A DNA stretch of 40,035 bases. Source: a virus. The stretch lies in the IMG/VR virus record IMGVR_UViG_3300042691_044271, positions 1-40,035 of that record, one strand, 5' to 3'. The number at the start of each line of letters is the position of its first letter. Within the stretch, counting starts at the first letter, position 1. Positions 1 through 40,035 of the stretch are shown one piece after another. The position numbers and the translations under genes were made by a program. Below the pieces are notes generated by a model. It ran no database searches. It worked only from the letters and a program-made list of their open reading frames with translations, and had not been told where the DNA came from.

Positions 1-2893
1 GTAACGTAGTAAGATTTTGAATCTGTGGATGTATCGTAGTCAACAATTTCGTAGTAGATGCAGCGGTGGGGAGAGATTTCTCAATCCACTTCGATGAGTC
101 AAATAGCGAATTGTTATTTCCGATAAAAGTTAATAATTCTTGTTCCGAATATCCGATATTATACTCCTCCGAAGCGAGTGAATTGACTAATGAATTGGTA
201 TTATCAGTTACAAAATCATTACCTATGTTGGTTGATAATTTCGAAAGACTTGTCTGGTCAACTTTGTCATAATTCACACACCATAAGAACTGGTTATCAA
301 CCTGTGTAACAGTTCTGGTTCCAGATTCATTAGTTACTAACTCATTCTGTGAATTTACCCAGAAAACTTGTGGGGCCGATGTGTTATAAACATCAGTATT
401 TGAAATTGCTATGTATTCCCTACTAGATAATAATCCAAGAGATGTCTCTGTAGATCTATTTCTAAATTTCAACAAGAAATCTTTTATAACATAAATACTA
501 TTTACATAAACCCTACCAGTTGGTACACCAGAAGCCACATACTGATCTAAGTAATCTTCTAACTCAACGTTGAATGACAACTCAGAACCATTCTTTACTA
601 CAAATTGTTCACTATTTCGGTAAAGAATAATTTCAAGTTCACCCTTAGTCCGTTTGATTCTCTCTTCAAGTGACTTAACTCTGGCTTCTAGTTTTTGCAA
701 ATAAACAAACAAATCCAAGTTTAATCCATTTTCATCCCTAAATCCAGACAGAATACTGTCAGTATTATGATAATAGGTGTTTCCATTAACTGTAATTTGG
801 TCGGACAAGTGATCATCCAAACCACGAGCAGATAAATTAGCAGTTACAGCTACCCTCATACTTTCCTTATCAGCTTCCTTCAATATAAAGTCAGTCTCAT
901 TCAAGACATTAGCGAGATTTTCAGGAAATTCTACTATCAATGGCTCACTCCAATCCGATTCAACCGGAGATTCAGGCCAACCAACCTCAGAAATTGACTT
1001 GATCTTCATTTCTACTCTTTCATTAGCTTGAATCGCAATGTCAATTTGATTAATATTTGGAGTATCAGCATCTGATATATCCTCAATCTGCCAGGTATAA
1101 GTATTTGTCGATTTGTCATAAATTCTTTTCCTCACATCGGTTTTGAATTCTTCCCAATTTGAAGCAGCCGCTGTCTGACTTGTTCCATTGACACTCTCAA
1201 ACCTTATTGTTTCTACAGGAGACTCCCTACCGTCATTACTCAAATACCTATACTGTACACGAAACTGTACAATCTCTTGAGGTTGAGAACCTCTTGTGAT
1301 TATTGCTTCTGGTATTTCCCAGAATCCTCTAATTCGATACTTTGGTTCAACTTTAGTCTGTGGTGATTTCGACAAATCAAGTAATTGGGTTGTAACAGAG
1401 GATAGTAAATTTAATTTAGATTCTCTATTACGATTAAGAACGTCCATATCAATCGATAGTTGTTTCTGCACCCCATCGAATGCAAATTTACCAAACTTTG
1501 ATTGAGCCATTTTCTCTTTTACAGACTTCTCAATTTGTTCAACTTCTGATTTAAGACTTCTTTGTTGATTATGTAAATTTTTAAGTTTATTAGTATCAGG
1601 TGTGTCTGTTAAGTGTTTATTAATCTGAACTACCTTGAAATTATTTATATTCAAAACCGGTGTGTTTGGAATACCAGCTTGCTTATTGGGTGTTTTTTTA
1701 ACAACTAGATCATTAAGTACATCACCATAATCATTTACAAAATCTGTGTAATATTGTTCCAATGAAATTGAGGAATTAGTTTCTCTCAAATCATTTGTCC
1801 ACATGCCCATACCTGGACTCCAGTTTTTCGACATTATAAAATTATCCATATTCATGGATTTCAAGAAAATAACATTCCTCTCATTGTATCCTATGCTAAT
1901 TCTTACTCTTTTATTATACTGAACAGGTGAGTAAATTTTCATTATATTGTCCCCAATCGGAATTGGTTCCAATCCTTCTACTCTTTCAAATCTTAATCTA
2001 GGGTATGATAGTTCAGTTGATAATTCAATAATTTTATACCTAGTTGAAGTTACTGGAGTATTTATTATCATTTCGTCACCAATTTTCAGTGTTCTCAACT
2101 CTTGAAAATCTTGACCATCTATTCTAAAATTTCTAACATATTGTAGTGTATTGGTAACGTACCAAAGCTTGCGATTTAGAAAATCCTCCTCAGTTCTTAA
2201 TATACTGAACAAACCATCTAACTCCAAGAAGTTTGGCTCCAAGTCAAACATTTGTTCGTCATAATTTGGATTATTTGGCTCAACCAAACCTGGTGTGTTA
2301 GTATGCCAAGTTAGAAACTCATCGAGTGAAAATGAATTTTGGTTTCTAAAAAGAGTATTGAATGAGTTAAGAGCGGCTTGGCCCAATGGCGTGAAATTAC
2401 CATCTACATCCTGAGCAAACTCAATTATATACCTTCTACATAAAATCTTTCTAACATTGTTTTCAACTTGACCGTCTAGATTCAATTCTATAAAAAGTTG
2501 CGGATTAAGTAACCCATCAAAGAACCAGTTCTTTTGGGTAACAAATGAGGTTAGTGGATTTAATGTTCCTATATCATTTGGCTCCCTATTTAAGTCTACG
2601 GTAACAACTTTTCTAAATTTTGTACCATTTGAAGGTTGTATTAAAGCGCCAGCATCATTAATACTGTATATTGAGTTTAGATTGTTACTCAATCTATCGA
2701 TTTCGGATTTCAAGTATCCGAAGGACGGCAAACTTATTTGGCGAGAATTTCCCGTACCATCAACAATATCAAATGTCACGGAATTTTCATTACCAGAAAT
2801 TAAACTATTTATACTGGATAGTACTTTTACTACATTTTCATTTAATTTAATAACTTCCTCAGCTAAAACATGATAGGAACTATTTATTGCCAT
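1..2893 (-). CDS. Large virion structural protein, C-terminus beyond the window
   Basis: I read the minus strand from the ATG at 2893-2891 to base 1 and found no in-frame stop, so at least 964 residues are encoded and the end lies off the left edge. The protein starts MAINSSYHVLAEEV. It is rich in N, S and T and in beta-type sequence. Around residues 520-665 it resembles a fibronectin-III-like segment (a YRYLSNDGRESPVE stretch, then W-rich strands). Possible coiled coils lie at about 421-465 and 731-755 (EARVKSLEERIKRTKGELE). This composition fits a baseplate or tail-associated virion protein; I recognise no specific family. The candidate phage promoter motif lies about 20 nt upstream. The small plus-strand reading frames here are shadows. 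Confidence 0.8.
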   Translation of the reverse strand, partial: MAINSSYHVLAEEVIKLNENVVKVLSSINSLISGNENSVTFDIVDGTGNSRQISLPSFGYLKSEIDRLSNNLNSIYSINDAGALIQPSNGTKFRKVVTVDLNREPNDIGTLNPLTSFVTQKNWFFDGLLNPQLFIELNLDGQVENNVRKILCRRYIIEFAQDVDGNFTPLGQAALNSFNTLFRNQNSFSLDEFLTWHTNTPGLVEPNNPNYDEQMFDLEPNFLELDGLFSILRTEEDFLNRKLWYVTNTLQYVRNFRIDGQDFQELRTLKIGDEMIINTPVTSTRYKIIELSTELSYPRLRFERVEGLEPIPIGDNIMKIYSPVQYNKRVRISIGYNERNVIFLKSMNMDNFIMSKNWSPGMGMWTNDLRETNSSISLEQYYTDFVNDYGDVLNDLVVKKTPNKQAGIPNTPVLNINNFKVVQINKHLTDTPDTNKLKNLHNQQRSLKSEVEQIEKSVKEKMAQSKFGKFAFDGVQKQLSIDMDVLNRNRESKLNLLSSVTTQLLDLSKSPQTKVEPKYRIRGFWEIPEAIITRGSQPQEIVQFRVQYRYLSNDGRESPVETIRFESVNGTSQTAAASNWEEFKTDVRKRIYDKSTNTYTWQIEDISDADTPNINQIDIAIQANERVEMKIKSISEVGWPESPVESDWSEPLIVEFPENLANVLNETDFILKEADKESMRVAVTANLSARGLDDHLSDQITVNGNTYYHNTDSILSGFRDENGLNLDLFVYLQKLEARVKSLEERIKRTKGELEIILYRNSEQFVVKNGSELSFNVELEDYLDQYVASGVPTGRVYVNSIYVIKDFLLKFRNRSTETSLGLLSSREYIAISNTDVYNTSAPQVFWVNSQNELVTNESGTRTVTQVDNQFLWCVNYDKVDQTSLSKLSTNIGNDFVTDNTNSLVNSLASEEYNIGYSEQELLTFIGNNNSLFDSSKWIEKSLPTAASTTKLLTTIHPQIQNLTTL

Positions 2894-2910
2894 TACTATG
2901 GTTTATTTTT

Positions 2911-2925
2911 TTAATATATATTAAG
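2911..2925 (-). promoter_or_regulatory. Candidate phage promoter motif upstream of the 2893 (-) gene
   Basis: The minus strand reads CTTAATATATATTAA, matching the recurrent TTAATATATAA motif at 10 of 11 positions. The downstream end of the match is about 20 nt from the ATG at 2893. TTAATATATATTAA is a perfect palindrome, so orientation is not fixed by sequence alone. Confidence 0.5.
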
Positions 2926-2953
2926 TTCCAACCTTTCAAATAAGTCTTGAAGA

Positions 2954-4822
2954 CTATTTTCTCAAATTGGACCAATTGTATTCGTATTCGCTATTCATTC
3001 TCATGACGTAATTAACAGCATTTTCTTCAAGACCAAATTTACTCTCACAACTTAGTGGATTTTGAGCATTAAAATCATAAGCCCAATCTTTGATACCTAA
3101 CTGGTCGAATCTCATTTTTATTTGCTCATTGTAGTATGTACTTATCATTCGAACCCTTCTTTGAATATCCTTTCTAGTCGCATTTTGTGTGTTTGAATCA
3201 TGATAAAACTGCAAATATAGCAACTTTGGTATTCTAACCATCTTAGTCATGAGAAAAGTCCTCACCAACAACTCATAATCATCAGCTATTGATAATCTTC
3301 GATTATGACCACCAATAGAATGGTAGAAAAATCTGTCCCAAGCTCTAAAATGATTCGGGACACCAACAATGTGTCTAATTGTTTTAGGATTTATATTCGG
3401 AGTATTAACTGTTTTATAGTTTCTACCATTGAAAGATTCATCTCTATAAGCACCATATCCGAAAGAAAAATAGTCACCGTAAGTTAAAGAATTGTGGTTT
3501 TCGTCTATCTCTGCAAAGTCGGAGTAAACAAACTTACAGTCTGGATATTTCTGAAAAGCTTCAACCATGAGTTGTCCAGCATCTGGTGTTATATAGTCGT
3601 CATGGTCCAATTCCATTAAGTAAACACCATTACACAAACAAGCTGCTCTATATTTTGACTCACCAACAATTCCTTGAGTTTTTTTGTGAAAATCATAAAC
3701 CCTCACCCTACCGTCTGTTTCAGCTATTTTCTCAGCTATTTTAAGAGTTTTACCACCATCATTTGAATCGTTTACCAAAACCCACTCCCAGTTGGAATAG
3801 GTTTGATTCTTCACAGATTCATATGTTCTCCATAGTTTATCACCAGTATTATAAATCGGAGTAAAAAAACTTATCAATGGATTGTTTCTGTAGTGTTGAT
3901 CCATAATGTAATTGGTGGCGCAGTTGAATGCTGCCTCCCCGATTTCCTCTTTAAAATTATCAAAATGTATCCACCTCTTCCTTATATCATAAGATTTGTG
4001 ATTCAAATTCTCAAAAATGTTAAAAGATTCACCAACTGTGACTATACAATCGGGATCGAAACTTTTTAATTTAGAATCTAATTTTTCATCTGTTAGATCT
4101 TGTTCGGTGAATAACTCGACCGACTCGAATTTAGCATAGAATTTAGATTCTAATTTTTTTTGATCTTCCATTCCTAACAATAGGATTCTTGGAAGAGTAC
4201 GTTTGTTTGGTTTTTTATTTTGCTGGAAATAATTGTAGTAGCAGAGAATTTCATCAATAAAAATAAATTTATTTTTATTCCTATTAAATATTTCCTCTAT
4301 AAACATACCATCACCAACATAATAACCCTTTGGTATTCTAACTTCATTGATGAGTTCTCTTTTGAGTAAAAATTGAGCCATGTCAATTTTACCAACTTTT
4401 ACTAAATTTTCACCACACTCTCTAATATCAAGTCCAGTAAAATCAATTCCTCCAATTTTTTGTTGAAATATAAATCCTGAGAATTTCTTGTTAGTTTTAA
4501 TTACTTCGGATATTCTTGTGTAAAAGTTCTCATGAATTACATTGTCATCATCCAAAACATAAATCCATCCAGATTTTATAGAATCAATTGTTTCATTTAT
4601 CAACTGATGACCATGATCACCCTCTTCACTCTTTATGTAACTTACATTTATTTTATCTCCCGAAAGTAGCAGAATTATTTCGACTGGTATATCTTGTATG
4701 ACATTAGTGTCAAAGATAATATGCCAATTTATGTCAAATTTGTCAGTATTGAAAACTGTTTTTTTTATTTCCCCCAAATGAGATAGTCTAGTACACCTCG
4801 TAATAACGTGAATTGATTCCAT
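2954..4822 (-). CDS. Tandem-domain family 2-like glycosyltransferase
   Basis: This 622-residue protein appears to carry two GT-A type domains. The N-terminal one (about 1-200) has an acidic DDDN motif at 91-94 after a hydrophobic strand (GWIYVL), typical of the nucleotide-sugar and metal site. The C-terminal one (about 315-570) is a clear GT2 domain: PLISFFTPIYNTGDKLW, then WEWVLVNDSNDGG and the DHDD motif at 406-409. Enzymes of this type transfer a sugar from a nucleotide donor to a glycan or protein. The acceptor is unknown. Its position beside virion genes suggests decoration of fibre proteins or of host surface glycans. The linker at about 205-310 matches nothing I recognise. The start is the only ATG that keeps the first strand intact. 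Confidence 0.85.
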   Translation of the reverse strand: MESIHVITRCTRLSHLGEIKKTVFNTDKFDINWHIIFDTNVIQDIPVEIILLLSGDKINVSYIKSEEGDHGHQLINETIDSIKSGWIYVLDDDNVIHENFYTRISEVIKTNKKFSGFIFQQKIGGIDFTGLDIRECGENLVKVGKIDMAQFLLKRELINEVRIPKGYYVGDGMFIEEIFNRNKNKFIFIDEILCYYNYFQQNKKPNKRTLPRILLLGMEDQKKLESKFYAKFESVELFTEQDLTDEKLDSKLKSFDPDCIVTVGESFNIFENLNHKSYDIRKRWIHFDNFKEEIGEAAFNCATNYIMDQHYRNNPLISFFTPIYNTGDKLWRTYESVKNQTYSNWEWVLVNDSNDGGKTLKIAEKIAETDGRVRVYDFHKKTQGIVGESKYRAACLCNGVYLMELDHDDYITPDAGQLMVEAFQKYPDCKFVYSDFAEIDENHNSLTYGDYFSFGYGAYRDESFNGRNYKTVNTPNINPKTIRHIVGVPNHFRAWDRFFYHSIGGHNRRLSIADDYELLVRTFLMTKMVRIPKLLYLQFYHDSNTQNATRKDIQRRVRMISTYYNEQIKMRFDQLGIKDWAYDFNAQNPLSCESKFGLEENAVNYVMRMNSEYEYNWSNLRK

Positions 4823-4847
4823 AAATAATTTTATGGAAATTTATATT

Positions 4848-4882
4848 TTTGTTGTTTCGGGTTAAAAATTCATATATCTTTG
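4848..4882 (+). promoter_or_regulatory. Bacteroidota-type promoter for the sigma-factor operon
   Basis: The -7 element TATCTTTG (4875-4882) matches the Bacteroidota consensus TAnnTTTG. A -33 TTTG at 4848-4851 gives a 23-nt spacer; GTTG at 4851-4854 would give 20. The start codon of the sigma gene is 96 nt further on, which leaves a leader of roughly 90 nt. Confidence 0.65.
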
Positions 4883-4978
4883 TGTTGTTAAAAAAACAAA
4901 TCAGTAAACACCAATATAAATATTGGCACACTATTTGTTGTCATAGGAGAAAATAGAAAAATAATAAAATAGAATAAT

Positions 4979-5584
4979 ATGTCAGAAACAAATCAAATTA
5001 ATTCATTCAGAGAACATGAAACACTGTTCAAAGAGAAAACTGGTAATGATTTCACTTTTTTTTACAAAAAGTATTACCCAAAGTTGATTTATTACACTTC
5101 AAAAATGTGTGGAGATCAACAAAAAGCCGAGGACATTACAACGGAGTCCTTTATGACAGCTTTTGAGAAAATCGATAAGTATGAAAAGGAGAAAGCTCAA
5201 TTTTCCACCTGGCTTTTTACAATTGCTAGGAACATACTTTTACAAGACATAAAAGCTTCTAAAAAGACAATATCCCTCGATATTGAATATGATGAGGAAG
5301 GTACCACATTGAAGGATTTCATACAAGAGGAATCTTCAGAAACACATGTTCACGAATTGAATCAGAAGAAAGCAGAGATAATGAAGGATCACATCTCACG
5401 ACTAAAAGAACCGTATAAGAAAGTCATTGAAATGAGAGAAATAAAACGAATGGCTTATAAGGATATAGCTGACGAACTTGGGAAGAATCTCTCAACCATA
5501 AAAAGTCAAATTAGAAATGGTAGAATTCTTTTGATTTCACAAACTAAAAGGGAATTCGATTTTTTGGACGAATTCTATTTATAA
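4979..5584 (+). CDS. RNA polymerase sigma factor, ECF-like
   Basis: The 201-residue protein has the two-domain plan of ECF sigma factors. Region 2 covers about residues 25-93, with FYKKYYPKLIYYTSKMCG, then AEDITTESFMTAFEKIDKY and the FSTWLFTIARN segment of region 2.3-2.4. Region 4 covers about 140-190, with LKEPYKKVIEMREI followed by the helix-turn-helix YKDIADELGKNLSTIKSQI. It should bind core RNA polymerase and direct it to non-housekeeping promoters. It is the first gene after a host-type promoter and is followed by thioredoxin. It is a candidate for the factor that reads the TTAATATATAA motif found upstream of virion genes, which is inference from context only. Confidence 0.9.
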   Translation: MSETNQINSFREHETLFKEKTGNDFTFFYKKYYPKLIYYTSKMCGDQQKAEDITTESFMTAFEKIDKYEKEKAQFSTWLFTIARNILLQDIKASKKTISLDIEYDEEGTTLKDFIQEESSETHVHELNQKKAEIMKDHISRLKEPYKKVIEMREIKRMAYKDIADELGKNLSTIKSQIRNGRILLISQTKREFDFLDEFYL

Positions 5585-5601
5585 AATAAAAAAAAAATAC
5601 T

Positions 5602-5925
5602 ATGTATTATTCATCAAAAATTAATAATGAAAGTCTAGATAATTTTCTATCAACCGCTGAACTCGCTATGTTATATGTAAAAGCCTCTTGGTGTGGTCCT
5701 TGCAAAATGCTATCACCAGTTGTGGATGAAATCGCCAATGAAAAGAATGACAATCTCATAGTTGGGAAAATAGACGCAGACGAGGATATGGAATTCGTAA
5801 AATCATTGAGTGTGAGGAATGTACCAACTATCTTATTCTACAAGAACGGCGAATTAGTCGAAAGGAGCGTTGGTGCAAAATCAAAAGGAGATATTCATAA
5901 AATTATAGAAAATATTTCACAATGA
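5602..5925 (+). CDS. trxA: Thioredoxin
   Basis: This is a 107-residue single-domain thioredoxin with the WCGPC active site (cysteines at residues 31 and 34) and the cis-proline loop NVPTILFY (Pro75). It should be a cytosolic dithiol-disulfide oxidoreductase. It has no signal peptide. Its TGA overlaps the ATG of the next gene (ATGA at 5922-5925), which implies translational coupling. Phage thioredoxins can reduce ribonucleotide reductase or act as polymerase partners; no reductase lies in this window, so the partner is unknown. Confidence 0.93.
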   Translation: MYYSSKINNESLDNFLSTAELAMLYVKASWCGPCKMLSPVVDEIANEKNDNLIVGKIDADEDMEFVKSLSVRNVPTILFYKNGELVERSVGAKSKGDIHKIIENISQ

Positions 5926-6890
5926 GTGTTATTCGATCGTTTGTAAATAAACACTATAAACATTTTAATGCAGCCACGTTAAAGGATGCTGCAGATTCCT
6001 ATATAAAACATGTAGAGGGTGGGGGCAAAATGATGATTACGTTAGCGGGAGCTATGAGCACCGCCGAACTTGGTATATCACTCGCCGAAATGATTAGAAA
6101 AGATAAAGTACATATAATTTCTTGTACCGGTGCAAATCTAGAAGAAGATTTGATGAATCTCGTTGCTCACTCACATTATAAAAGAGTTCCAAATTATCGA
6201 GACCTAACACCACAAGATGAGTGGGATCTATTGGAACAAGGATTAAATAGAGTAACTGATACTTGTATACCAGAAGAAGAAGCATTCAGAAAGATTCAGA
6301 AAGTGGTTGAAAAGTATTGGAAACTTTCAAATAATACAGGTGTTTCATTATTCCCACATGAATATCTTTATTCGATTATTAAGAATAGAGATTTAGAATT
6401 TGAGTACGAAATTGATCCAAAAGATAGTTGGTTAGTTGCAGCTGCTGAAAAGAACATTCCACTTATCGTACCAGGTTGGGAAGATTCAACTCTTGGAAAT
6501 ATCTTTGCATCAAATGTAATTAAGGGAAATTTAAAATCCACAGATATTAAAGGAGGCATTGATTATATGGTCTTTCTATCCAAGTGGTATAGAGAAAATT
6601 CAGAGGGAAAGGGGGTTGGATTCTTTCAAATCGGTGGTGGTATTGCGGGTGATTTTCCAATTTGTGTAGTACCAATGATGTATCAAGACTTAGAATGGAC
6701 TGATGTTCCTTTCTGGTCTTACTTTTGTCAGATTTCTGATTCAACCACTAGTTATGGTTCGTATTCCGGAGCAGTTCCAAATGAGAAAATAACTTGGGGC
6801 AAATTAGATATAACAACACCAAAATTCATTATAGAAAGTGACGCAACCATTGTCGCACCTTTGATTTTTTCTTACATTTTAGGAGAATAA
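5922..6890 (+). CDS. Deoxyhypusine-synthase-like protein
   Basis: The 322-residue protein matches the deoxyhypusine synthase family along its length. Recognisable segments are MMITLAGAMSTAELGISLAE near residue 38, IISCTGANLEEDLMNLVAH, the glycine-rich FFQIGGGIAGDFP, and a C-terminal WGKL followed by a DATIVAPL strand. Lys294 in WGK aligns with the catalytic lysine that forms the enzyme-imine intermediate in eukaryotic deoxyhypusine synthase (human K329). The family transfers the aminobutyl group of spermidine in an NAD-dependent reaction. Bacteria lack eIF5A, and bacterial relatives are thought to act on free polyamines, for example as homospermidine synthase. Substrate here is uncertain. It overlaps the thioredoxin gene by 4 nt. 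A SpeD gene in the same window supports a polyamine role. Confidence 0.88.
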   Translation: MSVIRSFVNKHYKHFNAATLKDAADSYIKHVEGGGKMMITLAGAMSTAELGISLAEMIRKDKVHIISCTGANLEEDLMNLVAHSHYKRVPNYRDLTPQDEWDLLEQGLNRVTDTCIPEEEAFRKIQKVVEKYWKLSNNTGVSLFPHEYLYSIIKNRDLEFEYEIDPKDSWLVAAAEKNIPLIVPGWEDSTLGNIFASNVIKGNLKSTDIKGGIDYMVFLSKWYRENSEGKGVGFFQIGGGIAGDFPICVVPMMYQDLEWTDVPFWSYFCQISDSTTSYGSYSGAVPNEKITWGKLDITTPKFIIESDATIVAPLIFSYILGE

Positions 6891-6892
6891 AT

Positions 6893-7078
6893 ATGGAAAC
6901 AAATGGTAGGTGGGTTATTGTGAAAAATAACAATGGTGACATGGAACTTAAACCTTTTGAAAATTCCAAAGATTTGGAAGTTATTGAAGAATTTGAAAAA
7001 TTCAGTGAAGCGAAAGAAGCATTTAACTTCTATCTCTATATTTTACTACCAAAATTTGGACAAAACATGAATTTTTAA
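6893..7078 (+). CDS. Small hypothetical protein (61 aa)
   Basis: I do not recognise this protein. It starts METNGRWVIVKNNNGDMELK and continues with an acidic helix (LEVIEEFEKFSEAKEAFNFY). It begins 3 nt after the preceding stop and has a GGAG-like sequence 9 nt upstream of its ATG (6881-6884), so it is probably co-translated with the deoxyhypusine-synthase-like gene. Its 3' end contains the promoter of the next gene. Confidence 0.65.
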   Translation: METNGRWVIVKNNNGDMELKPFENSKDLEVIEEFEKFSEAKEAFNFYLYILLPKFGQNMNF

Positions 7079-7086
7079 TATATTTG
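7055..7086 (+). promoter_or_regulatory. Bacteroidota-type promoter just upstream of the phosphoesterase gene
   Basis: TTTG at 7055-7058, a 20-nt spacer and TATATTTG at 7079-7086 fit the host consensus exactly. The -7 element ends only 4 nt before the ATG at 7091, so the transcript would be leaderless or nearly so. The same stretch also reads TTAATATATTT (7075-7085), a 9 of 11 match to the candidate phage motif, so either factor could use it. Confidence 0.5.
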
Positions 7087-7090
7087 CAAT

Positions 7091-7828
7091 ATGGTTTTAA
7101 TTCTTGGGGACATACATGGTAACTTTAATTTCTTAAAGCACCAAATAAATATGAAAAATATTACCGACTGCAGTATTATTCAAGTTGGTGATTTTGGCAT
7201 AGGTTTTACTTACTTGGAAAATGATGAAAACACACTAAAGAATTTAAATGATTTTCTAAACGAAGTCAATGTGAATCTTTATGTTATTCGGGGGAATCAT
7301 GACAATCCTGTTTTTTTTAAAGGAGATCATCAATATAGTAATCTGAAACTTTTACCAGACTATACCACATTGAATATCGATGGATATAACTTCCTTTTTA
7401 TCGGTGGTGGAATCAGTGTAGATAGAACTCAAAGAATAAAGGAAAATAATTCAAATATCCGATATGGAAGTAGGAAAAAGTGTTATTGGGAAGGTGAAGT
7501 AGTAGAATATAAACCCGAAATAACTAAAAGTATAAGAGGTATCGAATTTGTAATTACTCACACGGCACCAGATTGGTGTGAACCCAATAATAAATTGGGA
7601 TTTGGAAGTTTTGTTGAAGATTGGGCAAAATATGATAGCAAATTAATTAGTGATCTATCTTATGAAAGAAATCTAATGTCTAATATATTTCTTGATTTAT
7701 ATGAAAATAATAAAATCAAAAAGCATTTTTATGGTCACTTTCATAAAAGTTATTTTGACACTCACGATGGAGTAGACCATCACCTTTTGGATATAAACGA
7801 ATTTTATACATTAAATATAGATAGATAA
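7091..7828 (+). CDS. Calcineurin-like metallophosphoesterase
   Basis: The 245-residue protein carries the di-metal phosphoesterase motifs in order: GDIHG (residues 6-10), GDFG (33-36), GNHD (68-71), a later histidine in VITHTAPDW, and GHFH near the C-terminus. These ligate two divalent metals and hydrolyse phosphomono- or diesters. Substrate cannot be told from sequence; phage members include protein phosphatases, cyclic-nucleotide phosphodiesterases and nucleases. It appears to be cytosolic, with no membrane segment. It may be expressed from its own promoter immediately upstream. Confidence 0.92.
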   Translation: MVLILGDIHGNFNFLKHQINMKNITDCSIIQVGDFGIGFTYLENDENTLKNLNDFLNEVNVNLYVIRGNHDNPVFFKGDHQYSNLKLLPDYTTLNIDGYNFLFIGGGISVDRTQRIKENNSNIRYGSRKKCYWEGEVVEYKPEITKSIRGIEFVITHTAPDWCEPNNKLGFGSFVEDWAKYDSKLISDLSYERNLMSNIFLDLYENNKIKKHFYGHFHKSYFDTHDGVDHHLLDINEFYTLNIDR

Positions 7829-7910
7829 AAAACATTTTTTAGTTACGATATATAACTTTAAGTTTGAGAAAGAATTGGGCCCCACAAAGGGGTTCAAAAA
7901 AAAAATTTCT

Positions 7911-8756
7911 ATGTTTAACACACTTACTTACAATGCTCTCGTTCAAAAAATGAGAGACTTTTTTTTGCAAAAAGGGTTTATTGAAGTCCCAACACAATCA
8001 AGACTTTCAATTTTAGCAGCTTGTGAAAACCCACATTCAATTACCACATTCAATTACCAAGGGGAAGTATGGCCACTTCCACAAACGGGTCAGATGTGGT
8101 TAGAGTACGAACTCCTAAAAAATCCAGATTGGGATGGGTGTTTCTGTATTTCAACATCTTATCGTCAAGAAACCAATCCAATTCCGGGAAGACACGAAAT
8201 GATTTTCCCCATGTTTGAATTTGAATCAAAGGGTGGAATTGAAGAAATGTTGAAATTGGAATCTGAACTACTTTCACACCTAGGATTTGATAGTCCAGTT
8301 GAATGTAAATATGATGATGTATGTCAAGAATATGGTGGTGTCCCAATCCTTGAAAATGAACACGAACAAAAGATGTGGGAGGAGAAAGGATCTATCGTGT
8401 CACTACAATACTTCCCAGTCAGAACTAATCCATTTTGGAATATGAAACATAATGATAATGGAATCTTCAATAAGGTTGATGTTATTCTTTATGGTCAAGA
8501 AACAATCGGTTCGGCTGAAAGAAGTTGTGACGTTTCAAAAATGAGAGAAATGTTCTACACAATTGAAGATGGAAAATATTCTGAAAAACTTTTTGAATTA
8601 TTCGGAAAAGAAAGGGTTGAAAAGGAACTTGAGATTTTTTTCACTCATGAATTTTTCCCAAGATTTGGAGGAGGAATTGGAATGACAAGACTGGCCAGGG
8701 CTTACGAATTAATGACAAAAGAAAAAACACAAATTGAAGAATTAGTGGAATTGTAA
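7911..8756 (+). CDS. Class II aminoacyl-tRNA-synthetase-like catalytic core, Asp/Asn type
   Basis: I chose the ATG at 7911 (281 residues) over a TTG at 7875 because the extra residues are lysine-rich and unrelated to the fold. The protein begins with a motif-1 region (RDFFLQKGFIEVPTQS). Motif 2 is at about 79-104 (SYRQETNPIPGRHEM, catalytic Arg85 and Glu87). Motif 3 begins at about 253 (GGGIGMTRLARAYEL, Arg260). These resemble AspRS/AsnRS and the stand-alone asparagine-synthetase-related paralogues. No anticodon-binding OB domain is present, so ordinary tRNA charging is doubtful. It may make asparagine or activate an amino acid for transfer to another acceptor. A strong terminator follows directly. 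Confidence 0.82.
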   Translation: MFNTLTYNALVQKMRDFFLQKGFIEVPTQSRLSILAACENPHSITTFNYQGEVWPLPQTGQMWLEYELLKNPDWDGCFCISTSYRQETNPIPGRHEMIFPMFEFESKGGIEEMLKLESELLSHLGFDSPVECKYDDVCQEYGGVPILENEHEQKMWEEKGSIVSLQYFPVRTNPFWNMKHNDNGIFNKVDVILYGQETIGSAERSCDVSKMREMFYTIEDGKYSEKLFELFGKERVEKELEIFFTHEFFPRFGGGIGMTRLARAYELMTKEKTQIEELVEL

Positions 8757-8757
8757 A

Positions 8758-8788
8758 AGAGAGGGGTTATTCCCCTCTCTTTTTTTTT
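8758..8788 (+). terminator. Rho-independent terminator after the synthetase-like gene
   Basis: AGAGAGGGG (8758-8766), loop TTATT and CCCCTCTCT (8772-8780) form a perfect 9-bp stem, followed by eight further Ts. The stop of the convergent minus-strand gene lies in the T-tract. Confidence 0.93.
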
Positions 8789-11036
8789 ATGAGTATTTAG
8801 TTTGACCAGTTGGGTAATTTGGCAAAGAAAGTCTTTGATTAGCATTATCAGCAAATACCAGATACTTTGAATCGTCTCTTACAATTGATTGATTCAATAT
8901 TGTGGATTGTTGATTTTTTGGTATAATTTGTGTAAACATCCTTAAATTAGTAATCTTCATATCACAAGATTGTAATTTAAATTGCCCATTCTCAATTAAC
9001 ATATCAACTGGCACATGTGGTAAGGATTTTGAATAAACTAATCTTAATTCAGTTGAATTTAATAAAGCTCCTCTGTTTTCATTATTAATATTTCGTTTGT
9101 ATAGAAATTGATCAACAGTCCTATTTCTTTGGTCTATATTCAATATGTAACCATACCAAGTTTCCTCTTCTATACCAACAGCACCACCACTTGTAGCACC
9201 TAGGGTAAATGGATATTCAACACCATTTATTGAAGTAGTTATCTCGTCATGTGTTAATCTTATTTTGAAACCTTGAGATACCGACTCATCAAAATATGAA
9301 GACAGATGATAAGTATCATTTATTGTATAATTATTTAAGTTGAACCAACAAGTAAAGGATATATTATCAGATTTTGAATAAGACGATTTAATTTTCCTAT
9401 AAACAACGGCATCAGATGTTGAAGTAGCACCAAACATTCCAGTTGATAAATCATAGTTTGTCCTACTGATTATATTCTCGGAATTTTCAATAAGTTGTTT
9501 GATAATAGGAGCTCCAATAAATGTCCTCAGATCATCTCTAGTAAGTGGTTTAAATTGCTCCTTGTTAGCGACAGCCGCTTTGTCTTCTTGTTTCTCTTTA
9601 CCAAAAAGTTCATCGATAGTTGAATTTTTGGTTAGGTTTTTAAGTTTATCAGTAATTGTCTGATTCGCTCCAATAATATTTGCCTTCTGAGTGTATTTCT
9701 TCAACATCACCTTATAAAAAATGGCGTAATTATTAAAGGATCGGAAAGGTTGTGCATGTTCTACTGTGAACATACGATTTATTTCAGCAAACCAAAGGAA
9801 GTCTTCCTTTGAAGGTCTCTTCTCTACACCAAAGGCTTTCTTGAAAACTTCTTTTGGTATGTGAATTTCGAAACTATCAAACAATGATAAATCAAATTGA
9901 TTAATACTACCATTGTTCTCAGGAAATTGATTATTCTCAACAGAAACTTTTACCAAAGATTCACAAACATAATTATACAATTGGTATTCATGAAATGTAT
10001 AATCTGTTCCCTTTTTATCAGGGTCGGTTAAAAAATAAACAACTTCATGTCCGAAAATTTCATTAGAATCATTACTTAGTTTGTTAAGTAAGGTGTTAAC
10101 CTGTGTCAGTTGATAGGGTTTGAATAGTTGTGTTTTCTGATCGTCCGTAAGGGTGGGTAAAACGTTTGTCTGTATTTGTTGAGTTAACAACTGAGATTGT
10201 CCACCAGTCGGAAACTGATTAGCATTCTCAGTATCTCCAACTATATTTAACTTTAAAGAATTAGCATTTTCTCTAACACCAAATAAATTTGTCTTTTTAT
10301 AATCCAAACTCACATTTTGAAAATCTCCTATTAAGTTTATATCGTGAATTTTAGTATTTGTATTACCGATATAAGTTAAAAGGTATTCTATCTGAAAAAA
10401 CCTTATCGGAGTAATACGAGCACTTGATATGTTTTCTTTTGTTAAAAACTCCCAATCTGTTATCGTTCTACCATAATCTTGAGAATATCGATATTTTATT
10501 TCAACATCATTTATATCACCAGTATATAAAATTTCAAGGTCCTCTATTTTGAACACCTTATAAATATATGGCGGTTTCAAAATTACCTCAGAATTATTTT
10601 CACTGAGCTGAATTGTTCTCTCACCCGTTTCAATAACCCTTTCCAACTCACCAATCATCCGATACTCCAATAACTTCAACACACCTATATTTGAACTTCC
10701 TTTTCTTATAAATCTCAAGTCTAAATGTAAATTATCTGTAGTGTTGAATGGGGGGAAGTTCACAATGGAAGATGGAAGGTTACACCAGTCACTCCATTTG
10801 AAACCGTCTCTACTTATTCTATACTCAGCATTCAAATATCTAGTATCTGTTTTGCCAGTATAATCAAATGCAAAAGTTTTAAATTTTTCAACACCATACA
10901 GCTCGTTAAAACTGATAGTGTATTCTTGTGAAGAATAAGAAAATGTTGGCGCGGCATTTGAACCGGTAGAACTAATCGGAAAGGAATCAGAAATTGTGAT
11001 TAAGCCATTTGAACTATCCTTGATTATTTGTGGCAT
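8787..11036 (-). CDS. Virion structural protein with lectin-like C-terminal domain
   Basis: The start is placed at the ATG at 11036 (MPQIIKDSSNGLITISDSFP), giving 749 residues. A longer frame opening at 11198 would run through the divergent gene and its promoter. The body is beta-rich, with several W- and Y-containing strand repeats (ISRDGFKWSDWCNLP; YRYSQDYGRTITDWEFL). The last 150 residues (SFTCWFNLNNYTINDTYHL, then WYGYILNID) look like a LamG or concanavalin-type jelly roll. Together these suggest a tail or baseplate protein with a glycan-binding tip. It shares style with the left-edge gene and may be related, but no family is recognised. It is divergent from the metallopeptidase-like gene at 11124, with an 87-nt gap. 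Confidence 0.8.
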   Translation of the reverse strand: MPQIIKDSSNGLITISDSFPISSTGSNAAPTFSYSSQEYTISFNELYGVEKFKTFAFDYTGKTDTRYLNAEYRISRDGFKWSDWCNLPSSIVNFPPFNTTDNLHLDLRFIRKGSSNIGVLKLLEYRMIGELERVIETGERTIQLSENNSEVILKPPYIYKVFKIEDLEILYTGDINDVEIKYRYSQDYGRTITDWEFLTKENISSARITPIRFFQIEYLLTYIGNTNTKIHDINLIGDFQNVSLDYKKTNLFGVRENANSLKLNIVGDTENANQFPTGGQSQLLTQQIQTNVLPTLTDDQKTQLFKPYQLTQVNTLLNKLSNDSNEIFGHEVVYFLTDPDKKGTDYTFHEYQLYNYVCESLVKVSVENNQFPENNGSINQFDLSLFDSFEIHIPKEVFKKAFGVEKRPSKEDFLWFAEINRMFTVEHAQPFRSFNNYAIFYKVMLKKYTQKANIIGANQTITDKLKNLTKNSTIDELFGKEKQEDKAAVANKEQFKPLTRDDLRTFIGAPIIKQLIENSENIISRTNYDLSTGMFGATSTSDAVVYRKIKSSYSKSDNISFTCWFNLNNYTINDTYHLSSYFDESVSQGFKIRLTHDEITTSINGVEYPFTLGATSGGAVGIEEETWYGYILNIDQRNRTVDQFLYKRNINNENRGALLNSTELRLVYSKSLPHVPVDMLIENGQFKLQSCDMKITNLRMFTQIIPKNQQSTILNQSIVRDDSKYLVFADNANQRLSLPNYPTGQTKYS

Positions 11037-11059
11037 AATTATATATATTTTATATTTTA

Positions 11060-11091
11060 TTTGACAATCTAAGATATTTGTCTTATTTTTG
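11060..11091 (+). promoter_or_regulatory. Bacteroidota-type promoter for the first metallopeptidase-like gene
   Basis: TTTG at 11060-11063, a 20-nt spacer and TATTTTTG at 11084-11091 match the host consensus closely. The start codon at 11124 follows 32 nt later. On the opposite strand the gap also holds AATATATATAATT next to the ATG at 11036, a weak relative of the phage motif. Confidence 0.75.
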
Positions 11092-11123
11092 TATAAGGTA
11101 AAATATAACCAAAATAATAAAAT

Positions 11124-12236
11124 ATGAATATTAAAGATAAATTTATCGAACTTACGAAAAGGACATACCCACATGGAACTGAACATGAACTTTTTCATTT
11201 ATTACCAGATAATTTAGAAACAGATGAATTTGGAAATAAATACCTCTCTGTAGGTCCTAATCCCTCTACAATGTTTACTTGTCATTTGGACACAGCATCC
11301 TCTACAGTAACTAACGTGAACCATTTATTCGAAGGTAGGTACATAAAAACTGACGGCCGTTCAATTCTTGGATCTGATGACAAAGCTGGTTGTGTTATTT
11401 TATTGGAAATGATTGAAAATAATACTACAGGTCTTTATTACTTTTTTCTTGGAGAAGAGAGAGGGTGTATTGGATCGAGGAAGGTCGCTAATAAACATAA
11501 AACTAACCCAATCCCAAATATCAATAAGGTAGTTTCATTCGATCGAAGAGGAACAAGTTCGATTATTACCCACCAATTAGGTGGTAGGTGTTGTTCAGAC
11601 GAATTTGGAGAAGCACTATCACATCAGCTCAACATTAATAGTAAAAACTTCTCTTACAAAACAGATCCAACTGGTATATACACAGACTCTGCTCAATTTA
11701 CTGAAATATATCCTGAGTGTACGAACATCTCAGTAGGTTACTACGATGAACATTCTCACCATGAACAACAAGATATCGAACATCTTATTGAATTATGTAA
11801 TACCGTGACTAAAGTTAATTGGGAAGAATTACCAATAAAAAGGAATACAAAAGACAACGATTATGATGAATATGAAGATTTAGAAGATTCTTATTACTTT
11901 GGTGGGTCCGATTATAAAAAAGAATCAACCTACACAAAGAAACAAGTTTACTTTATAGATCCGATTTACAATTTTAGATCTTCTGTTTCCTTCAATAGTC
12001 AAAATAAAATGTCAGAAATAGAACTATCTCAAGATAGATTGGAATTAGAGGAGGAAAAAATAAAGGACTTATTTAAATCTTTTGACGTGGAATATCAATC
12101 ATTCAATTGGGATGGTGCGAAATTACACATTACCTATAATGAAACACACAACTCAACAATGTATCGACAAGAATTGGCTGAATATATAGAAACTTTTGAC
12201 TTTTGGAAATCCGAGTGTGACTATGAAGATTTCTGA
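11124..12236 (+). CDS. M20/M28/M42-like zinc metallopeptidase-type protein, copy 1
   Basis: The 370-residue protein has the di-zinc ligand pattern of clan MH/MF-like aminopeptidases: HLDTA (His54, Asp56), GSDDKAG (Asp85 or Asp86), GEERGCIGS (Glu111, Glu112), SFDRRG (Asp140) and SVGYYDEHSHHE (His210). A peptidase or amidohydrolase acting on peptides or a similar small substrate is likely. The segment to about residue 230 is catalytic. The rest is an acidic, tyrosine-rich tail and a small alpha-beta region. It is paralogous to the protein at 22569-23750, sharing the start (D/N)I(K/R)-KF-(I/L)-LTKRTYP-GTE. Its stop overlaps the convergent gene by 16 nt. Substrate unknown. Confidence 0.82.
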   Translation: MNIKDKFIELTKRTYPHGTEHELFHLLPDNLETDEFGNKYLSVGPNPSTMFTCHLDTASSTVTNVNHLFEGRYIKTDGRSILGSDDKAGCVILLEMIENNTTGLYYFFLGEERGCIGSRKVANKHKTNPIPNINKVVSFDRRGTSSIITHQLGGRCCSDEFGEALSHQLNINSKNFSYKTDPTGIYTDSAQFTEIYPECTNISVGYYDEHSHHEQQDIEHLIELCNTVTKVNWEELPIKRNTKDNDYDEYEDLEDSYYFGGSDYKKESTYTKKQVYFIDPIYNFRSSVSFNSQNKMSEIELSQDRLELEEEKIKDLFKSFDVEYQSFNWDGAKLHITYNETHNSTMYRQELAEYIETFDFWKSECDYEDF

Positions 12237-13033
12237 GATATATAATTGACAATACTTTCATTCATTTGTAGATATCTGTCTTGTCTACGCAAAGTTCTCC
12301 AATTGAAATTATATTTTGGGAAATCTGGACTTAACCTACCATCAAGAACCCGTTTGTAAATCAAACAATTCAAAACATCTTGTTCTTGACATGACTTCAA
12401 ACGAGATTCGGGATGGGGGTTGGGATTCGGATTTATTCTAATTAAATCTTTATTCTTACACAACTCCATCCACTCCTTAATAAGTTCCCTCGAAGTGGAA
12501 GTATTTCGTATTATAATTTGTCCACAATTTAGAAGGGATGAATTTTTTACCACTTCCCTCTCTACTTCATTCTCTATTAAGTAATCAACAGTGTAATTCT
12601 TAACAAAGTTTTTTACAAAACATCCATTTAATTCAAATCTCAACCAAAAATCCGAAGAACAATCTGATAATAATTCTTCACACAGTCCTAACAGATTCAT
12701 CCAATCCGTTTGCCAGTAACTTGGATATTTATCAAAATTTATATCATGCCACAATACTATAGAATTTTCTGGCACTATACTCAAAACATAATCAATCAAA
12801 AAAGGTTTAAAATCAAAATACCCAAGTAGATTACCGTTCTTAAACTCAGTTTCTTCGTCCCATTCATTACAAACCCAATCACTATTGGGTAAAGACTTCA
12901 AGGTTGACTTATTAAAAATATACATTTCTTCAAAAAACGAAGAAAGACTTTTTTCAACCTGACGTTTTACACTTCGTAAATCATAACAACCGTCTATGTC
13001 CGGACCCTCTGTATAAAAAGAAACAAAAAACAT
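12221..13033 (-). CDS. Putative glycosyltransferase (GT-A like)
   Basis: This 270-residue protein starts MFFVSFYTEGPDIDGCYDL. Its middle has a hydrophobic strand ending in an acidic pair and a histidine (SIVLWHDINFDKYPSY), then a later segment with NCGQIIIRNTSTSRELIKEW and EQDVLNCLI. This order (donor-site DxD-like motif, a 'found/record' strand, then an EQD-L motif) resembles galactosyl- or mannosyltransferase-like families such as GT32/GT34. I infer a role in glycan transfer. No signal peptide or membrane segment is seen. It is convergent with the metallopeptidase-like gene. A weak alternative is an uncharacterised phage protein of similar fold. Confidence 0.55.
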   Translation of the reverse strand: MFFVSFYTEGPDIDGCYDLRSVKRQVEKSLSSFFEEMYIFNKSTLKSLPNSDWVCNEWDEETEFKNGNLLGYFDFKPFLIDYVLSIVPENSIVLWHDINFDKYPSYWQTDWMNLLGLCEELLSDCSSDFWLRFELNGCFVKNFVKNYTVDYLIENEVEREVVKNSSLLNCGQIIIRNTSTSRELIKEWMELCKNKDLIRINPNPNPHPESRLKSCQEQDVLNCLIYKRVLDGRLSPDFPKYNFNWRTLRRQDRYLQMNESIVNYISQKSS

Positions 13034-13091
13034 AACTATACGTAATATAGTGAGGAAATAAATAAAGTTAAAAAAATTAATATAAAATTAT

Positions 13092-13107
13092 ATGATATAT
13101 GTATCAT
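13092..13107. promoter_or_regulatory. Inverted repeat, possible operator
   Basis: ATGATA-TATG-TATCAT is a perfect 6-bp inverted repeat with a 4-nt centre in the 163-nt gap between the divergent genes at 13033 (-) and 13197 (+). No T-tract follows, so it is not a terminator. It could bind a dimeric regulator, but AT-rich DNA produces such repeats by chance. No consensus promoter is otherwise visible in this gap. Confidence 0.25.
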
Positions 13108-13196
13108 GATCTTGCATCTTTTCACGTTTTTTTAAAGGATTAGTCATTCAAAACTTACTCAGTCTTAAGAATATAAAACTAAAAATTATCTATAAA

Positions 13197-14612
13197 ATGG
13201 AAGATAAAATTTATGATGGTGAGAGTAATAACTACATGGAAAGTTTAACAATTCCAAATATCTCCAATTCTCTACAGGATGATGAAGAAGATTCAGAAAA
13301 ATTTAAGTCTCACAAAAAGACACCTGATCCAAAGTCTAAAACACCTGTATTGGATACTTTTAGCAGAGATCTTACGAAATTAGCTGAGGAATCAAAAATA
13401 GACCCAATCATAGGAAGGGAAAAAGAAATTGAAAGAGTGAGTCAAATTCTGGCTAGAAGGAAAAAAAACAACCCAATTTTGATTGGTGAACCTGGTGTTG
13501 GAAAATCAGCTATCGCAGAAGGATTGGCACTTAGAATAGTCCAAAGAAAAGTATCTAGAGTGCTTTTTAATAAACGGATTGTAACCCTTGACTTGGGATC
13601 AATGGTAGCAGGTACAAAATATAGAGGACAATTTGAGGAAAGAATAAAAGCCGTCATGCAAGAGGTTGAAAAAGACCCAAATATTATACTTTTCATAGAT
13701 GAAATACATACCATAATAGGTGCAGGTGGGTCTAGTGGTTCATTAGATGCGTCAAATATGTTCAAACCAGCCCTAGCTAGGGGTGAAATTCAAATTATCG
13801 GAGCTACAACATTAGACGAATTTAGAAAACACATCGAAAAGGATGGAGCTCTCGAAAGAAGATTTCAAAAGGTAGTAGTAGATCCTGCTTCGCCAGAGGA
13901 GACTCTTCTGATATTGAATAATATAAAAGACAAATATGAAAATCACCACAATGTTAATTACACAGACGAAGCTATAAAAGCCTGTGTTGATCTTACCACC
14001 AGATTTATGACAGATAGGTTTCTACCTGATAAAGCTTTGGATGCATTGGATGAAGCTGGATCTAGAGTAAATATTTTCAATATAGAAGTACCTAAAGAAA
14101 TAACTGATATAGAAAATAAAATATTAGAAGTAAAAGATAAGAAAACGATTGTCGTGAGAAATCAGCGTTATGAAGAAGCTGCTCAATTAAGAGATGTTGA
14201 GAAACAACTTCAACAAAACTTAGAAGAATCTAGAAAGAAGTGGGAGGAGGATCAAAAGAATTTCAGAAAAGTAGTCAGTGAGGATAATGTAGCAGACGTT
14301 GTTAGTATGATGACAGGAATCCCAATGAGAAAAGTTTCTCAAAAAGAAAATGAAAAACTATCTACCCTACCTTCTATAATAATATCAAATGTAATTGGAC
14401 AAGACGAAGCTGTAAAAAAAGTAGTCAAATCAATACAAAGAGGTAGAGTTGGTTTGAAAGATCCAAATCGACCAATTGGTTCCTTCTTATTTCTAGGACC
14501 AACCGGTGTTGGTAAATGTGTAACCAAAGATACATTAGTTACTTTGAGGAATAAAAGCACTGGAGAAATATATACTTGCACGATATTTGATTTAATTGAA
14601 CAAATATCCTAA
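13197..14612 (+). CDS. ClpC-like AAA+ protein, N-terminal half ending in a split-intein fragment
   Basis: The gene encodes 471 residues. After an acidic leader it has a Clp/Hsp100 first ATPase domain: Walker A GEPGVGKS (97-104), Walker B IILFIDEIH (163-171), GATT sensor region (202-205) and an arginine finger in LERRF (221-222). A UVR-like segment (YEEAAQLRDVEKQL, 325-338) identifies it as ClpC type. The repeated Clp N-domain is absent. The second ATPase domain starts normally up to GPTGVGK (434-440), where ClpC would continue with Thr. Instead a Cys follows and 30 intein-like residues lead to a TAA. The second domain is therefore missing and must be supplied by a separate gene if the protein is whole. 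The unfoldase would act in protein remodelling or degradation. Confidence 0.88.
   Translation: MEDKIYDGESNNYMESLTIPNISNSLQDDEEDSEKFKSHKKTPDPKSKTPVLDTFSRDLTKLAEESKIDPIIGREKEIERVSQILARRKKNNPILIGEPGVGKSAIAEGLALRIVQRKVSRVLFNKRIVTLDLGSMVAGTKYRGQFEERIKAVMQEVEKDPNIILFIDEIHTIIGAGGSSGSLDASNMFKPALARGEIQIIGATTLDEFRKHIEKDGALERRFQKVVVDPASPEETLLILNNIKDKYENHHNVNYTDEAIKACVDLTTRFMTDRFLPDKALDALDEAGSRVNIFNIEVPKEITDIENKILEVKDKKTIVVRNQRYEEAAQLRDVEKQLQQNLEESRKKWEEDQKNFRKVVSEDNVADVVSMMTGIPMRKVSQKENEKLSTLPSIIISNVIGQDEAVKKVVKSIQRGRVGLKDPNRPIGSFLFLGPTGVGKCVTKDTLVTLRNKSTGEIYTCTIFDLIEQIS
14517..14609 (+). other. N-terminal fragment of an atypically split intein (31 residues)
   Basis: Residues 441-471 of the ClpC-like protein start with Cys and carry the intein block A pattern C-x3-D-T-x-V (C441, D445, T446, V448). 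A GEIYT turn and an amphipathic end (IFDLIEQIS) follow. The fragment begins exactly after the Walker A lysine, a favoured intein site. Length and pattern match short N-inteins of the atypically split class (about 25-40 residues) known from phage terminase genes. No other intein block follows in any frame before the next gene. Splicing is predicted to join G-V-G-K to a C-extein starting with Thr or Ser. The C-intein partner is not in this window. Confidence 0.8.
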
Positions 14613-14629
14613 AAAAAAATCATAATTTT

Positions 14630-14851
14630 ATGGAAAAAAATATTGAAGAAAAAATTTACAGCCCGTTGTGGGAAAGTTATCTAACAAAATTAGATGACCT
14701 AGATATTGTTGAAAAAACAAAATGGATGAAAATAGTTGAACCGCTTGTTGAGTTACCATTTGTGACAAAGAACTATTTCCCCTTATCTGAAAGTGAATTT
14801 CTCGAGAAAGTAGAATCAGATCAAAACTTCAAAGAAAAATGGGGCAATTGA
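14630..14851 (+). CDS. Small hypothetical protein (73 aa)
   Basis: The 73-residue acidic, helical protein (starting MEKNIEEKIYSPLWESYL) has no motif I recognise. It starts 17 nt after the ClpC-intein stop and ends in the loop of a terminator, so it is the last gene of that unit. It does not look like an intein block, a Clp fragment or a homing endonuclease. Confidence 0.6.
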   Translation: MEKNIEEKIYSPLWESYLTKLDDLDIVEKTKWMKIVEPLVELPFVTKNYFPLSESEFLEKVESDQNFKEKWGN

Positions 14852-14865
14852 CCCCATTTTTTTTT
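14835..14865. terminator. Bidirectional terminator between convergent genes
   Basis: AAAAATGGGG (14835-14844), loop CAATTGA and CCCCATTTTT (14852-14861) pair fully. A T-tract follows on the plus side and the A-tract gives one on the minus side. It separates the gene ending at 14851 from the convergent gene ending at 14864. Confidence 0.9.
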
Positions 14866-15976
14866 ATATTCGATCTATGGCAAATTGAAGATTTTGTTTT
14901 ATACGGGGTAAATAATGTTCAGGAACCCTATTTTCATTAATCAATTTTTCACAAGCCAACTTTGAATCTATATAATTTCTAGACCAAAAAGCAACAATTG
15001 AAAATTCATCTAGAATTCCATATTGGTAGATCCAAGATTCAGTAAACAGAGAGTCCCTAGGCATTTCTAATGTCATCGCGTATTTTCCAATTATATATCC
15101 TTGTTGATGTAAGGCGTTTAATCTACAGTAAAGTAACGCACCGTATAAGCATTCAGCTCTATATGGAGCAACTTCTTGACCCCTCATAAATGTTTGAATA
15201 ACTTCTGATCTAGAATGACCCAAGTCCTTCATCATATTCCCAGCATTATATAAACTTATATATTGTTCCTCATTCCAATAACCCATGTCTGCCCTTTTTA
15301 GGTAACATTCCAAAGACTTATTAATATTTCCAGAATCTCTGTAGGATTGAGCGAGATAAAACATATACCTTGAAGAGATCCAATTCCCTTCTTCTTCTTT
15401 TGATAGAGCTAATTCTAGTAATTCAATATCTTTTAAAAATTTGTTACCACTTTTGTTTCGATTACTATCCTGGATAGGTACATTTTTAAGCCCCTCGACA
15501 AATCCCCTACTACCGCCGATTGATAGATCTAAGAATTCATGTACCACTCCAACATATCTAAAAGGCCTTTTGTTTGATGTTAACTGAGGCCTATTATATA
15601 TGTGGCCACCCATTGATGTCTGTATATCATAATAGTCATATTCCAGATTATCCTTAAACTTGATTGGGTCAAAATTTTCCACATAACTTATAATTTCATC
15701 CGCATCGATCATTAGAGCGTAGTCGATCCAATCCCTTTCTCTTAACTTTTCTAAGGCAAAAGTTCTATTATAAGCAAAATTTTGCCAAGGTTCGGTGATT
15801 ACTTCACCTTCTATGTTATTATTTTTGATCCAATTTTGGATTGTCTCAATGGTGTTGTCGGTTGATCCGGTGTCGACAATCTGTACCCAATCAATTATTG
15901 GTTTTACAGAGTTTAGACACCTTTCGATTACGTGTGATTCATCTTTTACAATTATACAAAATCCAATTTTTTTCAC
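14864..15976 (-). CDS. Family 2 glycosyltransferase with TPR-like C-terminus
   Basis: This 370-residue protein uses a GTG start at 15976. It opens with a canonical GT2 strand (IGFCIIVKDESHVIERCLNSV), then VQIVDTGSTDNT and the DADE metal motif at 91-94. A histidine-rich acceptor segment follows (FRYVGVVHEFLDL). From about residue 200 it is helical with TPR-like pairs (YMFYLAQSYRDSGNINKSLECYLKRA). This domain order is known from GT2 enzymes of phages and bacteria that build O-linked or cell-surface glycans. It is convergent with the 73-residue gene across a terminator and divergent from the ligase gene, 61 nt away. Confidence 0.87.
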   Translation of the reverse strand: MKKIGFCIIVKDESHVIERCLNSVKPIIDWVQIVDTGSTDNTIETIQNWIKNNNIEGEVITEPWQNFAYNRTFALEKLRERDWIDYALMIDADEIISYVENFDPIKFKDNLEYDYYDIQTSMGGHIYNRPQLTSNKRPFRYVGVVHEFLDLSIGGSRGFVEGLKNVPIQDSNRNKSGNKFLKDIELLELALSKEEEGNWISSRYMFYLAQSYRDSGNINKSLECYLKRADMGYWNEEQYISLYNAGNMMKDLGHSRSEVIQTFMRGQEVAPYRAECLYGALLYCRLNALHQQGYIIGKYAMTLEMPRDSLFTESWIYQYGILDEFSIVAFWSRNYIDSKLACEKLINENRVPEHYLPRIKQNLQFAIDRI

Positions 15977-16037
15977 AGTTTTGGTTTTATTTTTTATATT
16001 ATTTTTAATTTCTAAGTTTTTAGATTAAATTTGTGTT

Positions 16038-16676
16038 GTGAAATTTGATAATTATAGATACATCTATCCACCTAGGCCGAAGAATGCTATATCACCCATC
16101 GAATTAAATTTTTGGGATAATAATTCACTTATTGTACAGCCAAAGTTTAATGGGTCAAATACTACGATTTATACCGATGGTAAAAAAATTATTACCATGA
16201 ATAGACATGGGCAAAAACTTACAAATTTCAAAATAAGGGATAATGAAATTTTGAATTTACACAAATCTGGATTGGGTAAGTGGACCGTTGTAAATGGGGA
16301 GTATATGAATAAGGGAAGAGTTGATGAAAAGAAAATAAATTTCAATGATAAATTTATAATTTTCGATATTTTAGTTTTCGATTCAGAATATTTAGTTGGT
16401 GAAACTTTTGCTAATAGGATTGAACTTGTAAACAATACTTTTCCCTCACATAAGATTGATTCCCAAACCTATAGTTTATTTTCCGAAAACATAGGAATTG
16501 TTAAAAGTTATGAAAGTGGGTTTTCAAATCTCTTTGAAAACTTATCAAAAATTGATATGATTGAAGGGTTGGTTATGAAAAGAAAAACCGCCAAGTTGGA
16601 AATTGGGAATACTGAAACTAATAACACCAAAAGTCAATTGAAATGTCGGAAACCAACCAAGAATTATAAATATTGA
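16038..16676 (+). CDS. Minimal ATP-dependent RNA/DNA ligase (nucleotidyltransferase domain)
   Basis: The 212-residue protein, with a GTG start, has the covalent nucleotidyltransferase motifs: motif I QPKFNGSN (nucleotidyl-lysine Lys36), motif III VVNGEYM (Glu88), IIIa FIIFDILVFD, motif IV IEGLVMKR (Glu176) and motif V QLKCRKP (Lys202). It should self-adenylylate and seal nicks or RNA ends. The OB-fold domain of DNA ligases is missing; the size fits small RNA-ligase or T4-Rnl2-type cores. Whether it seals DNA or RNA is unclear. A TAnnTTTG-like octamer 4 nt before the start has no matching -33 box. Confidence 0.8.
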   Translation: MKFDNYRYIYPPRPKNAISPIELNFWDNNSLIVQPKFNGSNTTIYTDGKKIITMNRHGQKLTNFKIRDNEILNLHKSGLGKWTVVNGEYMNKGRVDEKKINFNDKFIIFDILVFDSEYLVGETFANRIELVNNTFPSHKIDSQTYSLFSENIGIVKSYESGFSNLFENLSKIDMIEGLVMKRKTAKLEIGNTETNNTKSQLKCRKPTKNYKY

Positions 16677-16679
16677 AAT

Positions 16680-16690
16680 TGAATATATAA
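16680..16690 (+). promoter_or_regulatory. Candidate phage promoter motif upstream of 16697
   Basis: TGAATATATAA matches TTAATATATAA at 10 of 11 positions and ends 6 nt before the ATG at 16697. It overlaps no gene. Confidence 0.45.
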
Positions 16691-16696
16691 TTATGT

Positions 16697-18337
16697 ATGT
16701 TCAAGTATTTGTACAAATTCCAATCTTTCCTTGAAGCGACTCTCAATATTCAAGAATTAGAAAAACAAGATAAAGCCTCGTCAAAAAAAAGGGGTCAGAT
16801 TCTTGTTAATAAGTTAAAATCAAAAGATCCAATCAAGAAAAAGGATGGGAAAACTGTAACCGTCGACAAGATGTATGTAGATGGTGATTGGGAAGAACCA
16901 TTGAATGTAGTTGGTCAAATAACTACAGGTGGAGAATATGACCAGGAAAAAGGAAAAAAATATTTTATAAAGAATTTTGATACCGAAATGGACCCCAGAA
17001 GGTACAAGTATAGAACTGTTTTCAAAGATGACGAAGGTGACCAGTTTGGTTTAACTCAAATTTTCAAATCTCCTGATTTTGGTTCAAAAGGAGCTGGAGT
17101 TGATACTGGAACTAATGAAGTTCTTCAGTCAATATTTATAGGTATAAGACTTGAATCTAGAGAAGACTTAACACCAGAAAACATTGAAAAAGATTATAGA
17201 AGATATCTTAAAGAAAAGGAGAAATTTCCAATTGTGATGGTTGATGATAAGTTTGAGGATATTGACGAAGAAAAGTTGAAAAAGTTTTTATTAAATAAAG
17301 ATTGGGTTGAAACCTTTTGTCAAATACCTAATTTACTTTTATCCGAAGATAAAGAAGGACAAACTGTTTACAAATCTTATTTGAACCCGAACACAGTTTA
17401 TCTTGTTTACCACACAAGTAACAAATCCGGTAGATCACCTTACAATATATTGAAGAAGAAGTACCTCGAATTTGCAAAAAATGTTCGAGAAATAAATTCA
17501 GATGACGAAGATATGCCTGTAGAGGAAACTAGTAATTTCAAGAATATAAATTTCAATAAATTTTGTCCAGCAGATATTTACCTTTTTGATAATAACGCAA
17601 TTGGTGAATTAGAATCAAGAGTTTCTCAAATAAAAAACATCTATGATCTTGGTGTTTTATGGGATGAATTTTTTGATAAAGGTAAATTAGTTCCTATCTC
17701 ATTGAAAATGGTTAGAGTTGGTGGTGATTACAAAATAATTACTAACGGTGAAATTGGTGCAAAATTGCCACAATTCAGTATAAACAAGTTTGTTATAAAC
17801 GACGATCCGTATAGAGGGATATTCTCAAAAATCAAAACTTCATCTGTTTGGTACTATAGAGGCAAAAATGTGTATAGGGATAGGACTATAAATTTTGATT
17901 CATCCGATACTAGTAAATATACAAACATTGACGGAGAGGTTGAGGGTTCAACTTCAAGACACGGAAAAATTGCTCTAGAACATATAGTCAGATTAATAAC
18001 TAAGAATAAAAGACTTTCCCAAATTCAATCTGTAAACGAACTCAAAAAATTGAACATAGAGGAACTGGACGCAAAATTGAAAATTTTGATTGACTATATC
18101 AAAAAAAATGGTGGTAATTTAGTTGAGTTTAATAAATCAAACCGAGGTTCAAAAATTGAAAATAATGAAAAGAAGTTGATTTCAAAGATACAATCTTTAC
18201 AAGTTATAAAAACATTATTGGATATTTATCTTAAAGATAATGAATCCGCTAATTTTGTAATGACTGAAATTATGCAATTTGCACTTTCTGTAAAAACAGA
18301 TTATTATGGAACCCCAAGATATTTAAGAGTGATTTAA
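16697..18337 (+). CDS. Uncharacterised phage protein with leader-like N-terminus and possible nuclease motif
   Basis: This 546-residue protein is lysine- and aspartate-rich and appears soluble. It starts MFKYLYKFQSFLEATLN, which resembles the capsid-targeting leader of T4 internal proteins. A central block (about 288-335) reads FCPADIYLFDNN, then KLVPISLKMVRVGG; an Asp followed by S-L-K after a hydrophobic strand can be read as a variant PD-(D/E)xK nuclease core. This assignment is weak. The rest has no motif I recognise. It shares the palindromic TTAA stop (18334-18337) with the convergent gene. A plausible role is a virion-internal protein delivered with the DNA. Confidence 0.6.
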   Translation: MFKYLYKFQSFLEATLNIQELEKQDKASSKKRGQILVNKLKSKDPIKKKDGKTVTVDKMYVDGDWEEPLNVVGQITTGGEYDQEKGKKYFIKNFDTEMDPRRYKYRTVFKDDEGDQFGLTQIFKSPDFGSKGAGVDTGTNEVLQSIFIGIRLESREDLTPENIEKDYRRYLKEKEKFPIVMVDDKFEDIDEEKLKKFLLNKDWVETFCQIPNLLLSEDKEGQTVYKSYLNPNTVYLVYHTSNKSGRSPYNILKKKYLEFAKNVREINSDDEDMPVEETSNFKNINFNKFCPADIYLFDNNAIGELESRVSQIKNIYDLGVLWDEFFDKGKLVPISLKMVRVGGDYKIITNGEIGAKLPQFSINKFVINDDPYRGIFSKIKTSSVWYYRGKNVYRDRTINFDSSDTSKYTNIDGEVEGSTSRHGKIALEHIVRLITKNKRLSQIQSVNELKKLNIEELDAKLKILIDYIKKNGGNLVEFNKSNRGSKIENNEKKLISKIQSLQVIKTLLDIYLKDNESANFVMTEIMQFALSVKTDYYGTPRYLRVI

Positions 18338-18753
18338 TTTACTTTTGATTTAACTTCCCAGAAATCGTATGGAATTATATCTCTATAGATATCCTCAAAC
18401 ATATCCATAAAGTATTCAAATTCTGGCCTAAGAGCTTTTTCAAAACTATCAATATAATTTTTTCCCTTACTTGATCCAAAATGTACGTTGTTATCAAAGT
18501 CTGTAATTATGTAAATATCAAAACTTGATTTATTTATGGTAATTTTAGTTCTGAAAATTAATTCATTACCCTCACACCTTAAATCATAAACTTGAACTTT
18601 GATCACATCCTCATCATAAATTCGATTGATTGTTTTGGAATTGAAAAAATAATCTTCATCGTCTTTATTTTTAAGAAAAGGATAAAGACCCAAATTAAAG
18701 CTTTCCTCAGGTGTCATAAGTTCATTAAATTTCTTTATCCCTTTATTTTTCAT
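18334..18753 (-). CDS. Hypothetical protein with leader-like N-terminus (139 aa)
   Basis: The 139-residue protein starts MKNKGIKKFNELMTPEESF, like several neighbours. The body alternates short strands and acidic helices (VQVYDLRCEGNELIFRTKITINKS reduced to its key hydrophobic alternation). No family is recognised. It shares TTAA as a common stop with the gene ending at 18337 and is divergent from the Nudix gene with a 42-nt AT-rich gap. Confidence 0.6.
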   Translation of the reverse strand: MKNKGIKKFNELMTPEESFNLGLYPFLKNKDDEDYFFNSKTINRIYDEDVIKVQVYDLRCEGNELIFRTKITINKSSFDIYIITDFDNNVHFGSSKGKNYIDSFEKALRPEFEYFMDMFEDIYRDIIPYDFWEVKSKVN

Positions 18754-18769
18754 AATCTATATATAATTT

Positions 18770-18780
18770 TAAATATATAA
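18770..18780 (+). promoter_or_regulatory. Candidate phage promoter motif upstream of the Nudix gene
   Basis: TAAATATATAA matches the 11-mer at 10 of 11 positions and ends 15 nt before the ATG at 18796. It lies in the divergent gap and could serve either side. Confidence 0.4.
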
Positions 18781-18795
18781 GTAAATATATTAGGT

Positions 18796-19362
18796 ATGCA
18801 AAAATTCTCAAATTTAAGACCCGAGGAAGAATCAAAGTTTAAAAAGGATGATGTACTTTTTAAAAATGGATCTATGAAAGTAGTCAAGTACGAAGAGTGG
18901 CCAGTTATCACAGACAAAGATGCAGTTATCTGCATTCCGTACCTTACCGAATTGAATAAGTTTATTATCAGACAAGAATACATACCTTCTTACAAGTATA
19001 AAGAAGGTCAACAAAATCACTTGGCTTGTGTCGGTGGTTCAATTGAAATGGGTGAAACACCAGAAGAAGCTTTGTTGAGAGAATTACAAGAAGAAGCTGG
19101 GATTGTTTTAAGGGATGGTTATACAATTGAATTTGATAAACCTTTATTTTTTATGAAAGGTTCGGCTAACAAATTTTATTCCGCCATAATACCTTTGACT
19201 GAAAATGATTATCATGAGGTTGTTATACAAGGTGATGGTAGCTTACTTGAGAAAATGAGTCAAACTGCAAAAGTTGATATTAAATACTTAAACTCTATGT
19301 TCCCGTCGGATGTGGTTACGGAATATATGTTTATGAAATTAAAGCAATTTGCTAATCTTTAA
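18796..19362 (+). CDS. Nudix hydrolase
   Basis: The 188-residue protein has a perfect Nudix box: Gly81, Glu87, then R95-E96-L-Q-E99-E100-A-G102 (GSIEMGETPEEALLRELQEE). The enzyme cleaves a nucleoside diphosphate linked to another group, with Mg ions held by the glutamates. Layout and length resemble ADP-sugar or NAD-type pyrophosphatases, but substrate is not readable. It starts MQKFSNLRPEEE, faintly like the leader motif in neighbours. Its stop shares TTAA (19359-19362) with the convergent gene. Confidence 0.9.
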   Translation: MQKFSNLRPEEESKFKKDDVLFKNGSMKVVKYEEWPVITDKDAVICIPYLTELNKFIIRQEYIPSYKYKEGQQNHLACVGGSIEMGETPEEALLRELQEEAGIVLRDGYTIEFDKPLFFMKGSANKFYSAIIPLTENDYHEVVIQGDGSLLEKMSQTAKVDIKYLNSMFPSDVVTEYMFMKLKQFANL

Positions 19363-20738
19363 TTTAAACCTGTAATTGGTTTCCTACCCTTTCTTTCAAT
19401 ACCATTGATTGCCATTGACTTAACGTCGTTATTAAATTGATTATGGTCCGCATCTTCCATATAATCTAAATGAACTCTCAAATTATTATCATCAAGGTAA
19501 TTATTTGAAATATATTCGTGTATAACATATCCCATCCACTCATCTTGACCTTCATATCTTTCTAACCAATCTATATTGAATTTCATAGTCAAATAAGGTG
19601 TCCCATCTTTCCATTCAGTTTTGGTTATTCTGGTTTGTAGTTGTTCTTCTATAACTTTCTTGAGAGATGATACAATTTCATCTTGGAGTAAATCGACTGT
19701 AGCACTTACTCCCATATCAGTCCACATAGACCTGATATCGCTAATATAATCGGAGTCAATCTCATCTAATAGTTTTCCAATATTGACTAATCCCACTTTT
19801 TGAACTCTCTCTATTAGTTGTTCTTTTGTGGTAATACCAACACTGGTTAGTGTTTCGTACTCATCTTCATCTACTTCCTTGATTTGTTCAAAATCATCAA
19901 TTAATAAATCCACCAACAATTTTACTGTATCTACTTTTAGATGGTACTGAAATAATGTCTCTACGCTTACTTGGTCTGAATAATCCCAATATCTTTCCCA
20001 AAGAGCATCAAAACCATTTTTATTTGTTAATATGTCATAGTAGTCATCTTTGTGCGAGATTAACCACTCTGCGTATTTTTCTGCAGGATAAGTCAAGTAA
20101 GCTTGTTCTTTATCATCATAAGTTATATCCACTTTATCGTCCAAATTATGATATTCAATAATCATCTTGTCTGTAAAATAAACTGGTTTATACCAAATAA
20201 GATTCATGTTCAATTCCGAAATTGTCATGATATCATCTGGTTCTAATTCATAATCCAGACCACCTTTTATTTTAATATCTTTTAGATTTAAAGAACCTTC
20301 ATCATCATAAAATTCTATGGTTTTGAACTTTGGTTTTACTCGTTTTACAAATGAAGTAAGTACATAAGTTAAATCCTCATCAGATACTTGGTTTGGTTCA
20401 GATCCCCTTGATATTTTTGGGAAAATTTCCACCCTTATACAAGGTGTTAGTTCCCTTTTGTTTCCTGGAACTGCCAAATTTTTAGGACCTTCATCTTTAT
20501 TTGATTCATCTATGAATGAATAGAATATATTGATATCATATCCACCTTCTTCTAATTCGAATAATAAATCTTCAATTTCTTCTAACGATATTGGCCAAAA
20601 CTTTTGATCACTTTCTGGTCCACCGCCCACTCCCCTTCCGTATTTCAATTCCGGATGTTCCCACATTGTGTTAGAAAACAAGTCAAGTTGCTTTTCTTGT
20701 AATAAAAACTGTTTCCAATCTTTGAGATGCGTTGACAT
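19359..20738 (-). CDS. Uncharacterised acidic protein with leader-like N-terminus (459 aa)
   Basis: This 459-residue protein starts MSTHLKDWKQFLLQEKQL, similar to the leaders at 16697, 21383 and 31776. It is very acidic, with many D and E residues and long predicted helices between about 260 and 370 (VKLLVDLLIDDFEQIKEVDE). There is no catalytic motif I recognise and no membrane segment. It follows the 210-residue gene by 12 nt in the same direction, so the two are likely co-transcribed. A virion-internal or DNA-mimic-like acidic protein is possible but speculative. Confidence 0.6.
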   Translation of the reverse strand: MSTHLKDWKQFLLQEKQLDLFSNTMWEHPELKYGRGVGGGPESDQKFWPISLEEIEDLLFELEEGGYDINIFYSFIDESNKDEGPKNLAVPGNKRELTPCIRVEIFPKISRGSEPNQVSDEDLTYVLTSFVKRVKPKFKTIEFYDDEGSLNLKDIKIKGGLDYELEPDDIMTISELNMNLIWYKPVYFTDKMIIEYHNLDDKVDITYDDKEQAYLTYPAEKYAEWLISHKDDYYDILTNKNGFDALWERYWDYSDQVSVETLFQYHLKVDTVKLLVDLLIDDFEQIKEVDEDEYETLTSVGITTKEQLIERVQKVGLVNIGKLLDEIDSDYISDIRSMWTDMGVSATVDLLQDEIVSSLKKVIEEQLQTRITKTEWKDGTPYLTMKFNIDWLERYEGQDEWMGYVIHEYISNNYLDDNNLRVHLDYMEDADHNQFNNDVKSMAINGIERKGRKPITGLN

Positions 20739-20750
20739 AGAAGAATTTTT

Positions 20751-21383
20751 TTATTCAGGACTCCAAGATCCATCTCTACCACTTTTTTGAAAACCAGACC
20801 TTCTTATTACAACTTCAAATTCATTCACTTCATATCTGTCTTTTCCCGCTTCTAATTTATTGTAAAATCCATTTAGTCTTTCTGCCTTTGAAAGTGTAGA
20901 TTTTAGACCACCAACATTCAGTCTTTTAGCTCTATCGCTAAATGACTTTGTGTATTTGATAAAATTTTCCACAGTATCATCATACTTTTGGAGTTTTATT
21001 TCATACTGATATGGATTACTATAAATAATAAATCCATATCCATCATCAATTGCATCTAAAAACATATCTTCTATTTCAGCAACTGTGGGGAAAGCACTTC
21101 TTTCCTCTCTTATCATATTATAGACTTGGAACATACTGTCTCTGAATTCGAGACTACCTCTATTGACCTCTCCATAAAGTTTCTGAGTGGCTGCCTTATA
21201 CTCATCATATCCACTTTCATAAAAGTTAAATAAATTCTCAGTTTCTGGATTATTAAAAAAAAGATCCGATATTGAGTTTGTTGGTTTGGAATCTTCAGAG
21301 AAATAATAAACAATTTCCATTGCCATTTCCTCTGTGAATCTACCACTTGTTGATTCATTGAATATTTTCCACCCCTTTATCAT
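20751..21383 (-). CDS. Uncharacterised protein with leader-like N-terminus (210 aa)
   Basis: The 210-residue protein starts MIKGWKIFNESTSGRF, the clearest example here of the short leader. The middle is helical and acidic (IEDMFLDAIDDGYGFIIY); the end is basic. No family is recognised. A perfect copy of the candidate phage promoter motif ends 4 nt upstream. It is the first gene of a minus-strand pair with 19359-20738. Confidence 0.6.
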   Translation of the reverse strand: MIKGWKIFNESTSGRFTEEMAMEIVYYFSEDSKPTNSISDLFFNNPETENLFNFYESGYDEYKAATQKLYGEVNRGSLEFRDSMFQVYNMIREERSAFPTVAEIEDMFLDAIDDGYGFIIYSNPYQYEIKLQKYDDTVENFIKYTKSFSDRAKRLNVGGLKSTLSKAERLNGFYNKLEAGKDRYEVNEFEVVIRRSGFQKSGRDGSWSPE

Positions 21384-21387
21384 AAGG

Positions 21388-21398
21388 TTATATATTAA
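21388..21398 (-). promoter_or_regulatory. Candidate phage promoter motif (perfect copy) upstream of 21383 (-)
   Basis: The minus strand reads TTAATATATAA exactly, ending 4 nt before the ATG at 21383. It overlaps the stop codon of the SpeD gene. Confidence 0.55.
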
Positions 21399-21820
21399 AA
21401 CTTATCCTCAAAAAACTCTGCTGGTTCACCCAATACAAGGTCTTCTCTTGGAAAATCTTTACCTCTCTGTATCAAGTTTTTCTCAACTCTTTCTGGTTTG
21501 AATAAGTCTATGATAAACTTTTCAGCTTTCTCAACATCAAAAGGTTTACAAGAAAACATATCTATGAATGTATAACCCTTATCTTCAAATGAGTGTATTG
21601 ATAAGTGACTTTCAGATATAATGACAATTCCCGTGATTCCTTTATCTTCCGGCACCAAACCAGAATAAGGAAAAACATAAGGTTGTGTTATTGGAGTCAT
21701 TCCAATAATTTCGGGTAAGGTCTTGAGTAGATCGAAATGTAAATTATAGTCTTTTAATATTTCTTTTGGACAACCAATAAGATCTAGAGTTAAATGAGGT
21801 CCGAAAATGTAGTTTTTCAT
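21395..21820 (-). CDS. speD: S-adenosylmethionine decarboxylase proenzyme
   Basis: The 141-residue protein is a bacterial-type SpeD. The self-cleavage site is Glu70-Ser71 in SESHLSIHSFE. His76 and Cys91 sit at +5 and +20 from the pyruvoyl serine, exactly the spacing of Ser63, His68 and Cys83 of the Thermotoga maritima enzyme. Processing yields beta and alpha chains and a pyruvoyl cofactor. The product, decarboxylated SAM, is the aminopropyl donor for spermidine. All key residues are present, so activity is expected. It lies 20 nt downstream of the FkbM methyltransferase gene, also a SAM user, and is probably co-transcribed. Confidence 0.93.
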   Translation of the reverse strand: MKNYIFGPHLTLDLIGCPKEILKDYNLHFDLLKTLPEIIGMTPITQPYVFPYSGLVPEDKGITGIVIISESHLSIHSFEDKGYTFIDMFSCKPFDVEKAEKFIIDLFKPERVEKNLIQRGKDFPREDLVLGEPAEFFEDKF

Positions 21821-21840
21821 TTCACAAATTTTCTAATTTT

Positions 21841-22437
21841 TTAGTGCCATTCTGTAAACTCTATCCCCATATTTTGAATTTTAGAAATTAGATCTTGTCT
21901 TATTTCTAAGTAATGTGGTGGGAAAAAGTGAGCGTGGAATTCAACAAATAACTTCTTTATTTTACGAATGTGACCTGTTTCTATTAGTTTTTCTAGTACT
22001 ATAAATTCACTACCCTCGATATCCATTTTACAAATTATATTCGATTGTTCTGGTAAATGTCCTACAAATTCCGGAAAATTGATACTTTCAATTTGGATCG
22101 GTTCGATATTACCACATCTTTCCAAATATTGATTTTTCATATCATCGATAACAATCGATGAGGCGTGCCCATCAACATTTGATACACCATCTGTGGGTGA
22201 ATTTGACATACTCTTTACATGATCTTCTTGTTTGAAAAAAACATAACCGTCTTCAATCCAAACAGCTTTCTCAATTGGTGTTATGTTTGGATAATTTTTA
22301 GTACGTTCTACTATCATACAAGCAGGATTCGCTTCAAATGAGTAAATATGATAAGTATCGTCAATAATACCCATACTCAAAAATTGGTTTATTCCTTCTC
22401 CAAGATGAAAGCCACAATCCAAAAATATATTTTGCAT
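21841..22437 (-). CDS. FkbM-family SAM-dependent methyltransferase
   Basis: The 198-residue protein shows the FkbM pattern: SAM motif I FLDCGFHLGEG (residues 5-15), the acidic strand end FEANP (34-38) and KMDIEGSE (137-144). FkbM members O-methylate sugars or small natural products. With three glycosyltransferase-like genes in the window, glycan methylation is the simplest reading. It is somewhat short for the family (usually 200-250 residues) but all core motifs are present. It precedes SpeD by 20 nt. Confidence 0.88.
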   Translation of the reverse strand: MQNIFLDCGFHLGEGINQFLSMGIIDDTYHIYSFEANPACMIVERTKNYPNITPIEKAVWIEDGYVFFKQEDHVKSMSNSPTDGVSNVDGHASSIVIDDMKNQYLERCGNIEPIQIESINFPEFVGHLPEQSNIICKMDIEGSEFIVLEKLIETGHIRKIKKLFVEFHAHFFPPHYLEIRQDLISKIQNMGIEFTEWH

Positions 22438-22498
22438 TTAAAAATTATTTATATTTACATTTATAAAATAAATAAACGGAAAGTTTCTAAAAATATAT

Positions 22499-22529
22499 TT
22501 TGGTTTTAGTAAACAATGTATTATCTTTG
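22499..22529 (+). promoter_or_regulatory. Bacteroidota-type promoter for the second metallopeptidase-like gene
   Basis: TTTG at 22499-22502, a 19-nt spacer and TATCTTTG at 22522-22529 match the host consensus. The ATG at 22569 is 39 nt downstream. The -7 octamer is identical to that of the sigma-factor promoter. Confidence 0.75.
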
Positions 22530-22568
22530 TATTAAGAATAATAACGCACTTTTTAAAAACAACAATTA

Positions 22569-23750
22569 ATGGATATAAGAAAAAAATTCCTAAAACTAAC
22601 TAAACGAACTTATCCCTATGGAACCGAATCTCAATTAGTTTCCTTTTTACCAAAGGGTTCCTTCAAAGACACACACGGTAACTATTATTATAAAATCGGC
22701 AATTCGAGAACTGCATTCGCTTGTCATTTGGACACGGCGTGTAAAACACAGACTATTGTTAATCATAAAATCGAGAAAAACATCATTTCTACCGATGGGA
22801 AATCTATCCTTGGAGCAGATGACAAAGCTGGTATGACAGTACTACTTTTCATGATTGAAAAAAATATACCCGGATTGTATTGTTTTTTCATTGGCGAAGA
22901 GGTTGGTTGCATCGGATCCGGAAAAGCTTGTTATGATTACCAATTCAGAGATTATAATAGAATGGTATCATTTGATAGAAGAGGTACAAAATCAATCATC
23001 ACTTTCCAATCCTCCAAAAGGTGTTGTTCAGATGAGTTTGCTAATGAACTGGCAACTAGAATGAATAAGTTTGGACTAACTATGGAAGCTGATAATACCG
23101 GTGTTTATACTGATTCTGCTGAATTTGTAGATGTAATTCCTGAATGTACAAATATATCAGTTGGTTATTACCGTGAACACACAAATTTTGAACATCAGGA
23201 TATTGACCACTTGATTAAACTTTGTATCGCGGTCACAAAAATCGACTGGGAAACCCTACCAACACAAAGAGATAAAACTAAAATTGAATATAAACCATAT
23301 TCTTATGGATCTTATGGTAGTAAAGGAACCTCCTCTTATGATCATGATTCGAGTAAATATGGTAATAGATCTGGATATAGCACTTATGACTCTTGGGCGG
23401 GTTGGGATAAATCACCTGCTAAATCTAGAAGAAAAAAATATCATAAAGAATATGGTTACTATGATGATTTTTACTTTGAAGATGAGGAAAAGTATGATAA
23501 GTATAGTTATGACCTAGACACTGGATATGAAAAGGAGGGTAGATCTTATTACGATAGTCTTGACAATGACATAACAGATTATCAAAGTAACAAATATGTA
23601 AACAAATATACCTCTCTGAGAGAGATGGTTTACGATGATAGATTAAACGAAGAAGAAATAATCTGTCTGAAAGATCAACACTTTGATTTGACTGATAGGG
23701 AACAACTCGAAACTTATATAGAATTAAGGAATCAGGCTTGTTCTCTATAA
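22569..23750 (+). CDS. M20/M28/M42-like zinc metallopeptidase-type protein, copy 2
   Basis: This 393-residue paralogue of 11124-12236 keeps the ligand set: HLDTA (His53, Asp55), GADDKAG (Asp84), GEEVGCIGS (Glu110, Glu111), SFDRRGT (Asp136) and SVGYYREH (His204). Residues 1-225 align with copy 1 throughout. The C-terminal part differs: it is a tyrosine-, serine- and glycine-rich low-complexity tail (about 240-345), then a short helical end. Copy 1 has an acidic tail in that place. Both copies have their own host-type promoter, which implies early expression. The substrate is unknown. The stop overlaps the convergent gene by 19 nt. Confidence 0.82.
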   Translation: MDIRKKFLKLTKRTYPYGTESQLVSFLPKGSFKDTHGNYYYKIGNSRTAFACHLDTACKTQTIVNHKIEKNIISTDGKSILGADDKAGMTVLLFMIEKNIPGLYCFFIGEEVGCIGSGKACYDYQFRDYNRMVSFDRRGTKSIITFQSSKRCCSDEFANELATRMNKFGLTMEADNTGVYTDSAEFVDVIPECTNISVGYYREHTNFEHQDIDHLIKLCIAVTKIDWETLPTQRDKTKIEYKPYSYGSYGSKGTSSYDHDSSKYGNRSGYSTYDSWAGWDKSPAKSRRKKYHKEYGYYDDFYFEDEEKYDKYSYDLDTGYEKEGRSYYDSLDNDITDYQSNKYVNKYTSLREMVYDDRLNEEEIICLKDQHFDLTDREQLETYIELRNQACSL

Positions 23751-23950
23751 GGACAAATAATTTCTGATGATTTTATAGATTCATCGGGGGCATTTTGTAT
23801 CTTTGATTCAGTAATTTTGTGAGTAATCGAGAATTTGTTTCCTTTTTTATCTATAATCTCTACCGGTGTGACCATGTTGTTGTACCAATATTCAATTAAA
23901 ACCTTATCACCAATTTTAAAATAGTTTTTGTACTCTAAAATAAATTTCAT
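23732..23950 (-). CDS. Small hypothetical beta-rich protein (72 aa)
   Basis: The 72-residue protein starts MKFILEYKNYFKIGDKVLIEYW. It looks like a compact SH3-like or KOW-like barrel (FKIGDKVLIEY..., VEIIDKKGNKFSI). Function is unknown. It overlaps the end of the metallopeptidase-like gene and is divergent from 23968 with a 17-nt gap that holds a perfect phage motif. Confidence 0.6.
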   Translation of the reverse strand: MKFILEYKNYFKIGDKVLIEYWYNNMVTPVEIIDKKGNKFSITHKITESKIQNAPDESIKSSEIICPYREQA

Positions 23951-23954
23951 ACTT

Positions 23955-23965
23955 TTATATATTAA
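23955..23965 (-). promoter_or_regulatory. Candidate phage promoter motif (perfect copy) in a 17-nt divergent gap
   Basis: TTAATATATAA on the minus strand ends 4 nt before the ATG at 23950. Read on plus it is TTATATATTAA, 2 nt before the ATG at 23968, so it may drive both genes. Confidence 0.5.
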
Positions 23966-23967
23966 TT

Positions 23968-24942
23968 ATGAGAAAAGCAATTCAGATCACAAGAAACCTT
24001 ACCGTTGACAATGAGTTCCTTCAATTTTTATTAAACAACTCATGTTTGATTTCAAATATCTTCATAAATTTGGAATTTGAAAATGAAATTAATTTTATAT
24101 CACCGACACAAGATACTGATAAGGTATCGTACCTACCCGCCTCAAAAAATAAGGGTGGTGATAATTTTGATCCATTTGGTGATGGGGTGGGTAGAGTAAA
24201 TCTTAGAATTGGTAGATTCTTAAATAAATTTATACCTAAAGAAGTTGTGGATAAATTTAATATTACAAAATCAGATATCGAGTCTTTTGTAAATTTATAC
24301 AAATCCTGGTTTGATAAGAGTAAGTTTATAATTAAGTTGGTAGAAGGAGAGGAGATAAGAAGGTGGTATGATGAAGAAAACTATTTTACCCCAAATGGTT
24401 TTGCCATTGGCACACTTTGGAATTCATGTATGCGTTATAAAAAACGGTTGAAATTTTTAGATTTATATTGTAAGAATCCAAATATAAAAATGATCGTCAT
24501 TTTACAAGGAGAGGGTGACAATTTGAAAGTCAGAGCTAGAGCTTTACTTTGGGAAAATGTAAATTTAATAAAAGACTTTTCACAAACTTTGCCCGAAAAT
24601 ATTAAAATCATGGATAGAATATATTCAGTATTTGATTCTGACGTAATAACTCTTAAAAAATGGGCTAATGATAATGGTTACATTCCAAAATTTGAACAAA
24701 ACGCAAAATCTCACCAATTTTTTGACATTAAGGGTGAAGTAGTCAGATTGAGGTGTTCGGTTCAATTAGAAAAAACAAAGTTTATTAGTTATCCCTACTT
24801 AGACACATTCCCATTCTTCTCTTGGCATGATGGTATTTTATGTAATGATGAATACAACTTCAATTGGGAATATAAACTTGTACAGGCTGATGGTACCTTG
24901 GAAAGACAAGAAGTGGAGGAAGATACAGACGATGGATGGTAA
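23968..24942 (+). CDS. Conserved phage hypothetical protein with S-C-M-R motif (324 aa)
   Basis: The 324-residue protein has a central segment IRRWYDEENYF, GTLWNSCMRY, then LYCKNPNIKMIVILQGEG and KVRARALLW. I know this order (small residue-C-M-R, NP-x-hydrophobic strand, RALLW) from uncharacterised proteins in large phages. No enzymatic role is established to my knowledge. The end is acidic (EEDTDDGW). It stops directly against the PhoH gene (TAATTA at 24940-24945). Confidence 0.65.
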   Translation: MRKAIQITRNLTVDNEFLQFLLNNSCLISNIFINLEFENEINFISPTQDTDKVSYLPASKNKGGDNFDPFGDGVGRVNLRIGRFLNKFIPKEVVDKFNITKSDIESFVNLYKSWFDKSKFIIKLVEGEEIRRWYDEENYFTPNGFAIGTLWNSCMRYKKRLKFLDLYCKNPNIKMIVILQGEGDNLKVRARALLWENVNLIKDFSQTLPENIKIMDRIYSVFDSDVITLKKWANDNGYIPKFEQNAKSHQFFDIKGEVVRLRCSVQLEKTKFISYPYLDTFPFFSWHDGILCNDEYNFNWEYKLVQADGTLERQEVEEDTDDGW

Positions 24943-25722
24943 TTAACTTGTTCTGTATCTTTTCATTATCTCTATAAGGAAGGGGTCTCTAACTATCTCA
25001 TCATCAGAAAATTCAATAAAACCTATACCTGGTACATCTTTGAGTCTGTGAATCGCATCTTCCAATCCACATTTTTCTCCTTTAGTTAATTTTAAATCAA
25101 TTTGATCTGTGTCTCCGAGTATTACTAATTTTGAATTTTCTCCCATCCTCGAAATGAATGTTTTCATTTCGGTAACTGTGCAATTTTGACTTTCATCAAA
25201 AATACAAAAAGAACCAATTGATTGCCCATCGGAAGTGTATTGGCCGAAAGTGGAACCTCTCAGAAAATTAAGTACAGTTTCTTTTATAAATCCATTATCC
25301 TTCAAATATTTAGTTTGATAACTACCTATTAGTTTTATTAGGTTATCATAAAAGTGTGTATAGTAAGCAAGCGTCTTTTCGTTAATATCACCTGGTAAAG
25401 CACCTAATCCCTTTTGTGAAGTAATCTCAACTATTGGTTTGGTCAAAATGATTTGGCCAATATTCATATTTTTGTCTTTTAAACATTCTAAACCTGCCAT
25501 AAGTGATATGAGTGTCTTACCAGTACCTGCGCTACCACGAACAAATGTTATTCTATTGTTCAAAATTGTATCAAAAAGTTCTTTTTGTTTTTTATTTTTG
25601 AATTTACAATTTATTTTATATTGAAAGGTGCGAAGCTGGTCTTTCAAATAGTTATCCATCTCCTGCATTTCCTGCATCTCTTGCTCAATTGTTTTTTTAG
25701 CCCTTGGTTTAATTTTTGGCAT
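24943..25722 (-). CDS. phoH: PhoH-like P-loop ATPase
   Basis: The 259-residue protein has the PhoH fold: Walker A GSAGTGKT (63-70), IILTKPIVEI, the GALPGD segment, Walker B FCIFDESQN, and the sensor LGDTDQID. The ending (IVRDPFLIEIMKRY) is typical. PhoH proteins are nucleotidases or RNA-helicase-like ATPases and are common in large phages; their role in infection is unsettled. A methionine/glutamine-rich N-terminus (about 10-25) precedes the domain. A variant of the phage motif lies 18 nt upstream. Confidence 0.93.
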   Translation of the reverse strand: MPKIKPRAKKTIEQEMQEMQEMDNYLKDQLRTFQYKINCKFKNKKQKELFDTILNNRITFVRGSAGTGKTLISLMAGLECLKDKNMNIGQIILTKPIVEITSQKGLGALPGDINEKTLAYYTHFYDNLIKLIGSYQTKYLKDNGFIKETVLNFLRGSTFGQYTSDGQSIGSFCIFDESQNCTVTEMKTFISRMGENSKLVILGDTDQIDLKLTKGEKCGLEDAIHRLKDVPGIGFIEFSDDEIVRDPFLIEIMKRYRTS

Positions 25723-25740
25723 TTTTTTAAGGTTTTTTTA

Positions 25741-25751
25741 TTATATATTCC
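25741..25751 (-). promoter_or_regulatory. Candidate phage promoter motif variant upstream of phoH
   Basis: The minus strand reads GGAATATATAA, a 9 of 11 match, ending 18 nt before the ATG at 25722. Confidence 0.35.
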
Positions 25752-25777
25752 CAAGTTCCCTATCCGAGAAGGGTGTT

Positions 25778-25788
25778 TTAATATATAA
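25778..25788 (+). promoter_or_regulatory. Candidate phage promoter motif (perfect copy) upstream of 25806
   Basis: TTAATATATAA ends 17 nt before the ATG at 25806 and would drive the small gene and the giant virion gene behind it. Confidence 0.55.
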
Positions 25789-25805
25789 ACAAAGAATTAC
25801 ATTCA

Positions 25806-26024
25806 ATGTTAAAAGAGAGAGAAGAATTGATCTATGATTTGATATTTTCTGAGGTAACTGAATATAAGATAAATATTTCGGAATATATCGAGGATATCTA
25901 TAAGTATGATAGATTCATTGATGATATTAAGAATGTTTTGAAAAAATCCAAAGTAGCAATCGTTAAAGAAAAGGTTGACCTAGAAGAAGCGAATGTAATT
26001 TGGAATTTAAAAGTAAAAAAATAA
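25806..26024 (+). CDS. Small hypothetical protein (72 aa)
   Basis: The 72-residue acidic-helical protein (starting MLKEREELIYDLIFSEVTEY) has no recognised motif. It is 3 nt upstream of the 1910-residue virion gene and shares its promoter, so it may be a chaperone or assembly partner of that protein; this is context only. Confidence 0.65.
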   Translation: MLKEREELIYDLIFSEVTEYKINISEYIEDIYKYDRFIDDIKNVLKKSKVAIVKEKVDLEEANVIWNLKVKK

Positions 26025-26027
26025 AAA

Positions 26028-29000
26028 ATGTGGAAAAAAAACGCAGATACTGGTAAATGGGTTCTACAAGTTGAATCTATATCAAAAGATACTTATGAAT
26101 TTTATAAGCAAGAATTAAGTTCTGTAAAACTTTACTCAAAGTGTTTAAGTGGATCTACATATTTGAAAATTAATGATTTTGATAATTTATATCCAGAATT
26201 ACAAACTGAAAGGATTGGATTTTACATTGGCACACAAAGTGTTCCATTGAGAGGACCGGCAATCAGGTTGAATGATATCACAAGACGTGAATTTTATGAT
26301 AAGTATTTGAAGGAAGATGCTTTCACACTTAAAAATTTATTTACACCTGAAAGATTACTTACAGATCAGGGTAAAAATTTCAAATATGTTGATGCTGCGA
26401 CTACAAAATCGATTTCTTTAACCCAAGGTGCTAATTTGACCATTGACGGATTTGTATTGAGGACTGGTCAAAGATTGCTTGTCAAGGATCAAATAACAGT
26501 AGCTGCACTGTCCCCAAATGTGGATGTTGATAATTATTTTACGAATGTTATAACTGTATCCAATTACTATTTCTTGAATGAAGATGATAATAAAAATTAT
26601 TACTATTATAACGAAGAAAATGGAATTTATAAGTATGACGGACTTTCTTTGATACGCGAGAATGATCTTTCAGATTATGAAAGTTCCTATAAATACGCTG
26701 CTTATGTCAGAAATGGTACCTTAAATGGTGGTAAAGAATTTCATTTACAGAGACAAAGGTTTGGATATTTTCCGGTAGATGATTTTAATACCGAATTTAA
26801 AGAATCTAAAAATTGGGTACTTAGACACCGTGTCGACTATAACAATATTTATGACGTGAATATCTATGATGTTATAAATCATGCAACTCAATCAATTTTC
26901 GATTTCACTACTGCCAAGACTTATTCTATACCACAAAGGACTATAAGTGTTGGAGAATTTGGTGTGATATTCAACAATCAAGAAAGGATTTCAAGTACCG
27001 CGACATTTAGTATCACTAATGTAATACCGAATAAATATAAAATAAATTTATATTCTATTGTAAATTGTACAAAATTCTATTGGATATGTGGTGAGGAAGG
27101 TCATATTCTTAAAGTTAACAAAATAGATTTTACGATTGAAAAAATTAAAATAGACGAGGAGTTACCTTTCATGTCTGTAGATTTTTATAATGATCAATTT
27201 GGAATGGTGGTTGGTAAATTCAATAACATTTACTATACAAGAGATTTTGGTGTGAAATGGTTTAAACTTAAAATCGATGAATTTGAAGAATATTCTTATA
27301 ATAGAGTCGTCCACCTTAATGAAAATACAACTTATGTGGCTGGTGAGACTGGTGTTTTCATCGAATTTTTGTATGTAGAAGGTAATTGGACAGCTTATAA
27401 TAGAGCTATTGTTAAGGATTTAAATGATACTGACGAATATTTGATGGTTGACGATATAAACGATTTGAAAAAATCAAAATGGACAACATTTAAACCATTT
27501 ACATTCTCACAAAATCAGTCATCCACTTTCGAAGGTAGAATCGTATATGACAACTCCCTAGTGGATAATTACAAAGTCATGGAAATTTCAATAAGTTCAC
27601 CAGAATTGGAACCTACGAGTGCATTTCTTTCAAATACCACTGCCAAATTTGCTATAGGAGTTTCAGTAAGTAATACACTCGGTTTTCAAAGGAATAATGC
27701 AGTATGGGGACAGAGTGGATACCCATTATTTTCAAATTTTGTTGATATGTGGAGAGATAACAATGCTAGTTTCCGAAATACTAAACCAGCCACAAAATTT
27801 AGTTTCACATTTAGTTTGCCTACTGACGACTGGGGAAATTTAGTAAATTCAAATTACCTTGTAGACGTAGAACTCACTACAAATTATGACGTTGGACTTG
27901 GTGGTGTTGGTGGTGGTTTATATCGGAGTAATACAAAATATCAGTTTCAAACCTACAATAACGACTTTCTTTTGATGTCTGCTAATAGTGGAGTGGCGGT
28001 TTGTTATGATATAGATAGTTCATTTAGAAATTTAGATAATAATTTTATATTCTTATCCTTCACACAAACAACTGCTGACATTAAAACAATAGAGAGATAT
28101 AGGAGTGACATTTACATAGGTACGGATAGATTGTATAAATTTCCAGTTACTCTTTTGGGAACTTACTCCGACCCAAGTGTAAATGAGGCTAAAATCACAC
28201 TTACTCAATCTGAAAGAACATATGTTAATAGACTCGTATCCTCCACACATTCTTTATATCTTGTTGGTAATGGGGGGCTTAATAATTATATAAATTTTGT
28301 AGATAAAGAAAACCCTACCTTTTCTTCACCCTTAGATCCGTCTTTTAATGGTAGAATAAAATCAAAATTTTTGATTCTAGACTATGATATTGCTTCAAAA
28401 GTAAATTTTTTCACCGATGAGGGAGAATATCGTTTACCAGAGGCTGCTAAATTTGATTTTTTTGATTTTTCATCTTCACCAACAACATTATTTTTCATAG
28501 GTCCACCAACTGATGGTCAAAAGACGTGGTTGGATTATTCGAAGGATTCACTCAAAACTTTTAGATATTATACATTAATGTCTGACTCAAATGTTGTGAA
28601 GTATAGTTCAACATTTTCTTATAAATTTCCCACACTCAGCGATGAGCCATTTACCATTCAACCAAACCGAATAGGTAGAACTCAAAGTTATCTCGGACTA
28701 AATTCGGCAAATTCTCTCGCTCCCCATATTTTTTCAAGTACTCAATCAAAATATTTCCATCCAGTAACTTCGCAATCAAATTGGGTGCCAACATTGGCAG
28801 CTGTTCAACAGGCACTGTCGGGATTTCCTGCGGGCACATCCACAAATGAAACGTATCTGATATTATTTGACGAGATTGGGATAGTCATAAGAAAACACAC
28901 TTCATTGCTTAAGTGTAATAGGGACAATAGAACCGATGTTGGGGATATCATACAGATAAATTCAAATGTATTCGATGGTACCTTTATGATAAATAAAATG

Positions 29001-31760
29001 TACTGGTATTCGGGACCAGCTTCAAATGCTGGATCCTTCATACAATTTGCTGGTAGACCAACCAACTTTCCCGGTAGTGGTTTGATATTTGAATTTCAAT
29101 ATTTTTACCACAACTTAAATTCCACTATCACAGCCGAACTCACATCTCTATCAGCTAATATCAAAATACGGAATCTAAACAACTACTCTTCTTTTAATGA
29201 TTTGTGTAGAAATTTAAGCTTTCATCCTGTTGGAGAAGCTTTCGGTATAACTCTTTCTGATTCTTTCGCATATTTGACTGCTAAATTTAATGAAAAAACA
29301 TCTTATTATAATTTACAATCCCAAGTTGGGATAATAAAAGCGGTGCCCGATATTAAATTCATGGGATATAAAGAAACATTTCTTGATTTTGGATTCTCAC
29401 CAACTTATAATATAAGTGATTATCTTACAAAATTGAATCCCCAAACATTTACTTCTAGTAAGAGGTTTTCGGTTTTGCCAACTTATTCCGTGGTTGGTAG
29501 TGCGGGTGGTTGGACCAGAAATACGGCTTATTTTAGTACAGCCCCTTTAGCGACTCAAACAGAGTCCAATCTTTTGAGGTTTGGTGAAAACTTGAGAAGT
29601 CAATGGGAATCCCTACTACCATATACATTTGTTGATATTATTGCGCAAGGTAATTCAACAAGATTTGATCTACATCAATATTTATTAGTTGATAAACATG
29701 AGCAACAGGTTACATTCATTGAGGGTGCTAATCAAATAGTTGGCACAGCGTATGTTTTAGAATTTGACAAGCAATTGCCAATAACTCAGCCTATAAATTT
29801 ATACCATATTATGTCAAGAAATTTGATCGGTACGATAAGTAGTGATTTACAATTATTGAACAATATTCATAGGAGTGAAGTGAATAAAAGTGTACAGACA
29901 GGTTTTACTTTCAGAGATTCTCAATCTACGAGGATCAACAAATTTCCGACAGAATCATACATGAAGGCTCTTGTTTCCGACTATGATATACAAGAAAATA
30001 TCAGTGCGATTTTGTATACTGATAAAGATTTTGACATATCATTAAATGTTATAAATGTTGAAAAAGAAATTGTAAATAGTGTTGACCAAGTCTCAAGTGG
30101 TAATATTAGTGGATTCACAAATAAAATGAGACTAAAGCCAAAAAATGCCTCCGCTACTCAAAGTTTTAGTAAAGGTGATCTAATTAAAGTTGAATTTGGT
30201 GAGTCTAATAATGTGATAAGGTTTAGTGGGTATCAAACAGTTATTGGCACCGATCGAGATTATATATTTACGAGTAAGGATTATAATACATCTGTCGACC
30301 CAATATTCACTAGCGCAACAATATCATTCATTAGGAGAGATCCATTTTTTAATTACGAACCAATCGATTTGTTCAAAGCCGGATTGGACTTAAAGGTTTC
30401 TAGATCAATTGAGATTCTTCCAGAGAATACCATACAAAGTTTGGGAACTTACAGTCTCGTAAATGTTGATCTAAATAGGTATAAGTTTGAGTTCTTAGAC
30501 GGATTGTCATTAGAGGAAGTATTTAGAAATAACCATTGGTTACTAGAAGCAGAAGTTAGAAACGCTAAGGTTGGTCAAAATATCAATACCAATGAATTGA
30601 TCTGGTATTCTGGTACTTGGAAATGTGGTAGATGGTTTGGTGGTAGATGGATTTCGGGAACTTGGATGAGTGGTGACTGGTATGGTGGTGAGTGGAACTC
30701 ACTGCCGGTGAAAAATAATAAAGTTTTTGACGATAGTCTGACAGACGAACAAAATCCAAAATTATCTAAATGGTATGGTGGTAGGTGGTTCGAAGGTACT
30801 TGGAATGGTGGTAGTTGGTACTCTGGTAGACGGTATGCTGGTGACTGGAACTCTGGTATATGGTACAACGGCATATGGAATGATGGTAATTGGAACAATG
30901 GTAAATTCCTTGGTGGAATCTGGGTAAATGGTAAATGGAAGACTGGGATACTGAATTGTGATTCAAAACCTTCTTATTGGCTATATGGTGAATTCCAAAG
31001 TGGGGATTTTGAAAATGGGATGTGGTATAATGGTTTTTTTGGAAATGACCAAGGATCGTTATCAAGATTTGGAACTAGATCAACAAACACAAGACCTTCG
31101 ATATGGCAGAGTGGAAAATGGATAGATGGAGAATTTCATTCTGGTCTTAATATAGACACAAAAACACAATTGCCAATAACTTCTAAAGTGCACAAATACT
31201 CTGTGTGGAAAACGGGTCTTTGGAACAAGGGTAGTTGGTATGGTGGTATATCTTATAATATCGATTTTAGGGGTGGTGTCTGGTATGGGGGTGTATTGGA
31301 GGAGATTCAAGTTGTCGGTGTTGATAAAATTCAAGACACAAATCCAAATTTTATTTCAAACAATAGAATCTATCTGAATGGATCATACCTATTCAACCCT
31401 GGTGATGAAATTTGGATAATTGACGATGATAGGGGAATGACATTTTCAGTACTCGGTAGTAACCAGATACCAAGGTCTTATAGGATTAATAAAATTTCTG
31501 AACATGAAACAACAATTGGTAAATTTACTGGACTGTACCTCAATTACAATTTGAATTCTTTGAATGTTCCAGGATCTGCAGATTTGAATGAATATACACC
31601 GGAAAATGGAAAAATTGGCGAGCTGGGGGTTAGAGTTGTGAGTAGATTCAAGGATAGTACCTGGAAAACAGGTATTTGGACCAACGGTATCATGCAGGGT
31701 GGATTCTTTGAAACTGGTATCTGGTACAATGGGATAATGGACGGAAATTGGGGTCAGTAA
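26028..31760 (+). CDS. Giant virion/tail-fibre protein with W-x-x-G repeats
   Basis: The protein has 1910 residues and opens MWKKNADTGKWVLQVESIS. Residues about 340-450 resemble a sialidase-type propeller blade: YWICGEEGHILKVN, GMVVGKFNNIYYTRDFGVKW (an Asp-box T-x-D-x-G-x-x-W) and YVAGETGVF. A long N-, S- and T-rich beta region follows. From about 1524 to 1760, and again at 1876-1910, the chain is built of five-residue units W-x-x-G-x (WFGGRWISGTWMSGDW, WNSGIWYNGIWNDGNW), sometimes broken by insertions. This should form a regular beta structure, perhaps a solenoid. Size, composition and neighbours fit a tail fibre or baseplate spike that contacts the host. No close family is recognised. Confidence 0.82.
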   Translation: MWKKNADTGKWVLQVESISKDTYEFYKQELSSVKLYSKCLSGSTYLKINDFDNLYPELQTERIGFYIGTQSVPLRGPAIRLNDITRREFYDKYLKEDAFTLKNLFTPERLLTDQGKNFKYVDAATTKSISLTQGANLTIDGFVLRTGQRLLVKDQITVAALSPNVDVDNYFTNVITVSNYYFLNEDDNKNYYYYNEENGIYKYDGLSLIRENDLSDYESSYKYAAYVRNGTLNGGKEFHLQRQRFGYFPVDDFNTEFKESKNWVLRHRVDYNNIYDVNIYDVINHATQSIFDFTTAKTYSIPQRTISVGEFGVIFNNQERISSTATFSITNVIPNKYKINLYSIVNCTKFYWICGEEGHILKVNKIDFTIEKIKIDEELPFMSVDFYNDQFGMVVGKFNNIYYTRDFGVKWFKLKIDEFEEYSYNRVVHLNENTTYVAGETGVFIEFLYVEGNWTAYNRAIVKDLNDTDEYLMVDDINDLKKSKWTTFKPFTFSQNQSSTFEGRIVYDNSLVDNYKVMEISISSPELEPTSAFLSNTTAKFAIGVSVSNTLGFQRNNAVWGQSGYPLFSNFVDMWRDNNASFRNTKPATKFSFTFSLPTDDWGNLVNSNYLVDVELTTNYDVGLGGVGGGLYRSNTKYQFQTYNNDFLLMSANSGVAVCYDIDSSFRNLDNNFIFLSFTQTTADIKTIERYRSDIYIGTDRLYKFPVTLLGTYSDPSVNEAKITLTQSERTYVNRLVSSTHSLYLVGNGGLNNYINFVDKENPTFSSPLDPSFNGRIKSKFLILDYDIASKVNFFTDEGEYRLPEAAKFDFFDFSSSPTTLFFIGPPTDGQKTWLDYSKDSLKTFRYYTLMSDSNVVKYSSTFSYKFPTLSDEPFTIQPNRIGRTQSYLGLNSANSLAPHIFSSTQSKYFHPVTSQSNWVPTLAAVQQALSGFPAGTSTNETYLILFDEIGIVIRKHTSLLKCNRDNRTDVGDIIQINSNVFDGTFMINKMYWYSGPASNAGSFIQFAGRPTNFPGSGLIFEFQYFYHNLNSTITAELTSLSANIKIRNLNNYSSFNDLCRNLSFHPVGEAFGITLSDSFAYLTAKFNEKTSYYNLQSQVGIIKAVPDIKFMGYKETFLDFGFSPTYNISDYLTKLNPQTFTSSKRFSVLPTYSVVGSAGGWTRNTAYFSTAPLATQTESNLLRFGENLRSQWESLLPYTFVDIIAQGNSTRFDLHQYLLVDKHEQQVTFIEGANQIVGTAYVLEFDKQLPITQPINLYHIMSRNLIGTISSDLQLLNNIHRSEVNKSVQTGFTFRDSQSTRINKFPTESYMKALVSDYDIQENISAILYTDKDFDISLNVINVEKEIVNSVDQVSSGNISGFTNKMRLKPKNASATQSFSKGDLIKVEFGESNNVIRFSGYQTVIGTDRDYIFTSKDYNTSVDPIFTSATISFIRRDPFFNYEPIDLFKAGLDLKVSRSIEILPENTIQSLGTYSLVNVDLNRYKFEFLDGLSLEEVFRNNHWLLEAEVRNAKVGQNINTNELIWYSGTWKCGRWFGGRWISGTWMSGDWYGGEWNSLPVKNNKVFDDSLTDEQNPKLSKWYGGRWFEGTWNGGSWYSGRRYAGDWNSGIWYNGIWNDGNWNNGKFLGGIWVNGKWKTGILNCDSKPSYWLYGEFQSGDFENGMWYNGFFGNDQGSLSRFGTRSTNTRPSIWQSGKWIDGEFHSGLNIDTKTQLPITSKVHKYSVWKTGLWNKGSWYGGISYNIDFRGGVWYGGVLEEIQVVGVDKIQDTNPNFISNNRIYLNGSYLFNPGDEIWIIDDDRGMTFSVLGSNQIPRSYRINKISEHETTIGKFTGLYLNYNLNSLNVPGSADLNEYTPENGKIGELGVRVVSRFKDSTWKTGIWTNGIMQGGFFETGIWYNGIMDGNWGQ
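30600..31300 (+). repeat. W-x-x-G-x pentapeptide repeat region inside the giant fibre gene
   Basis: About 235 codons encode tandem or near-tandem units with Trp (sometimes Tyr or Phe) at position 1 and Gly at position 4. The DNA is correspondingly rich in TGGxxxxGTGGx-type units, which produces long meaningless reading frames on the minus strand. A shorter second group lies at about 31650-31757. Confidence 0.88.
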
Positions 31761-31761
31761 C

Positions 31762-31772
31762 TTAATATATAA
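31762..31772 (+). promoter_or_regulatory. Candidate phage promoter motif (perfect copy) upstream of 31776
   Basis: TTAATATATAA ends 3 nt before the ATG at 31776, just after the stop of the giant fibre gene. Confidence 0.5.
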
Positions 31773-31775
31773 TTA

Positions 31776-32144
31776 ATGAGATTTTTTAGATTTAATCAAT
31801 TTATATTAGAAAAAAATGAAAACGACTCTACGTTTTCCGATGTGATAGGTGATTTAAATGACCTAATTGAAAAATCATTAAAGACTTCGGACCAAAAAAC
31901 AAGGGAAGATTTTATATCTGCCTATCTGAGGGATCCGGAGAAAACACAGATAGAGGGACTTATTAATGATTCAGACATTTATGAATTTTATTTGAAATAT
32001 AGGAACGAAATAGACCAAAAACTATCTGATATGAGATTTTATGAAGAAAAACCATCGGATATGGACTCATTTAGTCTATATGACTACCTTGTTAAGGGAA
32101 CTAAGTCTGCAATTAAAGACTTTTTGGAATCAAGTAAATCGTGA
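31776..32144 (+). CDS. Small acidic protein with leader-like N-terminus (122 aa)
   Basis: The 122-residue helical protein starts MRFFRFNQFILEKNENDS, another example of the leader motif. The rest is acidic helices (DLNDLIEKSLKTSDQKTRED). No family is recognised. Its location inside the structural block fits a virion-internal protein. It overlaps the convergent membrane-protein gene by 15 nt. Confidence 0.65.
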   Translation: MRFFRFNQFILEKNENDSTFSDVIGDLNDLIEKSLKTSDQKTREDFISAYLRDPEKTQIEGLINDSDIYEFYLKYRNEIDQKLSDMRFYEEKPSDMDSFSLYDYLVKGTKSAIKDFLESSKS

Positions 32145-32591
32145 TAAAACGATTTGAAACTCTTTGAATAAGTCGAGGTGTAGGTGAAAGTGATTAATTA
32201 CCAATAAACCTACGCTAATTGTAACAATAACTAATTTGGTGAAATTAAGAAACTTCGTTATAAATTTTATTTCTTGAAATAGGCTTAGAAAAATATTTAA
32301 ACATAGAATCACAGACAGAGTGAGTAAAAAAAATTTCCAATTTGGTGTTATTATCCCAAAGAATAACCAGAAAAAATCAGCTAATAGAACTGAATTGAAA
32401 TTCATTAAATCACGATACTGTTGATTTTGCATATCGGATTTTTCTGGTTTTTTTTTCGTAACTTTTGAAAATGCCTTAGCCCACGACTGAACCTTTACTA
32501 CACTATTGATTTTTGTTAGTAGGCCCAAATTTGCCAAAAATAATAATAATCCAATAAAATAAAACAAATGACTAAGAAATATCATAATCAT
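32130..32591 (-). CDS. Putative membrane protein with about four membrane segments (153 aa)
   Basis: The 153-residue protein shows hydrophobic stretches at about 4-26, 66-84, 86-106 and 116-137, with a basic loop between the first and second (AFSKVTKKKPEK). It lacks a signal peptidase site. It sits alone on the minus strand in the virion block. A holin or superinfection-exclusion role is possible but nothing in the sequence decides it. Confidence 0.65.
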   Translation of the reverse strand: MIMIFLSHLFYFIGLLLFLANLGLLTKINSVVKVQSWAKAFSKVTKKKPEKSDMQNQQYRDLMNFNSVLLADFFWLFFGIITPNWKFFLLTLSVILCLNIFLSLFQEIKFITKFLNFTKLVIVTISVGLLVINHFHLHLDLFKEFQIVLSRFT

Positions 32592-32636
32592 TTTATGAAA
32601 TCAATAATATAAAGTTTTATAAGAAATCTCTGATTT

Positions 32637-32647
32637 TTAATATATAA
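32637..32647 (+). promoter_or_regulatory. Candidate phage promoter motif (perfect copy) upstream of 32670
   Basis: TTAATATATAA ends 22 nt before the ATG at 32670. Confidence 0.55.
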
Positions 32648-32669
32648 AAAAACTTCCGAAAAATAAAAC

Positions 32670-35387
32670 ATGACTCCGTTATATAAGGCACTCAAAAAAA
32701 ATGGCACGTCTTTTTACGCATTCCCAGGTGCAGCTGAGGACATTTCAGCAGCCTATCAGAATTCGAATTACAAAATGTATTTTTCAAAATACGTTCTTCT
32801 GAATTTCCCAAAACAAGATACACCATCTACTAATAATCCCGCTTATTTTGATTTTCAAAATACATCCACTTTTCCAAATCCGGTCACAAAAAGAAATTTG
32901 GGATTTCAAATGCCTTCAGCATATACGCCACCGATAGATTTCAAAGACCAATTAGTTGAGTCTCTTAGAAATTATGTGGCTAACCATGAAGTTACAATGA
33001 AAGAATCAAGGTTAAATTCTACTGAATATTATTATGATAATACAATAATTAGTACACCAACCGAGAAAATATTCTGGAAATGGTGCAAAAAACTTGGTTT
33101 GTTGAGTTTGGAACCAGCTAACGACGGTGATGAGTTTTTTGGTAATTTGGTTGAATTTAATGCAAACTCAACTTCTAATGAGTTTTTTCCGGAAATCCTT
33201 TGGAGAGAAAGGGAATCGGTTGATTATTCTGTTTTACAGTTTTTGAAATCACCGGCAAATGTGCTCCAAATACAATTGCAATCGGATGAATACGCATATT
33301 TTCAAATTGGTGATGTGATTGAAATATCTGGTCCAACGACAGTTACCGGAATACTCGTTCCTCCGAATTTTACACCGGTGAGAGCAATAATAACAGCCAT
33401 CACACCGAGGAACTTGACTACTGGTATGATAATAACAACAAACCTCGCATATACTGGGACAACTCCAGTATTAGCTGTGGCTGGTGATAATACATTTGTC
33501 ACTTTGGTATATCATAGATTGGTTCAATATATTGGTGAAGTAAATGGTATTAACAATGTACAACAGTCGAATAGAGCTTACACGGAAGTTTACGCCCATG
33601 TACCGGATTCTACTGGTAAAACACCTGATATCCTTTTTAGGATTAAAGACGATAAGAATTATAAGCCTTTGATGACTTATCCGATACTCCCAAGTCAGAA
33701 TCAACCAGAGATTGTTGGGGCAGAATTATTTACTAATCCCCTTGTGAGTAATCCAAATAATTATCCAGGTAGTTATTATGGACATTTTGATACCGCGGAT
33801 TTCACATATACAACTTCTGATGGTGACTCTATAAGAAGATCGGGAGATTATTATGGTATAAGGGGGACAAGAGACATTCCAATATCCGATTCTAGATCTA
33901 TTGATGGAATGACCTTGGATTTTGATCCATCTCACTATGTAAAAATGAACATATCTGGTCAACCAATAAATAATTTTGACCAATTTAATGCGATGATGGT
34001 GAATGGTGAAGCTCCTACGGATTTCGAATTCAATGCAATTTTATGGTATTATACAATCGAAGATACATTGGGAAACAAAACAAATAATGTCTATGGAATT
34101 TCGTTTGTTGATAATCCAGATAATAATCCGATACCGACCGAGACAGGTAAAAGGATTGGTGCCTTCAGAAAGCTTGCCGCTTCTGATGTTCAAGACGGAA
34201 CCTCATATGCTTTTTCTTTGAATTTGAACTTCAATATTATAAATGAAAACCCACAAGATACATTTAATCCAGAAGCTATAAATTCTTTATTTAGCTTTAA
34301 TTTGTTCAATGACGCTATGAGAAGAATTGGTGAGTTAAACGATGCTTTTCTCAGAATTTTGACTAGCCAAAATAGATTGCAATCCGATATAGGAAATATG
34401 AAGCAACTATTGTATACCCAAAATGACTTTCAAACAATAAATTCAAGGATTAATAACCTAGACTCACTTTTAAAGTTGTATTCTACAAACCAAATAGATA
34501 GTACGGACAGTATTTTTGTTAGTAGAGACGATAGTCAAAGACCACCTAGAATAAATCTTACAAATATCGATGTCAATTATGGTGTTATTTATAATTTCAA
34601 TACTTCAAATCTTTACGGTGTTAATGGAGTTATACCAGGATATGTTTCGGTGCCTATGAATAAGAATTTTCTGATCAATGTTAGAAATGATGATGTCAAT
34701 GATTTTTCGTTACCTGATAATCAAAAACTGACTATTATACTTGATAAAGATTTATCATATAGACAAACTGTGGATATAGTGGTAGATGGTACTGCAAATT
34801 CTACACAAAATAAGCAATTAGAAATTTTCATAAACTTTAAGTTTGGAGACTCTCAAAATCCAGTCGAGTCACAGTTAGTTGAGACTATAAATCTACCAGT
34901 TTATTACAATAATGCATCTGGATATTTGAACACAGCTGCGACAAGGGAAAGATTTGCCTTTGATGTTGATACCTATGATAATATAAGATTAAATATTGGG
35001 GGTACTTTGGAACTTAAACTTTTAGCAACTAGTAGTTTGGTTTATAATTCAATTTCTAAGGGTGATGAAATCATACTAGACGATTTCATAATTGGAACTT
35101 CCTCTAGATTGAATTTTTCTGGTCAATATAAAGTTAACAGTGTGGGTAGCACAAATTCGTTGGTATCTTTGGATGTTAATAATAACCCTTCACTAATTGG
35201 TTTTGGGAATCAAAGTGGTATAACTTTACCATACACATTCAATGATCCAAATAAGTACTTGATTTCAAGTGTGCCATTTTTTAAACTAAATAAAGGGATA
35301 AAGTATAGAATAACTAGAATATCTCCTAGTAATGATAGTGAACTTGTAGATAGATACTTCGTAGAAAAGTACGATTTGGCAAATTAA
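32670..35387 (+). CDS. Virion structural protein (905 aa)
   Basis: The 905-residue protein starts MTPLYKALKKNGTSFYAFPG. It has a mixed N-terminal domain (WKWCKKLGLL at about 137, EFFPEILWRE), beta-rich centre and a helical, probably coiled-coil segment at about 550-610 (FLRILTSQNRLQSDIGNMKQ). The C-terminal third is strand-rich. Composition and gene position fit a baseplate or tail protein. I do not recognise the family. It is expected to be expressed with the 380-residue and collagen-like proteins downstream. Confidence 0.75.
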   Translation: MTPLYKALKKNGTSFYAFPGAAEDISAAYQNSNYKMYFSKYVLLNFPKQDTPSTNNPAYFDFQNTSTFPNPVTKRNLGFQMPSAYTPPIDFKDQLVESLRNYVANHEVTMKESRLNSTEYYYDNTIISTPTEKIFWKWCKKLGLLSLEPANDGDEFFGNLVEFNANSTSNEFFPEILWRERESVDYSVLQFLKSPANVLQIQLQSDEYAYFQIGDVIEISGPTTVTGILVPPNFTPVRAIITAITPRNLTTGMIITTNLAYTGTTPVLAVAGDNTFVTLVYHRLVQYIGEVNGINNVQQSNRAYTEVYAHVPDSTGKTPDILFRIKDDKNYKPLMTYPILPSQNQPEIVGAELFTNPLVSNPNNYPGSYYGHFDTADFTYTTSDGDSIRRSGDYYGIRGTRDIPISDSRSIDGMTLDFDPSHYVKMNISGQPINNFDQFNAMMVNGEAPTDFEFNAILWYYTIEDTLGNKTNNVYGISFVDNPDNNPIPTETGKRIGAFRKLAASDVQDGTSYAFSLNLNFNIINENPQDTFNPEAINSLFSFNLFNDAMRRIGELNDAFLRILTSQNRLQSDIGNMKQLLYTQNDFQTINSRINNLDSLLKLYSTNQIDSTDSIFVSRDDSQRPPRINLTNIDVNYGVIYNFNTSNLYGVNGVIPGYVSVPMNKNFLINVRNDDVNDFSLPDNQKLTIILDKDLSYRQTVDIVVDGTANSTQNKQLEIFINFKFGDSQNPVESQLVETINLPVYYNNASGYLNTAATRERFAFDVDTYDNIRLNIGGTLELKLLATSSLVYNSISKGDEIILDDFIIGTSSRLNFSGQYKVNSVGSTNSLVSLDVNNNPSLIGFGNQSGITLPYTFNDPNKYLISSVPFFKLNKGIKYRITRISPSNDSELVDRYFVEKYDLAN

Positions 35388-35431
35388 ATAATTTCTTTTT
35401 ATACTATAAGAACTTTTTTAAATCCATTTTC

Positions 35432-35442
35432 TTAATATATAA
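35432..35442 (+). promoter_or_regulatory. Candidate phage promoter motif inside a 21-bp palindrome
   Basis: TTAATATATAA ends 17 nt before the ATG at 35460. It is flanked so that 35427-35447 reads TTTTCTTA-ATATA-TAAGAAAA, an 8-bp perfect inverted repeat. Confidence 0.55.
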
Positions 35443-35459
35443 GAAAATAAAATATTAAA

Positions 35460-36602
35460 ATGGGTTGCCCTATTGGTCAGAATTCATTATTTTACACAAC
35501 TACAGATAATTACATTAAATTTCAAAATAGTGACTTAGTTGCTATTGAAGGTGTGAATACTGTTGAAAGGCAAATTTTAAGTGGGATAAAATTTCCATAT
35601 AAACAATTACTCAAGGGTAGGATAATTTTAAAAGCTGGTCAAATAAATTATCTTTTAAATCATCTAGGAATGGGTGATAATGCAACATTTATATCTATTT
35701 CTGCAAAATATGATCCTAAATCTAAAGTTGAGGAAGATAATTATGTAAATTGGAGTTTCTATGATGATTTAACTAAAGTTTATGCATTTGCTCAATATAT
35801 GTGCTTGACTGGTAATTCTACTAATAGAATCAAACAACTTTACCTCACAAATCCAAATATAAACCAACCTGTTATATTGGATGTTTTAGTTGGTAACCTT
35901 GATGACGCTTATAATTACTTCGGAGATACAATTAATCAATCTGGTACAACATTTACTAATCTTGTTTACACTGATATCAAGAAACACGTAATTGGTGAGT
36001 CGTTTAAGATTGTGGATGCGAATGGAAAAGCTTTAATTTATATAATTATATCAAATATAGAATCAATCCAAATTTCCGATAAAATTTTGACAATAGATGA
36101 TTCGGCTTTGGGTACAATATTTTTAGCTTTTAAAACAGTAAATGATGCTAAACAAGCTAATTCAATATTAAATTACCTTTTAGAAAATCCAAATGCTGAC
36201 ATTGATAATTTACCGGAAGATGATGTTAATCCAGTTGTATATTGGTATAGTAATGTTGGTAATACTTCTTCTTATGGTTATGTAACTTTTGATGGTGCAA
36301 CTGCTGGACCATATTCAAGTACATATGGAACTACATTTTCAGCAACTATGTCATTAGACGTTCATGGCACAAATTCAGTAATTACTAAAAATAATTTAAT
36401 TGAATTATTAATCAGTAGTATTTATGATACTAGAGATGGTACTATGTCTCTGACTGGATCCTCAATAAACCTTACGGGCACATACGGAACTGTGGTTGAA
36501 CAGATAAATGGAGTTGGTAGTTATTCAATGACGTTTAATATAATGGATATAGCTGGCAATGGACTTGATGGAGTAATTTTAAATTTAACAATAACACCCT
36601 AA
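35460..36602 (+). CDS. Virion structural protein (380 aa)
   Basis: The 380-residue protein starts MGCPIGQNSLFYTTTDNYIK. The first two thirds are mixed alpha-beta, with a helical segment (DAKQANSILNYLLENPN). The last 130 residues are G-, S-, T- and Y-rich strands (TSSYGYVTFDGATAGPYSS) that resemble fibre tips or adhesion beta-sandwiches. It lies 16 nt upstream of the collagen-like fibre gene, likely one transcript. No family is recognised; a fibre-attachment or tip protein is inferred. Confidence 0.7.
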   Translation: MGCPIGQNSLFYTTTDNYIKFQNSDLVAIEGVNTVERQILSGIKFPYKQLLKGRIILKAGQINYLLNHLGMGDNATFISISAKYDPKSKVEEDNYVNWSFYDDLTKVYAFAQYMCLTGNSTNRIKQLYLTNPNINQPVILDVLVGNLDDAYNYFGDTINQSGTTFTNLVYTDIKKHVIGESFKIVDANGKALIYIIISNIESIQISDKILTIDDSALGTIFLAFKTVNDAKQANSILNYLLENPNADIDNLPEDDVNPVVYWYSNVGNTSSYGYVTFDGATAGPYSSTYGTTFSATMSLDVHGTNSVITKNNLIELLISSIYDTRDGTMSLTGSSINLTGTYGTVVEQINGVGSYSMTFNIMDIAGNGLDGVILNLTITP

Positions 36603-36618
36603 TAAATAATTTTCGAAA

Positions 36619-39600
36619 ATGGCATTTAGTTACGATAAGTTTTTAAGACCAATAAGTATAGGAGATAAAAATCTATTCATTTATAATGATGGTGGTGTTT
36701 TGGTCTATACCATAAATCCATATTCTGTAGTCAACACATTTACAAATAATAATTTATTAAAAATTAGTTTGAAAAGCCAGAGGGTCATTACTTTAGATTT
36801 TTCAAATGCTGTACTTGCTAAAATAGCTTTAACTGAATTACAAACTCAAATTGATCATTTAAAAGCTAGTAATCCTTTGGAAAAATTAGCAGGCCCGACT
36901 GGAGTACAAGGTTATAGTGGTCCACAAGGTCCACTTGGACCAGAAGGTGGAACAGGTCCCCCTGCAAGAAACGATGAATTCCTTAATGTAACATATTCAA
37001 TAATTACCCATAGTACGGGCAAGTATCCAATAGTACAGGTTCTAGATGATCAAGGATTGATGACTATATCTTACAATGTGAGGCATATATCCACACATTC
37101 GTTCATGGTTGAGTTTACCGAACCAACTTCTGGTACAATTATTACTGGTGGTGCATTCGGTCCACAAGGTGCTACGAGTTACGGTGACACAGGTCCACAA
37201 GGCCATACTGGCCCACAAGGTGTTCAAGGTGGATACGGAGCTCCGGCATTGAAGACCACACTTGACGATGGGATTGGTGGTGCTACAAATTCAATAACAG
37301 TTAATCATAATTATGGTTCATATCCAATCGTTCAAGCGATTTATGATGATGGTTTTAATATCTACAACATACAACAAAGTTCTTATTCAGTAACATATTT
37401 TGATCCAAATTCATACACAATAACTTTTGATTCTGATTATACGGGTTTTGTTTTGAGTGGTGGTGGTCTTACTGGCCCACAAGGTGAATTTGGATTCCAA
37501 GGTGATACAGGTCCACAAGGTGATACTGGTCCACAAGGTGACACAGGTCCACAAGGTAATACTGGATTTCAAGGTGACACTGGTTTTCAAGGTGACACTG
37601 GTCCTCAAGGTTTCCAAGGTTATGCTGGTACAACTGGTTTGCAAGGACCAGGCGCTCCTGGCGCATTGAATACGAGAATAATATCTTATCAGAATGGTGC
37701 GACAAATTCATTGTTGATAAATCACCAATTTGGATCCTATCCTATAATTCAAGCAATTGATAATTCTGGTAGGATAATAAATCCTGGTTCTTATTCAATA
37801 CTTCATATAAACCAAAATTCTTATAGAATAACTTTTAATGATAATTATAGAGGTTGGGTTATAAGTGGGGGTGGTCTTACTGGTCCACAGGGACCAACTG
37901 TTGATAACGATAATCCATTATTTTTCGTACCTGGATTGACGGCTATGTCATTCGATAGTGTCAATACAAGTGGTACAATTTCTATATGGGGGGATATAAT
38001 TCCAGCAACCGACTATACGGAAAGGGGTTATAGTTTGGGATCTCCTACAAGGAGATGGGAGAACATATATGTGAAAGATGCTCAGGTCTCCGCCAATTCA
38101 GTATTCATAGGTGACATTAAATTGAGCATGGGTACTAATTCAAGTACTGGACATCCCTCGCTCGTAATCAACGATATTTTGAATGATAATTCAATTGAAT
38201 TAGCACCAAATACATCAAATACCTTCTTGATTGGATCGGCCACAATGGCTATGGAGGGTAACTTTATACCAGTTACAAGTTCTACGTATGATCTAGGGAC
38301 TAATGATAATCACTGGGACCATCTTTACACAAGAGATGTTGTATTATTGAATGATGGTAAAATATTTTTTGAATCTGATCAGTCATTATACTTAGCTGAT
38401 GGAATATTTTATATCAATGATGTTCCATTTTCAAATGGTGGTGTTGGACAAACTATTTATTCTTCAGCTGGAGTTACCGCTTTGTCATTTACTTCTTCTA
38501 CGAATTTATCCTGGGCTGATATTGTTCCATATCAAAACAATCTTGATTTGGGTAGAACTGCTTCAAGGTGGTCAACTTTATTCGTTAACGATATTTTTGC
38601 TAATGGTGATATTTATTTACCAGAGGGAAGTAATCTTTATATAGGTGGTCTCAAATTTTCCAATAGACTTACTGGAACTTCTGATGATTTATTAACTGTA
38701 CAAGATGCTGGATACTATCTAGAATTAACAACACAGAGATATCTTTCTTTTGAAAGAGGAACTTCGGTAATTGTGAGTAATGGACTTGAAGACTTCTATG
38801 TTGATGATGAGTACTATGAGGACAATAACGCAGCTGTAATGATTGCAATTGTAGATTCATACGACATCGAAACAGGAATATTAGGTTTATTTATTGAGAG
38901 ACCAATTGGTCTTGGAAAAACCGCTAGTTCTTGGACAATTAATATTTCGGGTAGACAAGGAGTTTCTACTGGAACTGCTAGTGGGGGTGGTGGTACGCCA
39001 ACTTTAAATCTTACTTTTTCATCAGTTGGTAGTTATAGTGTATCACATAATAGTGGTGCTTATCCATTGATTCAGTTACTAGACGATACTGGTAGTTTCT
39101 TCATACCGGATTCTATTATACACACATCTACATCATCATTTGATGTATTTTTCGCAACGAGTTCTACCGGCACTATATTAGTTGGTGGTGGTAATGGTCC
39201 ACAAGGACCAGAGGGACCTTTTGGGGGAATGACCGTGACCGCCTCATTCACTGAATTAACTGTTACTGGACCTTCTAATCTACAACAAGTAGTTGAGGTT
39301 TTAACAACTGCAACTGCAACTGGATTGTCCCCATCTACATATGAGTTAAATTTTGATGATGGTTCAATTTTCTACGTAGAACCAGAAGGTGATAATTTTG
39401 TTGCTAGCTATTTGAATGTGCCAACAACCGACAATAGAATTATATCTACTACAATAATAATATCACAAACAGCATCAGCTTACATACCAAATGTGGTGTT
39501 TATCAATGGAGATGTTGTCCCAATCTCATGGTCTGGTGGTTCTTTGCCATCTGGAAATGTAAATCAGACGGATATTGTTGGTTTTAGTTTTATGAGAATT

Positions 39601-39654
39601 GGAGGTACTTGGTCTAAAGTTTTTGGACAATTAAGTACTTTTGCTACTATTTAA
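36619..39654 (+). CDS. Collagen-like tail fibre protein
   Basis: The 1011-residue protein has G-x-y triplet blocks at about residues 92-115, 181-210, 286-349, 421-425 and 860-870, which should form trimeric collagen-like rods. Between them sits a roughly 65-75-residue beta module present four times (about 116-180, 211-285, 350-420, 793-860) with the signature YP(I/L)(V/I)Q...DD-G... and ending in GG-GPQG. Three further repeats of about 86 residues begin with LG-x4-RW or HW (near 470, 557 and 642), a pattern common in phage fibre beta-structures. The C-terminus ([19 protein letters not shown]) is a probable tip domain. It should be a trimeric receptor-binding or connector fibre. Confidence 0.88.
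37474..37663 (+). repeat. Longest collagen-like G-x-y block in the fibre gene
   Basis: About 63 codons of triplets, dominated by GPQ-GDT and GFQ-GDT units, encoded by near-identical 18-base DNA repeats (GGTCCACAAGGTGATACT-like). Slippage in this DNA could change rod length between isolates. Confidence 0.9.
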
Positions 39655-39668
39655 TATAGTTGCTTCAT

Positions 39669-39679
39669 TTAATATATAA
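39669..39679 (+). promoter_or_regulatory. Candidate phage promoter motif (perfect copy) upstream of 39684
   Basis: TTAATATATAA ends 4 nt before the ATG at 39684. It lies between the arms of an 8-bp inverted repeat (ATATAGTT at 39654-39661, AACTATAT at 39678-39685). Confidence 0.5.
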
Positions 39680-39683
39680 CTAT

Positions 39684-40035
39684 ATGATAAGTAGATTATC
39701 CAATTTTTCTGGACCGCTAGGTGGTTTTTTCTCAGGTGGGGGTGTACAATTAAATTTATTATTGAGTTTAGATTCACTAAGTTATGATCTTTATGGAAAG
39801 TCGTTTACTTTTGATCCATCTAATAGTTCTGGTGTAACTTATAGTTCCAATACAGTAACTTCAGATGGTGGTGGTGGATGGGCTACATATGTTGGTTCTG
39901 TTCAATCATATAATGGGCCGGTCAAATTAAAATTTAGAAAGGGCGCAGTTAGTGGTGCTTTGATGTGTGGCTTATCTGATTTAACAGTTGGTGGTACTTA
40001 TACTAACATAAATTTTGGGTTTTATTTACAAAGTG
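39684..40035 (+). CDS. Fibre-like structural protein, C-terminus beyond the window
   Basis: An open frame runs from the ATG at 39684 to the right edge (117 codons, no stop). It starts MISRLSNFSGPLGGFFSGGG and continues as G-, S- and T-rich strands (SFTFDPSNSSGVTYSSNTV). Composition and place after the collagen-like gene suggest another fibre or lectin-like virion protein. The start is supported by the promoter motif 4 nt upstream. Confidence 0.7.
   Translation, partial: MISRLSNFSGPLGGFFSGGGVQLNLLLSLDSLSYDLYGKSFTFDPSNSSGVTYSSNTVTSDGGGGWATYVGSVQSYNGPVKLKFRKGAVSGALMCGLSDLTVGGTYTNINFGFYLQS

Follow-up and report, generated by a model that had tools for sequence, protein, structure and literature searches.

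A short N-terminal leader is shared by otherwise unrelated proteins in a set of huge phages and very probably sorts these proteins into the growing virus head. As judged by sequence comparison, the leader is a real shared feature of the N-termini that carry it. The analysed stretch of viral DNA, here called the window, is a 40-kb fragment (40,035 nucleotides) which shows synteny with G001, a 464-kb IMG/VR contig, and with LR756502 (W01), a 642-kb huge phage. Head genes are absent from the window, so that the link between leader and head depends on these and further relatives. An earlier note on the window had interpreted the leader as a capsid-targeting sequence (CTS). This interpretation is supported by the N-terminal enrichment of the leader, by leader-like heptads in a fused protease-scaffold protein, by the joint absence of leader and heptads in other phages, by a promoter-like element found also at head genes and by the residues mapped in phage T4.

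Leader-bearing genes in the window

The five open reading frames for which a common leader had been claimed are all present where the earlier note placed them. The claim held for 16697, 20738(-), 21383(-) and 31776 (Table 1) and failed for 18753(-). With the pattern [KR].?[FYW]..F[ILMVN], searched in the first 16 residues of each gene, we obtained matches at the N-termini of 5 of 38 window genes and at none of 690 internal 16-mers; shuffled window N-termini would give 0.42 matches (Poisson P = 8e-5). The matching genes are the four confirmed ones and 5922, which encodes a deoxyhypusine-synthase-like protein and was rejected, being a chance match within a conserved enzyme. Both aromatics of the targeting positions, three residues apart, are found in all four members.

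The gene 18753(-) (18334..18753) was excluded, since KKFNELM is part of the protein body: a divergent homologue in G002 has additional residues at its N-terminus, which place the corresponding segment at residue 58, inside the protein. The second aromatic is missing, and the profile score (3.2; profile described below) is the lowest of the five named genes.

Table 1. Leader-bearing genes, leader cores and promoter-like elements in the window.
Feature	Position	Strand	Details
Leader-bearing protein, 546 aa	16697..18337	+	leader K7-F-Q-S-F-L-E-A14
Leader core of 16697	16715..16738	+	aromatics F8, F11; E13; predicted from sequence
Leader-bearing protein, 459 aa	19359..20738	-	leader K6-D-W-K-Q-F-L-L-Q-E15
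Leader core of 19359-20738	20694..20723	-	W8, F11, L13-Q-E15; predicted from sequence
Leader-bearing protein, 210 aa	20751..21383	-	leader K3-G-W-K-I-F-N-E-S11, F-N-E subtype
Leader core of 20751-21383	21354..21377	-	W5, F8, E10; predicted from sequence
Leader-bearing protein, 122 aa	31776..32144	+	R5-F-N-Q-F-I-L-E12; best leader of the window, score 13.2
Leader core of 31776	31788..31811	+	F6, F9, I10, E12; the four residue classes known from the T4 mapping are all represented (PMC9026906)
Possible further member, 72 aa	23732..23950	-	starts MKFILEYKNYF; overlooked by the earlier note
AATATATA promoter-like element	16682..16689	+	7 nt ahead of ATG 16697
AATATATA promoter-like element	21389..21396	-	5 nt ahead of ATG 21383
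AATATATA promoter-like element	31764..31771	+	4 nt ahead of ATG 31776

Orthologues retain the leader in each case. That of 16697 reads HKFQSFFEA in G001, and a G002 paralogue begins MKLKRFNES. For 20738(-) the orthologue leaders are DWKTFLLQE and DWKTFLLKE, DWK(T/Q)FLL(Q/K)EK being common to the window, G001 and G002. The leader of 21383(-) has a weak profile score of 4.8, that of its G001 orthologue scores 12.2, and GW(K/N)xFNE is retained in G001 and G002 (GWNTFNES, GWKKFNEN). Orthologues of 31776, whose neighbours are tail genes, carry FYEFIAEK (G001) and RYSQFIKEA (W01). In addition, 23950(-) may be a further leader case: its aromatic pair is retained, the cleavage Glu is missing in the window and in G001, and its orthologues have MKFILEYKLFFQE in G002 and MKFLLEYKSFYN in W01, to be compared with the leaders of LR756500, which begin with MKFILEYEEFLFEN and MKFILEYEKFLNKS.

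Pfam and PHROGs searches with the window cargo proteins gave no convincing match. The body of 16697 has a distant likeness to SSSM5_176 of cyanophage S-SSM5 (26% over 166 aa, E 2e-6), a protein without a leader of this kind, and the AlphaFold model of the 546-aa protein was uninformative (mean pLDDT 36).

Leader sets in related genomes

The earlier note had proposed to collect all proteins with this start. For this we used a cross-validated leader profile, in which the column of the start Met was left out, on the gene sets of W01 (1002 genes), LR756501 (735 kb, 1064 genes), G001 (546 genes) and G002 (197 genes). The leader was found on 72 genes in W01 (6.9 in shuffles, 3.5 internal), 70 in LR756501 (7.5 and 5.3), 30 in G001 (3.0 and 2.6) and 10 in G002 (1.0 and 0.7). 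An N-terminal enrichment relative to chance, the absence of which had been named as an argument against the leader, is present in the window and in all four relatives. Nor is the leader particular to this gene cluster: in W01, LR756501 and G001, the larger relatives, about 6-7% of all genes carry it. An unsupervised pattern search returned K.I..F..F in W01 (97 seen, 4 expected) and KF...F..F in LR756500 (29 seen, 0.9 expected). With T4 as a control, the profile recovered ipII, ipIII and 61.1.

It is extremely improbable that the leader simply results from N-terminal composition or from a translation-start bias towards K, N, I and F in AT-rich genomes. The GC content of these genomes is indeed 24-32%, and the codons for most residues of the motif are AT-rich; however, about 90% of the matches vanish when the same N-terminal residues are shuffled, and orthologues keep the Glu and the order of residues. 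Moreover, the AT-rich phages Lak (first 400 kb), PTm1 and immuto, checked as a possible refutation of the composition explanation, are without a leader set.

The conserved leader residues are [FYW]xx[FY][ILVN]xE. The CTS of T4 has been mapped experimentally, with Y4 and F7 acting in targeting and I8 and E10 in cleavage (PMC9026906). Both aromatics stand at the T4-equivalent positions 4 and 7 in 22 of 26 leaders in G001, 50 of 60 in LR756501 and 36 of 57 in W01. A canonical [IL]xE directly behind the targeting residues is present in 12/26 (G001), 23/57 (W01), 31/60 (LR756501) and 18/21 (LR756500). In the window it is found in 31776 (ILE) and 20738(-) (LQE), while 16697 and 21383(-) have F-x-E variants, the Glu of 16697 sitting one residue too early. 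These two belong to the approximately half of all leaders without an exact [IL]xE (F-N-E subtype).

A leader that served as a processing signal only, common to late proteins whose bodies carried the targeting information, is quite improbable. The element [ILMV]xE resembles the T4 gp21 signal L/I-x-E (PMC9026906), and in its density the protease-scaffold fusion described below ranks top or second among the large proteins of each genome, as such a signal would have it. But conservation is strongest in the aromatic pair, which acts in targeting and not in processing in T4; the pair also stays in F-N-E leaders that have no exact site. Furthermore, the bodies are unrelated, which makes shared body signals unlikely: the 72 leader proteins of W01 fall into 70 body families and the 30 of G001 into 29, in agreement with what the earlier note had stated. 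When the tagged enzymes were scanned one by one, the Pfam domain started behind the leader. The tagged bodies include an Acb1-like phosphoesterase, DeoC, radical SAM, methyltransferase, DHH and exonuclease proteins, and further cargo types are RNA ligase and Nudix. The tag is separable, as exemplified by a protein that is untagged in G002 (30926) and LR756501 (213882) and is preceded by MKKLHRYNSFIKESLTTQEGRH in its W01 homologue (491690).

A prohead protease fused to a putative repeat scaffold

In G001, W01 and LR756501 we detected a T4-type portal, a gp21-like protease and gp23, in that order. The prohead protease that the earlier note had suggested looking for is thus of the gp21 type and lies outside the window, in the relatives. 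Its protease half aligns with T4 gp21 (hhalign E 1.2e-5), including the GEFDHP and VSSRA motifs with conserved His and Ser. Foldseek on the fusion gave T4 gp21 (5jbl) as best match with prob 1.00, at a low model confidence of the protease half; searching PDB sequences with either the protease or the fusion profile brought up no phage protease.

Joined to the protease in one protein is a scaffold-like half with about ten tandem 14-residue repeats, YSEY(I/L)AENLDKNI, for which a 162-residue helix is predicted. From its position, the fusion and the repeats we infer a scaffold role of this C-terminal half; no homology to T4 gp22 was detected (hhalign E 0.068, prob 0.8%). The heptad YSEY(I/L)AE is close to the T4 heptad YQEFIAE. 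Internal [FYW]..[FY][ILMV].E motifs are concentrated in the fusion (10 of 43 in G001, 11 of 55 in W01, 14 of 63 in LR756501; P < 1e-13 each), which is by far the protein richest in the leader-like motif in each of four genomes. All 28 IMG/VR relatives in which the protease motif was called have 9-15 repeats in the fusion and at most one in the runner-up gene. The repeats were found with the core regular expression and missed by a profile with KK columns.

The leader could also sort proteins to another phage structure (replication compartment, membrane or tail), its likeness to the scaffold reflecting that both are short amphipathic helices. We regard this as unlikely. An aromatic-x-x-aromatic helix motif is simple, and the second aromatic differs, being F in leaders and Y in scaffolds, but four of the seven heptad positions agree in residue class, the protease Glu included. 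The dominance of the fusion in motif content argues in the same direction, as does the near-identical T4 tag, for which head targeting has been proven (PMC9026906).

Leader sets also accompany repeat scaffolds. In LR756500 (first 400 kb) the repeats are degenerate, and 23 leader proteins were counted, compared to 4.0 by chance. Such repeats are absent from Lak (first 400 kb; 3 leader matches, 2.3 by chance), the cultured PTm1 (3 and 0.9) and immuto (2 and 0.5), which have GC contents of 26%, 30% and 35%, respectively; this contrast covers few lineages only. The Lak motif IFES was rejected as a leader, since it represents a paralogous cluster with GVFETNSSS starts. T4 uses its CTS without a repeat array of this type, so the repeats are not strictly required.

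Promoter-like element at leader and head genes

A candidate late promoter had been noted upstream of three of the five genes first named, and this was confirmed for AATATATA at 16697, 21383(-) and 31776, although its distance from the start codon is just 4-7 nt. The element or a close variant occurs upstream of 71 of 185 leader genes versus 435 of 2453 others (OR 2.9, P 2e-10), and it likewise precedes most of the portal, protease, capsid, terminase and sheath genes that were examined. Leader genes show no upstream enrichment of TATAAATA, the classic late promoter of T4.

Comparison with known phages

The T4 internal proteins IPI-III carry the CTS MKTYQEFIAE/A. They share with the proteins described here a short N-terminal leader on unrelated bodies, aromatics at positions 4 and 7, a gp21-type protease in the same phage and, with about half of the leaders, I/L and E at 8 and 10; their late expression is a putative further likeness. 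Cleavage and injection are presumed for the huge phages. However, T4 has three such proteins (by profile two and 61.1), against about 30-70 tagged ones in each huge phage. The latter also possess a second leader subtype, F-N-E-S, as well as a scaffold array of the leader-like heptad. With T4 gp21/gp22 the relatives have the protease residues and the gene order portal-protease-capsid in common, but their protease and scaffold-like half form one protein with a tandem heptad array.

The giant phages phiKZ and SPN3US, whose head maturation involves long propeptides and ejection proteins, likewise possess a protease related to gp21. Glu-specific cleavage and a large number of cleaved head proteins, presumed for the phages described here, are further likenesses. 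Their propeptides are mostly longer than 100 residues (PMC5694885), in contrast to the T4-like leader of about 10-15 residues. The Prevotella phage Lak and the Tenacibaculum phage PTm1 likewise have a gp21-like protease N-terminal in a large fusion, but the YxxYIAE array and the leader set are absent.

Proposed mechanism

We consider it likely that the leader is a CTS of the T4 kind: it would dock on the repeat scaffold, and the fused protease would remove it, releasing the cargo in the head. Tagged proteins would be made late in infection alongside the head proteins. Their short and amphipathic leader, [KR]x[FYW]xx[FY][ILVN]xE, would mimic one heptad of the prohead scaffold, presumably the C-terminal part of the fusion in the form of one long repeat helix. 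The two aromatics would dock into the scaffold core and thereby bring the cargo inside the prohead. Cleavage by the gp21-type protease domain would follow, behind the Glu of (I/L/V)xE in the leader, the scaffold repeats and the major-capsid propeptide, so that the core would be destroyed and the cargo freed within the head. When the next cell is infected, packaged cargo would exit together with the DNA and act ahead of any phage gene expression. For these phages we infer docking, cleavage, packaging and injection into the host. Tagging of 6-7% of the genes, far above the T4 precedent, and the departure of about half the leaders from an exact [IL]xE count against this explanation.

The tag may instead lead to the prohead core while the majority of its carriers, comparable to T4 gp67/gp68, are structural parts of the core and are retained in the head or degraded, not injected; we regard this as possible but the less probable outcome. 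Several tagged proteins are small, acidic and adjoin head genes (W01 231351-231869, 216806-217009), and the location of 31776 among tail genes would suit such a role. On the other hand, many tagged bodies are enzymes without an obvious structural role, and the highly varied families fit delivered cargo. An injected effector set, as the earlier note put it, exceeds the data, and some of the tagged set may belong to the core and be degraded. That docking and release amount to a general cargo-loading system is, in our judgement, an evenly balanced question. The prohead core would then be the fusion with its tandem capsid-targeting heptads, and any protein gaining a one-heptad leader would be packed into the head, released by cleavage and injected, with up to 60 or more unrelated proteins delivered, including anti-CBASS-like phosphoesterases and other enzymes that could act before the first phage transcription.

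Our searches of the open-access literature turned up no previous account of the leader or the repeat scaffold in huge phages. The fusion is proposed here as a scaffold for giant phages, in none of which a scaffold or a gp22 counterpart had been confirmed as of 2017 (PMC5694885). Since the huge-phage scaffold is built of nearly the T4 heptad, it offers a concrete candidate for what the T4 CTS docks on. If the proposed mechanism is true, the leader provides a sequence-only rule for predicting head-packed proteins of huge phages, hundreds of them in metagenomes. The cargo list, with its Acb1-like phosphoesterase, RNA ligase, Nudix protein and methyltransferases, hints at early counter-defence.

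Leader peptides in the window and its relatives

The window, a virus record of 40,035 bases, is collinear with the IMG/VR contig 3300023174_000033 (G001, 464,605 bp), matching its 159-198 kb, partly collinear with the huge phage LR756502 (W01, 642 kb) at 297-314 kb, and related to the IMG/VR contig 3300008459_011050 (G002, 178 kb). The comparison also included LR756501 (735 kb), LR756500 (462 kb, first 400 kb), T4, cyanophage S-SSM5, Tenacibaculum phage PTm1, Flavobacterium phage immuto and Prevotella phage Lak-A1 (first 400 kb). Gene calls followed a simple longest-ORF rule, with TAG taken as Gln in Lak.

The earlier note had ascribed a segment resembling the T4 capsid-targeting sequence (CTS) to the N-termini of five window proteins and had proposed that they define a set of injected effectors. 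All five ORFs are present, and the segment was retained for 16697, 20738-, 21383- and 31776 (start coordinates, minus denoting the minus strand), but not for 18753-, which scores 3.2, has no second aromatic residue and whose G002 homologue carries the segment at residue 58. Within their first 16 residues, 5 of the 38 window genes match [KR].?[FYW]..F[ILMVN]; none of 690 internal 16-mers does, and shuffling would give 0.42 (P 8e-5). The match in the deoxyhypusine-synthase-like protein at 5922 was rejected as a chance match within an enzyme. Leaders are conserved among orthologues, as exemplified by 31776 with RFNQFILEK in the window, KFYEFIAEK in G001 and RYSQFIKEA in W01. A 72-aa protein (23732-23950, minus strand) with the N-terminus MKFILEYKNYF is similar to leaders of another huge phage that begin with MKFILEYEEFLFEN and MKFILEYEKFLNKS, and is a possible further member of the set.

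An excess of the motif at N-termini over chance, by which the earlier note proposed to judge the idea along with a collection of all such proteins, was found in four genomes. Using a profile trained on one phage set and tested on the other, with the start Met left out and a threshold score of at least 8, 72 of 1002 genes pass in W01 (6.9 with shuffled N-termini, 3.5 internal), 70 of 1064 in LR756501 (7.5 and 5.3), 30 of 546 in G001 (3.0 and 2.6) and 10 of 197 in G002 (1.0 and 0.7); from the shuffled counts, about 10% of the listed leader proteins are expected by chance. The consensus is K-[KHN]-[YF]-x-[QEKD]-[FY]-[ILNV]-[NEK]-E. When four-residue patterns were searched without supervision, a similar motif stood out with high z in W01, G001 and LR756500; it did not do so in T4, S-SSM5, PTm1, immuto and Lak. 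The 72 proteins of W01 represent 70 body families, the 30 of G001 represent 29 and the 70 of LR756501 represent 57, and W01 491690 has about 20 leader residues ahead of a protein that is leaderless in G002 (30926) and LR756501 (213882). We regard it as nearly certain that the leader is real. A cluster of small genes in W01 (418540-425885) starts with MKHLKK(F/Y)NES or close to it, an F-N-E subtype, with unrelated bodies.

Proposed targeting, processing and cargo

In the T4 CTS, residues 4 and 7 (Tyr, Phe) serve targeting, residues 8 and 10 (Ile, Glu) serve processing, and gp21 cleaves after L/I-x-E (Mullaney and Black, reviewed in PMC9026906). These positions are the conserved columns of the huge-phage leader, and on T4, used as control, the profile found ipII, ipIII and gene 61.1. 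A capsid-targeting function is quite probable. In about half of the leaders, including 16697 and 21383-, F-x-E or other variants replace the strict [ILMV]xE, so cleavage is less sure there.

Among 123 tagged proteins, Pfam matches include Acb1-like/2H phosphoesterases (single orthologues in G001, G002 and W01), methyltransferases, PPK2, ClpP, T4-type RNA ligase, DeoC, Nudix, radical SAM, DHH, RNase_T and NFACT-R. In the tagged enzymes that were scanned one by one, the Pfam domain begins downstream of the leader; some of the enzyme matches may belong to the chance fraction. For the four window cargo proteins no domain was recognised in Pfam and PHROGs; 16697 has a distant cyanophage relative without such a leader. 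Since T4 internal proteins inhibit type IV restriction enzymes (PMC12373910; PMC9391042), one may reasonably guess at early counter-defence for some of these proteins. That a large effector set is injected we consider an even chance.

A putative protease-scaffold fusion accompanies the leader set

The prohead protease that the earlier note advised to look for was found in relatives. As in T4, the portal (gp20-like, E 1e-24 to 4e-29) is followed in G001, W01 and LR756501 by a large protein whose N-terminus is gp21-like, and then by the major capsid protein. The protease half aligns to T4 gp21 with the His (GEFDHP) and Ser (VSSRA) motifs kept (hhalign E 1.2e-5), and Foldseek of the predicted model, in which this half has low confidence, placed T4 gp21 (5jbl) on top (prob 1.00, E 0.018). 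The other half comprises about ten 14-residue repeats, YSEY(I/L)AENLDKNI, predicted with modest confidence as one 162-residue helix. The whole protein holds 10 of the 43 internal [FYW]..[FY][ILMV].E motifs of G001, 11 of 55 of W01 and 14 of 63 of LR756501 (P < 1e-13 in each), and in each of four genomes at most one other large protein has a higher density of [ILMV]xE sites. All 28 IMG/VR relatives with a protease motif called have 9-15 repeat copies, neighbouring genes at most 1. We infer a scaffold role from position and repeats, since homology of the repeat half to T4 gp22 was looked for and not found, and refer to the protein as a protease-scaffold fusion. A conserved NES, mostly (I/L)NES, after the protease domain is a plausible self-cleavage site, and EYAE(F/Y)H(Q/S)INEN in the major capsid N-terminus (W01, G001) a plausible propeptide site.

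The repeat array occurs in only six of 50,697 phage records, all uncultured huge phages. LR756500 (first 400 kb) has degenerate repeats and 23 leader proteins in 15 body families (4.0 expected), many with MKYI(K/L)EYEEF(I/L)LEA. At 312960-318055 of this record, nearly all adjacent genes start with MKYI(K/L)EYEEF and the bodies mostly differ, which looks like a cargo island. Proteases like gp21 are also present in Lak, PTm1 and immuto, those of Lak and PTm1 being fusions, but none carries an array of the YSEY(I/L)AENLDKNI type. Leader matches number 3 in the first 400 kb of Lak (2.3 expected), 3 in PTm1 (0.9) and 2 in immuto (0.5). That these genomes are likewise AT-rich (26-35% GC) is a strong argument against the leader being a composition effect. 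Five adjoining Lak-A1 genes (311040-313486) start with MKxxxRxxVFETNSSS; they are apparently paralogous and show no relation to the leader. A CTS of the T4 kind is already known; the novel points are the scale, a protease-scaffold whose repeats come close to that heptad, and the joint occurrence of this protein and the leader set.

Promoter-like element and further window genes

The element AATATATA was observed upstream of genes 205 times in W01 (19 expected), and it or a near variant precedes most portal, protease-scaffold, capsid, terminase and sheath genes inspected. It is commoner at leader genes (71 of 185 versus 435 of 2453 others; OR 2.9, P 2e-10, genes of related phages not being independent) and is enriched at close range (0-12 nt) as well as farther upstream (13-35 nt). 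Its distances from the ATG form two classes in W01, LR756501, G001 and the window, about 0-10 and 15-30 nt; the close class would yield almost leaderless transcripts. As to the late promoter claimed for three of the five genes, the element is present at three, each time in the close position (4-7 nt before the ATG).

Other features of the window
Feature	Coordinates	Strand	Remarks
Deoxyhypusine-synthase-like protein	5922-6890	+	by eye; also in G001 and G002
tRNA-ligase-like protein (phrog_29758)	7911-8756	+	56% identity to Prochlorococcus phage P-SSM7/P-SSM2 protein
ClpA/B-type ATPase	13197-14612	+	frame stops shortly past GPTGVGKCVTKDTLVTL
AdoMet-decarboxylase-like protein (SpeD)	21395-21820	-	by eye; also in G001 and G002
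1910-aa protein	26028-31760	+	tandem W-x-x-G-x-W repeats (SGTWxxGxWYxGxW); kept in G001, G002 and W01

The deoxyhypusine-synthase-like and SpeD genes together suggest a phage polyamine metabolism. The end of the ATPase frame just past GPTGVGKCVTKDTLVTL looks like an intein start; the G001 orthologue aligns across it, and the W01 and G002 homologues extend to about 700 aa. The 1910-aa protein probably belongs to the virion as a large fibre or baseplate protein, and the tRNA-ligase-like protein also occurs in huge phages.
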